A DNA stretch of 64,000 bases from Salinibacterium sp. GTDB lineage: Bacteria > Actinomycetota > Actinomycetes > Actinomycetales > Microbacteriaceae. The notes beneath the pieces are model-generated. The model was not told the origin of the DNA and ran no database searches. It saw nothing but the letters and a program-made list of their open reading frames with translations. The position numbers were made by a program, and so were the translations under genes. Shown here piece after piece: positions 1-64,000 of this stretch (its first letter is position 1; each line of letters opens with the position of its first letter). The stretch is taken from NCBI GenBank assembly GCA_019638845.1, contig JAHBSZ010000001.1:124001-188000 (forward strand). Reading direction: 5' to 3'.

Positions 1-597
1 GCGCCGACAGGCGTCCTTCACTGCAACGATTTGATCGAAGACGAGCCCGTAGTGGCCCGCCAGGAATGCACCGCGATCGATGACCATGTCGATCTCGTCG
101 GCTCCGTTTGTCACGGCATCTGCTGTATCGGCGAGTTTGACGCGGAGGGAAGCTCGCCCGCTCGGGAATGCGGTCGCGACGGCGGCGATGTTGATGCCAT
201 CATCCTTGCCATTCGACCAGGAATCACCGAGGGCATCGACTGCCGCGGGGACCATATCGCCGTACACGCAGACGGCGGCAACGCGTGGCGTGCTGGGGTC
301 TAACGGATCGGGGGTGATCGCCTTGGCGACCAACGACCGTACCTTGCCCGGCGTGTCAGCACCCTCGAGAGTGGTGAGATCGATGAGCCGGATGATCGTG
401 TCGAGCGCCCACGCCTTCGACGTGGTCTTGATCGAGCGCGTGCCAAGACTCGCGGCTCGTTGTTCGAGGCCGACCGCATCGACGCCCGGCAGTCCCTCGA
501 GGTGGAGCTTGAGGCTCTTCTCGGTGAGGTCGGTGCCGATGAGATCCATCGCGCGCTGGGCTGGAGCGATCGCCAGAGGTGGTGAGGTTGCGTTCAC
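1..597 (-). CDS. deoC: deoxyribose-phosphate aldolase, 3' end beyond the window
   Basis: Class I aldolase that splits 2-deoxyribose-5-phosphate into acetaldehyde and glyceraldehyde-3-phosphate in deoxynucleoside catabolism. The 199 visible codons read from a GTG at 597, preceded directly by an in-frame stop, down to base 1; the family is usually about 220-330 residues, so the C-terminus with the Schiff-base lysine region is cut off. Recognisable family stretches are AVCVYGDMV, the ATAFPSG segment, and the GADEIDMVIDRGAFLAG block close to the window edge. The long N-terminal part before AVCVYG is typical of the larger actinobacterial form. Family call is firm; the exact start is less certain because other starts lie nearby. 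Confidence 0.88.
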   Translation of the reverse strand, partial: MNATSPPLAIAPAQRAMDLIGTDLTEKSLKLHLEGLPGVDAVGLEQRAASLGTRSIKTTSKAWALDTIIRLIDLTTLEGADTPGKVRSLVAKAITPDPLDPSTPRVAAVCVYGDMVPAAVDALGDSWSNGKDDGINIAAVATAFPSGRASLRVKLADTADAVTNGADEIDMVIDRGAFLAGHYGLVFDQIVAVKDACRR

Positions 598-619
598 TCA
601 CCCATTCTACTCAGGGCAC

Positions 620-1108
620 TCAACTCGCGGAGTTGGCCGCGTCGTCAAAGTGCCGTGCCCACGCTTCGTGTCGGTCCCGATCCCAGTTCGCCCAGTCGAC
701 TGGATGCCCGTGCAAGAGGTCATCGAGTTGATCGAGATTCGTGTGCCAGTCGGCCTTGACCCGAGCCTCGAAGGCCGGATCCACATCAGAAGTGACGCGA
801 AGCACGACCCGCGTGCGCGTGCCGCGATTGCCGCCCTCGAACTCCGCAAGATCGAATCTCCACCGCCCGACACTCGTGGTCTCGACCTGCAAAAGTTCCG
901 CGGGCTTGAGGAGAGTGATCCGGCCAACGCTGAGGGCCAGTGCGGTGCGGTTGACCCACCGCAGGTTGTATTCGCCCCCGAGAACCGGCTCAATCGCCGC
1001 TTCTGCGAGCCACCCCGACACCAACTCGGAGTCGAGCAGCGCGTCCCACACGATGACGGGCGCGAAGTCGTATTCGCGCTCGAAAATCAGTTCACGGCCG
1101 CCCACCAT
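620..1108 (-). CDS. SRPBCC (START/AHSA1-like) domain protein
   Basis: A 162-residue protein read from an ATG at 1108. It looks like a single START/Bet v1-like ligand-binding fold of the AHSA1 type. The N-terminal strand FEREYDFAPVIVWDALLD is the usual AHSA1 opening, followed by VSGWLAEA, a WVNRT segment and late RVVLRVTSD strands, ending in a helix rich in Trp and Asp. Such proteins bind hydrophobic ligands or, in some actinobacteria, are encoded beside ArsR regulators; no such neighbour is visible here. No signal peptide or membrane segment is seen. Function is unknown beyond the fold. A longer frame upstream exists but overlaps the divergent gene and lacks family features. Confidence 0.72.
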   Translation of the reverse strand: MVGGRELIFEREYDFAPVIVWDALLDSELVSGWLAEAAIEPVLGGEYNLRWVNRTALALSVGRITLLKPAELLQVETTSVGRWRFDLAEFEGGNRGTRTRVVLRVTSDVDPAFEARVKADWHTNLDQLDDLLHGHPVDWANWDRDRHEAWARHFDDAANSAS

Positions 1109-1160
1109 GCCACTGTACTTTCGCCACCGCACAACTTTCCTGCACCCGTATGCTGTCGGA

Positions 1161-1541
1161 GTGACTTCCGCCCCTCTTCCACCACGGCGTCGCATTCTGG
1201 CGCTTGTCATTGTTGACATCGTCGCGAGCGTCATCATCCTTGCGCTCGCCCTGCTACTGGGACTCGTTGTTCTCGGTTTCGTCGCTCAATTCGCCGGATT
1301 CACCTCCGGGTGCGGCCCCGGCCCGTACCCGGGCCTCCAGTGCAACACAACGGTGCTCAGCATCGCCACCTATGGCCTGCTCACCGTCACGGTGGTGGCC
1401 TTCTTCGTCGGTCTGGGCATGGCCATTGTGCGAATCATCCAGAAGCGAGCCACGTTTGTCTGGCCGCTCGGTGCCGTCATCGTGATGATTGCCGCCTTCT
1501 ACCTTGCCGCGTGGGTGGCCGGGCAGACGGTTGCCGCGTGA
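1161..1541 (+). CDS. small integral membrane protein with three or four TM helices
   Basis: A 126-residue hypothetical protein starting at GTG 1161. It has an Arg-rich cytoplasmic start (PPRRRILALVIVDI), a first helix at about residues 11-40, a short extracytoplasmic loop with two cysteines (SGCGPGPYPGLQC), a second helix at about 65-88, a basic loop (RIIQKRATF) and a last helix at about 96-122. The two loop cysteines could form a disulfide. Similar small membrane proteins are common in Microbacteriaceae but have no known role. Its TGA overlaps the ATG of the following ROK gene by one base, so the two are probably co-translated. Confidence 0.7.
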   Translation: MTSAPLPPRRRILALVIVDIVASVIILALALLLGLVVLGFVAQFAGFTSGCGPGPYPGLQCNTTVLSIATYGLLTVTVVAFFVGLGMAIVRIIQKRATFVWPLGAVIVMIAAFYLAAWVAGQTVAA

Positions 1542-2485
1542 TGAAGACCTTCGCCCTCGCCGTAGATCTCGGCGGTACCAAGATCGAGGCCGCCCTCGTA
1601 GACCCCACGGGCACCCTGCTACCCGGTAGTCGATTCCGTGCGCCAACCGGAGGCGGCTCGACCAGCGAGGAGCTTGCGGCAAGCGCCGATTCGGTGGTGA
1701 CTCAGGCGATGGCAGCACTTCCTGATGGGGCGACCCTCATCGGTGTCGGAATCGGCAGCGCTGGGCCGATCACCGTGGAACGCGGTCTCGTTTCACCGCT
1801 CAACCTTCCGGCGTGGCGGGACTACCCGCTTCGAGACCAGATCGCGGCCCTCGCGGAGTCCCTCACGGGTGCCGTTGTCCCGGTTACCCTTCGGATGGAT
1901 GGTGAATGCATCACCATGGCCGAACACTGGGTGGGTGCGGGCCGGGGCGTCGACAACCTCATGGGCATGGTCGTCTCGACCGGGATCGGAGGCGGACTCA
2001 TCCTCGGCGGGTTGGCCGTCGCGGGCCCGACCGGCAATGCTGGGCACATCGGTCACGTCGAGGTCGGCGGCTTCGACGAGGCGTGTCTGTGCGGAGGCAC
2101 CGGGTGTGTCGAGGCCGTGGCATCCGGCCCCAACACCGCACGCTGGGCCAAGGCGCAGGGCTGGGTCGGTGAGACCGGTGAGGATCTCGCGGCGAGCTAT
2201 GCCGCCGGTGACGACATTGCCATCGCCGCGGTGCGTCGCTCCGGTCGAGCCATCGGTCAGGCGATCGCGTCAGCAACAGCGCTCGTCGACCTCGACCTCG
2301 TCGCAATCGGCGGTGGGTTCTCGCACGTGACCCCCAACCTGATCGATTTCGTCCGCGACGCCATCACCCAGCGCGAGCTGTTCCCGTTCGTGGCCAAAGT
2401 GAGGGTGATCCCCTCGGGCCTGTCGGGCGACGGACCGCTCATCGGCGCTGCGGCGCTCGTGCACCGAGCGGAACTGGTCGCCTAG
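1541..2485 (+). CDS. ROK-family sugar kinase or glucokinase-like protein
   Basis: A 314-residue ROK protein, without an N-terminal helix-turn-helix, so more likely a kinase than a repressor. It would phosphorylate a hexose with ATP in the cytoplasm. The phosphate-binding loop AVDLGGTKIEAALVD is at residues 7-21, followed by the GIGSAGPI segment. The ROK zinc motif is seen at about residues 167-190 as GHIGHVEVGG followed by CLCGGTGCVE, with the expected His and three Cys. In the usual catalytic region the sequence is VTLRMDGECITMAEHW, where the canonical ROK text is NDANAAALGE; the Asp is kept but its surroundings differ. Its start overlaps the stop of the upstream membrane-protein gene. Substrate unknown. 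Confidence 0.85.
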   Translation: MKTFALAVDLGGTKIEAALVDPTGTLLPGSRFRAPTGGGSTSEELAASADSVVTQAMAALPDGATLIGVGIGSAGPITVERGLVSPLNLPAWRDYPLRDQIAALAESLTGAVVPVTLRMDGECITMAEHWVGAGRGVDNLMGMVVSTGIGGGLILGGLAVAGPTGNAGHIGHVEVGGFDEACLCGGTGCVEAVASGPNTARWAKAQGWVGETGEDLAASYAAGDDIAIAAVRRSGRAIGQAIASATALVDLDLVAIGGGFSHVTPNLIDFVRDAITQRELFPFVAKVRVIPSGLSGDGPLIGAAALVHRAELVA

Positions 2486-3708
2486 ATCGCGAGCTCATCC
2501 TCGACCATGCTTGGTTTCGCGAGCATGACGGCCGAGAAGAGCGTGAGCAGCGATGTCGCGAGAAGGAACAGCTGCGGCACCATCCACCCGCCGGTGATGT
2601 CATGGAGCAACCCGATAACCAACGGTCCGAGGGCACCGAGCCCGTAGGCGATGCCTTGCACAAAGCCACTCAGTGCGATGGATCCCTCGTACGTGCGCGT
2701 GCGCAGGTTGATGAGTACGAGACTTACCGCGAAGACCAGTGGGCCGGTTCCCAACAGGAACACCCACACCCACGTAGCCGTCCCCGGCACCACCAAGAGG
2801 CCCACGTATCCGGCCACAAAGCACGCGACACCGAAGGCGAGCACCCAGCCGATATTCTTCACGCGACTCGCGAGCACGGGCGCTATCAGTCCGAGCGGAA
2901 GTCCGATGATCCCGAACAGCGCGATGAGTGCCCCTGCTTGAGACGGGGTCACGTCCGCCGTGTCGATGACGATCGCCGGAAGCCAAGCGAACAGCGAGTA
3001 GACGTTGAGCGAGGTCACCGCGAACGCAAGAGTAAGTGCGCGCGCCACCCGAGAGGTGTACATCCGGCCGAGCAGCGCGGGGGCAGGCACCGCCACATCG
3101 CCTTCGGTCGCCTGCCGACGAGCGCGTCCACGGTGTTGCGCGAGCACCACAAGCCACGGGATCAGCGCTGCGGCAGCCAGGAATGCCCACACCCCGACCG
3201 TCACGCGCCAACCCGCAGATTCCGCGAGGGGGGCCGCGACAAGCGGCGGCACCGCAGCACTTATCGACATGAGCGTCACATAGGTACTGGTGAGGAGGGC
3301 GACCCGATCCGGGAAGTACTTCTTGATGATCGGAGGTAGCAGGATGTTCGCGAAGCCCATGCCGGTAAGGGCAAACACACTGCCGACAACGAGAACCGCG
3401 TAGTTCGGCGCGACGGCTCGAAGGAGCGGCCCGATGACCATGGCGACGCAGGCGAGCACGGTCGCAAGCTCAATCCCGAGGCGCCGCGCGATCACCGGCG
3501 CTACGAACCCTGAGGCGGCGAAGGCGAGGGGCGCCAGCATCCCGAGGAAACCAATCCCCACCCCATCCAGTGGGATGTCCTCCGTGATGTATCCCAGAAT
3601 CGGAGACAGCACAGCGACCGCGGTGCGCAGGTTCACTGCGAGCAGCACGATTGCGGTGACCGCGGCCACTCGTCCGGCCCAGAGCGGTCGCCGCGTGACC
3701 GCTGTCAT
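2482..3708 (-). CDS. CynX/NimT-type MFS transporter
   Basis: A 408-residue, 12-helix major facilitator superfamily protein of the cyanate/nitroimidazole transporter (CynX) branch. Visible family features are the N-terminal NLRTAVAVLSPILGYI helix, in which the NLR signature after helix 1 is typical of this branch, the GFANILLPPIIKKYFPDRVALLTSTYVT loop segments around helices 4-5, and a charged central loop (QHRGRARRQATEGD) between the halves. It probably moves a small anionic or neutral compound. The ATG overlaps the stop of ribF by four bases, so it is downstream of ribF in one transcript, and its 3' end overlaps the convergent ROK gene by four bases. Confidence 0.82.
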   Translation of the reverse strand: MTAVTRRPLWAGRVAAVTAIVLLAVNLRTAVAVLSPILGYITEDIPLDGVGIGFLGMLAPLAFAASGFVAPVIARRLGIELATVLACVAMVIGPLLRAVAPNYAVLVVGSVFALTGMGFANILLPPIIKKYFPDRVALLTSTYVTLMSISAAVPPLVAAPLAESAGWRVTVGVWAFLAAAALIPWLVVLAQHRGRARRQATEGDVAVPAPALLGRMYTSRVARALTLAFAVTSLNVYSLFAWLPAIVIDTADVTPSQAGALIALFGIIGLPLGLIAPVLASRVKNIGWVLAFGVACFVAGYVGLLVVPGTATWVWVFLLGTGPLVFAVSLVLINLRTRTYEGSIALSGFVQGIAYGLGALGPLVIGLLHDITGGWMVPQLFLLATSLLTLFSAVMLAKPSMVEDELAI

Positions 3709-4649
3709 CGCGGTGCGACCCCGAGAACCTCGCGGATCCGTCGCTCGTCAGCGCCCATTTGCTCAGCGAGCGCCTCGGGGCCGGTGAACTTGCGCATGCC
3801 CCGGATGTACTCGACAAATGCGATATCAGCGACCTCGCCGTACAGGTCGAGTCCGTCCTGATCGATGGCGTGAGCTTCCACCTGTTGTGCCGCCACCCCC
3901 TCGAACGTTGGGTTGTTGCCGATCGAGACTGCAGCCGGATACCGGATGCCCCGCACAGTGAGCCACGCTGCATAGACACCGTCAGCCGGCACGAAGCCTT
4001 CGACCTCGGGCGACAGATTTGCTGTGGGGTAGCCAAGGGTCCTGCCGCGCTGGAGTCCGTGCACGACCAGCCCACGAATGGTGTGCGGTGCTCCTAGGAG
4101 GTCGGTTGCTTCCTTGACCTTCCCATCGCTGAGCAGCTCTCGAACCCAGGTCGACGACACGCGCCGGTCTCCCTCCGACGCGACATCCTCCATCACCGAC
4201 ACGGTGAAGCCGTACCGGGCGCCCAGCTCCGTGAGTTGGGCGACGTTACCGCTGCCGCGCACTCCGAATCGGAAGTCCCGTCCGACCAGCACGAGGCGCG
4301 CGTGCAGCGTATCGACGAGAATACGGGTCACAAACTCTTCAGGAGGGAGTGTGCTGAAGGCCCTGTCGAATTTGACCACGAGGGTGGCATCGAGTCCTGT
4401 GGATCCAAGCAGGTCGAGTTTTTGGGCATTGCTCACGAGTGACTCTGGGCACTCGGCGGGCTTGAGCAAACTCAGCGGATTACGATCGAAGGTGAGGACG
4501 GTCGTCGCGAGCCCATCGGGCGCCGCAAGTTGATCCAGACGTGCGAGCACCGCACGGTGACCGGCATGCACGCCGTCGAACTTGCCGATGGTCACAGCGC
4601 TCGGGCCGAAATCGGCCGGCACCGCATCGAGTGATTCGAACGCGAGCAT
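3705..4649 (-). CDS. ribF: bifunctional riboflavin kinase / FAD synthetase
   Basis: A 314-residue cytoplasmic enzyme making FMN from riboflavin and FAD from FMN. The N-terminal nucleotidyltransferase domain is marked by TIGKFDGVHAGHRAVL at about residues 21-36, where the family has GxFDGVHxGH, and by LVGRDFRFG and SSTWVRELL further on. The C-terminal riboflavin-kinase domain carries GRTLGYPTANL and the DLYGEVADIAFVEYIRGM segment. Length fits the family. The start is the ATG at 4649, which overlaps the TGA of the upstream membrane-protein gene. truB, two small membrane-protein genes and ribF form a minus-strand run, matching the common actinobacterial truB-ribF linkage. Confidence 0.95.
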   Translation of the reverse strand: MLAFESLDAVPADFGPSAVTIGKFDGVHAGHRAVLARLDQLAAPDGLATTVLTFDRNPLSLLKPAECPESLVSNAQKLDLLGSTGLDATLVVKFDRAFSTLPPEEFVTRILVDTLHARLVLVGRDFRFGVRGSGNVAQLTELGARYGFTVSVMEDVASEGDRRVSSTWVRELLSDGKVKEATDLLGAPHTIRGLVVHGLQRGRTLGYPTANLSPEVEGFVPADGVYAAWLTVRGIRYPAAVSIGNNPTFEGVAAQQVEAHAIDQDGLDLYGEVADIAFVEYIRGMRKFTGPEALAEQMGADERRIREVLGVAPR

Positions 4650-5065
4650 CAGTTGCTCGCCTCGGCCGCTGGGCGACGGCGGTACAGCCACAGCATGCCG
4701 AGCACAGGAAGCACCAACGGAATGAACACGTAACCTCGACCGTACATCGACCACACAGTGTCGGCGGGAAACAGCACAGGGTCGATGATGCTCAGGGTAC
4801 CTACGCTGAGCACTCCCACGAGTTCGAACGCGAGGGTGCCCCACGCCACTCGATACCACACGCCGCCGGGGGCCAGTAGTGCCACGGTCGCGACGATGTA
4901 GACGAGTCCCGCAACGCCGGAGAGCAGATAGGCGACGGGTGCCGTATCGAACCTGGTCGCAATTTGAAACACTGATCGCGCGGTCGCGGCGAGCGCGAGC
5001 ACCGCGTACACGGCAATGAGCACGCGACCGATTCCGACCGCGCGCGAAGAACTTTTCTCAGACAT
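4649..5065 (-). CDS. small membrane protein, four TM helices
   Basis: A 138-residue hypothetical membrane protein between truB and ribF. Four hydrophobic helices are visible at about residues 12-32, 43-64, 70-95 and 106-128, with a basic C-terminal tail (LYRRRPAAEASN) and a polar serine-rich N-terminus (MSEKSSSRA). No catalytic motif is seen. The ATG at 5065 lies 20 bases after the stop of the next membrane gene upstream and the TGA overlaps the ribF ATG, so translation is likely coupled. It may be an uncharacterised accessory of the truB-ribF operon or simply a passenger. Confidence 0.72.
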   Translation of the reverse strand: MSEKSSSRAVGIGRVLIAVYAVLALAATARSVFQIATRFDTAPVAYLLSGVAGLVYIVATVALLAPGGVWYRVAWGTLAFELVGVLSVGTLSIIDPVLFPADTVWSMYGRGYVFIPLVLPVLGMLWLYRRRPAAEASN

Positions 5066-5085
5066 CGTTCCAAAGCCTATGCGCG

Positions 5086-5454
5086 CTATGAGACCTGCAC
5101 GAACCAGATCTGACCCATCCGATAGACCATGACAGCGACGGCGAGGCAGGCCACTCCGAGGATGGCCGTGCTCCATCGGTTGCGATCAACCAGAGCCCAC
5201 GCCACGGCGGCCGGCGGGATGAGCAACGCAGACACGAGGTAGACCCAAAACTCCGGCAAGCTGCCCGTTGGCGGATTACCCGCGAGCGGCACGACGACAC
5301 CCATGACCAACTGCGCAAGCAGCAGCAGCTCAACCACGGCCGTTGCCCCGAGCGTGTAGTCACTGGGCTTGCGGCCCGCGAACCCGAGCACGAGGCAGAA
5401 CACTCCGACGAGCACCGCAATGCCAAGAAGGAGATACTCAAACCACACGATCAC
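5086..5454 (-). CDS. small membrane protein, four TM helices
   Basis: A 122-residue hypothetical membrane protein. Hydrophobic helices occur at about residues 6-26, 36-57, 68-88 and 95-115; a GRKPSDYTLGATAVVE loop between the first two is the most distinctive part. The start is GTG at 5454, whose last base pair overlaps the truB stop in a GTGA arrangement, so it is translated after truB. The DYTLGA-containing segment is reminiscent of small actinobacterial proteins found beside truB, but the function is unknown. Confidence 0.72.
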   Translation of the reverse strand: MIVWFEYLLLGIAVLVGVFCLVLGFAGRKPSDYTLGATAVVELLLLAQLVMGVVVPLAGNPPTGSLPEFWVYLVSALLIPPAAVAWALVDRNRWSTAILGVACLAVAVMVYRMGQIWFVQVS

Positions 5455-6353
5455 GCAGACACCTCCGGGGGAAAATTCACGAGAACGTGGGCACGCCCCC
5501 CTACATTCTTCACCAGCCCGACGAGTCGTCCGTCCGGGGCGATCGCCGCGAGGGTATCCGGGCCGGTCGCGGGCAGTCCGATGCGCTTGCCGTGCGACAG
5601 GTCGGCGGCGAGCTCGTGGGAGAGGTCGACGCGCTCGAAGAGTTGTGCTGCTACGTCTGCCGGGGCGAGCATGCGCGCAGCGAGATCGCCATCGAGCTCG
5701 GATGCCCCGGCAACAGTGAAGGGCCCGATCCGCGTGCGGCGCAGGACGGTGAGGTGTCCACCCACGCCGAGGCTGTCACCGAGATCCCGCGCGAGAGCAC
5801 GGATATAGGTACCGGATGTGCACACGACGCGGACGTCGACGTCCAGCCAGTCGGTACCGACGTGCCGAATCTCGATTACCTCGAATTCGACAATGGTGAC
5901 GGGCCGTTCGGCGAGCACGACATCCTCACCCTCCCGCACCAGGGTGTACGCGCGCCTGCCATCGACCTTGATCGCGCTGACGGAACTCGGGCGCTGCAGG
6001 ATGGGCCCGGTGAGAGCAGCGACGCCGTCCGCGATCGCGGCATCCGTTATCGCACTCACGTCCGAGCGTTCGCCGAACTCCCCCTCGGCATCGTCGGTAG
6101 TGGTTGCCGCACCGAGGCGGATCGTCGCGAGGTACTCCTTGTCGAGGCCAACGACGTAGGTGAGCAATCGGGTCGCGCCGTTGACGCCGAGCACGAGAAG
6201 ACCCGTCGCCATCGGGTCGAGTGTTCCGGCGTGGCCGACTCGACGAGTGCCGATTGCCTTTCGGGTTCGGGAGACGGCGTCGTGGCTCGTGATGCCCTGT
6301 GGCTTGTCGACAAGCAGGATTCCACTGGTCGGATTTGTGGGTGCCTTCGCCAC
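5451..6353 (-). CDS. truB: tRNA pseudouridine(55) synthase
   Basis: A 300-residue enzyme converting U55 of the tRNA T-loop to pseudouridine. Motifs in order: SGILLVDKPQGITSHD near residues 9-24, the catalytic-Asp block VGHAGTLDPMATGLLVLG near 37-54, then RAYTLVREGE, the CTSGTYIRALARDLG motif near 180, and a C-terminal PUA-like extension. The start is placed at GTG 6353, because an in-frame ATG upstream would run far into the neighbouring TetR gene and the family N-terminus fits this GTG; the TetR stop codon lies just two bases upstream. It heads the truB to ribF run. Confidence 0.94.
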   Translation of the reverse strand: MAKAPTNPTSGILLVDKPQGITSHDAVSRTRKAIGTRRVGHAGTLDPMATGLLVLGVNGATRLLTYVVGLDKEYLATIRLGAATTTDDAEGEFGERSDVSAITDAAIADGVAALTGPILQRPSSVSAIKVDGRRAYTLVREGEDVVLAERPVTIVEFEVIEIRHVGTDWLDVDVRVVCTSGTYIRALARDLGDSLGVGGHLTVLRRTRIGPFTVAGASELDGDLAARMLAPADVAAQLFERVDLSHELAADLSHGKRIGLPATGPDTLAAIAPDGRLVGLVKNVGGRAHVLVNFPPEVSA

Positions 6354-6354
6354 C

Positions 6355-6972
6355 CTAAGTACCCAACCGCTGCGCCTCGCCCAGCTCAAGCAACAGATCA
6401 AGCTTGTGCGGCAGCGCAGTGCACAACAATTCGTTTGCGAGAGGGCTGGTCTCAAATTCTTCGCTCATCCGCAAGCCCACAAGAGTGTTCAGGAGCATCC
6501 CGCCTTCGAGAAACTGCTGGGCCTCCTCCGGCCCGAATCCTGCCTCGTGGCGAAGGAACGCGTAGACCTCAAGGAAACCTTCGCGTGCTCGCGCACCGAC
6601 AACGGGGTCCCCGCCCAAGACGAACGAGTGCATGAGCGACAACAGCAGACCACGCTGGCGAAGCATCTCGACATAGGCCGAACCGAAACGGTGTTGGAGG
6701 TCGTGATGCCCCTCGGCGAGCACCGCACGAAAGGTCATCAGGATGAAGGCGAGGGCTCGCTCGATGACCTCGATGAAGAGACGTTCCTTGGTCCCGAACA
6801 TCCGCACGACATACGGCTGGCTCACTCCAGCGGCCTTGGCGATCTGGTCGGTTGTTGCTCCGTAGTACCCGAATTGGCCGAAGACACCGGTGGCCGACTC
6901 CAGGATCAATTCACGCCGATCTTCCGACTTCATGCGGGAAACGGGGTGGTGGAACTCGTGGTGCATCGTCAC
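6355..6972 (-). CDS. TetR-family repressor next to a divergent multidrug exporter
   Basis: A 205-residue regulator. Its N-terminal helix-turn-helix spans about residues 18-60: DRRELILESATGVFGQFGY, then TDQIAKAAGVSQPYVVRMFG and TKERLFIEVIERAL. The C-terminal ligand domain is all-helical with several aromatic and Met residues. It is encoded divergently from an EmrB/QacA-type exporter at 7048, and the 75-bp gap holds a symmetric double palindrome, so it most likely represses itself and the exporter and is released by a drug-like ligand. A GTG at 6972 and an ATG at 6966 are equivalent start choices. Confidence 0.9.
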   Translation of the reverse strand: MTMHHEFHHPVSRMKSEDRRELILESATGVFGQFGYYGATTDQIAKAAGVSQPYVVRMFGTKERLFIEVIERALAFILMTFRAVLAEGHHDLQHRFGSAYVEMLRQRGLLLSLMHSFVLGGDPVVGARAREGFLEVYAFLRHEAGFGPEEAQQFLEGGMLLNTLVGLRMSEEFETSPLANELLCTALPHKLDLLLELGEAQRLGT

Positions 6973-6980
6973 GGTTGACA

Positions 6981-7026
6981 GGTTATCAGTTGATTACCTA
7001 TTCTTCGAAGTAATCATTCAATAACC
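6981..7026. promoter_or_regulatory. double TetR operator between the repressor and exporter genes
   Basis: Two mirror-image sites of 18 bp, GGTTATCAGTTGATTACC at 6981-6998 and AGTAATCATTCAATAACC at 7009-7026, each itself a near palindrome of the form GGTWATYRnnTGATTACY. Together they are symmetric about 7003.5: GGTTAT at 6981-6986 pairs with ATAACC at 7021-7026, and TGATTAC at 6991-6997 with GTAATCA at 7010-7016. This is the layout expected for two TetR dimers binding side by side over divergent promoters. The dyad is read directly; the binding is inferred from position. Confidence 0.75.
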
Positions 7027-7047
7027 ACATAACTCCCGGAGCTTGCT

Positions 7048-8499
7048 ATGTCCCAGTTGCTCGAAAATCCGACAGTCGCGACCCCCTCCGCGCGTCGGGC
7101 GGTACCGATCTGGCTCGCGATCATCGCGGCCTCGCTGCCCATGTTCATGTCGACTCTCGACAACCTCGTGATGACCAACGCGCTGCCGACGATCCGTGGC
7201 GATCTCGGCGCCTCTGTCGAAGAACTGCAGTGGTTCGTCAACGCCTACACCCTCAGCTTTGCGAGTTTCATCCTGATGGCGGCCGCGCTCGGCGACCGCT
7301 TCGGGCGCCGCACCGTGTTCGTCGCTGGCATCGTGGTGTTCACCCTCGCCTCCGTGTATTCGGCGTTGAGCACGGAGTCGTGGATGCTCATCCTCGGTCG
7401 CGCGGTACAGGGCTTCGGTGCAGCGGCGATCATGCCGCTGTCGCTCACGCTCCTCGTAGGCTCGGTTTCCACCCGACTCCGCCCGCTCGCCATCGGCGTC
7501 TGGGGCGGAATCTCGGGGCTCGGAGTAGCCCTCGGACCCCTCATCGGCGGCGCCGTCGTCGAGGGTTTCAGCTGGGAGGCGATCTTCTGGCTCAACCTCC
7601 CCGTCGGCGTGATCGCCGTGCCGCTCGCGCTCTACGCGCTGCCGAACACTTTCGGCGCCCGCGTTCGGGCCGACGTCGTGGGGCTGCTGCTCGCGGGGGT
7701 AGGCGTTCTCGCCCTCGTGTTCGGCATCGTCCGAGGCAATGATGCCGGGTGGGGAAGCCTTGAGGTCATGGGTTCACTTGGCCTGGGAATCGCTCTCGTG
7801 GTGGTCTTCATCTGGTGGGAAGCGCGCTCCTCCGCCCCACTGCTACCCCTCGGGTTGTTCCGGGACAGGAGCTTCTCGATCGCCAACGTCGTCGGCCTCA
7901 CCTTCAGCTTCGGGATCTTCGGGGCGATCTTCATCCTCATCCAATTCCTGCAGGTGGTGCAGGGCTACTCGCCGCTCGCTGCCGGGGTCGCGACAATGCC
8001 GTGGACAATGGCACCAATGGTCGTGGCTCCCCTCGCTGGCTTCGTCGCGCCGCGGGTGGGCACGCGCATCCTCATCGTCGTAGGCCTTGCGCTCGAGGCA
8101 TCCGCGATGGCCTGGCTCGCCCTGACGATGTCCGCTGACACGCCCTATCTCGACATGCTTCCGGCCTTTATCTTCGCCGGCGTCGGGATGGGTCTCGTGT
8201 TTGCCCCGCTCTCCACCGCGGTGCTCGCGACGATGAGGCCCGACGACCATGCCAAGGCGAGCGGCACGAACTCGACACTCCGCGAAATCGGTGTGGCACT
8301 CGGTATCGCGGTCCTCACCGCGGTGTTCGTGGGCACCGGCGGAGAGCTCACTCCCGTGGGTTACGTGGATGCCGCCATCCCCGCGGTCTTCGTTGGCGCA
8401 GGCGCCCTGGGCCTTGCTGCCGTGGTCGCGCTGGCCTTGCCGCACGGGCGCGCGCCGCGCACCTCCACGGAAGCGACCCCAACGGCCCCTAGTATCTGA
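7048..8499 (+). CDS. DHA2-type (EmrB/QacA) MFS multidrug exporter
   Basis: A 483-residue, probably 14-helix proton-driven exporter. The family motifs are clear: MFMSTLDNLVMTNALPTI in helix 1, where LDxTIVNVALP is the canonical text, ASFILMAAALGDRFGRRTVF for motif A around residues 73-92, and WGGISGLGVALGPLIGGAVVEGFSWEAIFWLNLPVG for motif C and the following WRWIFxINxP equivalent. It would pump hydrophobic cations or antibiotics from the membrane. ATG 7048 is preceded by a CGGAG box. It is divergent from, and probably repressed by, the TetR at 6355-6972. Confidence 0.92.
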   Translation: MSQLLENPTVATPSARRAVPIWLAIIAASLPMFMSTLDNLVMTNALPTIRGDLGASVEELQWFVNAYTLSFASFILMAAALGDRFGRRTVFVAGIVVFTLASVYSALSTESWMLILGRAVQGFGAAAIMPLSLTLLVGSVSTRLRPLAIGVWGGISGLGVALGPLIGGAVVEGFSWEAIFWLNLPVGVIAVPLALYALPNTFGARVRADVVGLLLAGVGVLALVFGIVRGNDAGWGSLEVMGSLGLGIALVVVFIWWEARSSAPLLPLGLFRDRSFSIANVVGLTFSFGIFGAIFILIQFLQVVQGYSPLAAGVATMPWTMAPMVVAPLAGFVAPRVGTRILIVVGLALEASAMAWLALTMSADTPYLDMLPAFIFAGVGMGLVFAPLSTAVLATMRPDDHAKASGTNSTLREIGVALGIAVLTAVFVGTGGELTPVGYVDAAIPAVFVGAGALGLAAVVALALPHGRAPRTSTEATPTAPSI

Positions 8500-8501
8500 G
8501 C

Positions 8502-9494
8502 ATGCGTATTGGCGTCGTCGGAGCGGGAGCGGTCGGCGGCGCCCTCGCCGCGCTCCTCTCGAGGGCCGGCCACGAGGTCGAGGTGACCGCACGCGGGGAG
8601 CACCTCGTCGCAATCCAAGAGCACGGGATTCTGCTCTCCGGTGCGTGGGGTGACTATCGCGCTCAGGTCGACGCGGCGGAAGAACTCACGCGCGGAGTAG
8701 AACTCGTCATCATCGCCACGAAGGCTCAGGATGCCGCGGAAGCAATCCGCGCGAATCTGTCGGTATTGAGTGGCATCCCGATCGTGGTGGTGCAGAACGG
8801 GCTCGACTCGATCACGAACGCGAAATTGGCGTCGCCGCGATCCGACATCATCGGCGGGCTTGCGCTGTTTGCCTCGTCGTACCTGTCACCGGGACAGATC
8901 ACTGTCACCACGGGCGGCTCGCTCTACCTGGGTGTTATCGCGGGTACCAGTGACGTTCCGGCACGCTACGCAACACGAATTCTTGCCGAAGCCCTCCCCA
9001 CGACGACCATCCCCAATTTCGTCGGCGCTCAGTGGACGAAACTCGTCATCAATCACGTCAACGCTCTGCCGGCGATCACCGGCATGAGCGTGCAAGAAGT
9101 GGTGGCCAACTCCGGCCTGCGCTCGATCATGACCTCGAGCATGCGTGAGTGTGTTCGCATCGCGCTCACAAGTCGCGTTCGCTTCGAGAAACTCCAGGGA
9201 CTCAGCCATCGAGGGCTGCGACTGTTTGCGGTACTGCCACTGTGGATGGGCCAGGCGCTACCTCTGCTCATGAGCCTCCGGATCGGCCGGACCCCGAATC
9301 CGGGATCGACCCTGCAGAGCATCCGTCGTGGGCAGGCGACAGAGATCGACTACCTCAACGGCGCAGTCGTGCGTGCGGCCGAGCGTATTGGCATGACGGC
9401 GCCGGTGAACCAGGCGCTTGTCGAACTCGTGCACGAAGCTGAGGCACGCGGTTCATTCCTCGAGCCGGCCGATGTGGTGGCCCGATTCAGCTGA
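8502..9494 (+). CDS. ketopantoate reductase (ApbA/PanE) family protein
   Basis: A 330-residue NADPH-dependent oxidoreductase. The Rossmann start RIGVVGAGAVGGALAALLSRAGHEV and VIIATKAQD, VVVQNGLDS segments are those of 2-dehydropantoate 2-reductase; the C-terminal helical domain carries AQWTKLVINHVNAL, containing the catalytic Lys and Asn of the family (KxxxN), and GQATEIDYLNGAVV near the end. It could make pantoate for CoA synthesis, but actinobacteria often carry several paralogues of unknown substrate, so a symbol is not given. It starts two bases after the exporter stop and is likely co-transcribed with it. Confidence 0.85.
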   Translation: MRIGVVGAGAVGGALAALLSRAGHEVEVTARGEHLVAIQEHGILLSGAWGDYRAQVDAAEELTRGVELVIIATKAQDAAEAIRANLSVLSGIPIVVVQNGLDSITNAKLASPRSDIIGGLALFASSYLSPGQITVTTGGSLYLGVIAGTSDVPARYATRILAEALPTTTIPNFVGAQWTKLVINHVNALPAITGMSVQEVVANSGLRSIMTSSMRECVRIALTSRVRFEKLQGLSHRGLRLFAVLPLWMGQALPLLMSLRIGRTPNPGSTLQSIRRGQATEIDYLNGAVVRAAERIGMTAPVNQALVELVHEAEARGSFLEPADVVARFS

Positions 9495-9503
9495 GCAGCA
9501 CGC

Positions 9504-9533
9504 CTCAGCAAGAGTCCGCTCAGCAAGAGTCCG
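9504..9533. repeat. perfect 15-bp tandem duplication
   Basis: CTCAGCAAGAGTCCG occurs twice in a row (9504-9518 and 9519-9533). On the minus strand each copy reads through the last codons of the uridine-kinase-like gene, so each copy contains the same five codons ending in Cys-stop; the first stop met is at 9522-9520 and the second copy lies just after it. This looks like a recent slippage duplication without coding effect. Confidence 0.9.
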
Positions 9534-10125
9534 CGAACACCCGGCGCGGATGCTCGGGGTCGGCGTTGTCGACGATCGCCGACGCTCGCGTGCGCGGCTT
9601 CGCCTCCGCGAGATACAGGTTCTGGGCGGGCGAACTTCCCCGCGGAGTCTCGAGCCAGATCGACCAGTTCCACAGTCCGCGCAACTCGGGCCGGTTGAGG
9701 AAAATCCCGTCGACAACGAGGGTCGCATCCCGCGGGCCCGTGGTCCACTCCATCTCGGCAGCGACGTCGCGCGCCGCATCCCAGCCCTTGGTCATGAAAC
9801 CCGTGCTTCCCCCCAGACGAAACGGCTCAACAAGCACGCGGCGAAACAACGAGTAATCGTACGAGTCGAGATACGCTCCCTTTGCCGAGTCGACACCCCG
9901 CGAGTGGCGGTCGGCTCTCGGCCGGTGAAAGTCATCGATTGACGCCCGGAACACCGCGTGGCCACCCCGCCCGAGACGCTCGGCAAGCGCATCCGCGAAC
10001 GTGGTCGTGCCCGCTCCATCGAGGCCGTCGACGGCCAGCAGCGTGCGCCCCTTCGCGTAGTTGTGCAAGAACTCGTCGGCGAGCGAGTCGAGGGTGTCAC
10101 GTTTGAGCGGCGTCCATGAGGCCAT
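9520..10125 (-). CDS. uridine-kinase-like P-loop protein with altered Walker A
   Basis: A 201-residue P-loop NTPase of the uridine kinase/phosphoribulokinase-like group common in actinobacteria. The nucleotide loop is AVDGLDGAGTTTFADAL at residues 31-47: the position of the Walker A lysine is Thr40 instead. Other family parts are intact: FRASIDDFHRPRADR near residue 60, GAYLDSYDYSLFRRVLVEPF, and VVDGIFLNRPELRGLW near 137. If the Lys loss is real, phosphoryl transfer should be impaired, unless another residue substitutes. The 3' end carries a 15-bp tandem duplication. It is divergent from mutY, with 37 bp between starts. Confidence 0.8.
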   Translation of the reverse strand: MASWTPLKRDTLDSLADEFLHNYAKGRTLLAVDGLDGAGTTTFADALAERLGRGGHAVFRASIDDFHRPRADRHSRGVDSAKGAYLDSYDYSLFRRVLVEPFRLGGSTGFMTKGWDAARDVAAEMEWTTGPRDATLVVDGIFLNRPELRGLWNWSIWLETPRGSSPAQNLYLAEAKPRTRASAIVDNADPEHPRRVFADSC

Positions 10126-10162
10126 GGGCCAGTCTAAGCACGAGCCCGTCTAGGTTGGGGTA

Positions 10163-11038
10163 GTGAGCATTGCGTCGGCCGTGAACCCGTGGTTCCTCGC
10201 GAACCGGCGTGACCTGCCGTGGCGTGCCCCGCAGTTCGGAGCGTGGGGAATTCTGGTGAGCGAGATCATGCTCCAGCAGACCCCGGTGGCTAGGGTCGTT
10301 CCTCGTCTCGAGCAGTGGCTCGCGCGCTGGCCGACCCCCGCAGACCTGGCCGCTGCCCCACCCGGGGACGCCGTTCGCGCCTGGGACCGCTTGGGCTACC
10401 CCCGCCGGGCGCTGCGTCTGCACGCTGCCGCGGTCGCTATCACCGAACAGCACGGCGGGGTCGTGCCGTCCGACCTCGACGCACTCTTGGCCCTGCCCGG
10501 AATCGGTGACTACACCGCACGGGCTATCGCTGCGTTCGCCTTCGGCGCGCGGCATCCGGTCGTCGACACGAACGTGCGCAGGGTCATTGCCCGCGCGATC
10601 GACGGCCAGGCCGAGGCCGGCCCCCCTTCGACTCGACGTGATCTGGCGGCGATGGAAGAGTTGCTGCCGCACAGCCTTCCGGATGCACAGCTCTTCAACG
10701 CCGCCATGATGGAGCTCGGGGCCATCGTCTGCACCGCACGCAGCCCTCGTTGCTTCACCGAGCCCACCGACTGCCCCATCGCAGACTCCTGCCGCTGGCG
10801 CGCAGCGGGTTATCCGGCGTACGAGGGGCCCCGTGCCGCCGTGCAAGCAACCTTCGCGGGCAGCGACCGCCAGGTGCGCGGCCTCATCATGGCCGAACTG
10901 CGGGGCAGCGACATCCCCGTCACCGCGGCCGAACTCGCGACCACGTGGCCCGACCAGACTCAGCTCGGCCGTGCAATCGCAGGGTTGCTTGCCGATGGCC
11001 TCGCCGTCGAAGTCACTGGCGGGTACGAACTTCCGTAG
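10163..11038 (+). CDS. mutY: A/G-specific adenine glycosylase
   Basis: A 291-residue base-excision repair enzyme that removes adenine mispaired with 8-oxoguanine. Start GTG 10163. The helix-hairpin-helix and catalytic part are clear: WGILVSEIMLQQTPVARV with the catalytic Glu region, and LLALPGIGDYTARAIAAFAFG followed by VVDTNVRRV with the catalytic Asp. The iron-sulfur ligands read CTARSPRC, then six residues, then CPIADSC, giving C-X6-C-X6-C-X5-C; the usual spacing is X6-X2-X5, so four residues are inserted. The protein lacks the C-terminal MutT-like domain, as often in actinobacteria. An Fpg/Nei gene follows 14 bp downstream, giving a small oxidative-damage repair pair. Confidence 0.92.
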   Translation: MSIASAVNPWFLANRRDLPWRAPQFGAWGILVSEIMLQQTPVARVVPRLEQWLARWPTPADLAAAPPGDAVRAWDRLGYPRRALRLHAAAVAITEQHGGVVPSDLDALLALPGIGDYTARAIAAFAFGARHPVVDTNVRRVIARAIDGQAEAGPPSTRRDLAAMEELLPHSLPDAQLFNAAMMELGAIVCTARSPRCFTEPTDCPIADSCRWRAAGYPAYEGPRAAVQATFAGSDRQVRGLIMAELRGSDIPVTAAELATTWPDQTQLGRAIAGLLADGLAVEVTGGYELP

Positions 11039-11052
11039 CGCAGACTTGAGGT

Positions 11053-11928
11053 GTGCCGGAGCTACCCGAAGTGCATGCCCTTGCGACCGACCTACGCGGT
11101 CGGCTGGTGGGGCACACTGTCGACACGCTCCAGCTCAGCTCATTCGCGGCGCTCAAGACCTTCGACCCGCCCGTGTCAGCGCTGCACGGAATGCCCGTGA
11201 GCTCCGTCGATAGGCACGGCAAGTACCTCGACATTGGCTTCCTCGACAACCACGGTGCGGAGCTGCACCTGCTCATCCACCTCGCGAGGGCCGGCTGGCT
11301 GCGCTGGCGCGAGTTGGCGCCGGGCCCGGTGCGCCCCGGCGGCAAGGGGCCCCTCGCCGCGCGACTCGTGCTGGACGACGGCTCGGGCTTCGATCTCACG
11401 GAGGCGGGGACGAAGAAGTCCCTCGCGATTCACCTCGTGCGTGATCCACAGGACGTGGAGCGGGTCGCCACCCTGGGACCCGACCCGCTCGAACCCGAGT
11501 TCACGGTCGACGTGCTGGCGGGCATCCTTGCCGCGCAGGGTAGATCGCAGATCAAGGGCGTATTGCGCAGCCAGTCGATCATCGCAGGCATTGGCAATGC
11601 CTACTCAGATGAGATCCTGCATGCGGCGAAGATGTCGCCCTACAAGCCAGCTGCGATGACTCCGGATGAGGTGCAACGCCTCTACGACGCCATCCAAGAA
11701 ACCCTGCGAGCCGCGGTCGCCCGAGCCGACGGACTCGCCGCCTCGGAGCTCAAGCGGGAGAAGAAGACGAATCTGCAGGTGCACGGACGCGCGGGACTCC
11801 CCTGCCCGGTGTGCGGCGACACCGTGCGTGAGGTGCGGTTCGCCAACTCGACGCTCGAATACTGCTCGACCTGCCAAACGGGCGGAAAGCCGCTCGCCGA
11901 TCGAGTGTTGAGTCGGCTACTCAAGTAG
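11053..11928 (+). CDS. Fpg/Nei-family DNA glycosylase
   Basis: A 291-residue bifunctional glycosylase/AP-lyase for oxidised bases, starting at GTG 11053. The catalytic N-terminus PELPEVHALATDLRG keeps Pro1 and Glu2 after Met removal. The helix-two-turn-helix is in QSIIAGIGNAYSDEILHAA, and the zinc finger at the C-terminus is CPVCG, 14 residues, then YCSTCQTGG, with four Cys. Whether it is Fpg or Nei-like cannot be decided by eye. It follows mutY closely; both enzymes belong to the 8-oxoguanine or oxidised base repair system. Confidence 0.9.
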   Translation: MPELPEVHALATDLRGRLVGHTVDTLQLSSFAALKTFDPPVSALHGMPVSSVDRHGKYLDIGFLDNHGAELHLLIHLARAGWLRWRELAPGPVRPGGKGPLAARLVLDDGSGFDLTEAGTKKSLAIHLVRDPQDVERVATLGPDPLEPEFTVDVLAGILAAQGRSQIKGVLRSQSIIAGIGNAYSDEILHAAKMSPYKPAAMTPDEVQRLYDAIQETLRAAVARADGLAASELKREKKTNLQVHGRAGLPCPVCGDTVREVRFANSTLEYCSTCQTGGKPLADRVLSRLLK

Positions 11929-11939
11929 GCGAGGGCGGG

Positions 11940-12395
11940 TCAGTCCTCGTCGAGATCGTCCTCGTCCTCGACAATTACTCTGGGTTTCACATACGGATCC
12001 TCGTCGCCCGCGTACTGCGCGGTCGCCTTGAGGCTCTCGACCGCTGCATCACGAGCGGCGGCTTCGGTGAGGAGCGAGTCGATGAGTGCGGCGTTCTCGG
12101 GGATTCCATCGGCGATGAACTCAAGCGAGGGCGTGAGCCGCGCGGTGATGTTCTTGCCCACCTCGCTGCGCAGCATTCCGGTCGCGGACTTCAGCGCCGC
12201 CGCGGTGTCAACGCGCTCCTGATCACTGCCGTACACGGTGTAGAAGATCGACGCGTGCTGCAGGTCACCCGTCACACGAACGTCGGTGATCGTCACGAAT
12301 CCCATGCGCGGATCCTTGACCCCGCGCTCAAGTGTCTTGGCGACAATCACCTTGATGCGGTCGGCCATTTTCGCGGCCCGAGCTGCGTCAACCAT
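11940..12395 (-). CDS. rbfA: ribosome-binding factor A
   Basis: A 151-residue KH-like 30S maturation and cold-adaptation factor. RMADRIKVIVAKTLERGVKDPR-type N-terminus, the GFVTITDVRVTGDLQHASIFYTVYG core near residues 32-56 and LTPSLEFIADGIPENAALIDSLL near 87-109 are diagnostic. The tail is strongly acidic (VEDEDDLDED), an actinobacterial extension. It is the last gene of nusA-ylxR-infB-rbfA, but 163 bp and a large inverted repeat separate it from infB, so its expression may be set apart from the operon. Confidence 0.95.
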   Translation of the reverse strand: MVDAARAAKMADRIKVIVAKTLERGVKDPRMGFVTITDVRVTGDLQHASIFYTVYGSDQERVDTAAALKSATGMLRSEVGKNITARLTPSLEFIADGIPENAALIDSLLTEAAARDAAVESLKATAQYAGDEDPYVKPRVIVEDEDDLDED

Positions 12396-12438
12396 GTCTG
12401 TACTCCCTGTTTACTTCCCGCCGGCGGGACTGGCCGAT

Positions 12439-12548
12439 GGATGCGGGCCGGGGTTTCGGCTCCGACTCGCTGGCTGGGCCTGGCAGCCGCTGCCCGCTAG
12501 GGCGAAGCTGCCGGATGCGAGTCGGAGCCGAAACGCCGGCCCGCATCC
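12439..12548. repeat. long near-perfect inverted repeat between infB and rbfA
   Basis: Arms of 32 bp at 12439-12470 and 12517-12548 are complementary with one mismatch, enclosing a 46-nt loop that has its own smaller hairpin (GGCAGC at 12482-12487 with GCTGCC at 12507-12512, and GCCC/GGGC inside). In the minus-strand transcript it starts about ten bases after the infB stop and ends about 43 bases before the rbfA start. There is no U-run after it, so it is not a textbook intrinsic terminator. It may be a REP/MITE-like insertion, an RNA-stabilising structure or a processing site. Confidence 0.85.
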
Positions 12549-12558
12549 GAACCACGGA

Positions 12559-15294
12559 CTAGGTTCGCGGCTTTTCCTTCATTTCAATCGTCTCGATCTC
12601 GTCACCGATCTGGATGTCGTTGAACTTGCCGAGGCCGATGCCAGCCTCGAAGTCCGTACGAACCTCGGTGACGTCGTCCTTGAACCGACGCAGCGACTCG
12701 ATGGCCAGGTTGTCTCCGACCACGACGCCATCGCGGATGACCCGCGCTCGCGCGTTTCTCGTGATCGTTCCCGAGCGCACGATGACACCGGCGACGTTTC
12801 CGAACTTGGAGGAACGGAAGATCTCGCGAATCTCGGCGACGCCCGACTGGACTTCTTCGAATTCCGGCTTGAGCATTCCCTTGAGCGAGCTCTCGATCTC
12901 TTCGAGCGCGGCGTAGATCACCGAGTAGAACCGCACGTCGACACCTTCACGCTGAGCACGCTCGCGCGCCTTCGTGTCGGGGCGCACGTTGAACCCGATG
13001 ATGATCGCGTTGTCGATCGTCGCAAGGTTGACGTCGCTCTCGGTAACCGCACCGACGCCGCGATGGATGATGCGCAGCTGCACCGACTCGTCCACCTCGA
13101 TCTTGAGGAGCGAGTCTTCGAGCGCCTCGACGGCACCGGAAACGTCACCCTTGATGATGAGGTTGAGGGCTTCCACCTTGCCGTCTTCGAGGGCCTTGGT
13201 GAAGTCCTCGAGGCTGATGCGCTTGCGTGCCTTGGCCAGCAGGGCGTTGCGCTCGACTGCCTCACGCTTCTCGGCGATCTGGCGGGCCGTACGGTCTTCC
13301 TCGGTGACGAGGAATGTATCACCGGCCCTGGGGACGGATGAGAGACCTTGAACCTGCACCGGACGGGACGGGAACGCCTCATCGACGGGATCGCCGTTCT
13401 CGTCCATCATGGCGCGCACGCGGCCGTATGCAGTACCGGCCACGATGGCGTCTCCCACGCGCAGCGTTCCCGACTGGATGAGCACGGTTGCTACCGCGCC
13501 ACGACCCTTGTCGAGCTTCGCCTCGATGGCGACACCGCGGGCATCCTTGTTGGGGTTCGAGCGCAGGTCGAGGCCAGCGTCTGCGGTGAGCAGCACAGCA
13601 TCGAGGAGCTTGTCGATGCCGATGTTGTTGAGCGCCGACACGTCGATGAACATCGTGTCGCCGCCGTACTCCTCGGCAACGAGCCCGAACTCGGTGAGCT
13701 GCTGACGGACCTTGGCCGGGTTCGCACCGTCCTTGTCGATCTTGTTGACCGCGACGACGATCGGAACCCCGGCGGCCTGAGCGTGGTTAAGCGCCTCCAC
13801 CGTCTGGGGCATGATGCCGTCATCGGCCGCGACCACGAGGATCGCCAGGTCGGTGACCTGAGCACCACGGGCACGCATGGCGGTGAACGCCTCGTGACCG
13901 GGGGTGTCGATGAAGGTGATGGCACGTTCGATGCCCTCGTGCTCGGTCCACACCTGGTACGCACCGATGTGCTGGGTGATTCCGCCGGCCTCGCCCGCGA
14001 CGACGTTCGCCTGGCGAATGGCGTCGAGGAGCTTGGTCTTTCCGTGGTCGACGTGACCCATGACCGTGACGACCGGCGGGCGGATCTCGAGATCTTCGTC
14101 GGTTTCGTCTTCGAGTTCCTGATCGAGGTCGAGGTCGAAGCCTGCGAGCAACTCGCGGTCTTCATCCTCTGGCGAAACCATCTCGATCTTGTAGTTGAGC
14201 TCTTCGGCGAGCACGCCAAAGGTGCCCTCGTCGAGGGACTCGGTTGCCGTGGCCATCTGCCCCAAGTGGAACAGTGCGGTTACGAGCGCACCGGGCTGCA
14301 CCGTGTAGCCGGTCAGTGTCTCCAGCTTGTCGGCAAGGTCGGAGATCGATGCGCCGCGACGCAGACGGATGACCGTCTTGCCGTCACCGCGGGGAACACT
14401 CACACCACCGAGCGACGGGGCTTCTCTCAGTTCGAATTCGGCGCGCTTCGTACGCTTTGACTTGCGCGCCTTGCTCTTGCCACCGCCGCGACCGAACGCG
14501 CCCGCGGTTCCACCACCGGGACCACGGCCACGGCCACCGGCACCGCCAGCGGGCGGACGGTTCGGGCCAAAGTTGTTGCCAGGGGCGCCACCGGGTGCGC
14601 CGCCGGGGCGGAACCCACCGGCACCTGCCGGGCGAGCACCGCCGGGGCGCTGCTGGAAGTTGCCACCGGGGCCCGATGGGCGCTGGCCGAAGCCACCGGG
14701 ACGGGCACCTTGACCGGGGCCACCGGGACGCGGGGCGCCCGGGCGAGGAATCGAGCCGGGCGAGGCCGGACGACCCATGCCCTGATTGGACGCGAAGGGG
14801 TTGTTGCCGGGCCGCGGAATTCCGGGGCGGGCGCCCCCCTGATTGGACGCGAAGGGGTTGTTCCCCGGACGGGGAGCACCGGGACGCGGGGTACCGGCCG
14901 ATTCCGATGCTTCGTCAGTGGCGGGGGCGGCAGGCGCAGCGGCCGCAGCTTCTGCCCTGGCCTGACGCTCCGCGACCGTCAACGGCGCGGGAGCTACTGC
15001 GGGAGCATCCGAAACCGGCTCTTCTGCGACCGGGGCCGCTGGTGCAGGGGTCGGGTTGGCGGGCTTGGGTGCCGCCTTGGGAGTTGCCTTCGGTGCGGCC
15101 TTGGGCGCCGGGGCGGCCGGAGCCGGCTTCACGCCCTCGGCGACCAGCGCCTCTTTGAGGCGCCGCGCGACGGGCGGGGCAATGCTGGACGACGGTCCTT
15201 TGACGAACTCGCCCATCTCTTTAAGCTTTTCGAGCACGATCTTGCTCTCAACGCCAAGATCGGCGGCGACTTCGTGCACTCGTGGGTTAGCCAC
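12559..15294 (-). CDS. infB: translation initiation factor IF-2
   Basis: A 911-residue GTPase that brings fMet-tRNA to the 30S ribosome. The start is GTG 15294, preceded by AGGAG. The N-terminal helical domain ([27 protein letters not shown]) is followed by a low-complexity Pro/Ala and then Gly/Pro/Arg-rich stretch at about residues 55-275 with two NNPFASNQG repeats. GTPase motifs: [19 protein letters not shown] (G1), [10 protein letters not shown] (G2), [10 protein letters not shown] (G3) and AVNKIDK (G4). The C-terminal domains II-IV are complete. It lies after ylxR in the nusA operon. Confidence 0.97.
14781..14862. repeat. 25-bp direct repeat inside infB
   Basis: The same 25 bp occur at 14781-14805 and 14838-14862, a period of 57 bp (19 codons). 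They encode the repeated NNPFASNQG unit in the disordered Gly/Pro-rich region of IF-2. The in-frame period suggests length variation by slippage or recombination without loss of the reading frame. Confidence 0.85.
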
Positions 15295-15383
15295 AATTCT
15301 CCTGTCTGGGGCCTACCCAGAGCAGGGCAGACCGTTAGTTACGGACGGAACTCATTTCGAGCCGCTCATTAGTTGTCCATAGG

Positions 15384-15668
15384 TCAATCAGCCTGTTCGT
15401 TCGCGTGCTCATTGTGAGCACTGTCCTGTGCAGCACCTGCCACGAGCCTGCTCGTGTCTAGGGCTTCGGTTACCCGGAACGCACGCCCAAAAGCTCTTCG
15501 CTTGATAGCCGTTTCGACGCACTGTGTATTCGGGTGAACCCAAGCGCCTCGTCCGGGAAGCGTCGCGGACGGGTCCGGGAAAACTTCACCGCCGGACGCG
15601 ACAATCCTCAACAAAGTGGACGTGTCGGCGCGCTGGCGGCAGCCGAGGCAGGTTCTAACGGGTTCCAT
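15384..15668 (-). CDS. ylxR: YlxR/RnpM-family RNA-binding protein
   Basis: A 94-residue member of the DUF448 family. EPVRTCLGCRQRAD at residues 2-15 carries the diagnostic RxCxxC start, then LLRIVASGGEVFPDP, the GRGAWVHPNTQCVETAIKRRAFGRAFR block near residues 39-65. Homologues bind RNA, and the Bacillus protein modulates RNase P. It sits in the classical position, 23 bp after nusA and 89 bp before infB. The C-terminal tail after position 70 is variable and polar. Confidence 0.92.
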   Translation of the reverse strand: MEPVRTCLGCRQRADTSTLLRIVASGGEVFPDPSATLPGRGAWVHPNTQCVETAIKRRAFGRAFRVTEALDTSRLVAGAAQDSAHNEHANEQAD

Positions 15669-15691
15669 ACTACCCCCGGTCGCTCGAGAGG

Positions 15692-16684
15692 TCAGCCTTC
15701 GAGAATGGAGTCCGGCTGGATGTCGATCCGGGCTCCGGTCAATTTTGCCGCGAGCCGCGCGTTCTGGCCCTCTTTACCGATCGCCAGAGAGAGTTGGTAG
15801 TCGGGCACCAACGCACGCACGGCCTTGGTGGCTTCGTCGATGATGTACGAGCTCGTGACCTTGGCGGGCGAAAGGGCGTTTCCCACGAAAGTCGCCAAGT
15901 TCTCGGAGTAGTCAACGATGTCGATCTTCTCGTTATTCAACTCTGCGCTGACCGCACGAACCCGCTGGCCGAGCTCGCCGATGCACGCGCCCTTGGCGTT
16001 GACCCCTGGTTCCATCGCGCGAACCGCCATCTTGGTGCGATGCCCGGCCTCGCGAGCAAGGGACGTGATCTCGACAATGCCGCTAGCAATTTCGGGGACT
16101 TCGAGTGCAAAGAGCTTGCGAACGAGCGAAGGATGCGTGCGGCTCACGGTGATCTGCGGACCCTTGAGTCCCTTGCTGACGGCCGTGACATAGACCCGGA
16201 TGCGGGTGCCGTGGGTATAGTCCTCACCCGGGACCTGCTCCTCCGGAGGCAGGATCGCTTCGATGGTGCCGAGGTCGACGTGGATCATTCTCGGGTTGGG
16301 GCCCTGCTGGATGATGCCCGCCACGATGTCACCCTCGCGACCCTTGAACTCCCCGAGCACCTTGTCGTCGCCGATGTCGCGCAGTCGCTGATTAATCACT
16401 TGCTTGGCCGCGAACGCCGCGATGCGACCAAAGTCGCTGGGGCTGTCCTCTGCCTCGCCGATCACCGCGCCTTCGTCGTCGAACTCGGGGACGAAAATAC
16501 TGACCTTGCCGGTCTTGCGGTCGAGAACGACGCGAGCGGTGGGGGTCGCAGCATCCTTCTCGTGGTCACCGACGTGCTTGACGTAAGCGGTAAGAATTGC
16601 CTGCTCAATGATCTGGACGAGTTCGTCGAAGGGAATCTCGCGCTCGCGCTCCATGAGTCGCAGCACACTCAGGTCGATGTCCAC
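15692..16684 (-). CDS. nusA: transcription termination/antitermination factor NusA
   Basis: A 330-residue factor binding RNA polymerase and nascent RNA. From the GTG at 16684: the N-terminal RNAP-binding domain (FDELVQIIEQAILTAYVKHVG), the S1 domain around residues 105-180 (GDIVAGIIQQGP, THGTRIRVYVTAV), KH1 (KMAVRAMEPGVNAKGACIGELGQRVRAV) and KH2 (YQLSLAIGKEGQNARLAAKLTG). It ends after KH2, the short form usual in actinobacteria. rimP, which normally precedes nusA, is not present: the next gene upstream is divergent. A small hairpin lies in its leader. Confidence 0.96.
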   Translation of the reverse strand: MDIDLSVLRLMEREREIPFDELVQIIEQAILTAYVKHVGDHEKDAATPTARVVLDRKTGKVSIFVPEFDDEGAVIGEAEDSPSDFGRIAAFAAKQVINQRLRDIGDDKVLGEFKGREGDIVAGIIQQGPNPRMIHVDLGTIEAILPPEEQVPGEDYTHGTRIRVYVTAVSKGLKGPQITVSRTHPSLVRKLFALEVPEIASGIVEITSLAREAGHRTKMAVRAMEPGVNAKGACIGELGQRVRAVSAELNNEKIDIVDYSENLATFVGNALSPAKVTSSYIIDEATKAVRALVPDYQLSLAIGKEGQNARLAAKLTGARIDIQPDSILEG

Positions 16685-16709
16685 TGAGGGCCTCCGTAGT
16701 TAAGTTATT

Positions 16710-16725
16710 GCCGCTCGCTAGCGGC
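16710..16725 (-). other. small hairpin in the nusA leader
   Basis: GCCGCT and AGCGGC, separated by four bases, form a perfect 6-bp stem about 26 bases upstream of the nusA GTG in the 90-bp divergent gap with the HExxH gene. It may be a leader structure for nusA autoregulation or a remnant; nothing more can be said from sequence. Confidence 0.4.
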
Positions 16726-16774
16726 GACATGCGTGTTGAGTCTACCTGAGCCGATGGCATGCCATTCTTGTCGA

Positions 16775-17626
16775 ATGAGAGCTCGCTGGATTGTCGTTAT
16801 CGCCCTGTTCGCCGTCGGAGTCATCATCGCGGCGGCGCTCGGCGTTGGTGCTTTTCTCGCCGCACCAGCGAGCACCGAAGCCGGCCAGAACGAGCCATCC
16901 AGCGCCGCGGATTCGGGCGCGCCGACCGAGGAGGACGACGACTTCGGAACCGTCGAGGTCTACACGGTCAACTCTGACGGCACTCTCGATCCGGAAGCCT
17001 CTGGCCTCACCGCCGAAATCTGGGACACGTTCATCCGGGTCGCCACACTCGACGTGGTGTCGAAGGTCATGACCCAGTACCGCGTGGGCGATGCGCCTGA
17101 CAGCGACACGCTCGCGTATGTTTATCAAGACGATGACCCGAGTCGCTGGATCCTCGCCGCGAATCTTGCGACGAGCGAGAACCACAATGACCTCGTTGCG
17201 ACGCTCGTGCACGAGTACGCGCACATCCTCACCCTCGGTCAGGACGAGGTCACCGGCGATTACTCCTCGTGCGACACGATCGTGCTCGATGAGGGCTGCG
17301 CGGATGCGGACTCCGCGATCCTCGGCTTCGAGGAGCAGTTCTGGGCGCCCTATGGCGATTCCGCCCCCGCGCTCAACAACGCCGACGCAGACGTCGCGTA
17401 CGACTTCTACCTCGCACACGAGGATGACTTTGTGAGCGATTATGCCGCTACCAACGCCGTCGAAGACATCGCCGAGAGCTTCATGACCTGGGTGGTGGAA
17501 GACGACCCGACGGGCACGTCGGTAGTCGCGCAGAAGTTCGCCTTCTTTGACGCCTACCCCACACTCGTTGCGGTTCGCGAGCGCATCCGGGCCGAATTCG
17601 CCGACGACCTAGGGCTCAGCGTCTAG
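16775..17626 (+). CDS. putative secreted/anchored HExxH metallopeptidase-like protein
   Basis: A 283-residue protein with one N-terminal hydrophobic segment (RWIVVIALFAVGVIIAAALGVGAFLAA, about residues 4-30), acting as a membrane anchor or signal peptide, followed by an acidic, low-complexity linker. The domain contains LVHEYAHILTLG at about residues 146-157, an HExxH zinc motif, and downstream EDIAESFMTWV, in which the Glu could be the third zinc ligand as in gluzincins. Two pairs of Cys (SSCDT, DEGCAD) flank the motif. An ATG at 16754 is an alternative start. It is divergent from nusA. Protease activity is inferred from the motif only. Confidence 0.75.
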   Translation: MRARWIVVIALFAVGVIIAAALGVGAFLAAPASTEAGQNEPSSAADSGAPTEEDDDFGTVEVYTVNSDGTLDPEASGLTAEIWDTFIRVATLDVVSKVMTQYRVGDAPDSDTLAYVYQDDDPSRWILAANLATSENHNDLVATLVHEYAHILTLGQDEVTGDYSSCDTIVLDEGCADADSAILGFEEQFWAPYGDSAPALNNADADVAYDFYLAHEDDFVSDYAATNAVEDIAESFMTWVVEDDPTGTSVVAQKFAFFDAYPTLVAVRERIRAEFADDLGLSV

Positions 17627-17639
17627 ACCCGCCATCCGC

Positions 17640-18347
17640 CTACCAAGGCTTGTCGGTGTAGGCGCCTCCGGATTCGGCGCCCCGATCACCGGCTTCCTGG
17701 TCGGCCTTCTCTTGGGCAGCCTGCTGCTGTTGGGCTTGGAGTTCTTGCAACTGTTGCTCGAGGGGGTCTGTACCGTCCCCCTGCTGTTGCTGTTGCTGTT
17801 GTTGGTCGCGCTGATTCTCGGCGTCATTCTTCTTCTGGTCGAGGCGGTCCTGCGACTCGTTGAGATTGTTCTGCTGCTGCGGCGGGTCGCACTCCTCCCC
17901 CGCATCGTCGAGGACGGCCTGACCCGCCTCGTACAACAGGACGGCGCCCTGGTAGTAGCCCAGTTGCACGTAGATGTCTCCGAAGCGCTCCCACGTGAGG
18001 GCAAGGTTGAGCCGCACGTCACACTTCTTCTCCATTGGCGCGAGTTCGAGGGCTCTCTCGAAGTCTTCCGTCGCGGGCCCGTAGTACCGGTCGGCGGCAT
18101 ATGCGTCCCCGCGATTGAAGTACGGCAGGTAGGTCTCCACGACGTTGTGGGATAACAACGAACTGGAGAGATCTTCACTGGTCAGATAGTCACCGCTGTC
18201 AAAGGCATCGATCGCAGCCTGCGCGGTGGGTGCCAGGCTGAGAAACGTGAACCCCCAGAAGATCCCCAAGAGGGCAAGCGGAAGGGACAACCAGAACATC
18301 AGCCAGCGTCGGCGACGCAACTTCTCGACGGTGAGTGGACCGCTCAT
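17640..18347 (-). CDS. membrane-anchored TPR-like protein with polyglutamine tail
   Basis: A 235-residue protein, the last gene of the moxR operon. One TM helix near residues 14-38 (RRWLMFWLSLPLALLGIFWGF) is followed by an extracytoplasmic region with TPR-like helices: YLPYFNRGDAYAADRYYGPATEDFERALELAP and NLALTWERFGDIYVQLGYYQGAVLLYEAGQAVL. The C-terminal 80 residues are dominated by Gln, including a run of eight, and Asn/Asp/Lys, encoded by trinucleotide-like repeats near 17780-17810. TPR proteins are regular partners of the BatA/BatB vWA proteins. The ATG overlaps the stop of the upstream vWA gene by four bases. Confidence 0.78.
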   Translation of the reverse strand: MSGPLTVEKLRRRRWLMFWLSLPLALLGIFWGFTFLSLAPTAQAAIDAFDSGDYLTSEDLSSSLLSHNVVETYLPYFNRGDAYAADRYYGPATEDFERALELAPMEKKCDVRLNLALTWERFGDIYVQLGYYQGAVLLYEAGQAVLDDAGEECDPPQQQNNLNESQDRLDQKKNDAENQRDQQQQQQQQGDGTDPLEQQLQELQAQQQQAAQEKADQEAGDRGAESGGAYTDKPW

Positions 18348-19399
18348 CGATTCCTCCTCCCGCCCCTCAACTCCAGGACGAGTGCCCCGACCCCGAAGAG
18401 TTCGAGGAGCACGAGGATGCCGAAGGGGATCACGAATATCCAGTACAGCTCGACCGATGAATCGGGCTCCCCGGCTTCGATAGTGAGTTCGCCGACGTCG
18501 ATGCCAGCGAGCGCGGGCAGCACGGATGAATCGGACGCGCGATGAACGTACGTCAGTCCGAGTTCGTCAGCGATCGATTTCAGGGCTGTCTCGTCAATCC
18601 GCGACACGGCGTCCACGGGTTCGCTACCCGAATAGTCCTGGATAAAGGACGTGTCGACGGGTGCTGGCGTGGGTGTCGGTGCACCGGTCGCAGTGTCACC
18701 GAATCTGGTGGGTTGGTCGCCGAGGTTTTCGAGCATCCGGGCGCCCGCGGTGGTGCCGTACCCGAGGACCGCCCCGCCGTTCAGGTACGGCGCCAACTCG
18801 GCAAAGGACCCTGGCGGAAGCGATGCGGTCTGCTCGCCATCACCGAGGTAGAACAGCACCCGCCGCTGATCCGGGGCAAGAGCCTGCGCCTCGGAGAGAA
18901 GCTTCTGCAAGCGTGGCACGGCAACGTCGATCGAGCTTCCTCGCGAATAGGTGGTGACCTCTTGGCGCACGACCGAGACCGCCGAGATCATTGCGGAACT
19001 ATCCGTCGTCAGCGGAACGCGTTGCACAGCTACGGCATCGAAGGTCACGAGCGAGAACTGAGCACCGACGAGAGCGTCGACGATCTTCTCGACATCGGCC
19101 TTCACCCCGTCGAGTCTGGGCTGCGCGTTGCCCCAGTCTTCGGCGGCCATGCTGCTCGTCGTGTCGACGACGACATAGACCTCGAGCCCGCCCGAAGCCT
19201 TCGGACCCTGCCCATCGGTCGGAATCGTGGGTCGGGATGCGATCACGATGAGAAGCACGATCATCGCGAGGCGAGCGAGCCACCGGCCCGCCGCGACCCG
19301 GTCCCGACGGGACGCGACTAGTCGCCACAGAGCGAAGCCGCCCAACACCACGGCAATGCCGGCGAGCGCCCACCCGGGCAGCACGGGATTGGCGATCAT
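18344..19399 (-). CDS. BatA/BatB-like vWA-domain membrane protein
   Basis: A 351-residue membrane protein with TM helices at about residues 8-28 and 41-58, a von Willebrand factor A domain, and a C-terminal TM helix (LYWIFVIPFGILVLLELFGVGALVLEL). The MIDAS is VYVVVDTTSSMAAEDW, i.e. DxTxS rather than DxSxS, with Thr in place of the first Ser. The vWA fold continues with FSLVTFDAVAVQRVPLTTD and VLFYLGDGEQ. Start ATG 19399 was chosen because it overlaps the upstream TGA as ATGA; an in-frame start five codons earlier exists. It belongs to the MoxR-DUF58-vWA complex thought to assist folding or metal insertion at the envelope. Confidence 0.82.
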   Translation of the reverse strand: MIANPVLPGWALAGIAVVLGGFALWRLVASRRDRVAAGRWLARLAMIVLLIVIASRPTIPTDGQGPKASGGLEVYVVVDTTSSMAAEDWGNAQPRLDGVKADVEKIVDALVGAQFSLVTFDAVAVQRVPLTTDSSAMISAVSVVRQEVTTYSRGSSIDVAVPRLQKLLSEAQALAPDQRRVLFYLGDGEQTASLPPGSFAELAPYLNGGAVLGYGTTAGARMLENLGDQPTRFGDTATGAPTPTPAPVDTSFIQDYSGSEPVDAVSRIDETALKSIADELGLTYVHRASDSSVLPALAGIDVGELTIEAGEPDSSVELYWIFVIPFGILVLLELFGVGALVLELRGGRRNR

Positions 19400-20382
19400 C
19401 GCTTGAGCCTCCATGCCAACAGCAGTAACCCCGCAAGGGCACCGAAAGCGACGAGAATGAAGATCTCCGGATGCTCGGTCCGCGTCACCAGCGGGGCACC
19501 GGGGAGCACGGCCGCTTGTTCCGCCTCGATACTCGCTACGACCGATGGCACTATCGCGGGGTCATCGAGCGGGTAGTACGCGCCACCAGAGTCGGTGATC
19601 GACTTCTCGAATTCGATGGAGTACTCGCGCAGGTAGTCCTTCGCCGTAGTGTCACCGGGATTGATGCCATAGACGCGCACTCCGCGGTCTGCCGCCAGCG
19701 CGGCGGCCTGAGGCAGGGTGAAGATCTGTTCGCCCGCCACCAGATTGTCGGTAACGAGAATCACCGAACGCGAGCGTTCGTCCTGCTGGCGATCGAATCG
19801 CGTAGCGCACGCCGCGAGTCCGTCTCCCACGAGGGACGATCCATTACCCAAGAGGGTGCCGTCAAAGTACGACGGGTCAGCCGCCTGAAAGTCTTTGCCC
19901 AGCCGCTCGAGTTGCTGCGAGATGTAGTCATAGTCGTTCGTGAGCGGGAAGTAGGTGACCGCCGAAGCGTTGAAGATCACCAGACTGATGCGCTCACCAG
20001 TGAATTCAGTGCTCAACGAATCGAAGACGTCGAGCACCGCCGAGTCGTACGAGATCATCGAACCCGAGACATCCAAGCACAACACGATGTCGCGATTGTG
20101 CAGCTCTGGGGTGCTGAGGGTCACGGTCGCCGGCCGCGCGGTGAGCACCGCGCTCAGTGCGACCAAAATGACGAGGCACGCCACGAAGGCCGCGACCAGC
20201 GCTCGGTATCCAGCGAGCGCGCGGCGATACGCGGGCAACGCGGTGAGCCGCTCGGCGTGCGCAACGGGCAATCTGTCGCGGCTTCTCGCCTGTCGATGCT
20301 TGGTCTGCAGCATCACCAAGGCGACGACTACGCCGGATGCCAGCACCCAAGCGATCGGTGCCCACCACGTGATCACCGCCAC
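19396..20382 (-). CDS. BatA-like vWA-domain membrane protein
   Basis: A 328-residue vWA protein with TM helices at about residues 5-25 and 58-80 and a C-terminal helix near 305-323. The MIDAS motif is intact: DIVLCLDVSGSMISYD at about residues 98-113, followed by ISLVIFNASAVTYFPLTNDYD and SVILVTDNLVAGEQ. It is the canonical partner of the neighbouring degenerate vWA protein. The ATG lies inside the 3' end of the preceding small membrane-protein gene (10-bp overlap). Confidence 0.85.
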   Translation of the reverse strand: MAVITWWAPIAWVLASGVVVALVMLQTKHRQARSRDRLPVAHAERLTALPAYRRALAGYRALVAAFVACLVILVALSAVLTARPATVTLSTPELHNRDIVLCLDVSGSMISYDSAVLDVFDSLSTEFTGERISLVIFNASAVTYFPLTNDYDYISQQLERLGKDFQAADPSYFDGTLLGNGSSLVGDGLAACATRFDRQQDERSRSVILVTDNLVAGEQIFTLPQAAALAADRGVRVYGINPGDTTAKDYLREYSIEFEKSITDSGGAYYPLDDPAIVPSVVASIEAEQAAVLPGAPLVTRTEHPEIFILVAFGALAGLLLLAWRLKR

Positions 20383-20843
20383 GAGGTCACCACTGCCCTT
20401 GCCTCGTCGATCGCCTTGGCTACGGTCCCGGTGTAGTCAGGGCTGAATGCTCCCGGGTACAGTCTGGCCACGGCATCGGAGAGCGGCACGAACTCGGTGG
20501 TCCGAAGTTCCCGCAGGGTCAGCGTGACCGTGCGGGTACCCTCGCGCTCCTCGACGTAGGTGCGCAACAGGATGCTGAGTTGGTGATAGACGTCTCGTTC
20601 GTGCACATCGCCGTTGGCATACGCGGCCCGGGTCTCCTCGATGAGCTCGAGATAACGCTTCCGGATTGTCGCCGTAGACGGTCCTCTCGATGGTGACGAC
20701 GTCGAAGGCGGCGGCACCCGGCTCGCCCGAGTCGAGGCGAACACGAAAACCCACCACGCCACGACGAGCGCGAGGATGAGCAGCCCCAGCAGTCCCCACC
20801 ACGGCTGGTACTGCACGGGGGGAAAGAACTCACCGTCTGGCAT
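20373..20843 (-). CDS. single-span membrane protein of the moxR cluster (DUF4381-like position)
   Basis: A 156-residue protein with one TM helix (WWGLLGLLILALVVAWWVFVFA, about residues 15-36), a Pro/Ser linker and a cytoplasmic helical domain (IRKRYLELIEETRAAYANGDVHERDVYHQLSILLRTYVEERE). The gene sits between DUF58 and the vWA genes, as the DUF4381 protein does in other Bat operons, and the helical domain resembles it, but no diagnostic motif is visible. It starts inside the end of the DUF58 gene (14-bp overlap), implying coupled translation. Confidence 0.7.
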   Translation of the reverse strand: MPDGEFFPPVQYQPWWGLLGLLILALVVAWWVFVFASTRASRVPPPSTSSPSRGPSTATIRKRYLELIEETRAAYANGDVHERDVYHQLSILLRTYVEEREGTRTVTLTLRELRTTEFVPLSDAVARLYPGAFSPDYTGTVAKAIDEARAVVTSWR

Positions 20844-21717
20844 GCCTGTGCGCTTCCAGGAGACGGAAGATTCCCGGAATGACGGAATCTTGGGAGGTGA
20901 GCCGACGGCTGCTGATCGACAGGCTCTCGAACAGTTCCTCAGAACGCTCGGCGGTGGCGGTGACGCTGCTGTCGAACGCGGCGCGGAGGCGCGGGTTGTC
21001 TCGGAGGAACGTCGGAACGGTTCCCGCCGTTGCGACGTCGTACATCTCGCGCTGGGCCCATTCCTCGCGCATAAGGTCCGCGTCCCCAATCGAGAGCCAC
21101 AGCATCTCGTGGCGGGCCGCGAGTCGTCGCACGAGGGTGTGCTCCTCCCCCGTGAGTTCGCGGTCGTCGCCGATCACGAGCACGATCATCCGACGCCGGA
21201 ACACCCGGTGCACATAGGCGAGCTGGGCAGCGAGGTTGCTCCGCGCTCCGTCGAGCCGGATTGCGGACTGGATGCGCTGGAGGATGCGCTCGAGGTGGGA
21301 TTCGGTGAGCTCTCCGGGCACGAATTCGCTCTTCTTGTCGGTGCCCGCAACGAGTGCGACCGGATCGCCGTGCCGGATGGCGATGTAGCCGATGGTTCCC
21401 GCGGCGAGGATCGCGACATCCCGCTTCGACTCGCCACTCGCCGACAGCGCAGCCATGTCGCGCCCGGTATCGACGACGAGCACGAGGGTGTGTTTTCGGG
21501 AGGCGATGTAGCGCTTGGTCAGCGGCGAACCGTACCGAGCTGTGGCCTTCCAGTCGATGTCCTTGAACTCGTCACCAGGCACATAGGGCCGCAGGTCTTC
21601 GAAGTCCATGCTGCGCCCGTGGAACACGGAGCGGTATTCCCCCTCGAGGAGCCCTCGCACCGCGCGATGAGCATGAATGTAGAGCTTGGTCTGCACTCGC
21701 CTCAGGAGGCGATCCAC
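20830..21717 (-). CDS. DUF58 domain protein (MoxR-associated)
   Basis: A 295-residue DUF58 protein. The diagnostic block is FHGRSMDFEDLRPYVPGDEFKDIDWKATAR at about residues 33-62, then LTKRYIASRKHTLVLVVDTGRDM, a degenerate vWA-type core. No TM helix is seen, so it is probably cytoplasmic or peripheral. It is immediately downstream of moxR (4 bp gap), the standard arrangement in which the MoxR ATPase acts with DUF58 and vWA proteins. Confidence 0.9.
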   Translation of the reverse strand: MDRLLRRVQTKLYIHAHRAVRGLLEGEYRSVFHGRSMDFEDLRPYVPGDEFKDIDWKATARYGSPLTKRYIASRKHTLVLVVDTGRDMAALSASGESKRDVAILAAGTIGYIAIRHGDPVALVAGTDKKSEFVPGELTESHLERILQRIQSAIRLDGARSNLAAQLAYVHRVFRRRMIVLVIGDDRELTGEEHTLVRRLAARHEMLWLSIGDADLMREEWAQREMYDVATAGTVPTFLRDNPRLRAAFDSSVTATAERSEELFESLSISSRRLTSQDSVIPGIFRLLEAHRHARR

Positions 21718-21721
21718 AGGC

Positions 21722-22723
21722 TCAGGGCACCTTCACTGCAGCGAAGATCGCGTCGATAATCTGCTCCGGGCGGATGTCGTCGGCGATCGCCTCGAACCCC
21801 AGGATGATCCGGTGCCGCAGCACGACGTTGCGAAGCTCCTTGACGTCCTCGGGAATCACGTGGTCGCGACCCTCGATGAGCGCGAGCGCGCGGGCTGCTT
21901 TGCTGAAAGCAATACTCGCGCGCGGGCTGGCGCCGTACTCGATGCAATCGGAGAGTTCCTTGCCGATGTATCCTTCGGCATTCCTCGTGACGTACACCGC
22001 AGAGACGATGTAGTTGCGGATCGAATCATCCATGAACACCCGCTTGGCCGCGTCCTGTAAGAAGAGCACGTCATCGATGGAAACGGATGCCCCGGGCGTC
22101 GTGCCCTTCGCAGCTTTCTCGTACACACCGGCATCGATGCGGTCGAGGATCTCGATCTCCTCGGCAAATTCCGGGTAGTCGAGCACCTCCTTGAGCAGAA
22201 ACCGGTCGAGCTGAGCCTCTGGCAGGTGATACGTGCCCTCCTGCTCGATGGGGTTCTGAGTGGCAAGAACGAGAAACGGCTCCGGCAGCGGGTACAGGGT
22301 GCCGCCGATTGTCGTCTGCTTCTCTTGCATCGCTTCGAGCATCGCGCTCTGCGTCTTCGCGCTCGATCGGTTGATCTCATCGAGAAGTACGAAGTTCGCG
22401 TGCACGGGACCGAGCTGGGTCGCGAACGTCTTGTTCGCGTAGTCGAAGATCTGAGTACCAATGATGTCGCTGGGCAGCAGATCGGGCGTGCACTGGATGC
22501 GCTTGAACGAGCCGTTCACGGCATCGGCGATCGCCTGCGCCGCGGTGGTTTTGGCGAGACCGGGAACACTTTCGAGCAGGATGTGACCACCCGTGATCAA
22601 TCCGATGAGCAGGCTGCGGTGCAGGCTTGCCTGACCGACGACCTTGGCCGAGTACGACTCGTCGATCGATGCGATGAGGGAGCTGGCTCTTGCCAGTTCC
22701 TCCCTTGTGATCCTGCCGGTCAT
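21722..22723 (-). CDS. MoxR-family AAA+ ATPase
   Basis: A 333-residue AAA+ chaperone-like ATPase. Walker A is [19 protein letters not shown] at about residues 46-64, with the GLAKT version usual for MoxR; Walker B is [24 protein letters not shown] near 114-137; sensor 1 is [25 protein letters not shown]; and the C-terminal lid has [11 protein letters not shown]. Its ATG overlaps the proS stop by four bases, so this envelope-chaperone operon is read together with proS. MoxR proteins act with DUF58 and vWA partners, all encoded directly downstream. Confidence 0.93.
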
Positions 22724-24507
22724 CGCTGCGACTCCAGCGCTGCTCCCACCTCATCGACGGCGACACTCGTCCGCTCCCCCGAGCGCCGATTCCACACTTC
22801 GACGCGACCCTCGGCCGCATCGCGACCCACGATGACGATCAGTGGGACGCCGAGAAGCTCGGCGTCGCCAAACTTCACGCCGGGAGACACCTTGGGCCGG
22901 TCGTCGAAGAGCACGTCGAAACCGCTGCCCTCGAGCGACGACGACAGCGCCTCGGCGACAGAGAACACGATCTCGTCCCTGCCCGCAGCGATCACATGAA
23001 CGTCGAAGGGTGCGACATTCGCGGGCCAGATCAGGCCTTTGCCGTCGTTGTTTGCCTCGGCAATGACAGCCATGACGCGAGTGACACCAATTCCGTAGGA
23101 GCCCATCGTGACGGTCACGAGCTTGCCGTTCTCGTCGAGAACTTTGAGACCGAGCACCTCGGCATACTTGCGACCGAGCTGGAAAACATGGCCGATCTCC
23201 ATGCCACGCGCGAGTTCGACCGGCCCCGAGCCATCCGGTGCCGGGTCTCCCGCGCGCACTTCCGCGACTTCGACGACACCATCGGCGACGAAATCCCGCC
23301 CGGCGACAAGCCCGAAGACATGGCGACCCGGCTCGTTTGCCCCCGTAATCCACTCGCTGCCATCGACGACGAAGGGGTCGAGAACATACCGGATGCCCGT
23401 GCGCGATGCACCGCCGTCTGCACCGTATCCGAGCACGGCTCCCGTGGCCGACCACGGACCGATGTAACCCTTGACGAGGCCCTTGTGCTGTGCGAAGTCC
23501 GCGTCCGTTGCCGCTTCGACAACAGCGGGGGCGAAGGCTACCTCCGCGCGCTTGAGGTCGACGTCGCGATCGCCCGGAAGGCCCACGATGACGAGTTCGC
23601 GTGTGCCGTCCAGCTGAGTGAGGGCCAGCACCACGTTCTTGAGCGTGTCCTCCGCTGACCATTGCCTGCCGTCGGGCCGCGGGTGCTGCTTGTTGGCGAC
23701 CGCGACCAACGTCGCAATCGTGGGGGTATATGGGGTGTCGTGCACCACCGGGGCGGAAAGCCCTTCGAGCGGCTTGGCATCTGGCGCAAGGGTGCGGAAC
23801 GCCTCAACGTTTGCCGAGTAGCCCCCGGCCGAACGCACGAAGGTGTCCTCGCCGATGGGGGTCGGATGCAGGAACTCCTCGCTCCTCGAACCGCCCATCG
23901 CGCCCGCGTCAGCCTTCACGATCACGTACTCGAGCCCGAGCCGCTGGAAGATTCGCTCGTACGCATCGCGATGCTGCTCATAGGAGGCATCCAGCCCGGC
24001 GTCTGTGTAGTCGAACGAGTAGCTGTCTTTCATCGAGAACTCTCGGCCGCGCAGGAGGCCGGCGCGGGGCCGCGCCTCGTCGCGGTACTTGTCCTGGATC
24101 TGGTAGATCGACAGCGGAAGATCCTTGTAGCTCGAGTACAGGTCTTTGACCAGGAGCGTGAACACTTCCTCGTGCGTGGGCGCGAGGAGATAGTCGGCAT
24201 CCTTGCGATCTTTGAGCCGGAAGATGCCGTCGCCATACTCGGTCCATCGCCCGGTCAGCTCGTAGGGCTCGCGCGGCAGCAGGCCGGGGAACAACACCTC
24301 TTGCGCCCCGAACTTCTCGAGCTCTTCGCGGATGATGTTTTCGATCTTGCGACGCACTTTGAGTCCGAGCGGCAACCACGCGAAGATTCCCGGAGCCTGT
24401 CGACGGATGTAGCCCGCGCGCACCAGAAGACGGTGGCTCGTCACCTCCGCATCGACGGGATCTTCACGAAGGGTGCGGACGAAGAGCTGCGAAAGACGTG
24501 TGGGCAC
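22720..24507 (-). CDS. proS: prolyl-tRNA synthetase
   Basis: A 595-residue class II synthetase of the bacterial type with an inserted editing domain. Motif 1 region: [27 protein letters not shown]; motif 2 region: [32 protein letters not shown] near residues 138-168; the editing domain lies about residues 225-405; motif 3 is [20 protein letters not shown] near 455; and an anticodon-binding domain ends the protein. Length is normal. It starts 31 bp after ispG and is followed by the moxR genes in the same transcript. Confidence 0.96.
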
Positions 24508-24538
24508 CGTGCCATGCTACCGGCGGGAGTGCACCCGC

Positions 24539-25687
24539 TCAGGCGGTGACGACTTCGGGCGAGCCGACTGCCCCCGCCGGCATCTCGGCGGCGAGCCGGT
24601 TCGCCTCTTCGATGAGCGTCGCGACGATCTCGGCCTCGGGAACCGTCTTGATGACCTCACCCTTGACGAAAATCTGACCTCGTCCATTTCCACTGGCAAC
24701 ACCCAGGTCGGCCTCGCGCGCCTCGCCCGGTCCATTTACCACGCAGCCCATGACTGCGACACGCAGCGGAACCGTCATTTTCTCGAGCCCCGCAGTGACG
24801 TCATTGGCCAGTTGGTACACATCGACCTGTGCGCGGCCGCAACTCGGGCAGGAGACGATTTCGAGCTTGCGCTCGCGCAAGTTGAGCGACTGAAGAATCT
24901 GCAAGCCCACTTTTACCTCCTGCACGGGAGGCGCAGACAGCGACACCCTGATGGTGTCACCGATGCCTTCGGAGAGCAGGATGCCGAACGCCGTCGCGCT
25001 CTTGATGGTGCCCTGAAACTCTGGGCCGGCCTCGGTCACCCCGAGGTGCAGTGGCCAGTCCCCGCGTTCGGCGAGCAGCCGGTACGCCTTGACCATCACT
25101 ATCGGGTCATTGTGCTTGACGGAGATCTTGAAGTCGTGAAAGTCGTGTTCCTCGAAGAGGCTTGCCTCCCAGACCGCGCTCTCGACGAGTGCTTCGGCGG
25201 TTGCCTTCCCATACTTCTGGAGGATCGTCGGCTCGAGCGATCCGGCATTGACACCGATGCGAATGCTCACCCCTGCGGCCTTCGCGGCAGCCGAGATCTT
25301 GCCCACCTGATCATCGAACTTCCGGATATTGCCCGGATTCACGCGTACGGCACCCACTCCCGCGTCGATCGCGGTGAACACGTACTTGGGCTGGAAGTGA
25401 ATATCGGCAATCACCGGAATCTGGCTCTTCGCAGCGATGATGTGCAGCACATCGGCGTCATCCTGATGCGGTACAGCAACGCGCACGATGTCGCACCCGG
25501 TCGCGGTGAGCTCGGCGATCTGCTGCAGAGTCGCGTTGATGTTGGTGGTCTGCGTCGTCGTCATGGACTGGACGCTCACTTGCGAGTCGCTGCCGACCCC
25601 CACCTTGCCCACCATGATCTGGCGCGTCTTGCGTCGAGGCGCGAGGACTTCGGGGACTTTCGGCATACCGAGATTGATTGCAGGCAC
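24539..25687 (-). CDS. ispG: 4-hydroxy-3-methylbut-2-enyl diphosphate synthase
   Basis: A 382-residue iron-sulfur enzyme of the MEP isoprenoid pathway, reducing the cyclic diphosphate intermediate to HMBPP. It has a TIM-barrel N-terminus ([34 protein letters not shown]) and a C-terminal cluster domain with [10 protein letters not shown] and [11 protein letters not shown] giving the three Cys ligands. The window also contains dxr, the second step of the same pathway; in relatives dxr, rseP and ispG tend to be adjacent, but here a 10-kb catabolic operon lies between rseP and ispG. Confidence 0.96.
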
Positions 25688-25741
25688 TTCTCTACTTTAC
25701 GCGGGTACGCCGAGCACTGGCCGGGAGTCAACTCCCGATGG

Positions 25742-26803
25742 TTACGAACCGATGTGCGCGACCAGAGCGGTCATGAATTCGTCGGGGCGCTCGAGATGAG
25801 CGGAGTGCCCGCACTCGTCGAAAGTGACCTCACGGTAGCTGCCCCCCTGATCCTGGTAGCGATCAAGCACCGCGCGAGTCTGCAGGACCATCGGCTGAGG
25901 AGGCGCGACCTCAACGCCCGGCCACCCGGGGATCACACCGAGTTGCCCCAGATAGTTCAGGTCGAACAGCGAGGTGTCGGAGACGATGACGTCATCGAGA
26001 CCGTGCACCCACAGAACCGACGGCTTCGACTCGAGATCGACGATGCCACTCACATCGAAATAACGCGGCACCATGGTGTTCAGAACCCCGTGGGTGCCGG
26101 GCCCGAAGCCCGGCCAGTTCGTGGCAGCGGAACCGTCGCCCGGATAATTGTCCACACCGGTCGCCGTCGTCAGCATCGATTCGACCCACAGGTCCTCGAG
26201 GTCGGCGGTCACGTCGGGGTTTTTCACGTAGCCGGTGCGGTAGACGGTACGCGGCGAGGTCGGTGCTTCGTCCGAGACATCCTTCGCGTCGAGCCTCGCG
26301 ACAAAATCGGGGTTCGCTCCGCCCCCGCCGGTGCCAGAGCACTCCTCGTTGAGCAGGCGTCCGTCGGCGCCGGCGGTGCCGCCGAAGCCATAGGGCGACA
26401 CCGGAGAGACGAGAGTGACGGATGCCACTGAGCCCGCGTTGTCGAGCAGGTATTGAAGCACCACTCCCCCGCCCATGCTCCACCCCACGAGGTGCGCCCG
26501 CTCGATGCCGAGTTCACGCAGGACGGAGGCGACGTCATCCGAGAAGTCGCGCACGCCCCGCGTAGCATCGACCGGCAATACGTCGCTGCCACCAAAACCA
26601 CGAAGATCGATCGCGAGGGCTCGAACCTGTGGCGGCAGCGCCACCATGGTCGGCTGCCAGAACAGCGACGACGACACATTCCCGTGCACGAAAACGACGG
26701 TGCTTTCCGCGTCGCCACTCGCCGCGCGTTCGAGCACATTCGCTGTCAATCGTGAGGTGGTGACGGTGCGGGTGGTGATGCCCTCGAACGTGGTAGTTGT
26801 CAT
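25742..26803 (-). CDS. alpha/beta-hydrolase
   Basis: A 353-residue alpha/beta-hydrolase fold protein. The oxyanion region is VVFVHGNVSSSLFWQ, the nucleophile elbow LVGWSMGGGVV with Ser109, the acid is in WVHGLDDVIVSD, and the His in DECGHSAHLERPDEF near the C-terminus. It has a larger cap region than its neighbour, between about residues 140 and 270. Start ATG 26803 overlaps the stop of the second hydrolase gene. It is the last gene of the livK operon and could act on an ester or C-C bond of the imported compound; the substrate is unknown. Confidence 0.85.
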   Translation of the reverse strand: MTTTTFEGITTRTVTTSRLTANVLERAASGDAESTVVFVHGNVSSSLFWQPTMVALPPQVRALAIDLRGFGGSDVLPVDATRGVRDFSDDVASVLRELGIERAHLVGWSMGGGVVLQYLLDNAGSVASVTLVSPVSPYGFGGTAGADGRLLNEECSGTGGGGANPDFVARLDAKDVSDEAPTSPRTVYRTGYVKNPDVTADLEDLWVESMLTTATGVDNYPGDGSAATNWPGFGPGTHGVLNTMVPRYFDVSGIVDLESKPSVLWVHGLDDVIVSDTSLFDLNYLGQLGVIPGWPGVEVAPPQPMVLQTRAVLDRYQDQGGSYREVTFDECGHSAHLERPDEFMTALVAHIGS

Positions 26804-27729
26804 GACGTGTGCTCCTTTGCTGCGGTAGGGATGTGTTCGACGAGGGTGCTCTCGAGCACACCGCGCACGACGGGGGCGACGGCGCGCACGCCAGCCGCAG
26901 TCATGACGATGGTGTAGTGGTTGACGTCGTCCACTTCGTGGACCACCATCCCGGGGATCTCCCGCACCCAATGGGCGACTTGGCCAACCGGATAGAGCGC
27001 CTCGGGCTGGTCGAGTAGCCCCCGTGGTGCGCGTATAAAGTGCAACGGCATCCGCAGTGACTGCATGCGGCCGAGGTATCCCGTGTCGTCGTTGAGCTGG
27101 AGGGAATCCTCGGTGACCGCCTCGAGCGAACTTGACGGACGCAGTCCGTCCGGCGTTTCTACGAGGTCGTAGTCGACGTAGCGCTGAATGGCCTCGCCGA
27201 ATCCGCCGAAGAAGGCTGGATGCTTGCGCCAAAACTCGCGGTACGCCTCGGCGTCAGCGAAGGTCATCGAGAGTCGCTCCGCTGCGGGTCCGATGAGCGC
27301 ATCGGGCAGGTCGGCGTCGGTGATCCCCGCGGCGAGCGGAATTGGCAGCCCACCATCGATGAGAACGAGTCCGCTCACCCGCTCGGGGTGTGCCGCGCCG
27401 AGCGTTACCGCGACGAACGCCCCCATGGAATGCCCGACGACCACCGCGTGCTCTACGCCAAGAGCGTCAAGGACCGCGAGCACGTCCGCGCCGTGCTGGG
27501 GCATTCCCCACGGGCCGGGAAGAGTGCGGCTGCCGCCCCGACCACGGAGGTCCGGCGCGACGATTCGCACGTCAGGAAACTGTTCGGCAAACGCGATCCA
27601 CGTAAGGTGCGATGCCGTGATGCCGTGGATCGCGAGCACGGTGCCGGTCGCAGGGGTCGTCGGCTCCCAGACTGCGGTGGTCAGAGTGCCGCCGCGCACC
27701 GGAATCTGATGAAGCGTTGGGGTACTCAT
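26800..27729 (-). CDS. alpha/beta-hydrolase
   Basis: A 309-residue alpha/beta-hydrolase. LAIHGITASHLTWIAFAEQF gives the oxyanion region, VVGHSMGAFVAVTLG the nucleophile Ser101, and VHEVDDVNHYTIVM the catalytic His near residue 280. It resembles hydrolases of the haloperoxidase/epoxide hydrolase/lipase-like group. Its ATG overlaps the SDR stop and its stop overlaps the next hydrolase start. Two unlike hydrolases in one operon suggest two hydrolytic steps, for instance lactone or ester opening and thioester or C-C cleavage; this is inference. Confidence 0.84.
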   Translation of the reverse strand: MSTPTLHQIPVRGGTLTTAVWEPTTPATGTVLAIHGITASHLTWIAFAEQFPDVRIVAPDLRGRGGSRTLPGPWGMPQHGADVLAVLDALGVEHAVVVGHSMGAFVAVTLGAAHPERVSGLVLIDGGLPIPLAAGITDADLPDALIGPAAERLSMTFADAEAYREFWRKHPAFFGGFGEAIQRYVDYDLVETPDGLRPSSSLEAVTEDSLQLNDDTGYLGRMQSLRMPLHFIRAPRGLLDQPEALYPVGQVAHWVREIPGMVVHEVDDVNHYTIVMTAAGVRAVAPVVRGVLESTLVEHIPTAAKEHTS

Positions 27730-28469
27730 CGCGCGCTCCAGCCGCCGTCCATCGTGTACGACGCGCCAGTCACCATTCCCGCAGTCGAGCCGCACAACCA
27801 GGCGACGAGGTCGGCGACCTCCTCGGGCTCGGTCAGTCGTTTGATGGCACTTTCGGTGAGCATGACTTTCTCGACAACCTCGGACTCGGCGATGCCGTGG
27901 ATCACTGCTTGATCGGCGATCTGCTTCTCGACGAGGGGGGTACGCACGTATCCCGGATTCACGCAGTTGCTCGTGACGCCGTGCGGTCCGCCCTCGAGCG
28001 CGGTGACCTTCGACAGCCCCTCCAGTCCGTGCTTGGCGGTGACATAGGCCACCTTGAACGGCGACGCGCGCAGGCCGTGAACGCTGCTGACGTTGACGAT
28101 GCGACCGAAGCCACGCTCGTACATCTTCGGCAGTGCGGCACGAATCAACAGGAACGGCGACCCGACCATGAGCTTCTGGATTCTCGCGAACACCACCGGG
28201 TCGTAGCTCTCGATGGGGGCAACCTGCTGAATGCCCGCGTTGTTGACCAGGATGTCGATGTCGAGACTCTGCTCCGCCAACGCTTCGGTGTCGCTGAGGT
28301 CGACTACCCACGCCTCACCCGAGACTTCGGCAGCGACGCGTGTCGCGGCATCCGCGTTGAAGTCGGCAACGACGACGTGTGCCCCCTGCGCGGCAAGCGC
28401 CCTCGCGCACGCGGCGCCGATTCCGCTTCCTGCCCCCGTCACTAGCGCTCGACGTCCTGTGAGTGTCAT
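27726..28469 (-). CDS. 3-hydroxybutyrate-dehydrogenase-like SDR
   Basis: A 247-residue short-chain dehydrogenase. LVTGAGSGIGAACARALA is the NAD-binding glycine motif, DILVNNAGIQQVAPI the NAG motif, INVSSVHGLRASPFKVAYVTAKHG the catalytic Ser and Tyr-X3-Lys, and CVNPGYVRTPLVEKQI the PG motif. The text NNAGIQQVAPIE and the loop VEKQIADQA are those of D-3-hydroxybutyrate dehydrogenases, so this is the best guess, but related hydroxyacids are possible. The ATG overlaps the TetR stop by four bases and its own stop overlaps the hydrolase start. Confidence 0.85.
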   Translation of the reverse strand: MTLTGRRALVTGAGSGIGAACARALAAQGAHVVVADFNADAATRVAAEVSGEAWVVDLSDTEALAEQSLDIDILVNNAGIQQVAPIESYDPVVFARIQKLMVGSPFLLIRAALPKMYERGFGRIVNVSSVHGLRASPFKVAYVTAKHGLEGLSKVTALEGGPHGVTSNCVNPGYVRTPLVEKQIADQAVIHGIAESEVVEKVMLTESAIKRLTEPEEVADLVAWLCGSTAGMVTGASYTMDGGWSAR

Positions 28470-29134
28470 CGTTCGTTCCTTTCGACGGCATCGGGTGGGG
28501 AGTCAGAGGCGGTCAAAGCACGGCGGACAAAGCGCATCATTTCGTCAAAGACATGATCGGGAACCTTCGAGGTGCCGCTCGCGGTCGGGTCTGCACCGTC
28601 GCCGACGTTTGCTCCGTCGCCCCACAGCACCCAGCGCATCCCGATCATCTCGCCGATGCCCATGAGGGCCCAGGCCGCAACGGTTGGGTCGACGTCACCC
28701 ACCTCGCCCGCCTCGCGTGCCTCCTGAAGACCAGAAATGTAGCCCTCGACGATGTTGCTGTAGTGCGATCGCAGGGCCCGGGGAGACACAAACTCTGCCT
28801 CGCGCACTACCCGGTAGAGCGCGGGATGCTCGGCCGTGAAGGCGAAGAAGGCCCGAAAACCAGCCCGCTCGGACTCAATTCGGTTCGATGATCCCGCCGA
28901 GGCCTCGCTCATGGCATGGCGCACTCGGCGGTTAAGGTCGTCGACCAGTTCCTCGAATATCTCGAGCTTGCTGGAGAAGTACAGATAGAAGGTGCCCTGA
29001 CCGACGCCGGCTTCCTCGGTGATGCGCACGATCGACGACTCGGTGTATCCGAAACGCGCGAACACCACCTCGGCCGCGGCGAGCAGCTTCGCCCGCGTGC
29101 GGTTTCCTCGTGCGGTCACCGGGCTGGCGCTCAC
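28466..29134 (-). CDS. TetR-family regulator of the liv-type catabolic operon
   Basis: A 222-residue regulator from GTG 29134, which overlaps the TGA of the acyl-CoA synthetase as GTGA. An upstream start at 29167 exists but lacks family features. HTH: TRAKLLAAAEVVFARFGYTESSIVRITEEAG followed by GQGTFYLYFSSKLEIFEELV at about residues 12-62. The ligand domain has the layout of acyl-CoA-responsive TetR proteins (RAGFRAFFAFTAEHPALYRVVREAEFV). It is encoded within the operon and very likely binds the dyad in front of livK. Confidence 0.88.
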   Translation of the reverse strand: MSASPVTARGNRTRAKLLAAAEVVFARFGYTESSIVRITEEAGVGQGTFYLYFSSKLEIFEELVDDLNRRVRHAMSEASAGSSNRIESERAGFRAFFAFTAEHPALYRVVREAEFVSPRALRSHYSNIVEGYISGLQEAREAGEVGDVDPTVAAWALMGIGEMIGMRWVLWGDGANVGDGADPTASGTSKVPDHVFDEMMRFVRRALTASDSPPDAVERNER

Positions 29135-30684
29135 TGTGGACTCCGAGCCGAAAGCTGGTCTGACCACGCCTCGAGCAACACACGCCGCATGGCCTTGCCG
29201 CTCGAATTGCGCGGGATGGATGCAACGAACCGAACGTGCTTAGGCACTTTGAATCGCGCGAGGGATGTCGCACAGAACTCCAGGAGATCGGTCTCATCGG
29301 TCGAAACCCCGGTGCGGGCGACCACCCACGCCACTCCGACTTCGCCCCACTGGCCGTCGGGGACTCCGACCACCGAAACGTCGGCGACCGCGGGATGCGA
29401 GAAAAGCACGCTCTCCACCTCGGCCGGGGCAACGTTCTCGCCGCCCGAAATGAAGATGTCTTTGAGTCGGTCGACGATGCGGAAGTAACCGTCAGCGTCA
29501 CGATGCACGAGGTCGCCGGTGGCGAGCCAGCCGGATCGCATGACGTCACGGGTCGCGTCCTCCTGCTGAAAATAGCCGGCGAAGACACCGGGCCCGCGCA
29601 CTAGCAACTCCCCCTCGGCGTCACCGTCGAGCAACTCCCCGGTGACGGCGTCGGCGACTGCCACCTCGACGTGCGGATACGGCTTGCCTGCCGAACCGAT
29701 CTTGCGGCGGGCATCCTCATCGGGAAGACAGAGCACATTCGGTGAAGCCTCGGTGAGCCCGTAACCCTGGGTGAGCGCGACACCGCGCCCGTGCCACACC
29801 CGCAGAAGGGGCTCTGGCATGGGAGCACCGCCCACGATTGCGTGCGTCAGGCTCGACAGGTCTGTGGTCGCGAAGGCCGGATGCTGCGCGAGCAGCAGGT
29901 AGTTGGCCGGTACGCCCATCATCGTGGTGATCTTGCGATCGGCGATGAGCTGGAGCACACGTCCCGGGTCGAACGTGCGCTCCAACACCACCGACGCCCC
30001 CATCCACCAGGCCAGCAGGGGTTGAATGTTCCAACCCCCCACGTGGTACTGGGGCATGACGGCGAGTACCGTGTCCGAACTCGTGATCTCGGCGATCCGC
30101 GAGAGCGAAAGATTGGTCCAGAAGCAGTTCGCGTGGGTGAGGATGGCACCCTTGGCGCGGTCGAGCGTTCCCGAGGTGAAGATGATCAGCAATGCGTCGT
30201 CATCTTCGACCGCGCGACGCACCGAGCCCGTGCGCGCTCCGTCGGTCGGGGCCACCATCTCGTGTTCGATACCACGAGTACCGAGTGAACCGGTCGACGG
30301 TGTCTTGACGAGCCCTTCCAGGGCTGCCGCCGCGAGGGAATCAAATTCGTCCTCGACGAGCAACAACGCGGGATCCGAACGATCGAGCTGCAGGGCGAGT
30401 TCGCGCGGAGAGAGGCGCCACGAGAGCGGAACCAGAACGAGCCCGGCCTTTGCGCAGGCGAAGAAGATCACGACGTGATCGGAGCTGTTGCCCGTGAGCG
30501 TCGCGACCCGCTCACCGACGCCGTAGCCAGCCTCGGAGAAGGATTCAGCCAGCCGGGCAGCGCGATCGTCGAGTTCCCGGTAGGTGAGGACAACCCCACG
30601 ATCGTCGATGGCGATGCGGTCGGGCGTCGCGAGCGCACGGTCGGTAGTCCAACGGCCAAGCGTATGCAGACCTGCGGCAGTCAT
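29131..30684 (-). CDS. acyl-CoA synthetase (AMP-forming)
   Basis: A 517-residue ANL-family ligase that activates a carboxylic acid to its CoA thioester in two steps via an acyl-AMP. Motif A5 GYGLTEASPNV, A7-A8 WLATGDLVHRDADGYFRIVDRLKDIFISGGENVAPAEVE and the A10 lysine region PRNSSGKAMRR are intact. The P-loop is IIFTSGTLDRAKGAILTH: the usual TGxPKG part is changed to LDxAKG. The gene follows livM with a four-base overlap; thus the transporter probably imports the acid it activates, such as a branched, aromatic or fatty acid. Confidence 0.88.
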   Translation of the reverse strand: MTAAGLHTLGRWTTDRALATPDRIAIDDRGVVLTYRELDDRAARLAESFSEAGYGVGERVATLTGNSSDHVVIFFACAKAGLVLVPLSWRLSPRELALQLDRSDPALLLVEDEFDSLAAAALEGLVKTPSTGSLGTRGIEHEMVAPTDGARTGSVRRAVEDDDALLIIFTSGTLDRAKGAILTHANCFWTNLSLSRIAEITSSDTVLAVMPQYHVGGWNIQPLLAWWMGASVVLERTFDPGRVLQLIADRKITTMMGVPANYLLLAQHPAFATTDLSSLTHAIVGGAPMPEPLLRVWHGRGVALTQGYGLTEASPNVLCLPDEDARRKIGSAGKPYPHVEVAVADAVTGELLDGDAEGELLVRGPGVFAGYFQQEDATRDVMRSGWLATGDLVHRDADGYFRIVDRLKDIFISGGENVAPAEVESVLFSHPAVADVSVVGVPDGQWGEVGVAWVVARTGVSTDETDLLEFCATSLARFKVPKHVRFVASIPRNSSGKAMRRVLLEAWSDQLSARSPQ

Positions 30685-31757
30685 GAGGCCTCCTCGACTC
30701 GGTCACGGGCCGCCGCCCGCGAGCGGGATCGATCGCCCACTCGGCCAACGATTCCCGCAATTCCCCCGGGGAGGAACAACACCACAAGGATAAACAGTGT
30801 GCCGAGAATGAAGAGGGGCTCCGAGAGCGGAATCCGGAGCACGTCCGGTAGGGCCGCCACGGCGTCCGACGATGCGAATGCCGTCAGGCGCTGATCGAGG
30901 AGTGTGTACACAATCCCACCCACGACGGCACCCCAGCGGGAGCCGACCCCGCCCAGCACGACGATCACAAGGATCGTGAGCGTGAAGTCGGCGGAGGTCG
31001 CGCGCGGCGTCGCTCCACTCTGGAGCAAGAGATACACCATTCCCACGAGTGCAGCGAGAGCTGACGCGATCACGAAGGTGATGAGTTTGACGACGAACGG
31101 GCGCACACCGATGACGCGCACTCGGAGTTCGTTCTCACGGGTTGCCGCGACGACATGGCCCGCACGGGAGTGCTCGAACCAGGTGACGACGACGAACACC
31201 ACGACGACGAGCGCCAGGGCCACCCAATAGAGGTTGCGAGTGTTGATCACGCCGACGAGAACATCCGGGACGTTCGCCGTCGCCAATCGCAGGCCCTCTT
31301 CACCACCGGTGAGGCCGGGATTCCTGCGAATGAGCACGTTGCCGGCTTGGGCGAAGGCGAGGGTGACCATCGCGAAGGAGATTCCGGTAACCCGGAGGCT
31401 GAGCGCTCCGATGAGGTATGCCGCAACGATCACGAGCGCAAGAATGATCCCCATCGCCGGCACGAGCGCGAGATCGGTCGACTGCAACAGGATGCCCAGC
31501 CCATACGCACCCATCGCGAAATAGAGTGCGTGGCCGAACGACAGCATTCCCGCGGAACCGAACAGCAGGTTGTAGCTGAGCGCAAGGGCCGCGAAGAGCA
31601 GGCTCAGGGCAAGCAGTTGCAGGGTGCCGGGCGTATAGGTGGCGCCGGGGAGCACCCCGGGGACCACGATGTTGAGGAAGGGCAAGATTGCCGCAAATGC
31701 GACCACCGCGCCACCGGCCGCCCACGGAAGCCATCGTCTCTTGGTCACGGTCTTCAC
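30681..31757 (-). CDS. livM: branched-chain amino acid-type ABC permease LivM
   Basis: A 358-residue permease of the HAAT family, starting at GTG 31757 that overlaps the livH stop as GTGA. About ten TM helices; family text includes LLALSLLFAALALSYNLLFGSAGMLSFGHALYFAMGAYG near residues 50-88 and the cytoplasmic EAA-like loop GHVVAATRENELRVRVIGVRPFVVKLITFVIA, and GGVGSRWGAVVGGIVYTLL. The C-terminus is Arg-rich. It pairs with LivH to form the channel; the substrate is set by LivK and need not be an amino acid, as related systems take up aromatic and dicarboxylic acids. Confidence 0.9.
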   Translation of the reverse strand: MKTVTKRRWLPWAAGGAVVAFAAILPFLNIVVPGVLPGATYTPGTLQLLALSLLFAALALSYNLLFGSAGMLSFGHALYFAMGAYGLGILLQSTDLALVPAMGIILALVIVAAYLIGALSLRVTGISFAMVTLAFAQAGNVLIRRNPGLTGGEEGLRLATANVPDVLVGVINTRNLYWVALALVVVVFVVVTWFEHSRAGHVVAATRENELRVRVIGVRPFVVKLITFVIASALAALVGMVYLLLQSGATPRATSADFTLTILVIVVLGGVGSRWGAVVGGIVYTLLDQRLTAFASSDAVAALPDVLRIPLSEPLFILGTLFILVVLFLPGGIAGIVGRVGDRSRSRAAARDRVEEAS

Positions 31758-32629
31758 GCGAGCCTCCCCACCAGTCCCGAGGGACGCACGAGCAGAACCA
31801 CCGCGAGCAACAGCACCACGACGAGGTCGCCGGTGCCGCCGAGGTAGTAGTTTGCGAATTGCTGTAGAACCGCCACCACGACTGAGGCGACCGCGGCACC
31901 CGTCAACGAGCCGAGGCCTCCGATCACGGTCACGATGAACGCGAAGATGAGCAGCGAGCCGCCGAGTTGGGGCGATACATACCCGAAGTAGTGGCTGGCC
32001 AGCACGCCGCCCAGGCCCGCCGCGGCACCACCGATCGCGAACACGAGCGTGAACGCCTTTCGCACGTCGATTCCGAGCGCGGTGACCATCGCCCTGTTCT
32101 CGACTCCGGCCCGAATAATAAGTCCATAGCGCGTCAGGCGAAGGAAGAGAACCATCGCGATGAGCACGAGAACCGCCACCGCGATGAGCACGAACCGGTC
32201 GTTGGGAACCCGCGCTCCGAGGATCTCGGTGGTCTCGGCAAACCACGCCGGACCGGTGACATAAATGGGATCGGTGCCCCAGATGCCATCGAAGAGAGCG
32301 ACACTCGCCAATGCCAGACCGACAGTCACGAGCACCTGCTCGATGTGCCTGTTGTAGAGACGCCTGATGAGCAGAAACTCGGTTGCTGCTGCCACTATCG
32401 CACCGACTGCTGCTCCCGCTGCCATCGAAGCAAACAGGGTGACCCAGCTATCGCCACCCATTCGCCGAGCGAGCTCCCACCCGGCGAAGGCACCGAGGGT
32501 AAGAAAAGAACCGTGAGCGAAGTTGAGGATGCCCATGAGTCCGTAGATGAGCGACAGCCCGGATGCCACGAGAAAGTACAGTGCGCCGAGGCCAAGACCG
32601 GTGATGAGCAGCAAAACTATCGTGCTCAT
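31754..32629 (-). CDS. livH: branched-chain amino acid-type ABC permease LivH
   Basis: A 291-residue permease with eight or more TM helices. Diagnostic text: LIYGLMGILNFAHGSFLTLGAFAGW at about residues 28-52, GLIIRAGVENRAMVTALGIDVRKAFTLVFAIGGAAAGLGGVLA near 170-212, where LivH has GxAxRAxAxNxxxAxLxGI, and VIGGLGSLTGAAVASVVVAVLQ. The ATG overlaps the livF stop by four bases and its stop overlaps the livM start, so the five transporter genes are translationally coupled. Confidence 0.92.
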   Translation of the reverse strand: MSTIVLLLITGLGLGALYFLVASGLSLIYGLMGILNFAHGSFLTLGAFAGWELARRMGGDSWVTLFASMAAGAAVGAIVAAATEFLLIRRLYNRHIEQVLVTVGLALASVALFDGIWGTDPIYVTGPAWFAETTEILGARVPNDRFVLIAVAVLVLIAMVLFLRLTRYGLIIRAGVENRAMVTALGIDVRKAFTLVFAIGGAAAGLGGVLASHYFGYVSPQLGGSLLIFAFIVTVIGGLGSLTGAAVASVVVAVLQQFANYYLGGTGDLVVVLLLAVVLLVRPSGLVGRLA

Positions 32630-33345
32630 GAGTCCGCCTCCGATTTCGCACCGTGCACGCCGAGAAGGGAGGTAACGAGGTCTGAGTCATCCAGAAGCGC
32701 CTGGGCCGAACCCGTGTGAATTACTCGTCCGCCCTCCAACACCACAACGGTTGACGCGAGTTGGCGAACCACCTGCAGATTCTGCTCCACCAGCAAGATT
32801 GGAGCGAGCTTCGCGGCGGCCGCGAGTGCCGCGGCGACGTCCGCGACGATGAGTGGCGCGAGCCCCTTTGTCGGCTCGTCGACTAACAGCAGTCGGTTCT
32901 CATTGAGGAGAGCGCGAGCAAGAGACACCATCTGCTGTTGCCCGCCAGAGAGGGTTCCGGCCAGCTGGGAAGCCCGCGCCTCAAGGTCGGGGAACAGCGC
33001 AGCGACGCGTTCGCGGTGCACAGCTCCCCCTCGTTCCGCGAGTCGAAGGTTCTCTGCAACGGTGAGCCCGGAAAAGACTTCGCGGTCTTCCGGAACGTAG
33101 CCCACACCGCGCTGGACGATGGTGAATGTTGGCTCCTTGTCGATCCGCTCTCCACCGAACTCGACCGTTCCCTGCCGTTCGATGAGACCGAGGATCGCCT
33201 TGACCGTGCTCGTCTTGCCCACGCCGTTGCGGCCGAGAAGAGCGGTCACGCCCCGGTCGGGTACGTCGAACGAGACGTCCTCGACAACCTGTTGGCCGGC
33301 GATGCGCGCGCTCAGGCCGCGTACCGACAAGATGGTCTCGCTCAT
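32626..33345 (-). CDS. livF: branched-chain amino acid-type ABC ATPase LivF
   Basis: A 239-residue ATPase. Walker A ALLGRNGVGKTSTVKAI near residues 35-51; Q-loop region GVGYVPEDREVFSGLTVAENL typical of LivF; signature LSGGQQQMVSLARAL; Walker B LLLVDEPTKGLAPLIV; switch His replaced in the text ILLVEQNLQVVRQLAS, where LivF normally has VEQN. The ATG at 33345 overlaps the livG stop. It forms the nucleotide-binding pair with LivG. Confidence 0.92.
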   Translation of the reverse strand: MSETILSVRGLSARIAGQQVVEDVSFDVPDRGVTALLGRNGVGKTSTVKAILGLIERQGTVEFGGERIDKEPTFTIVQRGVGYVPEDREVFSGLTVAENLRLAERGGAVHRERVAALFPDLEARASQLAGTLSGGQQQMVSLARALLNENRLLLVDEPTKGLAPLIVADVAAALAAAAKLAPILLVEQNLQVVRQLASTVVVLEGGRVIHTGSAQALLDDSDLVTSLLGVHGAKSEADS

Positions 33346-34097
33346 AGCGGCTCTCCGAGATATGCGCTCTGCACGGCCGCATCTGCCATGACGGCGGCCG
33401 GGGTATCGCACGCGAGCAGCTGGCCGTGGTGCATTACGGCGACCCGATCGACCAAGCCGAGTACGACATCCATATGGTGTTCGACCATCAGCACTGTGCG
33501 CCCAGAGGTATGCACGTGATGGATGACCTCGCTCAGGCCCGCGACATCACCCGACGCGACTCCGGCCATGGGTTCGTCGAGAAGGATTACCCGCGGGTCG
33601 GTGGCGAGCAACATCGCAATCTCGAGCTTTCTCTTGTCACCATGCGAGAGCACGCCGGCCTCAGTTTCGGCATGGTGGCTCAGTCCGACTTCGTCGAGGC
33701 CGGCACGGGCGGCCCGAGTGGCGTCGTCCGTCGCTCGCGGGAATCGAACGATCGAGATGGGAGCCCCCAACCGCACCTGGGCGGCCAGCCGCACGTTCTC
33801 GAGCGCGGTCAGCGCGGGAAACAGGCTCGACGTCTGGAAGGTGCGACCGAGCCCGGCCCGTGCTCGCGTGTGGATCGCGGTGGCTGAGACATCCTTGCCC
33901 TCCATGAGAATCCGACCCGATGTTGGTCGAACCACTCCAGAGATGAGATTGAACAAGGTTGTCTTGCCAGCCCCATTGGGGCCGATCACTCCGAGCATCT
34001 CACCCTGCGGAACCTCCAGGGTCACATCATCAATGATGTGTGCACCACCGATGGTGAAGGTGAGATGCTCGACAGCGAGCACGGGTCGGTCGGTCAC
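33342..34097 (-). CDS. livG: branched-chain amino acid-type ABC ATPase LivG
   Basis: A 251-residue ATPase starting at GTG 34097. Walker A GVIGPNGAGKTTLFNLISG near residues 35-53; the family-specific Q-loop text GLGRTFQTSSLFPALTALENV; signature LSHGDKRKLEIAMLLA, the LSxGxKR form typical of LivG; Walker B VILLDEPMAGV; H-loop VLMVEHHMDVV. It lies 14 bp after livK and overlaps livF. Confidence 0.92.
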   Translation of the reverse strand: MTDRPVLAVEHLTFTIGGAHIIDDVTLEVPQGEMLGVIGPNGAGKTTLFNLISGVVRPTSGRILMEGKDVSATAIHTRARAGLGRTFQTSSLFPALTALENVRLAAQVRLGAPISIVRFPRATDDATRAARAGLDEVGLSHHAETEAGVLSHGDKRKLEIAMLLATDPRVILLDEPMAGVASGDVAGLSEVIHHVHTSGRTVLMVEHHMDVVLGLVDRVAVMHHGQLLACDTPAAVMADAAVQSAYLGEPL

Positions 34098-34111
34098 GTG
34101 ACTATTCCGGC

Positions 34112-35305
34112 TTACTTGACGACGGGCGGAGCGACCGCGTCAGCATCCACTGCCTTGACCAGTTCAGGCGCGAACGAGTCGCCGTTGGCGACGAGCTTCA
34201 CCTGGAACATCGGCTGGAGCAGGGCGTGATCCTCGGCGCGGACGGTCATCGATCCCTTGGGTCCGTCGAAGGTGTAGCCCTCCAACGATGCGATCATGTC
34301 GTCGACGTTGTCACCGCCGCCGGCGCGAATCGCCTGTACGAGCATGATGGCCGCGTTGAAGCCGTCAGGCGAGAACAGGTCGGCCTCGTGTCCGGCAGCC
34401 TTCAGGCGCTCGATCATCGCGGTGTTGACCGCGTTGTCGGTTGCGCCAGCGAAGTAGTGGTTCAGGAAGCTGATGTCGGCACTCGCTGCACCGTACGCAC
34501 CGTACGTCGAAACATCACCAAGACCGGTCACGATCGGGGCAACGTCGAACACGCCCTGCTGGCTCAGTGACTCCCACATCGCCGCGGACGTGGCGCCGGC
34601 CCAAGCCACAAACACGAGATCGGGCTTCGCGTCGGCGATCTGCTGGGCGAATGGAGTGAACTCGGTCGCATCCTCGGGCACGAGCACGCTCGACACCGTC
34701 GCACCCTGGCCACCGAGCACAGCCGTAACAGCGGCGAGGTTGCCGTTGCCGAAGGCCGTGTCCTGCGCAAAGACGAGCACATTCTTGCCGGATGGGCTGC
34801 CAATGAACGTTCCCGCGGTCGCTACGTCTTGGTAGGACTGGCGCCCGGAGCGGAAGGTGTACTTGTTGACTCCCGTAATGGCGTCCGAAGCCGCCGGCCC
34901 GGAGATGTAGAGGATCTTGTTCTGTTCAGCCTGTTCGGCGACCGCGAGCGCGACCCCGGAGGATACGGTTCCGGCGATGATCTGCGTGCCCTTACCGATG
35001 GCGTCCTTGGTTGCTGTGACGGCCTTGTCGACGTCGCCAGCATCGTCGGTGATCGTGATGTCGAGCGCGCGACCGTCGACGGTACCTGTGCCGTCGGTGG
35101 CGTAGTCGAGACCCGCGTCGAACCCGGCGAGATAGGCCTCGCCGTACGCCGCGAGCGGCCCGGTCTCAGAGGTGATGATCGACACGCTCACGGGCGCCAG
35201 GTCGGCACCTTCGTTTGAGGGACCGGCGGTCGGCGCACAACCAGTCAGTGCGATGCCGACCGCGGCGACGAGCGCCGGGACAACGTACTTTTGTGTAACC
35301 CGCAT
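34112..35305 (-). CDS. livK: branched-chain amino acid-type ABC substrate-binding lipoprotein LivK
   Basis: A 397-residue binding protein with a lipoprotein signal (PALVAAVGIALTGCAP, Cys23 as the lipidated residue) and a periplasmic-binding-protein type I fold: VSIITSETGPLAAYGEAYLAGFDAGLDYA, DITITDDAGDVDKAVTATKDAI and a second lobe with VLVFAQDTAFGNG. It determines what the livKGFHM system takes up. First gene of a ten-gene operon ending with two hydrolases; the operon carries a CoA ligase, so an organic acid is a likely ligand. Confidence 0.9.
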   Translation of the reverse strand: MRVTQKYVVPALVAAVGIALTGCAPTAGPSNEGADLAPVSVSIITSETGPLAAYGEAYLAGFDAGLDYATDGTGTVDGRALDITITDDAGDVDKAVTATKDAIGKGTQIIAGTVSSGVALAVAEQAEQNKILYISGPAASDAITGVNKYTFRSGRQSYQDVATAGTFIGSPSGKNVLVFAQDTAFGNGNLAAVTAVLGGQGATVSSVLVPEDATEFTPFAQQIADAKPDLVFVAWAGATSAAMWESLSQQGVFDVAPIVTGLGDVSTYGAYGAASADISFLNHYFAGATDNAVNTAMIERLKAAGHEADLFSPDGFNAAIMLVQAIRAGGGDNVDDMIASLEGYTFDGPKGSMTVRAEDHALLQPMFQVKLVANGDSFAPELVKAVDADAVAPPVVK

Positions 35306-35344
35306 GGGAAACCTTTCCTGCTGCCATAGAAGGATTGTGATTGG

Positions 35345-35366
35345 AACCTGAGACCCGGTTCAGGTT
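35345..35366. promoter_or_regulatory. candidate TetR operator in front of livK
   Basis: AACCTGA (35345-35351) and TCAGGTT (35360-35366) form a perfect 7-bp dyad with an 8-bp spacer; AACC/GGTT pairs inside the spacer add a nested dyad. It lies 40 bp upstream of the livK ATG and just downstream of the probable -10 box, so binding would block transcription. The TetR encoded inside the same operon is the obvious candidate binder. Confidence 0.65.
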
Positions 35367-35372
35367 TCATGT

Positions 35373-35402
35373 AGCGTACGTCGCGGCGCGCAGAACTGTC
35401 AA
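35373..35402 (-). promoter_or_regulatory. probable livK operon promoter
   Basis: On the minus strand a perfect TTGACA (35402-35397) is followed after 18 bp by TACGCT (35378-35373), an acceptable -10 box, with the dyad at 35345-35366 directly after it and the livK ATG at 35305. The 170-bp gap between rseP and livK contains nothing else recognisable. Confidence 0.5.
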
Positions 35403-35475
35403 GGCGACCGAGCCGACACCACCCTCGGGCAGGGAGGACGGAGTAGCTCGAAGGTCGCTGTAGCAGGGAAAACGG

Positions 35476-36816
35476 TCAGAGAATACTGATCGGCTTGACG
35501 ATGTCGGCGATGATCAGCAGAAGGGTCAGCCCACCGAGCAAGCTGGCGACGACGAGCGTGACCGGGATGACCTTCGCGGCATCGATCGGATTCGGTTGAG
35601 GTCTGCGCGTGATCGTCGCGAACAGTCGACGAACGCCGTCGATGAGCGCGACGACGATGTGACCGCCGTCAAGCGGTGGTAACGGGATGAGGTTGAAGAC
35701 GAAGAGCGCGACGTTCAGCCCACCCACGAGCTGGATCAGCGAGGCGGCTCGGTCTGCGACGGGAACCGAGTTCAAGCTCGTGATCTCCCCCGCGATACGC
35801 CCCACACCCACGACACCGATGAGTCCATTCGGATCGCGTTCGCCTGGACCGAACGTGGACACCGCGAGATCGACGACGCGCTGAGGCAGGTTGGCGATGG
35901 TCGTCACGAGTCTGCCGATGGTGTCCCCGACCATGGGCAGCACAGCGGTCACCGGCTGCTGCTGCACTTCGGTAGCCCAACCGATGCCGATGAACCCGAC
36001 CTGCTCGGTGACGGGAGCGCCCGTGGCATCCGTCACCGGCTTGCCTTGATCGTCGTAGACGTATCGCTCGGTGAGCGCGGGAGTGACGACGCGGTCCAAC
36101 TGAGTGCCGTTGCGGTCGACAGTAACCGTGATGGGCGTCTGCGCAGCACCGCGGATGATCGGGGTGGCCTCGGCCACGCTCGTGATCGCCGTGCCGTTGA
36201 TCGCGACGATGCGGTCGCCCGGTTCGAGGCCAGCATCGTGGGCTGGGGCTGCAGGATCGGCGGGCTCGCAGTTCGTTCGGTCGACCGTCACCGGGACGAG
36301 GCATTCGGAAACCGAGCCGATGGTCGTCGTCGCAGTCGGAACACCGAACCCCATAAGCACGATGCCGAAGAACAGGATGGCGAGCAGGAGATTCATGACC
36401 GGACCGCCGAGCATGATGATCACCCGTTTGATCACGGGGAGGCGATAGAACGCGCGCTGCTCTTCCTCGAGCGTGTCGACGTGGACTTCCGCCTGCTCCT
36501 CGGGAACGAGTGATTCCAACATTCCGGTGGTGGCGGTACGGCCGCGCTCTCCCGCGTGAGCCGGCGGATACATACCGGCCATGGAGATGTAGCCACCGAG
36601 CGGCAACGCCTTGATGCCGTACTGCGTCTCTCCACGACGCCAGGACACGATCGTGGGGCCGAAGCCGATCATGTACTGCCCAACCTTGACGCCGAACTTC
36701 TTGGCGGGGAGCAGGTGGCCTACCTCGTGGAGCCCGATCGAGATGGCGAGCCCGACAAGAATGATCAGGATGCCGAGGATGTAGAGCAGGACAACGCTTA
36801 TATCAATCGCGGGCAC
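35476..36816 (-). CDS. rseP: site-2 protease (RseP family, M50)
   Basis: A 446-residue intramembrane zinc metalloprotease. ISIGLHEVGHLLPAKKFGVKVGQYMIGFGP has the HExxH site (His30, Glu31, His34) in the first TM helix; a PDZ domain with AGLEPGDRIVAINGTAITSVAEATPII lies near residues 200-226; and the third-ligand motif FNLIPLPPLDGGHIVVALID lies in a later TM helix. It cleaves anti-sigma factors or other membrane proteins in regulated proteolysis. It follows dxr by 25 bp, the standard arrangement. Confidence 0.93.
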   Translation of the reverse strand: MPAIDISVVLLYILGILIILVGLAISIGLHEVGHLLPAKKFGVKVGQYMIGFGPTIVSWRRGETQYGIKALPLGGYISMAGMYPPAHAGERGRTATTGMLESLVPEEQAEVHVDTLEEEQRAFYRLPVIKRVIIMLGGPVMNLLLAILFFGIVLMGFGVPTATTTIGSVSECLVPVTVDRTNCEPADPAAPAHDAGLEPGDRIVAINGTAITSVAEATPIIRGAAQTPITVTVDRNGTQLDRVVTPALTERYVYDDQGKPVTDATGAPVTEQVGFIGIGWATEVQQQPVTAVLPMVGDTIGRLVTTIANLPQRVVDLAVSTFGPGERDPNGLIGVVGVGRIAGEITSLNSVPVADRAASLIQLVGGLNVALFVFNLIPLPPLDGGHIVVALIDGVRRLFATITRRPQPNPIDAAKVIPVTLVVASLLGGLTLLLIIADIVKPISIL

Positions 36817-36841
36817 CAGCCAACCTTATCCGCGCGGATCC

Positions 36842-37924
36842 CTAGTTCCTGTGAAGGCGCTCATTGGCGGCTGTGCGAGCCCAGCGCTCGGCCTCGTACA
36901 CCGACTCGAGAGATAGCGGCCCGTCGACATCATGCGCGTCGACAACCGCCTCGACGGTGTCGAGGATGTCGAGATACCCGATCCGGCCAGCATGGAAGGC
37001 CAGCACCGCCTGTTCGTTCGCTGCGTTGAACACCGCGGGGTAGGTGGCCGCTGCCTCACCGACACGCTTCGCGAGCGCAACTGCGGGAAAAACCTCGTCA
37101 TCGAGCGGCTCGAATGTCCATTGACTTGCCGTGGTCCAGTCGAGCGCCATCCCGACCCCGGCAACGCGGTTCGGCCAATCGAGACCGAGTGAGATCGGAA
37201 GGCGCATATCGGGTGGACTTGCTTGCGCGATTGTGGAGCCGTCAGTGAACTCGACCATGGAGTGCACTATCGACTGCGGGTGTACAGTCACCTCGATCCG
37301 GTCATAGGGCACGTCGAAGAGAAGATGCGCCTCGATGACTTCGAGTCCCTTGTTGACCAGAGTCGACGAGTTCGTCGTCACGACGAGGCCCATGTTCCAG
37401 GTGGGATGCGCGAGCGCCTCCTGCGGCGTCACCGGGCGCAGCGACCGGCGCGTGCGCCCACGAAACGGTCCACCGGATGCGGTGAGTACGAGCCTGCGCA
37501 CCTCGGCCTGGGTGCCCGAACGCAGTGCCTGCGCGATGGCCGAATGCTCGGAATCGACGGGCACGATCTGTCCTGGTCGCGCGAGCGAGGTGACGAGCTC
37601 GCCACCGACGATGAGGCTCTCCTTGTTCGCGAGGGCAAGGGTCGTGCCCATCTCGAGCGTCGCAAGCGTTGGCTCGAGTCCCACCGAACCGGTGATCCCG
37701 TTGAGCACCACATCGGCGGGCACCGAGCGCACGAGCGCCGCTGCCTCCGTCGCGCCGATCGCAGTGTGTTCGACGCCGAACGCCCGCGCCTGGGCATCCA
37801 TTGCTTCTCGGTTGCTGCCCGCCGCCAGCCCGACAACCTCGAACAGATCAGGGTTGGCCGCGATGACGTCGAGTGCCTGCGTGCCGATCGACCCCGTGGA
37901 TCCGAGGATGATGACGCGCTTCAT
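36842..37924 (-). CDS. dxr: 1-deoxy-D-xylulose 5-phosphate reductoisomerase
   Basis: A 360-residue NADPH enzyme making MEP from DXP, the first committed step of the MEP pathway. The N-terminal motif is [18 protein letters not shown]; the metal and substrate sites are in [24 protein letters not shown] and [41 protein letters not shown]. Length is close to the shorter end of the family (about 380-400), but all domains are present. Its partner ispG is about 11 kb away beyond the liv operon. Confidence 0.96.
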
Positions 37925-37953
37925 GGAGCCAGCCTAGGCCGCAGGGCCCGCCA

Positions 37954-38925
37954 CTACCCGATACCGAGAATGTCGATGACGAACACGAGGGTTTGACCCG
38001 CGAGGGCGTTCGTGTTCGCGTCGCTCGCCTCGCCGTAGCCGAGTGCTGGCGGGATGACCACGATCACCTGTGAGCCGACGGTCTGCCCGACGAGCGCTTG
38101 GGTGAAGCCTGCGATGACCTGCGCAGTATTGAAGTTTGCCGGGGTGCCCCGAGACCAGCTCTCGTCGAAGATCTCTTTCGTCGCCCAGTTGAGCCCCTCG
38201 TAGTTCACCGTGACGTTGTCGCCGGCGGCAACGACCGCACCGCCACCCTTCTTGAGAACGGCAAGCTTGAGTTCGGTGGGCGCAGCGGTGTCCGGGATCG
38301 TCACGGTCGGGCGCCCTGCGTTGTCGAGAACAACCGTTGGCATGCCGTCGACAAGCGGCTGATCGACGCCGTCGGCCTTGGGAAGTACGGGCTCCGCTGG
38401 CGGAGAGATCGACTCAATGTCGACAACGAACACGATTGCGTCCGTTGCACCGACGCCCAGATTTGTCGAACCGGTCTCGCCAAAACCGTCGCTCGGTGGG
38501 ATGACCCCGACCACACGGGACCCGACTGTTGAGCACTCGAGCGTCTTGACGATCCCGGGGAGGAACTGGCTCGCATCAACAGGAAGTTTGGTAGTGGTGC
38601 CGGTCGCCCAGTCGGTGCCTGCAATATCGGCGGAGTTCGCGCCGCTGTAAATCGAAAACAGCACGTTGACAGAGTCGCCCTGATGTACCACCGCGCCGTC
38701 GCCCTTGATGATCACCGAGCGCTCAGTGGTCTTCGGGGCCGCTAGCGGAATGCTGAAGTCGACTTTCGGCGCCTTGAGGAAGTCGCCGGTCACGGTAATC
38801 GCGCTCGACGCGGAACCTGACGGTGTGGTGGCGCAATCGGCGGAGCCACTGCCGGGCGAGGCCGAACAGGCCGCCAGGGAGGCCAGCAGTCCGGCAGTCA
38901 CGATGAGGGAGGTTGCGATGCGCAC
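37954..38925 (-). CDS. lipoprotein with two FKBP-type peptidyl-prolyl isomerase domains
   Basis: A 323-residue exported protein. The signal ends in LLASLAACSAS, a lipobox with Cys20. Two FKBP-like domains follow: the first about residues 75-175 (GDSVNVLFSIYSG, LECSTVGSRVVGVIPPSDGFGE) and the second about 225-323 (AAGDNVTVNYEGLNWATKEIFDESWSRGTPANF, LVGQTVGSQVIVVIPPALGYGE). The second has the better conserved active-site residues. It probably assists folding of secreted proteins in the cell envelope. Confidence 0.88.
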   Translation of the reverse strand: MRIATSLIVTAGLLASLAACSASPGSGSADCATTPSGSASSAITVTGDFLKAPKVDFSIPLAAPKTTERSVIIKGDGAVVHQGDSVNVLFSIYSGANSADIAGTDWATGTTTKLPVDASQFLPGIVKTLECSTVGSRVVGVIPPSDGFGETGSTNLGVGATDAIVFVVDIESISPPAEPVLPKADGVDQPLVDGMPTVVLDNAGRPTVTIPDTAAPTELKLAVLKKGGGAVVAAGDNVTVNYEGLNWATKEIFDESWSRGTPANFNTAQVIAGFTQALVGQTVGSQVIVVIPPALGYGEASDANTNALAGQTLVFVIDILGIG

Positions 38926-38990
38926 GGGGCACCTTTCGTGGTGGGAGACCCTTCATCCTGCCGCACGAATGCTGAATGAATCGTGAAGAT

Positions 38991-39455
38991 TCAGGCGACG
39001 CGGATTACCGCGTCGTGATGAACCGGGAAATTCACGGACGCTGCGATGAAGCACAACGCACTCGCTTCAGCGTGGATGGCGTGCGCACGCTCGATATCGC
39101 CCGCCGTGATGGTGATGACGGGCCGCAGGGTCACCGAAGTGAAGTGGCCACCGTCGCCGACCTGAGTCATCGTGCCCACCGCGTCGTCCTCGTACGAGGT
39201 CACGACAATGCCGTTCTTTACCGCAACGTGCAGATAGCTCAGCATGTGGCACTGCGCGAGGGCCGCGAGCAGCAGTTCTTCCGGATTCCACCGCTCAGGG
39301 GAGCCTCGAAACGGCTTGTCTGCCGACCCCTCGATCGGTGGATTGCCTTCCGCGGTGATGACAAGATCGCGGCCGTAGTCGCGGTAACTCGAAGTGCCCG
39401 TGCCACGATTTCCTTGCCACTCAACTCGCACCGCATATTTGTGGTCCAGATCCAT
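38991..39455 (-). CDS. OsmC-family peroxiredoxin-like protein
   Basis: A 154-residue OsmC protein that would reduce organic hydroperoxides with thiols. The two catalytic cysteines are seen: Cys69 in PEELLLAALAQCHMLSYL and Cys135 in ASALCFIAASVNFPV. Its start is 26 bp from the divergent aminotransferase start, so both promoters must overlap the neighbouring genes. Length agrees with the family. Confidence 0.88.
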   Translation of the reverse strand: MDLDHKYAVRVEWQGNRGTGTSSYRDYGRDLVITAEGNPPIEGSADKPFRGSPERWNPEELLLAALAQCHMLSYLHVAVKNGIVVTSYEDDAVGTMTQVGDGGHFTSVTLRPVITITAGDIERAHAIHAEASALCFIAASVNFPVHHDAVIRVA

Positions 39456-39481
39456 CTGCCCTCCCTTAGGCTCGTCTCATT

Positions 39482-40804
39482 ATGGAGCCCATCGAACTAC
39501 AGCGTCGCGTCGTCACTGCCATCCCCGGCCCCCGGTCGGTTGAGCTCCAGAAGCGACGATTGGCGGCGGTAGCGGCGGGCGTCTCCTCGGCCCTACCGAT
39601 CTTCGCCGAACGCGCACACGGCGCGATTGTCGTCGATGTCGACGGCAACCACTACATCGACCTCGGCTCGGGCATTGGCGTCATGACGATCGGTCACACC
39701 GACGAAGCTGTGGTCGCCGCGGCATCCGAACAGCTCACGCTGCTCACCCACGGGATGTTCACGATCACGCCATACGAGTCGTATATACGGGTCGCGGAAC
39801 TTCTCGCTCAGCACACCCCGGGCTCTTTCGCGAAGAAGACCGTGCTGCTCAATTCGGGCGCCGAGGCGGTCGAGAACGCAGTGAAGATCGCGCGCCACTA
39901 CACCGGCCGCACCGCAGTAGCCGTGCTGGACCATGCCTACCACGGCCGCACGAACCTCACGATGGCAATGACCTTCAAGGCGATGCCATATAAGTCGGGT
40001 TTCGGGCCGCTCGCCCCCTCGGTTTATCACGCGCCGGGTTCCTATCCGTTCCGCGATGGACTCAGTGGCGCGGATGCCGCGGCCCGAACGATCACCTACC
40101 TCGAGAAGTCGATCGGCGCGCGGGATCTCGCGTGTCTCGTCGCCGAACCGATCCAGGGCGAGGGTGGATTCGTCGTTCCGGCGGACGGTTACCTCGCCGC
40201 GCTGCAGGACTGGTGCACGGCGAATGGCGTCGTGTTCATCGCCGACGAAATCCAAAGCGGAATGGCCCGCACCGGCAAGTACTACGCGAGTGAGCACTTC
40301 GGTGTCGAGCCCGACATGGTGCTCTCGGCGAAGGGGATCGCGGGTGGCCTTCCGCTCGCTGCGGTCACGGGTCGCGCCGAGATCATGGACGCCCCCCACG
40401 CCGGCGGGCTTGGTGGCACCTTCGCGGGAAACCCGGTAGCGGCCGCCGCCGCGATCGCCGTCTTCGGCGAGATCGAGCGCAGGGGGCTGCTGGCGGAGGC
40501 CGGTCGAATCGAAGGCATTCTCAAGCCCGCGCTCGTCGAACTTCAGGCCAAGTACCCCACGATCGGCGACGTTCGTGGAATCGGGGCGATGCTCGCTATC
40601 GAGCTCGTGAAGCCGGGAACCATGGAGCCCAACGCGGCAGCCGTTTCGGCACTCACCGCCTTCGCGGCCCAGCACGGCGTGCTGCTGCTCTCAGCGGGAA
40701 CCTTCGGCAACGTCATCCGGTTCTTGCCATCCCTCGCGATCACCGACGATCTGCTGCGCGAGGCAATCAGCGTACTGGGCGACGGGTTCGCCAGCCTCGA
40801 CTAG
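39482..40804 (+). CDS. gabT: 4-aminobutyrate aminotransferase (class III)
   Basis: A 440-residue PLP enzyme transferring the amino group of 4-aminobutyrate to 2-oxoglutarate. Key blocks: YIDLGSGIGVMTIGH, LNSGAEAVENAVKIAR, LVAEPIQGEGGFVVPADGYL, VFIADEIQSGMARTGK with the cofactor Asp, and LSAKGIAGGLPLAAVTG with the Schiff-base Lys; then GGTFAGNPVAAAAA. It stands alone between OsmC and the lipoyl gene, with no gabD or gabP near. Other omega-amino acids could be substrates. Confidence 0.88.
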   Translation: MEPIELQRRVVTAIPGPRSVELQKRRLAAVAAGVSSALPIFAERAHGAIVVDVDGNHYIDLGSGIGVMTIGHTDEAVVAAASEQLTLLTHGMFTITPYESYIRVAELLAQHTPGSFAKKTVLLNSGAEAVENAVKIARHYTGRTAVAVLDHAYHGRTNLTMAMTFKAMPYKSGFGPLAPSVYHAPGSYPFRDGLSGADAAARTITYLEKSIGARDLACLVAEPIQGEGGFVVPADGYLAALQDWCTANGVVFIADEIQSGMARTGKYYASEHFGVEPDMVLSAKGIAGGLPLAAVTGRAEIMDAPHAGGLGGTFAGNPVAAAAAIAVFGEIERRGLLAEAGRIEGILKPALVELQAKYPTIGDVRGIGAMLAIELVKPGTMEPNAAAVSALTAFAAQHGVLLLSAGTFGNVIRFLPSLAITDDLLREAISVLGDGFASLD

Positions 40805-40836
40805 CCCAGCGCCCCGCCCCGAGTAACTGGAGCCGA

Positions 40837-41079
40837 CTAGTCGGTTTCGATGACCGCGATGTCGTTGCCGGTGTGAATTTCGTCGTCGACGGCTGCGAGT
40901 TGCTGAACGAGACGACCGCTCGCGGTGCTCGGGATGTCGACGATCGCCTTGTCCGTTTCGACGCGCAGGAGCACGCCGCCCTCGGCTACCGTCCCCCCGA
41001 CCTCCACCATCCATTCGACAACGTAGGAGTCGTCGATCGCCTCCGATACTCGTGGCATAACGACGCGGGTCTCACTCAT
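40837..41079 (-). CDS. stand-alone lipoyl (biotinyl/lipoyl-attachment) domain protein
   Basis: An 80-residue protein consisting only of a lipoyl domain as found at the N-terminus of E2 acyltransferases: VMPRVSEAIDDSYVVEWMVEVGGTV, then the lipoylation site VETDKAIVDIPS with Lys44, and DDEIHTGNDIAVIETD. No peripheral-subunit or acyltransferase domain follows, and the stop is real, with the convergent gabT downstream. It is encoded after E1 beta and E1 alpha (4-bp overlap), and must carry the acyl group from E1 to an E2 encoded elsewhere, or to another acceptor. Confidence 0.88.
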   Translation of the reverse strand: MSETRVVMPRVSEAIDDSYVVEWMVEVGGTVAEGGVLLRVETDKAIVDIPSTASGRLVQQLAAVDDEIHTGNDIAVIETD

Positions 41080-42101
41080 GAGCCAGCCTTTCGGGTGAGG
41101 GGTGACCAGATGTTGTTGAACATGTCAGCGACGACGGGGTCGGGCAGTGCTTCGACCAGTTCGATGACCTCGTCGAGCGCAGCGCCCACGGAGCGCTCGA
41201 GGTCGGCCACCTGCTCGACCGTCGCTCCGCCGGCAACGAGTTCCTCGCGAGCTCGCGTGAGCGGGTCCCGTTCCTGCCAGTACTCCAGTTCCCCCGCCGG
41301 ACGGTATGGGGCAGTATCCGCGCGGGAGTGACCCGCGAAGCGATAGGTCTTTGCCTCGACGAGCGTGGGCCCACCGCCCGTGCGTGCACGCTCGATGGCC
41401 CGCGCAAGCGCCGCACGCGTGGCCGTGACATCCATTCCGTCCACTACTTCTGCGGGCATCGCGTAGGAAGCGGCGCGGAGGTGCAGGTCTTCGATGGGCG
41501 TCGTGAGGTTGATACGGCTGTACTCACCGTAGACATTGTTGTCACACAGGAAGACCACGGGCAGCTTCCAGATCGAGGCGAGGTTCAGCGACTCGTGGAA
41601 GGCGCCGATATTCGTAGCACCATCGCCGAATACCGCTACGGCAACGCTGTCCTCGCCGCGGTACTGGAAGGCGAGGGCCGCACCAGCCGCTACGGGAAGC
41701 CCGGCACCGACGATCGCGAAGGTCGGCAACAGTCCGATGTCATCGTCGCTGACGTGCATCGAGCCACCGAGCCCTCCGGTGGAACCCTCCGACTTCCCCA
41801 TGATCTCGGCGAGCACTGCGCGCGGGTTCATCCCCAGTGCGAGTGCCATCGCGTGGCCACGGTAGGTTGCCGTCACGAGGTCGGTGGGTCGAAGTTCACT
41901 CGCCAGACTCACCGCGAGCGCCTCCTGGCCCATGGCGAGATGGGTGGTGCCGTGAATGGCGCCCGTGGCGAACAGTGCGTTAAGACGCTCCTCGAATCCG
42001 CGAATCTCGAACATGCGCTCGAGACGCGCGGTCGCGTCATCGGCGAGCACACGGCGACGTTCAACGGAACTGCGCGATACGGACAATGCTGTGTCGGTCA
42101 C
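41076..42101 (-). CDS. 2-oxoacid dehydrogenase E1 component, alpha subunit
   Basis: A 341-residue ThDP enzyme subunit from GTG 42101, which overlaps the E1 beta stop as GTGA. FATGAIHGTTHLAMGQEALAV, TATYRGHAMALALGM, LGGSMHV, and the ThDP motif FGDGATNIGAFHESLNLA ending in FLCDNN are clear. The branch including acetoin, pyruvate and branched-chain E1 cannot be told apart safely. It would decarboxylate a 2-oxo acid and pass the acyl group to the lipoyl protein encoded next. Expression is probably under the LacI operator at 43135. Confidence 0.9.
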   Translation of the reverse strand: MTDTALSVSRSSVERRRVLADDATARLERMFEIRGFEERLNALFATGAIHGTTHLAMGQEALAVSLASELRPTDLVTATYRGHAMALALGMNPRAVLAEIMGKSEGSTGGLGGSMHVSDDDIGLLPTFAIVGAGLPVAAGAALAFQYRGEDSVAVAVFGDGATNIGAFHESLNLASIWKLPVVFLCDNNVYGEYSRINLTTPIEDLHLRAASYAMPAEVVDGMDVTATRAALARAIERARTGGGPTLVEAKTYRFAGHSRADTAPYRPAGELEYWQERDPLTRAREELVAGGATVEQVADLERSVGAALDEVIELVEALPDPVVADMFNNIWSPLTRKAGS

Positions 42102-43114
42102 TTGCTCAACCCTTCGAGAACCCACCACGGGGCGGGGACGGTGCCGGTGGACTGGTACTGCGTGAGTTGGCGAGCTATCTCGTCTGGCTGCGGAAGATAT
42201 CGACTCTCCAGCGCCTTGCTGTAGGGCACGGGGACGTTCGGCGTGGTGATCCGGAACGGGGCTGCCGACAGGCTCGAGAAGAGTTCGCGCGTGACTGCGG
42301 CGACAATCTCACTACCCCATCCACCCGACTCCGGGGCCTCCTCGACGACCACCAACCGGTGGGTCTTGGCGACGGACTCGAGCACGGTGGCCCGATCCCA
42401 CGGGGCGAGCGTGATGAGATCGATGATCTCAGCGTCGATCCCGGATGCCTCGACACTCTCGACTACCGCCGTACGCATCTGCCCCATCGTGACGATGGTG
42501 ACTGCAGTCCCCGGGCGAACCACCTCGGCCCGACCCAACTGCACGAGTCCCGCTGCTCCGCGCTGCACCTCGCCGCGAACCGCGTACAGGTTCCTCGGCT
42601 CGAGCACCATGGTGGGGCCGGGCGACTGGATGGCGGCCCGGAGGATGCCGTAGGCATTCTGAGGCGTGCTCATCGTGACGACGGTCAGCCCGGGTGTCGC
42701 GGTGACCCAGTTCTCGAGGGTTTGGCTGTGCTGCGAACCGAACCCGGTGCCGCTGCCCACCGACGCGCGCACCGTGAGCGGAACCGAAAGCGCACCCTTG
42801 CTGAGGTAGTGCATCTTCGCGGCCCCCGTAACGAGCTGGTCGAGGGCGACGCCGAGGAACTCCATGAACATGATCTCGATCACGGGGCGAAGGCCGGCGA
42901 TCGCGGCGCCGACACCGGCACCAGTGAAGGCCATCTCCGAGATGGGGGTGTCTCGCACCCGGTTGGGCCCGAACTTGTCGAGGAGTCCCTCCGAGGTTTT
43001 GAAAGGGCCGCCAGCGACGGCGATATCTTCCCCCATCACCATGACACTCGGGTCGGCTTCCATCTCATCCTCGAGCGCGGCAACTATTGCCTGCCGGAAG
43101 CGCATCTGAGTCAC
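42098..43114 (-). CDS. 2-oxoacid dehydrogenase E1 component, beta subunit
   Basis: A 338-residue transketolase-like subunit. FRQAIVAALEDEMEADPSVMVMGEDIA, FGPNRVRDTPISEMAFTGAGVGAAIAGLRPVIEIMFMEF, and GTGFGSQHSQTLENWV are the expected blocks; the C-terminal domain has MRTAVVESVEASGIDAEIIDLITLAPWD. The start is put at GTG 43114, behind AAGGGA; the ATG at 43105 is an alternative. First gene of the E1 beta, E1 alpha, lipoyl operon, with promoter and operator just upstream. Confidence 0.9.
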   Translation of the reverse strand: MTQMRFRQAIVAALEDEMEADPSVMVMGEDIAVAGGPFKTSEGLLDKFGPNRVRDTPISEMAFTGAGVGAAIAGLRPVIEIMFMEFLGVALDQLVTGAAKMHYLSKGALSVPLTVRASVGSGTGFGSQHSQTLENWVTATPGLTVVTMSTPQNAYGILRAAIQSPGPTMVLEPRNLYAVRGEVQRGAAGLVQLGRAEVVRPGTAVTIVTMGQMRTAVVESVEASGIDAEIIDLITLAPWDRATVLESVAKTHRLVVVEEAPESGGWGSEIVAAVTRELFSSLSAAPFRITTPNVPVPYSKALESRYLPQPDEIARQLTQYQSTGTVPAPWWVLEGLSK

Positions 43115-43134
43115 GTCATCGGTCCCTTCGTTTC

Positions 43135-43176
43135 TGGAATCGTTTCGAGGATATGCCCCGACCCCCCGATCGTCAA
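43135..43176 (-). promoter_or_regulatory. promoter and LacI operator of the E1 operon
   Basis: On the minus strand TTGACG (43176-43171), 17 bp, then TATCCT (43153-43148), followed directly by the operator whose plus-strand text is TGGAATCGTTTCGA (43135-43148). It matches the regulon consensus except one base in the right half. The E1 beta GTG lies at 43114. Confidence 0.7.
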
Positions 43177-43195
43177 CTGATCGCAACGCCGGTCG

Positions 43196-43241
43196 TTGAC
43201 CCGGTCACCACGAGATCGATACAGTTCTGGAAACGATTCGA
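43196..43241 (+). promoter_or_regulatory. promoter and LacI operator of the dapB-like operon
   Basis: TTGACC (43196-43201), 17 bp, ATACAG (43219-43224), then operator TGGAAACGATTCGA (43228-43241), 35 bp before the GTG at 43276. Its centre is 93 bp from that of the divergent operator at 43135, so two repressor dimers could bridge by looping. Confidence 0.65.
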
Positions 43242-43275
43242 GGGCGAATGCTCTCTTGGCGACGGGAGTCAGTGC

Positions 43276-44208
43276 GTGATCGAGGTCGCTGTGATCGGCG
43301 ATGGCCAGCTCGCGCGGGGCGTCGCGGCACAACTTGCGGAGCGTTCCGACCTCCGAGTGGTGGGGCCCACCCCGCGCGACGGCATCGCAGCAGCACTCGA
43401 CGCCGGCACGCGCGTCGTCGTCATCGCGACGACCACGAGACTCGCCGACATCGCCCACCACATCGAGGCCGCGGTTCTGGCGGGTTCGAACGTCATCGTC
43501 TCCGCCGAGGAGTGCGCGTACCCCTGGGCAGTGGATCGCGTGGTCGCGGATCGGCTGGACACGCTCGCGCGGGAGCGCGGAGTGACGATTCTCGGCTGCG
43601 GACTCAATCCAGGTTTCGTTTTTGACGCCCTCGTGCTCACGCTCCTCGGCACGGGCGGACTCCCCACCGGCATCTCTGTCGAACGGACCGTCGATCTCTC
43701 CGGGTTCGGTCCGACCGTGCGAGGGCGCCTAGGCCTCGGAGTTTCGAGCACCGACTTTGCTGCGGGCATCGAGAGCGCACGCATCCTCGGTCACGCGGGA
43801 TTCCCTCAATCGATGTCGATCGTCGCCGACGCTCTCAACGTGGAGATCGACAACATCACGACGCACATCGAGCCCACCCTCGTCGACGACAACACTGTGG
43901 GGTTCATTCAGGAGTATGTCGCGATCGTGGGCGGACTGCCGTGGTTCCGCGCTCGGTTCATCGGGCACCTCTCCCCCGCCGCAGCCGGACTCGTCGTCCG
44001 CGACACCATCGAGATCACGTCGCGCGACACACCCCTCACGTGCACCATCGAACCGGGGATCGGATCCCAGTCGGGATCACAATCCCTCATCGCCAACTCG
44101 ATAGATCGCGTGGTCGCCGCTCCCTCCGGATGGCTCACCGTGGCCGAACTCGAGCCTGCGCATCCTCGTTTCATCTCAGAGCACCCCGCCCGAACATCGA
44201 TCAGTTAG
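43276..44208 (+). CDS. DapB-like NAD(P)-dependent dehydrogenase
   Basis: A 310-residue protein with a dihydrodipicolinate-reductase-like N-terminal Rossmann domain: VAVIGDGQLARGVAAQLAERSDLRVVG, VVVIATTTRLADIAHHIEAAV and GSNVIVSAEECAYPW. LGCGLNPGFVFDALVL follows, where a GxNPGFxMD motif is usual in the 2,4-diaminopentanoate dehydrogenase-like group, so it is a member of that broad family rather than true DapB. Start GTG 43276, behind GGGAG; longer frames overlap the operator. First gene of an operon with a dehydratase and an SDR. It could oxidise or reduce an imino or carbonyl intermediate of the sugar-acid route. Confidence 0.72.
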   Translation: MIEVAVIGDGQLARGVAAQLAERSDLRVVGPTPRDGIAAALDAGTRVVVIATTTRLADIAHHIEAAVLAGSNVIVSAEECAYPWAVDRVVADRLDTLARERGVTILGCGLNPGFVFDALVLTLLGTGGLPTGISVERTVDLSGFGPTVRGRLGLGVSSTDFAAGIESARILGHAGFPQSMSIVADALNVEIDNITTHIEPTLVDDNTVGFIQEYVAIVGGLPWFRARFIGHLSPAAAGLVVRDTIEITSRDTPLTCTIEPGIGSQSGSQSLIANSIDRVVAAPSGWLTVAELEPAHPRFISEHPARTSIS

Positions 44209-44218
44209 GTACTCACCC

Positions 44219-45349
44219 ATGTCAGTAATCACCGCCGTTGACGTCTTTCCCGTGCAATACCCCGAGCCCAACGACTCCGATGCCCTGCGCTGCCTCACGT
44301 TCGTGCGCATCCGCAGCTCCGACGGAGCCGAAGGCTGGGGCGAGGCCGTGACGATGTTCCCGGGGGCGACAGCGGCCACCGCGATCATGGTCGAGTCGGT
44401 TCGCGAACTGCTCGTAGGGCGGGATCCCCTCGCGAACGTCGCGTTGTGGCACGAGTTGCAGAACGAAGCCTGGTGGTACGGCCATCGAGGGGGGATCTTC
44501 TCGTTCGCGCTTTCCGCCATCGACATCGCACTCTGGGACCTCAAGGGACGCATTTCCGGACTTTCCCTCGCCCACCTCCTGGGCGGGGCACGCGTCGACA
44601 CGTTGCCCACCATCGCCTCCACCCACGCCTTCGATCCCTCACTCGAGGTCGAGGCTGAACGCCACGGTCGCTACGTCACCGAGCATGGTTTCAAGGGCTT
44701 CAAGATCGGAATGGGTAAACGTGGCGAAACCCATATCGGCTACGAGGTAGCCCGCGACATCGAGTTCATGCGCCTGCTGCGTGAAGCCGCTGGACCCGAC
44801 GCGATGATCATGCTCGACCGAGGCAAGAAGATCACCTGGACGCTCAACGACGCAATCGCCCGAGTGCGGGGATTTGAGGAGTACAACCTCTCCTGGATCG
44901 AGGAGCCGTTCGAGCCCGACCACTCGCTCGAACTGCACGCGCTGCGCGAGCAGGTCGGATGCCTCATCGCCGGTGGCGAGCGCGAGTGGGACGTCCACGG
45001 CTACGAAAACGCACTCGCTGACGGACTCATCGACGTCGTCGGATGCGACGTGGGCCGCGTAGGCGGGGTGACGGGTGCCCTCCAGATTCTCGCCGTCGTC
45101 GAACGCGAGCACCGCTGGTTCAACTCCCACGCTTGGTCGAGCGCTGTCAATACCGCCGTGTCGATCGCGCTCTCGGCGACGACGGACCGCGTGCTTCTTC
45201 AGGAACTTAAGCCCGACCGCAACCCCATGCAGGACGAGCTCATCTCGGAACCGATCCGCGCGGTCGACGGCATGGTGGCAGTACCGACCGGCCCTGGCAT
45301 CGGTGTCGTTCCCAACCTGGACGTCCTCATGCATTACGCGCTCTCGTGA
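44219..45349 (+). CDS. enolase-superfamily (mandelate racemase/muconate lactonizing) protein 1
   Basis: A 376-residue TIM-barrel enzyme, probably an acid-sugar dehydratase. Metal ligands are expected at Asp200 (MIMLDRGKK), Glu229 (WIEEPFEP) and Glu254 (AGGERE), and a C-terminal general base His304 (FNSHAWSS) with Asp277 before it. The Lys motif reads GFKGFKIGMGK: the first Lys (162) is present but the second of KxK aligns with Gly164. Loss of one Lys is compatible with a dehydratase using His304. It follows the DapB-like gene by 10 bp and its TGA overlaps the next SDR start. Confidence 0.85.
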   Translation: MSVITAVDVFPVQYPEPNDSDALRCLTFVRIRSSDGAEGWGEAVTMFPGATAATAIMVESVRELLVGRDPLANVALWHELQNEAWWYGHRGGIFSFALSAIDIALWDLKGRISGLSLAHLLGGARVDTLPTIASTHAFDPSLEVEAERHGRYVTEHGFKGFKIGMGKRGETHIGYEVARDIEFMRLLREAAGPDAMIMLDRGKKITWTLNDAIARVRGFEEYNLSWIEEPFEPDHSLELHALREQVGCLIAGGEREWDVHGYENALADGLIDVVGCDVGRVGGVTGALQILAVVEREHRWFNSHAWSSAVNTAVSIALSATTDRVLLQELKPDRNPMQDELISEPIRAVDGMVAVPTGPGIGVVPNLDVLMHYALS

Positions 45350-46116
45350 GCATGGCCCTTCTCGGGGCCGGGCTCGAGGGAGCGGGAGTCATCGTCACGG
45401 GTGCCGCTGGCGGGATCGGAGAAGCTACCGCACGGGCCCTCGCCGAGGCCGGTGCCCAGGTCTGCGCGCTCGACCTCCCCGGCCCCGCCCTCGATGACCT
45501 CGTGGCAGCACTTCCCGGGCGTCAGGATCACTTTGCACTCCCCCTCGACCTAGGCGACACCAGCGCCCTTGACCCGGCTGTGCACGATGCGGTCGAGCAC
45601 CTCGACAGGTTCTGGGGCCTCGTGCACGCCGCGGCGTTCCTGCAGCGGCAGTCGCCGGAGGAGGTCACCGAGGAGACGTGGGATGCCCAGCTCGATGTCA
45701 ATCTCAAAGCCACGTTCTGGCTCAATCGAGCGGCCGGCGAACTGCTCGTCGCCCGCGGCCAGGGTGGTCGGATCATCAACTTCACATCCGCCGCGTGGAT
45801 GACCGGACCGATGCTCGACAGCGATGTCTACTCAGCGTCGAAGGGTGGGGTCGTCACGATGACCAAAGGGTTCGCCCGACGCCTGGGCGCGGCGGGAATC
45901 ACGGTGAACGCCATCTCCCCCGGCCAGATCGAGACCGCGATGCAACGCAAGCAAAACACGCCGGAAGCGATGGCGGCCGTGGCCGCCAATTGCCCATTGG
46001 GCCGGACAGGGACCGCAGCAGAGGTCGCCGCGGTCGCGGTATTCCTCGCCTCGAGCCACGCGAGTTTCGTCTCGGGAGCGACGATAAACGTCAGTGGCGG
46101 GCTCTTGATGTACTAA
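45346..46116 (+). CDS. short-chain dehydrogenase (SDR) 1
   Basis: A 256-residue classical SDR starting at GTG 45346, overlapping the dehydratase stop as GTGA; an ATG follows two codons on. VIVTGAAGGIGEATARALAEAG, LDLPGPA (Asp for NAD preference), INFTSAAWMTGPMLDSDVYSASKGG with Tyr-X3-Lys, and AISPGQIETAM. The end NVSGGLLMY and the middle EETWDAQLDVNLKATFWL are shared with the SDR at 48348, showing they are paralogues. It may oxidise a sugar, lactone or keto-deoxy acid in the pathway. Confidence 0.88.
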   Translation: MSMALLGAGLEGAGVIVTGAAGGIGEATARALAEAGAQVCALDLPGPALDDLVAALPGRQDHFALPLDLGDTSALDPAVHDAVEHLDRFWGLVHAAAFLQRQSPEEVTEETWDAQLDVNLKATFWLNRAAGELLVARGQGGRIINFTSAAWMTGPMLDSDVYSASKGGVVTMTKGFARRLGAAGITVNAISPGQIETAMQRKQNTPEAMAAVAANCPLGRTGTAAEVAAVAVFLASSHASFVSGATINVSGGLLMY

Positions 46117-46134
46117 TTCCTAGAATCCTTTCCA
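46111..46134 (+). promoter_or_regulatory. LacI operator and likely -10 box before the CxxCxxC gene
   Basis: TACTAA (46111-46116), which is also the end of the previous SDR gene, resembles a -10 box, and TAGAATCCTTTCCA (46121-46134) resembles the regulon operator with weaker left half. No good -35 is visible. It lies 44 bp before the ATG at 46178. Confidence 0.5.
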
Positions 46135-46177
46135 GTAATCATTGCAGCCCGAGGGTCAAGGCGCTATCGTCACTCCC

Positions 46178-47293
46178 ATGACAGACACAATGGGGTTCTC
46201 TGACATCCTCCAACGCCGCGTGCGATTGGGCAGTTGGCAGGATCAGAAAGTCGCCACGTACGACCTCATCCTCGACGCCCTCGCCAACCAACAATGGACG
46301 AACGCTGCCGAGCTGGCCTCATACTTCGTCGACGAGGCCGCCGTCTGCTGGCAGCTGTACCGGCAGTGGCTTTCCGATCTCGAAGGCTTTCTGCGCGACG
46401 AGGGCACGACCGCCGAGGACCTGGAGCGTATCCGCCAGACGCTCATCGACCTGACGCCCCTGCCCGACGGCTCCCAGTTCAACACCTTCACGATGTGGGA
46501 CACGTTCAAGGAACTCATCGCGTCTGTCATCAGCGCCGCCGAGGCGCACGACGCGGCCCGTGCAACGGAACTCATGGCTGAGGCCAAAGAGATCTGGCGC
46601 CAAACACATGACCGAGACGTCGACAAAACGTACTTCTACATGAGTGAAACCGCCCGGCGCTACGGCGATGACGCGATCCCGCGGATGTACGAACGTGTAC
46701 TCGTTCCCCTCTTCGCGTGGCGGTACGAGAAGTTCGACATCGATAAGCACCCGTGGGACGAGGGCCTCGAGACCCTCATGTACGTCTCGTGCGAGGCGAT
46801 GCGCGGGCACCTCAGCGGCCCCGAGCGCAACGGCAACTTCGAACTCGAAGAACTTGCGGACCGATTCATCCTGAAGTTCGATGCCTGCGGATCTGGCGGT
46901 CGCACGCTTCGTGGGGACTGGATCGAGAACACTCCGGCTCGCATGGAGGCGCCTTACAACTTCCGCGTGTCCGAGGAAGAGCGGGATTGGAACCACTACC
47001 AAAAGGGTGTGTGCCTCTACTGCGCCCACTGCATAATCCTCATGGAGCACATGCCCATGGACAGGTTCGGCTACCCGGTACGTGTGGTCGATCCACCGAT
47101 CTACCCGGATACCGACAAGGACCCGGCGGTGCGACAGAAGTGCCAATGGACCATGTTCAAGGACCCGACAACGGTGCCTGAAGAGATGTACACGCGCTCC
47201 GGCCGTACGAAGCCCACCGAGTTCGGTTCGCGATCACACAATGTGGTGGACCTGCCCGATCCCACAGTCTTCGGGATGCCCGGCAGCGGATGA
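46178..47293 (+). CDS. unrecognised Cys-motif protein in the sugar-acid regulon
   Basis: A 371-residue cytoplasmic protein I do not recognise. It is mostly helical by appearance, with no signal peptide or TM helix. A C279-X2-C282-X2-C285 motif (VCLYCAHCIILMEH) with His291 suggests zinc or iron-sulfur binding; further Cys are at 57, 205, 237 (FDACGSGGRTLRGD) and 322 (RQKCQWTMF). The centre is rich in Trp, Tyr and Asp/Glu (FAWRYEKFDIDKHPWDEGLETLMY). It is the first gene after an operator, and the ADH gene overlaps its end by four bases, so it is an integral part of the pathway. An ATG at 46190 is an alternative start. It could be an enzyme of a new family or a metal-dependent sensor. Confidence 0.8.
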   Translation: MTDTMGFSDILQRRVRLGSWQDQKVATYDLILDALANQQWTNAAELASYFVDEAAVCWQLYRQWLSDLEGFLRDEGTTAEDLERIRQTLIDLTPLPDGSQFNTFTMWDTFKELIASVISAAEAHDAARATELMAEAKEIWRQTHDRDVDKTYFYMSETARRYGDDAIPRMYERVLVPLFAWRYEKFDIDKHPWDEGLETLMYVSCEAMRGHLSGPERNGNFELEELADRFILKFDACGSGGRTLRGDWIENTPARMEAPYNFRVSEEERDWNHYQKGVCLYCAHCIILMEHMPMDRFGYPVRVVDPPIYPDTDKDPAVRQKCQWTMFKDPTTVPEEMYTRSGRTKPTEFGSRSHNVVDLPDPTVFGMPGSG

Positions 47294-48351
47294 CCAGTCT
47301 CCCGACAACGGGTGCTGCGATCGTCATGCCTGCGGAGGGCGGTCCGCTGCGTTTGGTGCAGCGCCCCGTGGATACCCCCGCAGCGGGTGAAGCTCTCGTC
47401 CGCATCGAAGCGTGTGGCGTGTGCGGCTCCGACGCCTTCCTCCAAGACGGCGGATTCGGCCCAGGCTCGCTGCCTCGCGTGCCCGGTCACGAAGCCGCGG
47501 GAGTGGTCATTGCCGTCGGCGATGCGCAGGATGCCGAATGGATCGGACGCCAGGTCGCGCTCTATTACATCGAAGGTCCCGCCGAGTCGGCGTGGGCTGA
47601 GGCTGGCCACGAGAACATCGGTCCGGGCATCCAGAGGATGGGTGTGGACGTCGACGGCGCGTTCGCCCAGTACGTCGTGCGGCGCATCACCACGCTCATC
47701 CCGGTCGAGCCCCGCATGGACCCGGCCTCCGTCGCCGTGGCCACCGACGCCCTCGCCACTCCCTACCATGCCCTCACTGCAATCGCGGGACTCGCTTCCG
47801 GTGAGACGCTCGCCATCATCGGACTGGGTGGCATCGGCAGCAATGCGGTTCAGATCGGCCGACACCTCGGGGCGAAAGTCGTGGCCGTGGGCCGCGGGGA
47901 AGCAAAGCTCGCCCAGGCGCGGGAGCTCGGAGCCGCCATCACCCTGCACTCCTCCGACGGCCCCGAAGCGATAGTCGCGGCGGCCGGCGGTCAGATCGAT
48001 GTCGTACTGCAGTGTGTCGGGGAGAACACCGCAATGGATCGGCTCGCCATCGATATTGCTGGCTACCGGGCGAGGGTCGTGTTCATCGCGGTGTCGCAGG
48101 ACGACTTTCCGGTGCGATCCACGGAACTCGTCTGGCGGGAATTGTCGCTCAAGGGCAGTCGCGGCTTCACACGAGAGGACATCCGCGAGGTTCTCGCGCT
48201 CGTGGCATCCGGTGATCTCACGACCGACCACCTCACCCGCAACCGCCGACCGCTCAGGGAAGCCGCGGAGGCCATCGCCGATCTGCGTGCCGGCACTGTA
48301 CTACGCACGGTTTTGACCATGGATGATTTACGCGAAGGAGACGGACAGTGA
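47290..48351 (+). CDS. zinc-type medium-chain alcohol/polyol dehydrogenase
   Basis: A 353-residue MDR enzyme. IEACGVCGSDAFLQDGGFG has the catalytic Cys45 and PGHEAAGVV the catalytic His67 and Glu68. The four-Cys structural zinc loop is missing: the corresponding loop is ALYYIEGPAESAWAEAGHENIGPG. The coenzyme site is LAIIGLGGIGSNAVQIGRHLG. This layout suits polyol/sugar-acid dehydrogenases of the L-threonine or galactitol dehydrogenase side. Its ATG overlaps the previous stop and its stop overlaps the following SDR start, so the three genes are translationally coupled. Confidence 0.88.
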   Translation: MTSLPTTGAAIVMPAEGGPLRLVQRPVDTPAAGEALVRIEACGVCGSDAFLQDGGFGPGSLPRVPGHEAAGVVIAVGDAQDAEWIGRQVALYYIEGPAESAWAEAGHENIGPGIQRMGVDVDGAFAQYVVRRITTLIPVEPRMDPASVAVATDALATPYHALTAIAGLASGETLAIIGLGGIGSNAVQIGRHLGAKVVAVGRGEAKLAQARELGAAITLHSSDGPEAIVAAAGGQIDVVLQCVGENTAMDRLAIDIAGYRARVVFIAVSQDDFPVRSTELVWRELSLKGSRGFTREDIREVLALVASGDLTTDHLTRNRRPLREAAEAIADLRAGTVLRTVLTMDDLREGDGQ

Positions 48352-49112
48352 CGTGGCGAAATGATGCAGGACTGGTAGGTAGGAGCGTTGTCGTCACCGG
48401 GGCGGCCGGCGGGATCGGACGCTCGGTCACACGAGCATTCGCCGAGGCGGGTGCGCACGTTGTCGCCGTCGATCTACCCGGCTCGCCCATTGCGGACGTC
48501 GTCGCGGCCCTGCCCGGCGGTCCCCACCTCGCGCTTGAGGCAAACCTGCTCGATCTCACGAGCCATGCGAGCATCTTTGAGCGCGCCAATGAGCTCGCGC
48601 CGTTCGCGGCCCTTGCCCATCTTGCGGCAGTGCTCCGCCGCGCCGAATCCATTGACGACATCACCGAGGAAGACTGGGACCTCCAGCTCGACGTCAACCT
48701 CAAAGTGACCTTCTTCCTCGGCAGGAGTGCGAACGCGGCGTTGAGGGCCGCGGGCACGCCCGGCGCCATCGTCAACTTCACCTCCCAAGGCTGGTGGACG
48801 GGCGGCTTCGGCGGTTCGGTCGTCTATAACGCCAGCAAGGGCGGCGTGACGACCCTGACCAAGGGTCTCGCCCGGTCGTTCGCGGCCAACGGCGTCCGGG
48901 TCAACGCGGTAGCCCCGGGCGGGGTCGACACACCCATGATGAACGAGGGGATGTCGCCGGAAGCACTCGCGTCGTTCCTCGCCATGGTTCCCCTCGGTCG
49001 CCTCGCCCAGACCGACGAACTCGCCGGCGCCGTGGTCTTCCTCGCTTCGGACGCCGCGTCGTTCGTGACCGGCTCGGTCATGAACGTCTCCGGCGGCCAG
49101 CTCATGTACTGA
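48348..49112 (+). CDS. short-chain dehydrogenase (SDR) 2
   Basis: A 254-residue SDR from GTG 48348. SVVVTGAAGGIGRSVTRAFAEAG, VAVDLPGSP, DITEEDWDLQLDVNLKVTFFLG, INFTS-type text as VNFTSQGWWTGGFGG, VVYNASKGG with Tyr-X3-Lys, and VAPGGVDTPM. It ends in NVSGGQLMY, like the SDR at 45346, and is clearly its paralogue. The acidic residue after the second strand points to NAD. It lies between the ADH and a third SDR. Confidence 0.88.
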   Translation: MTWRNDAGLVGRSVVVTGAAGGIGRSVTRAFAEAGAHVVAVDLPGSPIADVVAALPGGPHLALEANLLDLTSHASIFERANELAPFAALAHLAAVLRRAESIDDITEEDWDLQLDVNLKVTFFLGRSANAALRAAGTPGAIVNFTSQGWWTGGFGGSVVYNASKGGVTTLTKGLARSFAANGVRVNAVAPGGVDTPMMNEGMSPEALASFLAMVPLGRLAQTDELAGAVVFLASDAASFVTGSVMNVSGGQLMY

Positions 49113-49150
49113 GCACCTCACCCCCTAATACCTTAATAAAAGGAGCAGCA

Positions 49151-49858
49151 ATGCAGTTGGACGGATTCACCGATCGCGTCGCGATCATCACCGGGGGTGC
49201 CGGCGGTATCGGGCGCGAGGTAGCCGAGCGCATGATCGCTCTCGGCGCGCGCGTTGCCGTCACCGACGCTCGCGAATCCGACGTTCCCGGTTGCCTCAAT
49301 GTGCAGATGGACGTCACCGACGAGGCCAATGTGAGGGCGGGCGTCAGTCGGATCGTGTCCGAGCTGGGGGCTCCGGCGATCCTCGTGCAGGCCGCGGGAA
49401 TCTTCCGGGTCGAGCCCTTCGAGGAAACGAGCGCCGCAAGCTGGAATCTCAGCATCGCGGTCAACCTCACGGGAGCGTTCCACGTCGCACAGGCGGTACT
49501 CCCGCACATGCGCGAGGCAGGCTACGGTCGCGTCGTCGCTCTGGGTTCGAGCGCGGGGATCACCGGCGGGAGCAAATCGACAGCGGCGTATGGGGCATCC
49601 AAGGCAGGCGTGATGGCACTCACGAAGGCGATCGCGACCGAGTACGCGCCCTACGGGATCACGTCGAACGCGCTCGCACCGAGCCTCATCGAAACGGACA
49701 TGGTCGCGAACATCGCCGAGCTCGTCACGCGGGTGCCCGTTGGTCGCCTCGGGCAGCCAGGAGAAGTCGCCGATCTGATCGCGTTCCTCTGCTCAGAGCA
49801 CGCCGGGTTCATCACGGGCGCCGTCGTGGATATCAATGGCGGATTCCTCATCCACTAG
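49151..49858 (+). CDS. short-chain dehydrogenase (SDR) 3
   Basis: A 235-residue SDR of the FabG/glucose dehydrogenase-like type: VAIITGGAGGIGREVAERMIALG, VTDARESDVPGCLNVQMDVTDEANV, VVALGSSAGITGGSKSTAAYGASKAG with Tyr-X3-Lys, and NALAPSLIETDM. A very strong AGGAG box lies 6 bp before the ATG. The gap of 38 bp after SDR 2 holds no operator, so it is probably the last gene of that transcript. It differs from SDR 1 and 2 at the C-terminus (NGGFLIH). Confidence 0.88.
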   Translation: MQLDGFTDRVAIITGGAGGIGREVAERMIALGARVAVTDARESDVPGCLNVQMDVTDEANVRAGVSRIVSELGAPAILVQAAGIFRVEPFEETSAASWNLSIAVNLTGAFHVAQAVLPHMREAGYGRVVALGSSAGITGGSKSTAAYGASKAGVMALTKAIATEYAPYGITSNALAPSLIETDMVANIAELVTRVPVGRLGQPGEVADLIAFLCSEHAGFITGAVVDINGGFLIH

Positions 49859-49879
49859 ACCACCCCGGTCGGTGGATTC

Positions 49880-49923
49880 TTGACAGGGCAGTCCTTAGCG
49901 GGACTAGAATAGAAACGTTTCCA
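49880..49923 (+). promoter_or_regulatory. promoter and LacI operator of the dehydratase 2 operon
   Basis: Perfect TTGACA (49880-49885) and TAGAAT (49905-49910, spacing 19) are followed directly by TAGAAACGTTTCCA (49910-49923), a close match to the regulon operator, overlapping the expected transcription start. The gene starts at 49946 after AGGAG. Confidence 0.75.
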
Positions 49924-49945
49924 GAAACGTAATCAGGAGTTGGCA

Positions 49946-51109
49946 ATGACGCTCGATCCGCAGGCAGTACCAGTGCTCCCAGACCTCACGATCGTGAAGA
50001 TCGAGACCGTCGCCGTTCGTGTTCCGCTCGATCGCGTCTACAAGGGCAGTCATTACCGGATGACCCACCGGTCGACAATCATCACCCGCGTACACACCGC
50101 CAGCGGCATCATCGGCGAGGCATATGCGGGCGACGAGGATGCCGGTCTCGAAGAGATCGACGGCATCATCCATTTGGAGCTCGAACCAGTGCTCATCGGC
50201 GAGGACGCCTTCGCCACCGAACGCTGCTGGGAGCTCGCTCGCCCGGCAACGTGGAACATCTTGCGCGACCGCAGGCTGGGTCTCGTCGCCACCGCGTGCG
50301 TCGACCTCGCCATCTGGGATGCGGTGGGCAAGGCGCTGTCGATGCCCCTGCACAAGCTGTGGGGTGGCTACCGGAACAAGGTACCCGTCATCACGATCGG
50401 CGGGTACTACTCCGAAGATGCCAACATCACCGCTGAGGTCAATGGTCTCGTCGAAGCCGGATTCGCGGGAATGAAGTTCAAGATCGGCGGACTGAGCCCC
50501 GATGAGGACGCCGCCCGATTCCGCGAGGCACGCAAGGCTGCGGGCGACTCGTTCAATCTCGCCGTCGACGCGAATCAGGGGTGGACTCCCGCCGAAGCCA
50601 TCCGATTCTGCAAGCTCGTTGACGACCTCAACGTCATGTGGTTCGAAGAGCCGTGCATTTGGCAGAACGACCGTCGAGCGATGCGCGATGTCAGGCTCGC
50701 TGCGGGAGTTCCCGTGTGCGCGGGACAGAGCGAGTTCTCCGCCGCCGGATGCCGCGATCTCATGGAAGCCGGATCGATCGACTACCTCAACTTTGACTCG
50801 TCATGGTCCGGTGGCCCGACTGAATGGCGCAGGGCAGCAGCGATCGCGAGCGTCTACGACGTCAAAATGGCTCACCATGAGGAGCCCCAGGCCGCGGCCC
50901 ACCTCCTCGCGTCGATCCCTCATGGCACGTTCCTCGAATACTTCCACCCCCAGCGCGACCCGATCTGGCATAACGTGATCGCCAATCGGCCAGAGCTCAA
51001 GGATGGGCACATCGCACTCCCGACGGGTCCGGGGCTCGGGTGGGAGCTCGACTTGGACTACATCGACAAGTACACAGTCGTGTTCAACCACGACAAGACC
51101 GCACACTGA
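49946..51109 (+). CDS. enolase-superfamily (mandelate racemase/muconate lactonizing) protein 2
   Basis: A 387-residue enzyme of the mandelate racemase type. KxK is intact: AGMKFKIGG with Lys177 and Lys179; metal ligands Asp208 (AVDANQGW), Glu234 (WFEEPC) and Glu263 (AGQSEFS); then Asp284 (NFDSSWSGG) and His310 or His311 (KMAHHEEPQAA) as the second base. It probably dehydrates an aldonate to a 2-keto-3-deoxy acid. The ATG at 49946 follows AGGAG; an upstream start would precede this box. It leads an operon with two metal-dependent hydrolases. Confidence 0.88.
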   Translation: MTLDPQAVPVLPDLTIVKIETVAVRVPLDRVYKGSHYRMTHRSTIITRVHTASGIIGEAYAGDEDAGLEEIDGIIHLELEPVLIGEDAFATERCWELARPATWNILRDRRLGLVATACVDLAIWDAVGKALSMPLHKLWGGYRNKVPVITIGGYYSEDANITAEVNGLVEAGFAGMKFKIGGLSPDEDAARFREARKAAGDSFNLAVDANQGWTPAEAIRFCKLVDDLNVMWFEEPCIWQNDRRAMRDVRLAAGVPVCAGQSEFSAAGCRDLMEAGSIDYLNFDSSWSGGPTEWRRAAAIASVYDVKMAHHEEPQAAAHLLASIPHGTFLEYFHPQRDPIWHNVIANRPELKDGHIALPTGPGLGWELDLDYIDKYTVVFNHDKTAH

Positions 51110-51135
51110 TTCGATCGCAGAGAAAGGAAGCCACA

Positions 51136-52023
51136 ATGACGAGGCATCCCATTATCGATACCCACGTCCACTTCTGGAACATGGCAACACCCGATGAGGG
51201 AATGCAGTGGGTCTGGCTTGAGAAGGACTTCGTCCATCCGATTCTCGGAGACATCGATGGCATGAAGTCGCTCAAATTCGACATCAATCATGTCGTCGCG
51301 GAGTCGCGCTTCGCCGACGTGAGTGGATTCGTCCACGTGCAGGCCGCCATCGGCAGCGATGACCCGGTCAAAGAGACAAGGTGGCTGACGAGGATGCGCG
51401 CGACCGCGCCGGTGCCGTTTACCATCGTCGCCCACGCCGACCTCGGATCCGACGACGCCATGCGCCAATTGGACGGACACGCCGAGTCGCCGTACTTCGT
51501 CGGAGTGCGCGACTTCGCCTCGGAGCCCATGCTGGCTTCTGGCGAGATCAACCCCGTCTACGAGGCCTCCCTCGAGGTCCTTGCCGATCGCGGAATCACG
51601 TTCGACCTCGACTGCGAGTGGTTCAACATGGGAGCAGCCCTCGAGCTCGCTCGCCGTCATCCGAACCTCCAGGTTGTTCTCGAGCACATCGGGTTCCCGC
51701 GCAGTCGTGACGACGCATATTTCGAGTCGTGGAATGGCGCGATCCGCGATCTCGCGAAAGCCGAGAACGTGACCTGCAAGATCTCCGGTCTCGGGATGAC
51801 CGACCCGCTGTTCACCAAGGAATCGCTGCGCCGCTGGGTCGATAGCTGTGTCGAGGCCTTCGGTGCAGATCGCTGCGTCCTCGGGTCGAACTGGCCGGTC
51901 GATCGCTTGTACTCGAGCTATGACGTCATCATGGACCTGTATCGCGAATACATCTCCGAACTGAGCGACTCGGAGCAGGCGAAGATCCTGTCGGAGAATG
52001 CGGCTCGGCTCTTCAAGCTGTGA
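51136..52023 (+). CDS. amidohydrolase-2-family sugar lactonase-like enzyme
   Basis: A 295-residue TIM-barrel hydrolase of the family containing L-fuconolactone and L-rhamnono-lactone hydrolases. IIDTHVHFWN gives His10 and His12; VLEHIGFPRS His184; and GSNWPVDRLY Asp256. A GAAAGGAAG ribosome site precedes ATG 51136. Together with the dehydratase before it, a lactone hydrolysis role is the natural guess: opening an aldonolactone to feed the dehydratase. Decarboxylase members of this family exist, so this is not certain. Confidence 0.82.
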   Translation: MTRHPIIDTHVHFWNMATPDEGMQWVWLEKDFVHPILGDIDGMKSLKFDINHVVAESRFADVSGFVHVQAAIGSDDPVKETRWLTRMRATAPVPFTIVAHADLGSDDAMRQLDGHAESPYFVGVRDFASEPMLASGEINPVYEASLEVLADRGITFDLDCEWFNMGAALELARRHPNLQVVLEHIGFPRSRDDAYFESWNGAIRDLAKAENVTCKISGLGMTDPLFTKESLRRWVDSCVEAFGADRCVLGSNWPVDRLYSSYDVIMDLYREYISELSDSEQAKILSENAARLFKL

Positions 52024-53063
52024 GTCCGGACGGAGTCGTACGAACGGTACTCGGCGACATTCGTGCCTCCGCGCTCGGTACGACGCTCATCCATGAGCAC
52101 CTCTACATGGACTGCAGCGACCTCGCTGCCGCGCACGGCTACGTTCCCGACCCCGACCCCGGTGCGTTCGATGTCGCGGCAGCTGCCGAATGCCGCTGGA
52201 ATCCGGGCGCGCATCCCGACAACTACCGCTTCACCGAGCACGACCCGGTGCTCGCCGACCTCATGGACTACCGGGACCTCGGTGGCGGCGCGATAGTCGA
52301 TGCGACCCCGTTCGATCTCGCCCGCAATCCCGAGGCTCTCGCACGGCTGTCACGCGAGAGCGGACTGCACGTCATCATGGGTACCGGTTACTACCTTGAG
52401 GCGACTCACCGGGCGTTCCTGCCCAGCGGGGACGAAGAACACGCCACGTACGACGCGATAGTTTCCGATCATCGTGACGGCGCGACCGGCACCGCAGGTA
52501 TCCGCCCCGGCATGATCGGCGAGATCGGCACATCGGATCCGCCGACCGCGGCTGAGTTGCGCGTCGTGCGGGGCGCCGCCCGCGCCTCGCTCGATACTGG
52601 ACTCCCCCTCTCGATTCACCTGCACCCGTGGGGCGACAATGCCGATCGCGTGCTCTCCGTGGTGGCCGAGACGGGCCTGCCCATCGAGACCGTACTGCTC
52701 AACCACATGACGACCGCCGTTGGTGAGGATGAGCGGTTGCGTCTACTGCTTCAGACGGGGGTGCACTTGTCCTTCGACCTGTTCGGTTTTGACCACTCCC
52801 TGCTCAGCCCCGGGCGCTGGCCACCGAGTGACGACCAGGGCGTCGCGACCATCGCCGCGCTTCAGGCTGAGGGATTCGGTTCGCAGATCATGATGTCCCA
52901 GGATGTCGGAGTGCGCACGCGGCTGCGCCAGTATGGCGGTTGGGGCTACGGTCATATGCTGCGTCACCTGGTACCGCTACTGGGCACCCACGGTGTCTCG
53001 AGCGCGGGCATCCGCCAACTCTTCGTCGACAATCCCGCGGCATTTCTCACCCTGCACCGCTAG
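52020..53063 (+). CDS. phosphotriesterase-family lactonase-like hydrolase
   Basis: A 347-residue binuclear metal hydrolase from GTG 52020, overlapping the amidohydrolase stop as GTGA. GTTLIHEHLYMD gives His25 and His27, MIGEIGTSDPPT Glu168 as the bridging ligand in place of a carbamylated Lys, LSIHLHPWG His200/His202, LLNHM His229, and MMSQDVGVR Asp295. Members open lactones or phosphodiesters; a sugar-lactone substrate fits the context. Two unrelated lactonase-like enzymes side by side may act on different lactones. Confidence 0.82.
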   Translation: MSPDGVVRTVLGDIRASALGTTLIHEHLYMDCSDLAAAHGYVPDPDPGAFDVAAAAECRWNPGAHPDNYRFTEHDPVLADLMDYRDLGGGAIVDATPFDLARNPEALARLSRESGLHVIMGTGYYLEATHRAFLPSGDEEHATYDAIVSDHRDGATGTAGIRPGMIGEIGTSDPPTAAELRVVRGAARASLDTGLPLSIHLHPWGDNADRVLSVVAETGLPIETVLLNHMTTAVGEDERLRLLLQTGVHLSFDLFGFDHSLLSPGRWPPSDDQGVATIAALQAEGFGSQIMMSQDVGVRTRLRQYGGWGYGHMLRHLVPLLGTHGVSSAGIRQLFVDNPAAFLTLHR

Positions 53064-53791
53064 AACATCACCAGCCCACCGGTGAAGTTGATCGCCTGAC
53101 CGGTCATGTAGGCCGAGTCCTCCGACAGCAGGAAATAGATGGCGCCGGCACACTCGTCGGCGGACGCCGCTCGCCCGAGGGGGACGCTGTGGGTGCGTTC
53201 CTCCGAGAGCTGCTCGACCGTGATCCCTCGGGCCGCTGCTGCCTTCGCCAGCACTGTGTCTTGCATGGGCGTGTCAATGATGCCCGGGCACAGCGCGTTG
53301 ACCCGCACGTTGCGCGGACCGAATGCGTACGCGAACGAGCGTGTGATGCTGAGCACCGCTGCCTTCGACGACGCGTACGCGGCAGCCTCGGTCGTCGCGG
53401 CGAGCTTCGCCGAACTGGAACTCAAGTTCACGATCGCACCGCCACTGGGCATGGTGCGCCCGATTTTCGAGGTGAGCTCCCACACCGCCTCTACGTTCAC
53501 CGCATAGATCTGACGGAGGTCGAGGACGGTCAGTTCGAGGATCGGTTTGAGCAGGATGATCCCGGCGGAGTTCACCAAGGCATCGACCCCGCGCCCGGCC
53601 TCGATGACCGAAGCGCGCGCAGCGTCGTCGGACAAGTCCGCGGCGAGCACGCGCATCCCGGCCTCCTCAAGGGGCCCGAGGCCCGTCGGATCCCGGTCGA
53701 CCGCGAGCACGTCGTAGCCCTCACGCTGAAGGCGTACAGCCGCCGCGTTGCCGATACCGCTTGCAGCTCCGGTGACGAGTGCTGTTTTCAT
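53060..53791 (-). CDS. short-chain dehydrogenase (SDR) 4
   Basis: A 243-residue SDR: MKTALVTGAASGIGNAAAVRLQREG, VLAVDRDPTG, DALVNSAGIILLKPI, VNLSSSSAKLAATTEAAAYASSKAA with Tyr-X3-Lys, and ALCPGIIDTPM. It ends with NFTGGLVMF. It is read with the VOC gene (4-bp overlap) from the operator at 54267 and converges with the phosphotriesterase gene, with four bases shared. Related enzymes include L-fucose and 2-keto-3-deoxy-L-fuconate dehydrogenases, which is a possible role. Confidence 0.86.
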   Translation of the reverse strand: MKTALVTGAASGIGNAAAVRLQREGYDVLAVDRDPTGLGPLEEAGMRVLAADLSDDAARASVIEAGRGVDALVNSAGIILLKPILELTVLDLRQIYAVNVEAVWELTSKIGRTMPSGGAIVNLSSSSAKLAATTEAAAYASSKAAVLSITRSFAYAFGPRNVRVNALCPGIIDTPMQDTVLAKAAAARGITVEQLSEERTHSVPLGRAASADECAGAIYFLLSEDSAYMTGQAINFTGGLVMF

Positions 53792-54243
53792 GAGTCCTTC
53801 CGCCGTTCAAAGAGTTCGACCGCATAGCCGTCCGGGTCGAGCATGTAGATGCTGGTAGCGCCTTCGTTGGGTCCGCTCGTGATGGCGACAACGGACTCCG
53901 ACCGCGACGTGCCGCCGCGAGCGCGCAACCGTTCGGTCATCTCGGCAACATCGTCGACGTACAGGCACAGGTGACCTGCTCCGTAGTCGTTCGGCCGTGA
54001 ACGTGCCGAGAGACGTTCGATGCCCTGATACTCGAGCAACTCGACGATTCCGCCGCCCGGGATTGCCAAGTAGACCGCGCGGATGGCACTGAAGTCGAGC
54101 GCGAGTACGTCGCGCAGATAATCGGCCTCAAGAAGACGATCGAACTGTTCCTCGAGCCCGAGCCCATCGCGATAGAACGCCAGGGCCACATCCATGTCAC
54201 GCACAGTGATGCCCGCATGAAAAAAACCTGTCACGCGCGCCAT
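53788..54243 (-). CDS. VOC (glyoxalase/dioxygenase) superfamily protein
   Basis: A 151-residue two-module VOC protein. HAGITVRDMDVALAFYRDGLGLEE gives the first metal His at about residue 9; AGHLCLYVDDVAEMTERL the His of module two at about 91; and YMLDPDGYAVELFER the C-terminal Glu. The start at ATG 54243 was chosen because the operator lies directly upstream. It could be an epimerase, lyase or extradiol-type dioxygenase acting on the pathway product, for example a lactaldehyde or methylglyoxal-type compound. Function not determinable. Confidence 0.8.
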   Translation of the reverse strand: MARVTGFFHAGITVRDMDVALAFYRDGLGLEEQFDRLLEADYLRDVLALDFSAIRAVYLAIPGGGIVELLEYQGIERLSARSRPNDYGAGHLCLYVDDVAEMTERLRARGGTSRSESVVAITSGPNEGATSIYMLDPDGYAVELFERRKDS

Positions 54244-54266
54244 GGAAATCTCCGTTCGTCGTCGAA

Positions 54267-54311
54267 TTGGAATCGTTTCCAAAGATAGCGAAAGTCGACC
54301 GTGGCCGTCAA
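54267..54311 (-). promoter_or_regulatory. promoter and LacI operator of the VOC-SDR operon
   Basis: Minus strand TTGACG (54311-54306), 18 bp, TATCTT (54287-54282), and the operator TTGGAATCGTTTCCAA (54267-54282), the best palindrome of the set, 24 bp before the VOC start. Confidence 0.75.
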
Positions 54312-54321
54312 GCGCGCAGCG

Positions 54322-55491
54322 TTACAGGACGCGCGCGAAGGCCTCGCCGATGGCATGGGTACTGTCCCGTGCTCTGGCCGCGAAGCGCGCGGCGATCAGC
54401 CCGTACCCCTCCGCCGACGGATGAAGGCCGTCCCTGAGCAGGTCACTATCACCGAGCCCAAACAACTCGAGGCCGTCGGCGAGGTAGAGATCCGGATCAG
54501 CGACCCGGCGCTTCAGCACGGCGTTCGTGACGAGCTCCCGTGTCCGGGCGAGAGTGAGGGTCCCGTCGCCGGGATGGATAACTCTCGGCGATCCCGTGAA
54601 CATTCCGTCTGCGCCCTTCGTCGAGGGCCCCGGCGTCGACTCAAGAGCGGGCGAGGCAATCGACGTGAGCACCAGGATGGGTACTCCCGGGTTGCCCTCG
54701 CGCACGAGGTCGAGAAATCCGTGCAACGCCGGAACAAACGCGCGATCTCGCATGGAGTCGCGGTTGACGACGTTGACTCCGAGCTTGAGCGTGACAATGT
54801 CTGCGGGGATCGCCGCAATCGTGCGAGCCACGAACGGATCGAGTTGGGCGTTGCCAGCGATCGCGAGATTCGTGAGCTCAAGATCGAGCTCCGTCGCCGC
54901 GAGTTGCGGCCACGTTTCTCGGGGCGTGAGCGCCTCGAGACTGTGGCTTATCGAGCTGCCATGGTGCACCCACCGTGGTCGCTCCGACGGCGGGGCCGGC
55001 AGCAGCTCGGCATCGGACTCCACACGATGGATGACCACGGAAGCGCTGTGGGGGAACCACACTTCTACCTGCCGAGGAGCATCGGCCTTGCCGATCGTGA
55101 GGGTGACGGTCGTGGCGGGCCCCGGGTCATCGTGCCGGGACCGGTCAGCAAGGGTGACGATGCGCGGTCCGTCGCTGACCACCGCGTGGTCGACGCCAAC
55201 CCCGTCTACGGCGGCGAGGAAACCTGCAACGAAGAGCGGCTCCTCCCCCGGCGCCGGCGCCATGCGTGTCACGGTCGCCGTGATCCGGATGTGCGAGGCC
55301 GAGGTCAGCGTGACCAGTCGCACACCCAGCGTGTGCGCGCCCCAGAGCTCAATCCACTCGTCGGCCTGCTGAGTGCGCGTCCACGCGGGCAACCTCAGCG
55401 GAACGATGCCGCCTGGCACCGACTCGAGCTCGGTGACTCCGCGCATGAGACCCGCCAGACCATCGAGCGGAATGTCGAGCAACCCGTTCAT
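54322..55491 (-). CDS. SGNH/GDSL-family hydrolase with N-terminal beta domain
   Basis: A 389-residue hydrolase. An N-terminal domain of about 165 residues, rich in beta-like alternation, precedes the SGNH part: WVHHGSSISHS at about residues 174-184 with Ser180 as likely nucleophile, AIAGNAQLDP with the Gly213 and Asn214, LKLGVNVVNRD with the Asn block, and LLRDGLHPSAEGY with the Asp-X2-His pair. No signal peptide, so it acts inside the cell, perhaps de-acylating an imported glycoside or sugar ester. It overlaps the lacI-type gene by four bases and is probably under its operator. Confidence 0.84.
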   Translation of the reverse strand: MNGLLDIPLDGLAGLMRGVTELESVPGGIVPLRLPAWTRTQQADEWIELWGAHTLGVRLVTLTSASHIRITATVTRMAPAPGEEPLFVAGFLAAVDGVGVDHAVVSDGPRIVTLADRSRHDDPGPATTVTLTIGKADAPRQVEVWFPHSASVVIHRVESDAELLPAPPSERPRWVHHGSSISHSLEALTPRETWPQLAATELDLELTNLAIAGNAQLDPFVARTIAAIPADIVTLKLGVNVVNRDSMRDRAFVPALHGFLDLVREGNPGVPILVLTSIASPALESTPGPSTKGADGMFTGSPRVIHPGDGTLTLARTRELVTNAVLKRRVADPDLYLADGLELFGLGDSDLLRDGLHPSAEGYGLIAARFAARARDSTHAIGEAFARVL

Positions 55492-56516
55492 GCGGAAGGG
55501 GGCAGGGATGTCTCCCGCACCTCGTACGACGTCGGCAGAGTCACCGAACGTGGCTCACCACCCTTGATCATCTCGAGCGCGAGTGCTGCCGCCTGTCTGC
55601 CCATCTCCTCCGCATCACGGGTGACCACGCTGATTCGCGGTCGCATGACGCGCAGCCACGGCAGGTCGTCGCACACCACGAGGGACAAACCGGTCCCCAA
55701 CCGCACTCCGAGCTCGGTCACAGCCTCGAGCACACCGATGGTAGTGACGACACCGCCCGCGATGATGGCAGTCGGCCGCTCACCCTTCGGCCGCGCGAGC
55801 AGGCGCTCGGTCGTCTCGCGAGCGAAGGACGACGAGAATGTACCAGAGGCGATGAGCTCGTCATCGATGGGAAGACCAGCTGCGACGAGTGCTTCGTTAT
55901 ACCCTCGCATCCGCTCACGCGTGGGGCGGATCGCAGAACTTCCGGTGATCATCGCGATCCGGCGATGCCCCAAGCGGATGAGATCGTTGGTGGCATCGCG
56001 CACGCCCGCCGCGTGGTCGAGAAGAATACTCGCGACCTTCATCTTCCGCGGATCACGGTCGATAAGCACGACCGGCCGATTGAACGACGCAATCGCCTTG
56101 CTCGTGCGCGTGCTGGCTTCACTGATCGAGGACACCAGGAGGGCATCCACGCGGCGCTGTCGCAGCAGCGTGAGCCTGTCGACCTCGCGCACCGGGTCGC
56201 TACTGGAGTTCGTCACGAGCAGCGTGTAGCCGGTGTCGTTGAGTGCTTCCTCGACGCCATGGATGATCTCGCCAAAGAAGGGGTTCGCAAAGTCGCGCAC
56301 GACGAATCCGACAGTGCGGGTGAACCCGCTCCGCAGGCTCTGGGCGCCGGGGTCCGGCGAATAGCCGAGCTCAGCGGCCGCCGCCAATACTTTGGCCTTC
56401 ATGGCCGGGCTGACGTCAGGGTGCGAGCTCAGGGCACGCGACACCGACGACACAGCAACTCCCGCGAGGCTGGCGACATCATGAATTGTCACCGATCGCG
56501 ATTCTTCTATTGCCAT
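55488..56516 (-). CDS. LacI-family transcriptional regulator of the local regulon
   Basis: A 342-residue repressor. HTH and hinge: VTIHDVASLAGVAVSSVSRALSSHPDVSP at about residues 9-37 and YSPDPGAQSLRSG near 52-64. The sugar-binding core is periplasmic-binding-protein-like: TVGFVVRDFANPFFGEIIHGVEEAL, RPVVLIDRDP, HRRIAMITGSSAIRPTRERMRGY and AIIAGGVVTTIGVLEAV. It sits amid eight copies of a matching operator and is itself downstream of one (56956) through rhaM, so it probably represses all units and itself, released by a pathway sugar or sugar acid. Confidence 0.93.
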   Translation of the reverse strand: MAIEESRSVTIHDVASLAGVAVSSVSRALSSHPDVSPAMKAKVLAAAAELGYSPDPGAQSLRSGFTRTVGFVVRDFANPFFGEIIHGVEEALNDTGYTLLVTNSSSDPVREVDRLTLLRQRRVDALLVSSISEASTRTSKAIASFNRPVVLIDRDPRKMKVASILLDHAAGVRDATNDLIRLGHRRIAMITGSSAIRPTRERMRGYNEALVAAGLPIDDELIASGTFSSSFARETTERLLARPKGERPTAIIAGGVVTTIGVLEAVTELGVRLGTGLSLVVCDDLPWLRVMRPRISVVTRDAEEMGRQAAALALEMIKGGEPRSVTLPTSYEVRETSLPPSA

Positions 56517-56571
56517 TACCTGACTTCTCCCTCGGCGTTCATATGCGAACGCGCTTCACGTCAAGAATGGC

Positions 56572-56886
56572 CTATTCGAGGTGCCATACCTCGGTGAAAC
56601 TCAGTTGGTCGCCACGATCGCTCGCCTGGTTGACGATGAGATCCTTGAACCACTCTGACCACTTGCCGTTGAATTCCGACTCGGCAACTTTGGCAAAGGC
56701 AGTCGCCGCATCAGGGTGCGCTTCGACATATCCGATCACCTGAGTACCCCTCCGGAAGAGGCTGTAGTTCTTCAGACCGGCCGCCTGAATGGCGCTCACC
56801 AACTCTGGCCAGATCTCGTCGTGGCGCCGCTTGTATTCAACTTCGGCACCTTCGTAAAGCTCGAAAGTAAAGCAGACCCGCTCCAT
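56572..56886 (-). CDS. rhaM: L-rhamnose mutarotase-like protein
   Basis: A 104-residue dimeric-ferredoxin-like protein of the RhaM/DUF718 family. CFTFELYEGAEVEYKRRHDEIWPELVSAIQAAGLKNYSLF, FRRGTQVIGYVEA and a WSEWFKDLI segment match the mutarotase, which interconverts alpha and beta L-rhamnopyranose; relatives act on L-fucose and other sugars. The ATG at 56886 is preceded by the operator at 56956-56969. This is the strongest hint that a pyranose sugar, maybe a 6-deoxyhexose, enters the pathway. It lies 55 bp before the LacI-type gene and is probably co-transcribed. Confidence 0.85.
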   Translation of the reverse strand: MERVCFTFELYEGAEVEYKRRHDEIWPELVSAIQAAGLKNYSLFRRGTQVIGYVEAHPDAATAFAKVAESEFNGKWSEWFKDLIVNQASDRGDQLSFTEVWHLE

Positions 56887-56955
56887 TGCGCACCCTTCCG
56901 TCACGGCCATCGACCACGTCATGTGCACACCAGTATGCTGCACAGTTCCGATTTT

Positions 56956-56969
56956 TGGAATCATTTCCG
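56956..56969. promoter_or_regulatory. LacI operator before the rhaM-lacI operon
   Basis: TGGAATCATTTCCG fits the regulon consensus with changes at the centre and last base. It lies 70 bp upstream of the rhaM ATG, in a 189-bp region shared with the divergent binding-protein gene. The regulator gene is read from this unit, giving negative feedback. Confidence 0.65.
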
Positions 56970-56985
56970 GTAACACGCCCACGCC

Positions 56986-57038
56986 TTGACATAGATCGCG
57001 CACTGACAATAGCGTCGAGTTCTGGAATTGATTCCAGA
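56986..57038 (+). promoter_or_regulatory. promoter and LacI operator of binding-protein gene 1
   Basis: TTGACA (56986-56991), 17 bp, ATAGCG (57009-57014) as a weak -10, and the perfect palindrome TCTGGAATTGATTCCAGA (57021-57038), 38 bp before the ATG at 57076. Confidence 0.7.
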
Positions 57039-57075
57039 TTTGGGACTATCCGATCGGTTCAGAGAGGAACCACTC

Positions 57076-58170
57076 ATGCATGTTTCGAGAAAAGGCCGGG
57101 AGAAAACGCTCCTGGCCGGCCTAGGACTCATCACTGCAGTCCTGTTGGCCGGATGCGCCACGAGCACAGCGACGGTCGACGGCGACCGAACGCCAGACAG
57201 CGGAGACGCCACCGCTGCCCTCACCGCTGCGGTAGCTGCGGCGAACACTGACGACCCCAACGCCGCCGATTTCGTCGGCGCCAAGAGTGGATCCGGCACC
57301 GGGCTCGTCGTGGGCTACATTTCGGCTGGAGAGGCCAGCCCGTTCGTGCATGCCCTGACGGTGGGCGTTCAGGAGCAGGCGGAAAAGGCTGGGGTAGACC
57401 TGCGCATCTGCGATGCGCAATTCGACGCCGCCAAGGCGCTCCAGTGCGCGAACGATCTATCGACACAGGGCATTACCGGCCTCTTCAACATGCAGGTCGA
57501 CGCGGCTTCCGCCCCGGCCATCTGCGCGGTGAACGATGTGCCCACCATCGCCTTGGCTATTCACCAGAAGCCGTGTGAGCTCTCGTTCGTCGGCGCTGAA
57601 GACGAGCGCGCGGGCTATCTCGCGGGCGTCGCCATGGGTGCCTATGTCGACTCGCGATTTGGCTGTGATGTCGACAAGATCTTCTCCCTCGAAGACGTCA
57701 ACTCGGGCGAGACCAACACCAAGCGCGTCAAGGGCTGGACCGAGGGCTTCCAGAGCATCTGCGGCGACAGCCTCGAGTTCGTGCACATCGATACCGCCGG
57801 CCTTATCGACGAGTCTCAGAAGGCGATGACGGATGCCCTGACCACGGCACCGGACTCCCACCGGGTAGTCGTGTTCACCATCGACGACAACGCCGCGCTG
57901 GGCGCCCTCGCCGCGGCATCCTCCCTCGGACGCAAGGGTGACCTCTTCGTCGCCAGCCAGGGCGGCGACGCGAGCGGTCACTGCGAGATCCGATCCAACC
58001 CGCAGTGGGTTGCCGATGTGGGGTACTTCCCGGAACGCTACGGTGAGATTGCGATCCCCGCGATGATCGCGCTGCTGGGCGGCGACGACATCAACCCCGA
58101 CCTGCATGTGCAGCACTCGGTATTCAACAGCACCAACATCGATCAGTTCTATCCAGACGACAACTGCTGA
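57076..58170 (+). CDS. ribose-type ABC sugar-binding lipoprotein 1
   Basis: A 364-residue binding protein with a lipoprotein signal (LAGLGLITAVLLAGCATS, Cys27) and a periplasmic-binding type I fold of the RbsB group: VVGYISAGEASPFVHALTVGVQEQAEKAGVDL, GLFNMQVDAASAPAICAVNDV and VVVFTIDDNAALGALAAASSLG. There are several Cys pairs in the mature part. AGAGGAAC precedes the ATG. It is homologous to the protein encoded next (58318). A terminator-like hairpin follows, so it can be transcribed on its own. Confidence 0.88.
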   Translation: MHVSRKGREKTLLAGLGLITAVLLAGCATSTATVDGDRTPDSGDATAALTAAVAAANTDDPNAADFVGAKSGSGTGLVVGYISAGEASPFVHALTVGVQEQAEKAGVDLRICDAQFDAAKALQCANDLSTQGITGLFNMQVDAASAPAICAVNDVPTIALAIHQKPCELSFVGAEDERAGYLAGVAMGAYVDSRFGCDVDKIFSLEDVNSGETNTKRVKGWTEGFQSICGDSLEFVHIDTAGLIDESQKAMTDALTTAPDSHRVVVFTIDDNAALGALAAASSLGRKGDLFVASQGGDASGHCEIRSNPQWVADVGYFPERYGEIAIPAMIALLGGDDINPDLHVQHSVFNSTNIDQFYPDDNC

Positions 58171-58185
58171 TCACCCAGCAGGGCT

Positions 58186-58210
58186 GGGGCGGCACGCACA
58201 AAGCCGCCCC
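58186..58210 (+). terminator. hairpin terminator after binding-protein gene 1
   Basis: GGGGCGGC (58186-58193) and GCCGCCCC (58203-58210) form a perfect 8-bp GC stem with a 9-nt loop, 16 bases after the stop codon. The tail (GGTCTTGCTAA) is only moderately T-rich, so termination may be partial. It separates two transcription units, each with its own promoter and operator. Confidence 0.65.
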
Positions 58211-58238
58211 GGTCTTGCTAACGATTACCCCCCTGCTA

Positions 58239-58292
58239 TTGACAACACGAAGGCCTAGGGGCTTATCATCTCGATTACTGGAAAGGGTTCCA
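58239..58292 (+). promoter_or_regulatory. promoter and LacI operator of the main transporter operon
   Basis: TTGACA (58239-58244) and TATCAT (58264-58269, spacing 19) are followed by TGGAAAGGGTTCCA (58279-58292), flanked by CTGG/CCAG symmetry. The ATG is at 58318, behind AGAGAGGAACG. Confidence 0.7.
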
Positions 58293-58317
58293 GAATCAGT
58301 TCAGAGAGGAACGATTC

Positions 58318-59316
58318 ATGCGCGTAATACGGAACAGCAGGGGGCTCGGGGCACTTGTCGCCGCGGCCGCCATCACCGTGCTGGGATTGACTGGCTGTAC
58401 GACATCAGGCACTGGTGACACCGGAGGCGAAGCAGCAGGCGATGGCGCCGGCCTCAAGATCGGCTACATCTCGCTCGGCGACTCCATCCCGTTCGTCAAG
58501 CTCGTGTCCGACAACATCAAGCTGGAGGTCGAGGCGTCTGGCGCCGAGTTCTTCTTCTGCGACTCGCAGCTCGACGCCGCCAAGGCGCTCGCCTGCGCGC
58601 AGACGTTCAAGACTCAGGGTGTTGATGGCATCATCAACTTCCAGGTCGACGAGAAGGCTGCAGCATCCATCTGTGCGGCAGGGCCGGACGTTCCGGTCGT
58701 TGCCGTCGACATCCACCAGCTTCCGTGCGAGAAGGTCTTCGTCGGTGCTGACAACAAGACTGCGGGACAGATCGCAGGCGAGGCGCTGGGCAACTACTTC
58801 AAGGACAACTTCAACTGCGAGTACGATGCATTCGTGTCGATGGAGCAGCCTGCCGCTGGTCAAGTAAACCTTGACCGTACCGGCGGTGCCGTGGATGGCT
58901 TCGAATCAGTGTGCGGCGCTATCCCGGCCGACAAGAAGCGCAGCGTTGATGGCGGTGGCACGATCGACGGTGGACTCACCTCGTTCGGCGACACTCTCAC
59001 GGCGCTCACCGGTGCGACCCGTATCGCTGTCGTCAGCCTCAACGATGACATGCTGCTCGGTTCGTTCGCCGCGGCTGACGCACAGGGACGTTCGGACCAG
59101 GTCTACGGCGTAGCGCAGGGTGCAGACCCGAGCTCGTTCGACAACATCCAGAACGACCCGAACTGGGTCGGCGACACTGCCTACTTCCCGGAGCACTATG
59201 GGGAGCTTGCCGTTCCGTCGATCATTGCCCTCATCAAGGGTGAGAGCGTGCCTGCGAATGTCTTCACCAAGCACGTCTTCATCAACGCGGACAACTTCTC
59301 CGAGTACTACGGATAA
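58318..59316 (+). CDS. ribose-type ABC sugar-binding lipoprotein 2
   Basis: A 332-residue lipoprotein (signal ending VLGLTGC, Cys27) of the RbsB group. KIGYISLGDSIPFVKLVSDNIKLEVEASGAEF, GIINFQVDEKAAASICAAGPDVPVVAVDI and VVSLNDDMLLGSFAAADAQG. It is paralogous to the protein at 57076, with which it shares the CDxQxDAAKALxCA-like block. It is directly upstream of the ATPase and permease genes, so it is the main ligand-binding part of that transporter. Confidence 0.9.
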   Translation: MRVIRNSRGLGALVAAAAITVLGLTGCTTSGTGDTGGEAAGDGAGLKIGYISLGDSIPFVKLVSDNIKLEVEASGAEFFFCDSQLDAAKALACAQTFKTQGVDGIINFQVDEKAAASICAAGPDVPVVAVDIHQLPCEKVFVGADNKTAGQIAGEALGNYFKDNFNCEYDAFVSMEQPAAGQVNLDRTGGAVDGFESVCGAIPADKKRSVDGGGTIDGGLTSFGDTLTALTGATRIAVVSLNDDMLLGSFAAADAQGRSDQVYGVAQGADPSSFDNIQNDPNWVGDTAYFPEHYGELAVPSIIALIKGESVPANVFTKHVFINADNFSEYYG

Positions 59317-59322
59317 GCCCGG

Positions 59323-60819
59323 ATGTCGCAGCTGACCCTGGCATTACGCGACATCAGTAAGTCGTTCGGGGGCGTTGAGGTTCTCCACAAGGTGAACCTC
59401 GACGCCCTCGGCGGCGAAGTTCTCGCCCTGTTGGGCGAGAACGGCGCCGGCAAATCGACTCTGGTGAAGATCCTCGCGGGAGACTACGTTCCCGACGGTG
59501 GCGAAGTCATCGTCGACGATGTCAGCGCTCCCAGTCTCAATCCCCGCACGGCACGCAAGCTCGGTATCCGGATGATCCATCAGGAGTTTCAGGATGCTGG
59601 CGCACTGACCGTCGCGGAGAACATCTCTCTCGGGCGCTGGCCGACCACGGGAGGAATCGTCTCATGGCGCAACCTCAAGCGTCGCGCTGTGGACGTCCTG
59701 ACCCAACTCGGGGTGGACATTGATCCCGGTGCCTTGGTGAGCTCCCTCAGGGTCGGAGAACGCCAAGTCGTCGAGATCGCACGAGCGCTCGCGGACGACG
59801 CGAAGCTCTTGATCCTCGACGAACCGACCGCCGCGCTGTCCCAGCAGGAGGTGGATCGTCTGTTCGAGTGGGTCCGCCGCCTCCGTGACCGCGGGGTGTG
59901 CGTTGTCTACATCACCCACCGACTCGACGAGGTGTTCGAACTCGCAGACCGTGTACAGGTGCTGCGCAACGGAAACGTCGCGCTTACTGCGCCAACATCT
60001 GACGTGACCCGTCGACAGCTCGTCGAAGCGATGGTGGGGCGCGACATCGGTGAGGTCTCTCGACCCGTCGGAGCTGGAGCCGGCGCGCACGGCGAACCCA
60101 TGATCACTATCGACAACCTGCACGTCGACAATCAAGTCGCAGGCCTGAGCCTCACCGTCCGCAAGGGCGAAGTGGTGTGCCTCTACGGCAAGCTCGGCAG
60201 CGGCACCACGCAGGTCGCGGAGGTCTGCTTCGGCATCCGCAAGCCCACTGGCGGCACCCTCGACATCGCGGGTACCGCGGGCTTTCCCTCTGCGCCTACT
60301 GCCGCAATCCGACGCGGGGTCGGTTACCTTCCCCCCGATCGCAAGCGCGAGGGTGCATTCATGAGCCGCTCGGTGGTCGAGAACCTCTCGGTAGCTTCCT
60401 GGGGGAAGCTGGCGGTCGGCGGCTTGTTCATCACCTCGGGCATGGAAAAGACCGCATACGCGCGTTGGTCGTCGAAGCTCGGCATCAAGTCGGCGGATCC
60501 GGCCAACCAGCAGATCGCTCAGCTCTCGGGTGGCAACCAGCAGAAAGTCATGCTGGCGCGTTGGCTCGAACGCTCCTCGAATCCGCTAGTCCTCGTCGAA
60601 CCGACGCGTGGAGTCGACGTGGGCGCCCGCCAAGAGATCTACTCGGCGATTCGCGCCCTAGCGGCAGAAGGACACGCAGTACTCGTGGTGACGTCTGACT
60701 ATGAGGAGGCCGTGCAGCTTTCCGACCGCGTCGTCGTGATGCAGCGCGGCCAGCAAGTCGCAGAACTCGACGGCAATGACGTCACCGCCCAGAACCTAAC
60801 CATTGCAGCAGGAGGCTGA
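59323..60819 (+). CDS. ribose-type ABC sugar ATPase (RbsA-like)
   Basis: A 498-residue double ATPase. Domain 1: Walker A ALLGENGAGKSTLVKILAG near residues 37-55, HQEFQDAGALTVAENISLG, signature SSLRVGERQVVEIARAL, Walker B LLILDEPTAALS. Domain 2 has the usual degenerate Walker A (LYGKLGSGTTQVAEV, without Lys), GVGYLPPDRKREGAF, signature QLSGGNQQKVMLARW and LVLVEPTRGVDVGARQEIY. Length is standard for RbsA/AraG/MglA. It drives import by the two neighbouring binding proteins and one permease. Confidence 0.93.
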   Translation: MSQLTLALRDISKSFGGVEVLHKVNLDALGGEVLALLGENGAGKSTLVKILAGDYVPDGGEVIVDDVSAPSLNPRTARKLGIRMIHQEFQDAGALTVAENISLGRWPTTGGIVSWRNLKRRAVDVLTQLGVDIDPGALVSSLRVGERQVVEIARALADDAKLLILDEPTAALSQQEVDRLFEWVRRLRDRGVCVVYITHRLDEVFELADRVQVLRNGNVALTAPTSDVTRRQLVEAMVGRDIGEVSRPVGAGAGAHGEPMITIDNLHVDNQVAGLSLTVRKGEVVCLYGKLGSGTTQVAEVCFGIRKPTGGTLDIAGTAGFPSAPTAAIRRGVGYLPPDRKREGAFMSRSVVENLSVASWGKLAVGGLFITSGMEKTAYARWSSKLGIKSADPANQQIAQLSGGNQQKVMLARWLERSSNPLVLVEPTRGVDVGARQEIYSAIRALAAEGHAVLVVTSDYEEAVQLSDRVVVMQRGQQVAELDGNDVTAQNLTIAAGG

Positions 60820-60820
60820 C

Positions 60821-61810
60821 GTGACTGTTCAACTCGATACCCCCATCGACCCGGTCGAAGACCGGAAACCGACGCGCAGTCGACGTCGGATTCCCGAGAC
60901 TGCGGTGCTCGCTGCGGTCTTGTTGGCCCTTGCGATCTTCTTCAGCACTCAGTCGCAGTTCTATTTGACGCCGAACAACCTGCTCAACATCTTGGTCAGC
61001 GCCTCGGTCATCGGCATTATTGCAGCGCCAGGTACCCTCCTGCTCGTCGCCGGGCAGTTCGACCTCTCGGTCGGCTCCGGTGCTGCCTTCATCGGCGTGG
61101 TCATGGCATGGGGCACGGCGCAATGGGGAATTCCGACCGGCGTCGTGCTCGCGATCGTGGCCGGTCTGCTGATCGGGCTGGTCAATGGTGTCGCGGTTAC
61201 GGTGCTCGGAATCAATGCCCTGATCACCACCCTTGCGATGTTGGCAATCCTGCGCGGTCTCGGACAAGTGCTCGCTGGTGGGCAGACGCTCCTGCTGCCG
61301 GGCTTCAACGACCTCGGCAATGCCCGTCCGTTCTTCAACGTACCCATACCGGTACTGGTCTTCGCTGCCGTCGTCATCATCACCGCGCTCGTCATGAAGT
61401 TCACGGTGTTCGGCCGCTCGATGTACGCAATCGGCGCGAACCCGATCGCAGCGCGGCTCGCGGGTATCCGTACCAAGACGGCGATCTTCGGCGGCTTCCT
61501 GCTGTCGGGCGCGGCCGTGGTCATCGGTGGCCTGATCCTCGTCTCGCAACTGGGCGCGGCCTCCCCCAACGCGGCATCCGGGCTCGAGCTGTCAGTGGTG
61601 ACCGCTGTCATCCTGGGTGGCGCAAGCCTCGCCGGTGGCCGGGGAACCATCGTCGGGACCCTGCTGGGCGTGCTCATCCTCGGCACGCTGAACAATGGGC
61701 TGACGCTCATGAACATCAACTCGTTCTGGCAGGACGTCGCACGCGGTGTCCTGCTGCTCGCGGCGGTGGGCTTCGATCAGCTCCGCCTGCGGCTGACTGG
61801 CGACAAGTAA
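60821..61810 (+). CDS. ribose-type ABC sugar permease (RbsC-like)
   Basis: A 329-residue membrane protein with about nine or ten TM helices, read from GTG 60821 behind AGGAGG. A basic cytoplasmic N-terminus of about 30 residues is followed by VLAAVLLALAIFFSTQSQFYLTPNNLLNILVSASVIGIIA, and family text GQFDLSVGSGAAFIGVVMAW, GIVVALLAGLLVG-like IVAGLLIGLVNGVAVTVLGINALITTLAML, and SMYAIGANPIAARLAGI. It forms the channel; the two binding proteins can both dock to it. Confidence 0.92.
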   Translation: MTVQLDTPIDPVEDRKPTRSRRRIPETAVLAAVLLALAIFFSTQSQFYLTPNNLLNILVSASVIGIIAAPGTLLLVAGQFDLSVGSGAAFIGVVMAWGTAQWGIPTGVVLAIVAGLLIGLVNGVAVTVLGINALITTLAMLAILRGLGQVLAGGQTLLLPGFNDLGNARPFFNVPIPVLVFAAVVIITALVMKFTVFGRSMYAIGANPIAARLAGIRTKTAIFGGFLLSGAAVVIGGLILVSQLGAASPNAASGLELSVVTAVILGGASLAGGRGTIVGTLLGVLILGTLNNGLTLMNINSFWQDVARGVLLLAAVGFDQLRLRLTGDK

Positions 61811-61824
61811 GGAAAGGTTTCACC

Positions 61825-62877
61825 ATGACGATCCGAGTCGGAGTAATCGGTGCCGGCAGCTGGACTGTGGCATCCCACCTGCCCAACCTCGCACGCCACG
61901 CTGACGTGGAGTTCGTGGGCGTCTCCCGGAAGGGGCCAGAGCTGCTCAAGAAGATCAAGGACGAGTACGGCTTTGCCGTGGCATCCGAGGATTACCGCGA
62001 TGTGCTCGCCGAAGGCGTTGACGTCGCGATCGTCGCGAGCCCTTCGGGGCTGCACTTCGAGCACGCCCTCGCGGCCCTGGAATCCGGTGCCCACGTTATG
62101 TGCGAGAAGCCCGTCACTATCGATCCGGACAGGGCATGGACGCTCGCCCGGCGGGCCGACGAGCTCGGCAAGGCGTTCGTGGTTTCCTTCGGCTGGAACT
62201 ACAAGCCGATGGTTCAGAAGGCGAAAGCAATGATGGATGCTGGCGGCATCGGCACGCTCGAACATATGACCGTGCACATGGCGTCCGCTACTCGGGAACT
62301 TCTCTCGAACACGGGGTCGTATCCGGGCGCCGCTCCCGAAGCGGTACCGGAGCAGGGGACGTGGACCGATCCGCGTCTCTCGGGTGGCGGCTACGGCCAG
62401 GCACAGTTGACGCACGCGCTTGGGCTCGCCTTCTGGCTCACCGGGGCGCGCGCCGCAGGCGGGTTTGCCACGATGGCCTCGCCCCTCAACGCTCCCGTTG
62501 AACTGCACGATGCGATCGTCTTCAACTACGACGGCGGAGGAATCGGCGTGCTCTCTGGCGGTTCTGCTCACCTGGGCGTGAACGGCAACAAGCACGCTCT
62601 CGAAGTTCGCGCCATCGGTAGTGAGGGGCAGTTACTCGTCGACGTCGAGCGGGAAGCGGTCTGGCTGTTCCGCAATGGCGAAGAGACCAAGGTCGACCTC
62701 GCCGACGGCGACGGCACGTATGACTGCATCGGTCCGATCGACACTGTGCTCAGTGCGGCCCGCGGGGAGGCGTATATCAACCAGTCCCCCGCCGAACTCG
62801 GCGCCCGCGTCGTTGAAGCGCTCGACATCGCCTACCGAAGTGCAGCCTCCGGACAGTTCGAGCGTCGCGCAGGATAG
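61825..62877 (+). CDS. Gfo/Idh/MocA-family oxidoreductase
   Basis: A 350-residue NAD(P)-dependent sugar oxidoreductase. IRVGVIGAGSWTVASHLPNLARHADVEFVGVS is the Rossmann part and AHVMCEKPVTID carries the EKP motif with the catalytic Lys95; the C-terminal domain has the family beta-sheet and a QLTHALGLAFWLTG segment with a likely active-site His. It could oxidise the imported pyranose to a lactone or ketone, making a first step before the lactonases. GGAAAGG precedes the ATG at 61825. It lies in the transporter operon, 14 bp after the permease. Confidence 0.88.
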   Translation: MTIRVGVIGAGSWTVASHLPNLARHADVEFVGVSRKGPELLKKIKDEYGFAVASEDYRDVLAEGVDVAIVASPSGLHFEHALAALESGAHVMCEKPVTIDPDRAWTLARRADELGKAFVVSFGWNYKPMVQKAKAMMDAGGIGTLEHMTVHMASATRELLSNTGSYPGAAPEAVPEQGTWTDPRLSGGGYGQAQLTHALGLAFWLTGARAAGGFATMASPLNAPVELHDAIVFNYDGGGIGVLSGGSAHLGVNGNKHALEVRAIGSEGQLLVDVEREAVWLFRNGEETKVDLADGDGTYDCIGPIDTVLSAARGEAYINQSPAELGARVVEALDIAYRSAASGQFERRAG

Positions 62878-62881
62878 AACT

Positions 62882-63706
62882 ATGACCCCGCGACCGCTTC
62901 GCTCGCACCTCTATGTCCCCGCCGACAAGGCCGACATGCTCGACAAGGCCGAAAGCCGGGGTGCCGATGCTGTCATCATCGACCTCGAAGACGCAGTCGC
63001 ACCCTCGGCCAAGGATGATGCACTCACCGCGACCGTAGCCTTTGCGCGCCGTGAGGCGGGCTCTGGCGAACGCTGGGTTCGTGTGAACTCGGCAGAGCGT
63101 GGACTGCATGAGATCGCGACGCTGGCAGAGTTGCAGATCGACGGATTCTGGTTGCCCAAAGCCGAACCCGGCGACTGGCTCGACACCGCCGTCGCGGCGA
63201 TCATGGCCGCGGGTGCGAAGGTGGGATTCCTTATCGAGAGCGCACGCGGTCTCGTCGGCATGCCGCAGCTCACCGCCGTCCCGACCGACTCCTTGGCCCA
63301 GCTCGGTGAAATCGACCTGCGTGCCGACCTGCGCATCCGGGATGCATCGGAGGAAGCGATGGTGCCGTACCGGGCGAGGATCGTCATGGAAACCGCCCTT
63401 CGCGGTCTCGCGCCAGCGGTGGCGCCGGTGGACCCCGACTACTCGAATCTTGCGGCATTCCGCACATCAACGATCCTCCTGCGCAACCGTGGGTTCGGCT
63501 CACGGGCGTGCATCCACCCCGCTCAGGTGGCGATCGTCAATGAGATCTTCACCCCCGACGAAGCGGAGCTCGAGAACGCCAGGCGAATAGTCGCCGCGTT
63601 CGAGAGCAGCGTCGATGCCGGGCAGGGCGCCTTTGCCGTAGACGGGACGATGGCGGATGCCGCGACCGTCCGGTGGGCTCGATCCCTCCTCGAGTCCCAC
63701 CGATGA
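62882..63706 (+). CDS. CitE-like lyase (HpcH/HpaI aldolase family)
   Basis: A 274-residue TIM-barrel protein of the malyl-/citramalyl-CoA lyase and CitE group. SHLYVPADKADMLDKAESRGADAVIIDLEDAVAPSAKDDA, ERWVRVNSAERG, KVGFLIESARGLVGMPQL with the metal Glu, and GSRACIHPAQVAIVNEIFTPDEAEL are the family blocks. It cleaves or makes a C-C bond of a 3-hydroxyacyl-CoA-type substrate or a keto-deoxy acid. The ATG follows the previous stop by 4 bp and its TGA overlaps the MaoC start as ATGA. Confidence 0.86.
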   Translation: MTPRPLRSHLYVPADKADMLDKAESRGADAVIIDLEDAVAPSAKDDALTATVAFARREAGSGERWVRVNSAERGLHEIATLAELQIDGFWLPKAEPGDWLDTAVAAIMAAGAKVGFLIESARGLVGMPQLTAVPTDSLAQLGEIDLRADLRIRDASEEAMVPYRARIVMETALRGLAPAVAPVDPDYSNLAAFRTSTILLRNRGFGSRACIHPAQVAIVNEIFTPDEAELENARRIVAAFESSVDAGQGAFAVDGTMADAATVRWARSLLESHR

Positions 63707-64000
63707 CGGCCACACCGCCCTATGCCGAGGACCTCGTTCCGGGTGTCGCCCTTGACCCCGCTCCGGAGATCACCATCGATGAAGGCGTGGCAGCACACTA
63801 CCTCGCCGTGAGCGGTGACCAACTGGGGCCCGCACTGAGCTCACCCCTCTCGCGCGAGCTCACCGGTCGTGCGGAGCGCCTCGCGAACCCATGCCTCGTC
63901 ATCGCGCTCTCGATCGGGCAGTCGACGGTCGCGACGGGGCGCGTGATCGCGAACTTGCGCTACGACAACTTGACGCTCGAGCGGCAGCTTCACCTCGGTG
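63703..64000 (+). CDS. MaoC-like dehydratase, N-terminal part (gene continues past the window)
   Basis: The first 99 residues of a hot-dog-fold MaoC-type hydratase (PYAEDLVPGVALDPAPEITIDEGVAAHYLAVSGDQL, NPCLVIALSIGQSTVATGRVIANLRYDNLTL). MaoC proteins hydrate enoyl-CoAs; next to CitE-like lyases they catalyse mesaconyl-, itaconyl- or related-CoA hydration. Usual catalytic Asp/His positions are not fully visible because the frame runs off the right end. ATG at 63703 overlaps the CitE stop. Confidence 0.78.
   Translation, partial: MTATPPYAEDLVPGVALDPAPEITIDEGVAAHYLAVSGDQLGPALSSPLSRELTGRAERLANPCLVIALSIGQSTVATGRVIANLRYDNLTLERQLHLG

Follow-up and report, generated by a model that had tools for sequence, protein, structure and literature searches.

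A cluster of about 27 genes in Salinibacterium sp. is apparently switched by one LacI-family repressor, as judged from its predicted operators. Its eight transcription units probably encode the import of an aldose and its oxidation without phosphorylation, with an ending that would use an E1/lipoyl complex and CoA chemistry, and a new pathway variant that includes an orphan protein family is likely. Our best guess for the substrate, weakly held, is a 6-deoxyhexose, for example L-fucose or L-rhamnose. The features are collected in Table 1, where the window means the whole stretch of DNA that was analysed (64,000 nucleotides). The E1 and lipoyl genes lie before position 43114, where a sequence-only reading of this DNA had begun the regulon, and that start was too late. 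The last operon probably extends beyond the end of the window and takes in the MaoC-like, CoA-transferase and arabinose-isomerase-like proteins; the genes of the latter two lie beyond the window and were thus outside the view of that reading. The DAPDH-like, orphan, VOC, SGNH and RhaM genes were missing from the earlier gene list.

Table 1. Genes and predicted operators of the cluster in window positions (L001 positions lie beyond the window; paired bit scores are score/cut-off).
Feature	Position	Strand	Match or remark
Free-standing lipoyl carrier domain, 80 aa	40840..41079	-	PF00364, E 7e-16
E1 alpha, 2-oxoacid dehydrogenase type complex	41079..42128	-	PF00676, E 4.7e-69
E1 beta subunit	42101..43111	-	PF02779, PF02780
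Operator 1 (E1 unit)	43135..43148		conserved in L002 and L003
Operator 2 (DAPDH-like unit)	43228..43241		conserved in L002 and L003
DAPDH-like dehydrogenase, start codon uncertain	43279..44208	+	PF19328, E 1.6e-22
MRa, enolase-superfamily, probably sugar-acid dehydratase	44219..45349	+	PF13378, PF02746
SDR1	45346..46116	+	PF13561
Operator 3 (orphan protein unit)	46121..46134		conserved in L002 and L003; good promoter not found
Orphan protein, 371 aa from ATG	46178..47293	+	without Pfam, NCBIfam or PDB match
Zinc-type alcohol dehydrogenase (MDR)	47290..48351	+	PF00107, PF08240
SDR2	48348..49112	+	PF13561
SDR3	49151..49858	+	PF13561
Operator 4 (MRb unit)	49910..49923		matrix and promoter score
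MRb, enolase-superfamily, probably sugar-acid dehydratase	49940..51109	+	PF13378
AH2, amidohydrolase-family lactonase-like	51130..52023	+	PF04909
PTE-family hydrolase, possibly lactonase	52020..53063	+	PF02126
SDR4	53063..53791	-	PF13561
VOC / glyoxalase-fold protein	53791..54243	-	PF00903
Operator 5 (VOC-SDR4 unit)	54268..54281		perfect consensus
SGNH/GDSL hydrolase	54325..55491	-	PF13472
LacI-family regulator	55491..56516	-	PF00356, PF13377
RhaM-type sugar mutarotase	56575..56904	-	PF05336; 60.7/99.6 bits, NCBIfam L-rhamnose mutarotase model
Operator 6 (RhaM-LacI-SGNH unit)	56956..56969		good promoter not found
Operator 7 (SBP1)	57023..57036		matrix and promoter score
Sugar-binding protein SBP1	57073..58170	+	PF13407; not a separate gene in S. 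soli stretch
Operator 8 (SBP2-ABC operon)	58279..58292		identical 16 bases in L002, L003, L020
Sugar-binding protein SBP2	58318..59316	+	PF13407
Sugar ABC ATPase	59323..60819	+	PF00005
Sugar ABC permease	60812..61810	+	PF02653
Gfo/Idh/MocA oxidoreductase	61822..62877	+	PF01408
CitE-like lyase	62885..63706	+	PF03328; RipC model 134 bits, cut-off 375
MaoC-like protein	63706..64000, continues to L001:1680	+	MaoC 16.5/27 bits
CaiB-type CoA-transferase	L001:1674-2855		beyond window; CoA_transf_3 E 1e-102
Isomerase-like protein	L001:2849-4234		beyond window; Arabinose_Iso_C 18/25 bits

As listed in Table 1, eight palindromic sites are predicted as operators, each heading a transcription unit. The sequence-only reading had named all eight within one base of these positions (54267 for the site at 54268), although it had assigned them to seven units. 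A search of the 64-kb window with the pattern TGGAANCGNTTCCA at up to two mismatches gave nine matches against a shuffle mean of 2.0 and a largest shuffle count of 7, and 0 of 100 shuffles reached nine; the ninth match, at 46988, is inside a coding region. The leave-one-out matrix scores of the eight operators range from 17.1 to 23.8 bits, and each left-out operator outranks all other positions of the window. The central CG of the consensus is found in four of the eight. In the whole genome, the pattern at up to one mismatch occurs at 12 places, six of them in the cluster, while the reversed control pattern occurs at 15, which indicates that the operator signal lies in clustering and position and not in a genomic excess.

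Good −35/−10 boxes (score of at least 9.5, null P of at most 0.006 each) adjoin exactly six of the eight operators, in agreement with the earlier statement that at least six lie just downstream of such boxes; the promoter score fails for the units at 46121 and 56956 (P 0.24). Scanning 15.6 kb under strict promoter criteria yielded three promoters against a chance mean of 2.2, which is no excess, and all three abut an operator. Because most operators are located at or just downstream of promoters, the LacI protein should be a repressor that leaves its sites on binding a sugar or sugar acid.

The LacI-type gene lies in the middle of the cluster, as had been noted from the letters. Its product combines a LacI helix-turn-helix with a sugar-binding-type sensor domain (PF00356, PF13377 and PF00532 above cut-off), and relatives of 40–56% identity occur in 10 of the 11 tested genomes carrying similar clusters. 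The helix VAxSSVSR is common to a distinct LacI group, 10 of whose 12 members have a core cluster gene within 1.5 kb, compared with one of eight other LacI proteins, which were fetched from 25 further matches. Among 398 genomes of the family, two have the LacI protein (E ≤ 1e-80), and these are also the two that have the orphan protein at full length.

The sequence-only reading had named missing sites in orthologous regions as grounds for refutation; both close relatives, SAL1 (L002) and S. soli (L003), have the sites, seven each, at orthologous genes. At up to two mismatches genome-wide, seven of nine places fall in the cluster for SAL1 and 7 of 14 for S. soli. In 21 loci, which are stretches with short flanks holding relatives of the orphan protein, 35 of 46 matrix matches precede a cluster gene, whereas none of 200 permuted matrices gave more than 5; most of the compared loci come from metagenome-assembled genomes. 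In the six loci labelled Acidimicrobiia (L006–L008, L010–L012), the operator matches only inside the orphan gene. A single contig, L095, carries CaiB, CitE, E1, MRb, AH2, SDRs, the orphan and isomerase-like genes, RhaM and LacI together with four operators, one of them directly before CitE, and L096 has three operators ahead of CaiB. In the Chloroflexota loci L102 and L103, E1, MRb and CaiB stand beside LacI. No operator at 12 bits was found beside these operons or next to E1 in L104 and L099, so that the E1 link in these four is one of neighbourhood alone, and none was found near LacI in L099, L101 and L102. The joint recurrence of operators and regulator in other genomes strongly supports the single LacI regulon that had been proposed.

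In the proposed route, the aldose would be taken up through the SBP and ABC proteins and mutarotated by RhaM, after which either an SDR or the Gfo protein would oxidise C1. The lactone would be opened by AH2 or PTE, dehydration by MRb or MRa would give a 2-keto-3-deoxy acid, and an SDR or the ADH may oxidise it further. A dehydrogenase, a lactonase and an enolase-superfamily dehydratase are present as families, with the specific models below cut-off; AH2 reaches 108 bits with the L-fucono-1,5-lactonase model (cut-off 400), and the DAPDH-like protein 169 bits with the 2,4-diaminopentanoate dehydrogenase model (cut-off 400). Since the NCBIfam matches are below cut-off, most of them far below, no pathway step is assigned by family. 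The gene families fit the sequence of lactone formation, hydrolysis, dehydration and a CoA-linked end suggested earlier, but the reactions remain putative. The pair of binding proteins proposed for import is present here but not conserved, as the S. soli stretch has one.

The paralogous sets (MRa/MRb, AH2/PTE, SBP1/SBP2 and four SDRs) could mean that several related sugars are served at once, with branches running in parallel through the two dehydratases, the two lactonases and the four SDRs, and the cited sections of PMC10444878 propose parallel pathways of paralogs in SAR202. Gene subsets also differ by locus, AH2 being found in 11 of the 21 loci, PTE in 11 and either in 18. At 100 bits or more, MRa is matched in five loci, MRb in four and SDR3 in 14, where cross-matches among SDRs are not separated. 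However, a single operator type is used throughout, and the S. soli stretches, which end before the isomerase-like gene, keep as far as they reach all genes except SBP1, so that no branch is lost there. We regard parallel branches, which are compatible with the best explanation, as somewhat unlikely.

In the second half of the preferred route, the E1/lipoyl complex would carry out oxidative decarboxylation to a CoA ester. The lipoyl protein, which is without an E2 catalytic domain, is 88% identical in L002 and 70% in L003. E1 alpha scores 317/394 bits with the PDH E1 alpha model and E1 beta 304/321 bits with the PDH E1 beta subfamily model, the nearest to cut-off of the NCBIfam matches. The latter value favours an ordinary non-phosphorylating L-fucose/L-rhamnose pathway (1-dehydrogenase, lactonase, dehydratase and 4-dehydrogenase), in which an FAA-family diketo acid hydrolase or aldolase is encoded elsewhere and the E1 and CoA enzymes merely dispose of pyruvate and side products. 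The RhaM, SDR, fuconolactonase-like and enolase-superfamily genes match the known set in the cited sections of PMC11199699, and cultured SAR202 Chloroflexota with similar enzyme families respond to fucose and rhamnose and grow better on them, according to those of PMC10444878. The genome has nine FAA_hydrolase and four DHDPS matches, and the nine FAA matches outside the regulon could supply the classical ending. However, none of the nine FAA and none of the four DHDPS places is in the cluster or near one-mismatch sites. Arg at Tyr-3 (three residues ahead of the catalytic Tyr), which the residue patterns in the cited part of PMC11199699 suggest to be common to four ketodeoxyfuconate dehydrogenase types, is absent in SDR1–4 (S, S, T and A, respectively); an MDR-type enzyme could replace the SDR-type 2-keto-3-deoxyfuconate 4-dehydrogenase. 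Disposal does not explain well why E1 and CaiB also adjoin this LacI in a second phylum, and the isomerase-like and orphan proteins are left without explanation. The ordinary pathway is considered unlikely as a whole. The earlier remark that the enzymes fit no standard route holds for the second half of the pathway, whereas its first half agrees with the non-phosphorylating fucose/rhamnose route of the cited PMC11199699 sections.

CaiB, MaoC and CitE would then trade CoA and cleave the product. In other genomes this LacI again has E1 and the CoA-transferase nearby, and in one case CitE as well. At 100 bits or more, CitE, MaoC and CaiB are found in none of the 21 orphan-gene loci; wider or additional stretches show CaiB in five genomes (30–36% identity) and CitE in one genome (34%), both at family level, and MaoC in none. 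The three genes could instead act on a 2-substituted fumarate or malate derived from a branched-chain sugar or sugar acid, in the manner of an itaconate/mesaconate module that yields acetyl-CoA and a keto acid. The best NCBIfam match of CaiB is succinyl-CoA:mesaconate CoA-transferase (216 bits), that of CitE is RipC, MaoC weakly resembles RipB (20 bits), and the L018 cluster contains an MmgE/PrpD-family stretch. All three scores are far below the cut-offs, however, a MaoC match of at least 70 bits is absent from the ten wider or other stretches examined, and no sign of a branched sugar was seen; this reading is improbable.

The orphan protein is helical in its N-terminal part and Cys/His-rich in its C-terminal part. 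It has no Pfam or NCBIfam match, the best E value of a PDB sequence search is 0.67, and its AlphaFold2 model (pLDDT 88.7) resembles no fold in the PDB at E ≤ 0.001. ATC hydrolase (PF14196) was rejected as a candidate (hhalign probability 0.9%, 13 columns, shallow profiles). Relatives were found at the 21 loci. In the isomerase-like protein, several Glu and His positions are invariant in 15 relatives. The two proteins would act, probably together, at an unplaced step.

For the 2-keto-3-deoxy acid, the cited sections of PMC11199699 give three routes, namely aldolase cleavage, conversion to 2-oxoglutarate and diketo acid hydrolysis. The cluster may represent an ancient, horizontally moving fourth non-phosphorylative route, with dedicated E1/lipoyl decarboxylation to a CoA ester, cleavage by CoA chemistry and an enzyme family whose fold may be new, represented by the 371-aa protein and its invariant Cys and His residues, working with an arabinose-isomerase-fold partner; we put this forward tentatively. 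From one window, a testable regulon common to Actinomycetota and Chloroflexota is obtained, to which an uncharacterised protein family is tied. The regulator and operator provide a means to seek the remaining pathway in other genomes, and screening a single repressor and a single binding protein for ligands can reveal the substrate. The regulon also lends context to the enolase-superfamily PDB chains 3no1, 4h83 and 3msy, which bear only generic names and which MRb matches at E of about 1e-157.

Compared with known systems, AraA shares its fold with the isomerase-like relative in L020 (TM 0.86 to E. coli L-arabinose isomerase), but the identity to solved L-arabinose isomerases is 15–18% and the Pfam Arabinose_Iso_C match of the isomerase-like protein is below cut-off. 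As in itaconate/mesaconate degradation (CoA-transferase, RipB and RipC), CoA-transferase, MaoC-like and CitE-like genes are adjacent, here in one operon, with scores far below the cut-offs of the equivalog models (RipB 19.9/340, RipC 134/375 and CoA-transferase 216/700 bits). The RhaR regulon of Actinomycetales likewise places sugar uptake and catabolic genes under a LacI-family regulator, and its pathways use a kinase, an isomerase and the RhaEW aldolase/dehydrogenase (cited sections of PMC3870299), whereas no kinase or RhaEW-type aldolase is among the annotated genes here. The non-phosphorylating L-fucose pathway comprises FucM, FucA, FucB, FucC, FucF and FucG/FucH in the cited sections of PMC11199699, and mutarotase, SDR, amidohydrolase-family lactonase-like and enolase-superfamily proteins are present here as families. 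In contrast to that pathway, the cluster is without an FAA hydrolase, a DHDPS aldolase or an SDR having Arg at Tyr-3, and adds E1/lipoyl, CaiB, CitE, MaoC-like, DAPDH-like, isomerase-like and orphan proteins.

Genes of the window (contig C1:124001-188000) were mapped using ORF lists, Pfam and NCBIfam, and the cluster was traced past the window end; in other loci the mapping was performed by tblastn, and length-based ORF calls were confused by antisense frames in the high-GC DNA. As shown in the table, the 27 genes fall into eight probable units when grouped by strand and short gaps, where the sequence-only reading had counted seven transcription units. For three proteins beyond the window (MaoC-like, CaiB and isomerase-like), the starts used differ by a few residues from the probable ones. 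The unit order is kept in Salinibacterium soli as far as the two fetched stretches reach (to CaiB), save for one binding protein; the two binding proteins of the earlier reading are present in the window, but the S. soli stretches have a single one. In the SAL1 bin, the left neighbors identified by eye from translations are nusG, secE and an aminotransferase; in the window they are dxr and a different aminotransferase. Because these neighbors differ, the whole block seems to have moved together among close relatives.

Units, neighborhoods and other features (L-numbers, fetched stretches, with L001 past the window end and L002 from the SAL1 bin; G000, the genome of the window; MRa and MRb, enolase-superfamily proteins; AH2 and PTE, lactonase-like hydrolases; CaiB, CoA-transferase; DAPDH, 2,4-diaminopentanoate dehydrogenase; SBP1 and SBP2, sugar-binding proteins; operators in L095–L104 at 12 bits)
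Feature	Location	Genes or context	Predicted operators
Unit 1		E1 beta, E1 alpha, lipoyl	
Unit 2		DAPDH-like, MRa, SDR1	
Unit 3		orphan, ADH, SDR2, SDR3	
Unit 4		MRb, AH2, PTE	
Unit 5		VOC, SDR4	
Unit 6		RhaM, LacI, SGNH	
Unit 7		SBP1	
Unit 8		SBP2, ABC, permease, Gfo, CitE, MaoC-like, CaiB, probably isomerase-like gene	
Orphan gene	window 46178-47293 (+)		
LacI gene	window 55491-56516 (-)		
Isomerase-like gene	L001:2849-4234		
Left neighbors, window	window 35476-40804	dxr, aminotransferase	
Left neighbors, SAL1 bin	L002 1-4700	nusG, secE, aminotransferase	
Palindrome in orphan gene	window 46988-47001		
Palindrome in relative	L010:10792		
Two further sites	G000 C9:152766-152925		
Off-target site	L002:21071	stretch end	
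Off-target site	L004:8171	just before binding-protein-like ORF	
Off-target site	L018:366	before SDR fragment	
EamA-type transporter	L005:2014-2838		
M81 metallopeptidase	L004:15500-17002		
M81 metallopeptidase	L018:6373-7929		
Creatininase-family protein	L015:14684-15766		
Rhodococcus jostii RHA1 pRHL3 run	L048 2167-13532	orphan relative, E1 alpha, E1 beta, E2, E3	
LacI neighborhood	L095	CaiB, CitE, E1, MR genes, AH2, SDRs, orphan, isomerase-like, RhaM	four, one before CitE
LacI neighborhood	L096	CaiB, Gfo	four, including before CaiB
LacI neighborhood	L097	Gfo, SDR2, isomerase-like gene	three
LacI neighborhood	L098	CaiB, SDR3, MRb, MRa	one
LacI neighborhood	L099	AH2, SDR3, E1	none
LacI neighborhood	L100	ABC operon, Gfo	two
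LacI neighborhood	L101	E1 ~10 kb away	none
LacI neighborhood (Chloroflexota)	L102	CaiB, MRb, E1	none
LacI neighborhood (Chloroflexota)	L103	CaiB, MRb, E1	single, not at E1 or CaiB
LacI neighborhood (Chloroflexota)	L104	E1	single, not at E1 gene

The operator pattern with up to two mismatches gave nine matches in the 64 kb, compared with a mean of 2.0 and a maximum of 7 in 100 shuffles. When each of the eight operators was left out of the matrix and scored with the other seven, it reached 17.1–23.8 bits, and in all eight cases no non-site position in the 64 kb attained the score of the left-out operator. Both results bear out the operators proposed earlier and indicate that the eight predicted sites are real. 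In the whole genome (2.96 Mb), at most one mismatch was found at 12 places, six of which are inside the cluster, but a control pattern was found at 15; the evidence for the operators is thus their position, not their abundance.

A −35/−10 pair scoring at least 9.5 is present at six of the eight operators, as had been claimed, with the end of the −10 box lying anywhere from 9 bases ahead of the operator to 1 base within it (P of 0.006 or less for the same score at random positions of the same region). No such pair lies at the operators of units 3 and 6, those of the orphan protein and RhaM (P 0.24). A stricter promoter scan over 15.6 kb gave three promoter-like sites, which is not above shuffles (mean 2.2), and all three abut an operator. 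Since most of the predicted operators adjoin promoter-like boxes, their placement indicates the layout of a repressor. A palindrome near the operator consensus also lies inside the orphan gene and is kept in relatives, scoring 22.2 bits in L010; it may be a secondary operator, but was not counted because its presence can be accounted for by the conserved peptide WNHYQ/WNHFQ. Elsewhere in the genome, two more TGGAACCGGTTCCA-like sites lie 146 bases apart and may be bound by a different LacI protein.

A narrower pattern, allowing two mismatches at most, was found at 9 and 14 places in the two closest relatives, against 5 and 1 for its control; seven places in each relative lie in the orthologous cluster, so that the sites, whose absence there had been named as an argument against the regulon, are present in the orthologous regions. 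Relatives of the orphan protein were searched for in one genome per species across 84,980 species using short peptide patterns, which find close relatives only, and the at least 21 loci obtained (34 stretches matched, 21 confirmed) are therefore a lower bound. At 12 bits, the window matrix matched 46 sites over these loci, and 35 of them are located no more than 250 bases ahead of a cluster gene; the two close relatives supply 14 of the 46 and 13 of the 35. When the half-site columns were permuted (200 matrices), sites before a cluster gene averaged 0.36 (largest 5) and all matches 1.8 (largest 26). Near-start sites occur in loci labeled Chloroflexota (L009, L015, L016), in Thermoleophilia or Solirubrobacteraceae loci (L005, L018, L022), the latter family belonging to the former class, and in an Acidobacteria-labeled MAG (L014). 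Eight of the 11 remaining sites are inside the orphan gene (six in Acidimicrobiia-labeled loci and two in L021), and the other three are those listed as off-target, where the SDR fragment scores under the 60-bit limit.

Among other genes near the orphan relatives, an EamA-type transporter gene was observed in L005 (Pfam) and, by eye, in L009, L015, L016 and L017, where it may replace the ABC importer. An M81 metallopeptidase in the clusters of L004 (Pfam) and L018 (by eye) and a creatininase-family protein in that of L015 have no obvious sugar-pathway role.

A LacI relative at 40–56% identity was found in 10 of the 11 genomes tested from those behind the 21 loci, and none was found in the other, of which the sequence is 1.7 Mb. 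The best LacI of each genome and two more have a common helix, VA(V/L/M/I)SSVSR, and after it HPDVS; in the fetched LacI proteins with lower scores the helix differs and mostly reads TVSR. A core cluster gene (at least 90 bits, 1.5-kb flanks) lies beside 10 of the 12 LacI genes of this group versus one of the eight others, which are those fetched from 25 further matches. Ten wider stretches around LacI relatives were scored for sites at 12 bits, and operators recur in L095–L098 and L100; their absence at this threshold from L099, L101 and L102 counts against the association, as does the position of the single sites of L103 and L104 away from the E1 and CaiB genes. The gene-neighborhood comparison proposed earlier thus indicates, at the level of sequence, that the LacI regulator travels with the operators and cluster genes. 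Among 398 genomes of the family (up to five candidates scored per genome), LacI at E ≤ 1e-80 was found only in the genome of the window and the same-genus genome G316, which are also the two genomes with the full-length orphan protein; the third orphan match covers 73 residues (E 4e-4).

The orphan protein has 371 residues from ATG and is without a match in Pfam, NCBIfam and PDB sequences. Its predicted structure is confident (mean pLDDT 88.7) and appears to consist mostly of helices, apart from a small C-terminal part of mixed structure, and the model gave no fold match at E ≤ 0.001 in the PDB. Membership of the ATC-hydrolase family was considered and failed the profile comparison. A second type of relative adjoins sugar ABC genes (L009, L059, L060). 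The wider superfamily has invariant C, YC-HC, DPP, C-W and KD positions in nine aligned sequences (up to five candidates scored per genome). Weak Pfam matches in remote relatives, to B12-binding_2 (E 0.00078, 20 of 23 bits; three of nine members in a second comparison, best E 0.0054) and DinB_2 (E 0.54), were not accepted. Remote relatives of the C-terminal two thirds lie beside acyl-CoA dehydrogenase-like genes (by eye, among the translations listed), and those on Rhodococcus plasmids lie in annotated amine-type operons and one E1-E2-E3 operon; because these are other catabolic settings, the superfamily is not confined to sugars and did not point to a function. The pRHL3 run also has an alcohol dehydrogenase, an SDR and an AMP-binding protein, and is interrupted by an IS3-type element. 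In two other Rhodococcus plasmid stretches (L046, L047), the conserved run around an orphan relative has two glutamine-synthetase-like genes, DUF1116, several SDRs and an acetate-CoA ligase, and is perhaps for amine degradation.

The steadiest neighbor of the orphan gene is the arabinose-isomerase-like gene, found by tblastn in 15 of the 21 loci at 100 bits, in a survey where SDR cross-matches were unseparated, and divergently adjacent in 11 of the 21; the two genes are ~20 kb apart in the genome of the window. A relative from L020 is predicted to resemble E. coli L-arabinose isomerase (TM 0.86, 16% identity). Sulfo-sugar use was considered for the weak sulfoquinovose isomerase match of the isomerase-like protein (30 of 700 bits) and was set aside, as nothing else was supportive.

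The NCBIfam models shown were all below cut-off, so no reaction was assigned, and the biochemistry of the regulon is read from protein families. E1, CaiB and CitE are likely pathway members because they recur near the same LacI and operators precede CaiB (L096) and CitE (L095), where the CaiB and CitE matches near LacI relatives are of low identity (30–36%). Keyword searches of titles and abstract openings in the open-access literature recognized no paper describing this cluster. According to PMC11199699 and PMC10444878, the non-phosphorylating fucose/rhamnose pathway draws on the families to which RhaM, the SDRs, AH2 and the two enolase-superfamily proteins of the regulon belong. The claim that the enzymes fit no one standard route therefore does not stand for the early-step families, but stands for the ending, since the known endings (FAA hydrolase, DHDPS) are absent from the cluster; nine FAA and four DHDPS matches occur elsewhere in the genome. 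Ketodeoxyfuconate dehydrogenase has an Arg three residues before the catalytic Tyr, which the residue patterns in PMC11199699 suggest is common to the four published types, and none of the four regulon SDRs has this Arg. The LacI regulon is well supported and its kind is known, but it includes the orphan family, which has no assigned function, and its ending seems unusual: in place of the known endings it has E1 with a lipoyl carrier, and a set of CoA-transferase, MaoC-like and CitE-like proteins.
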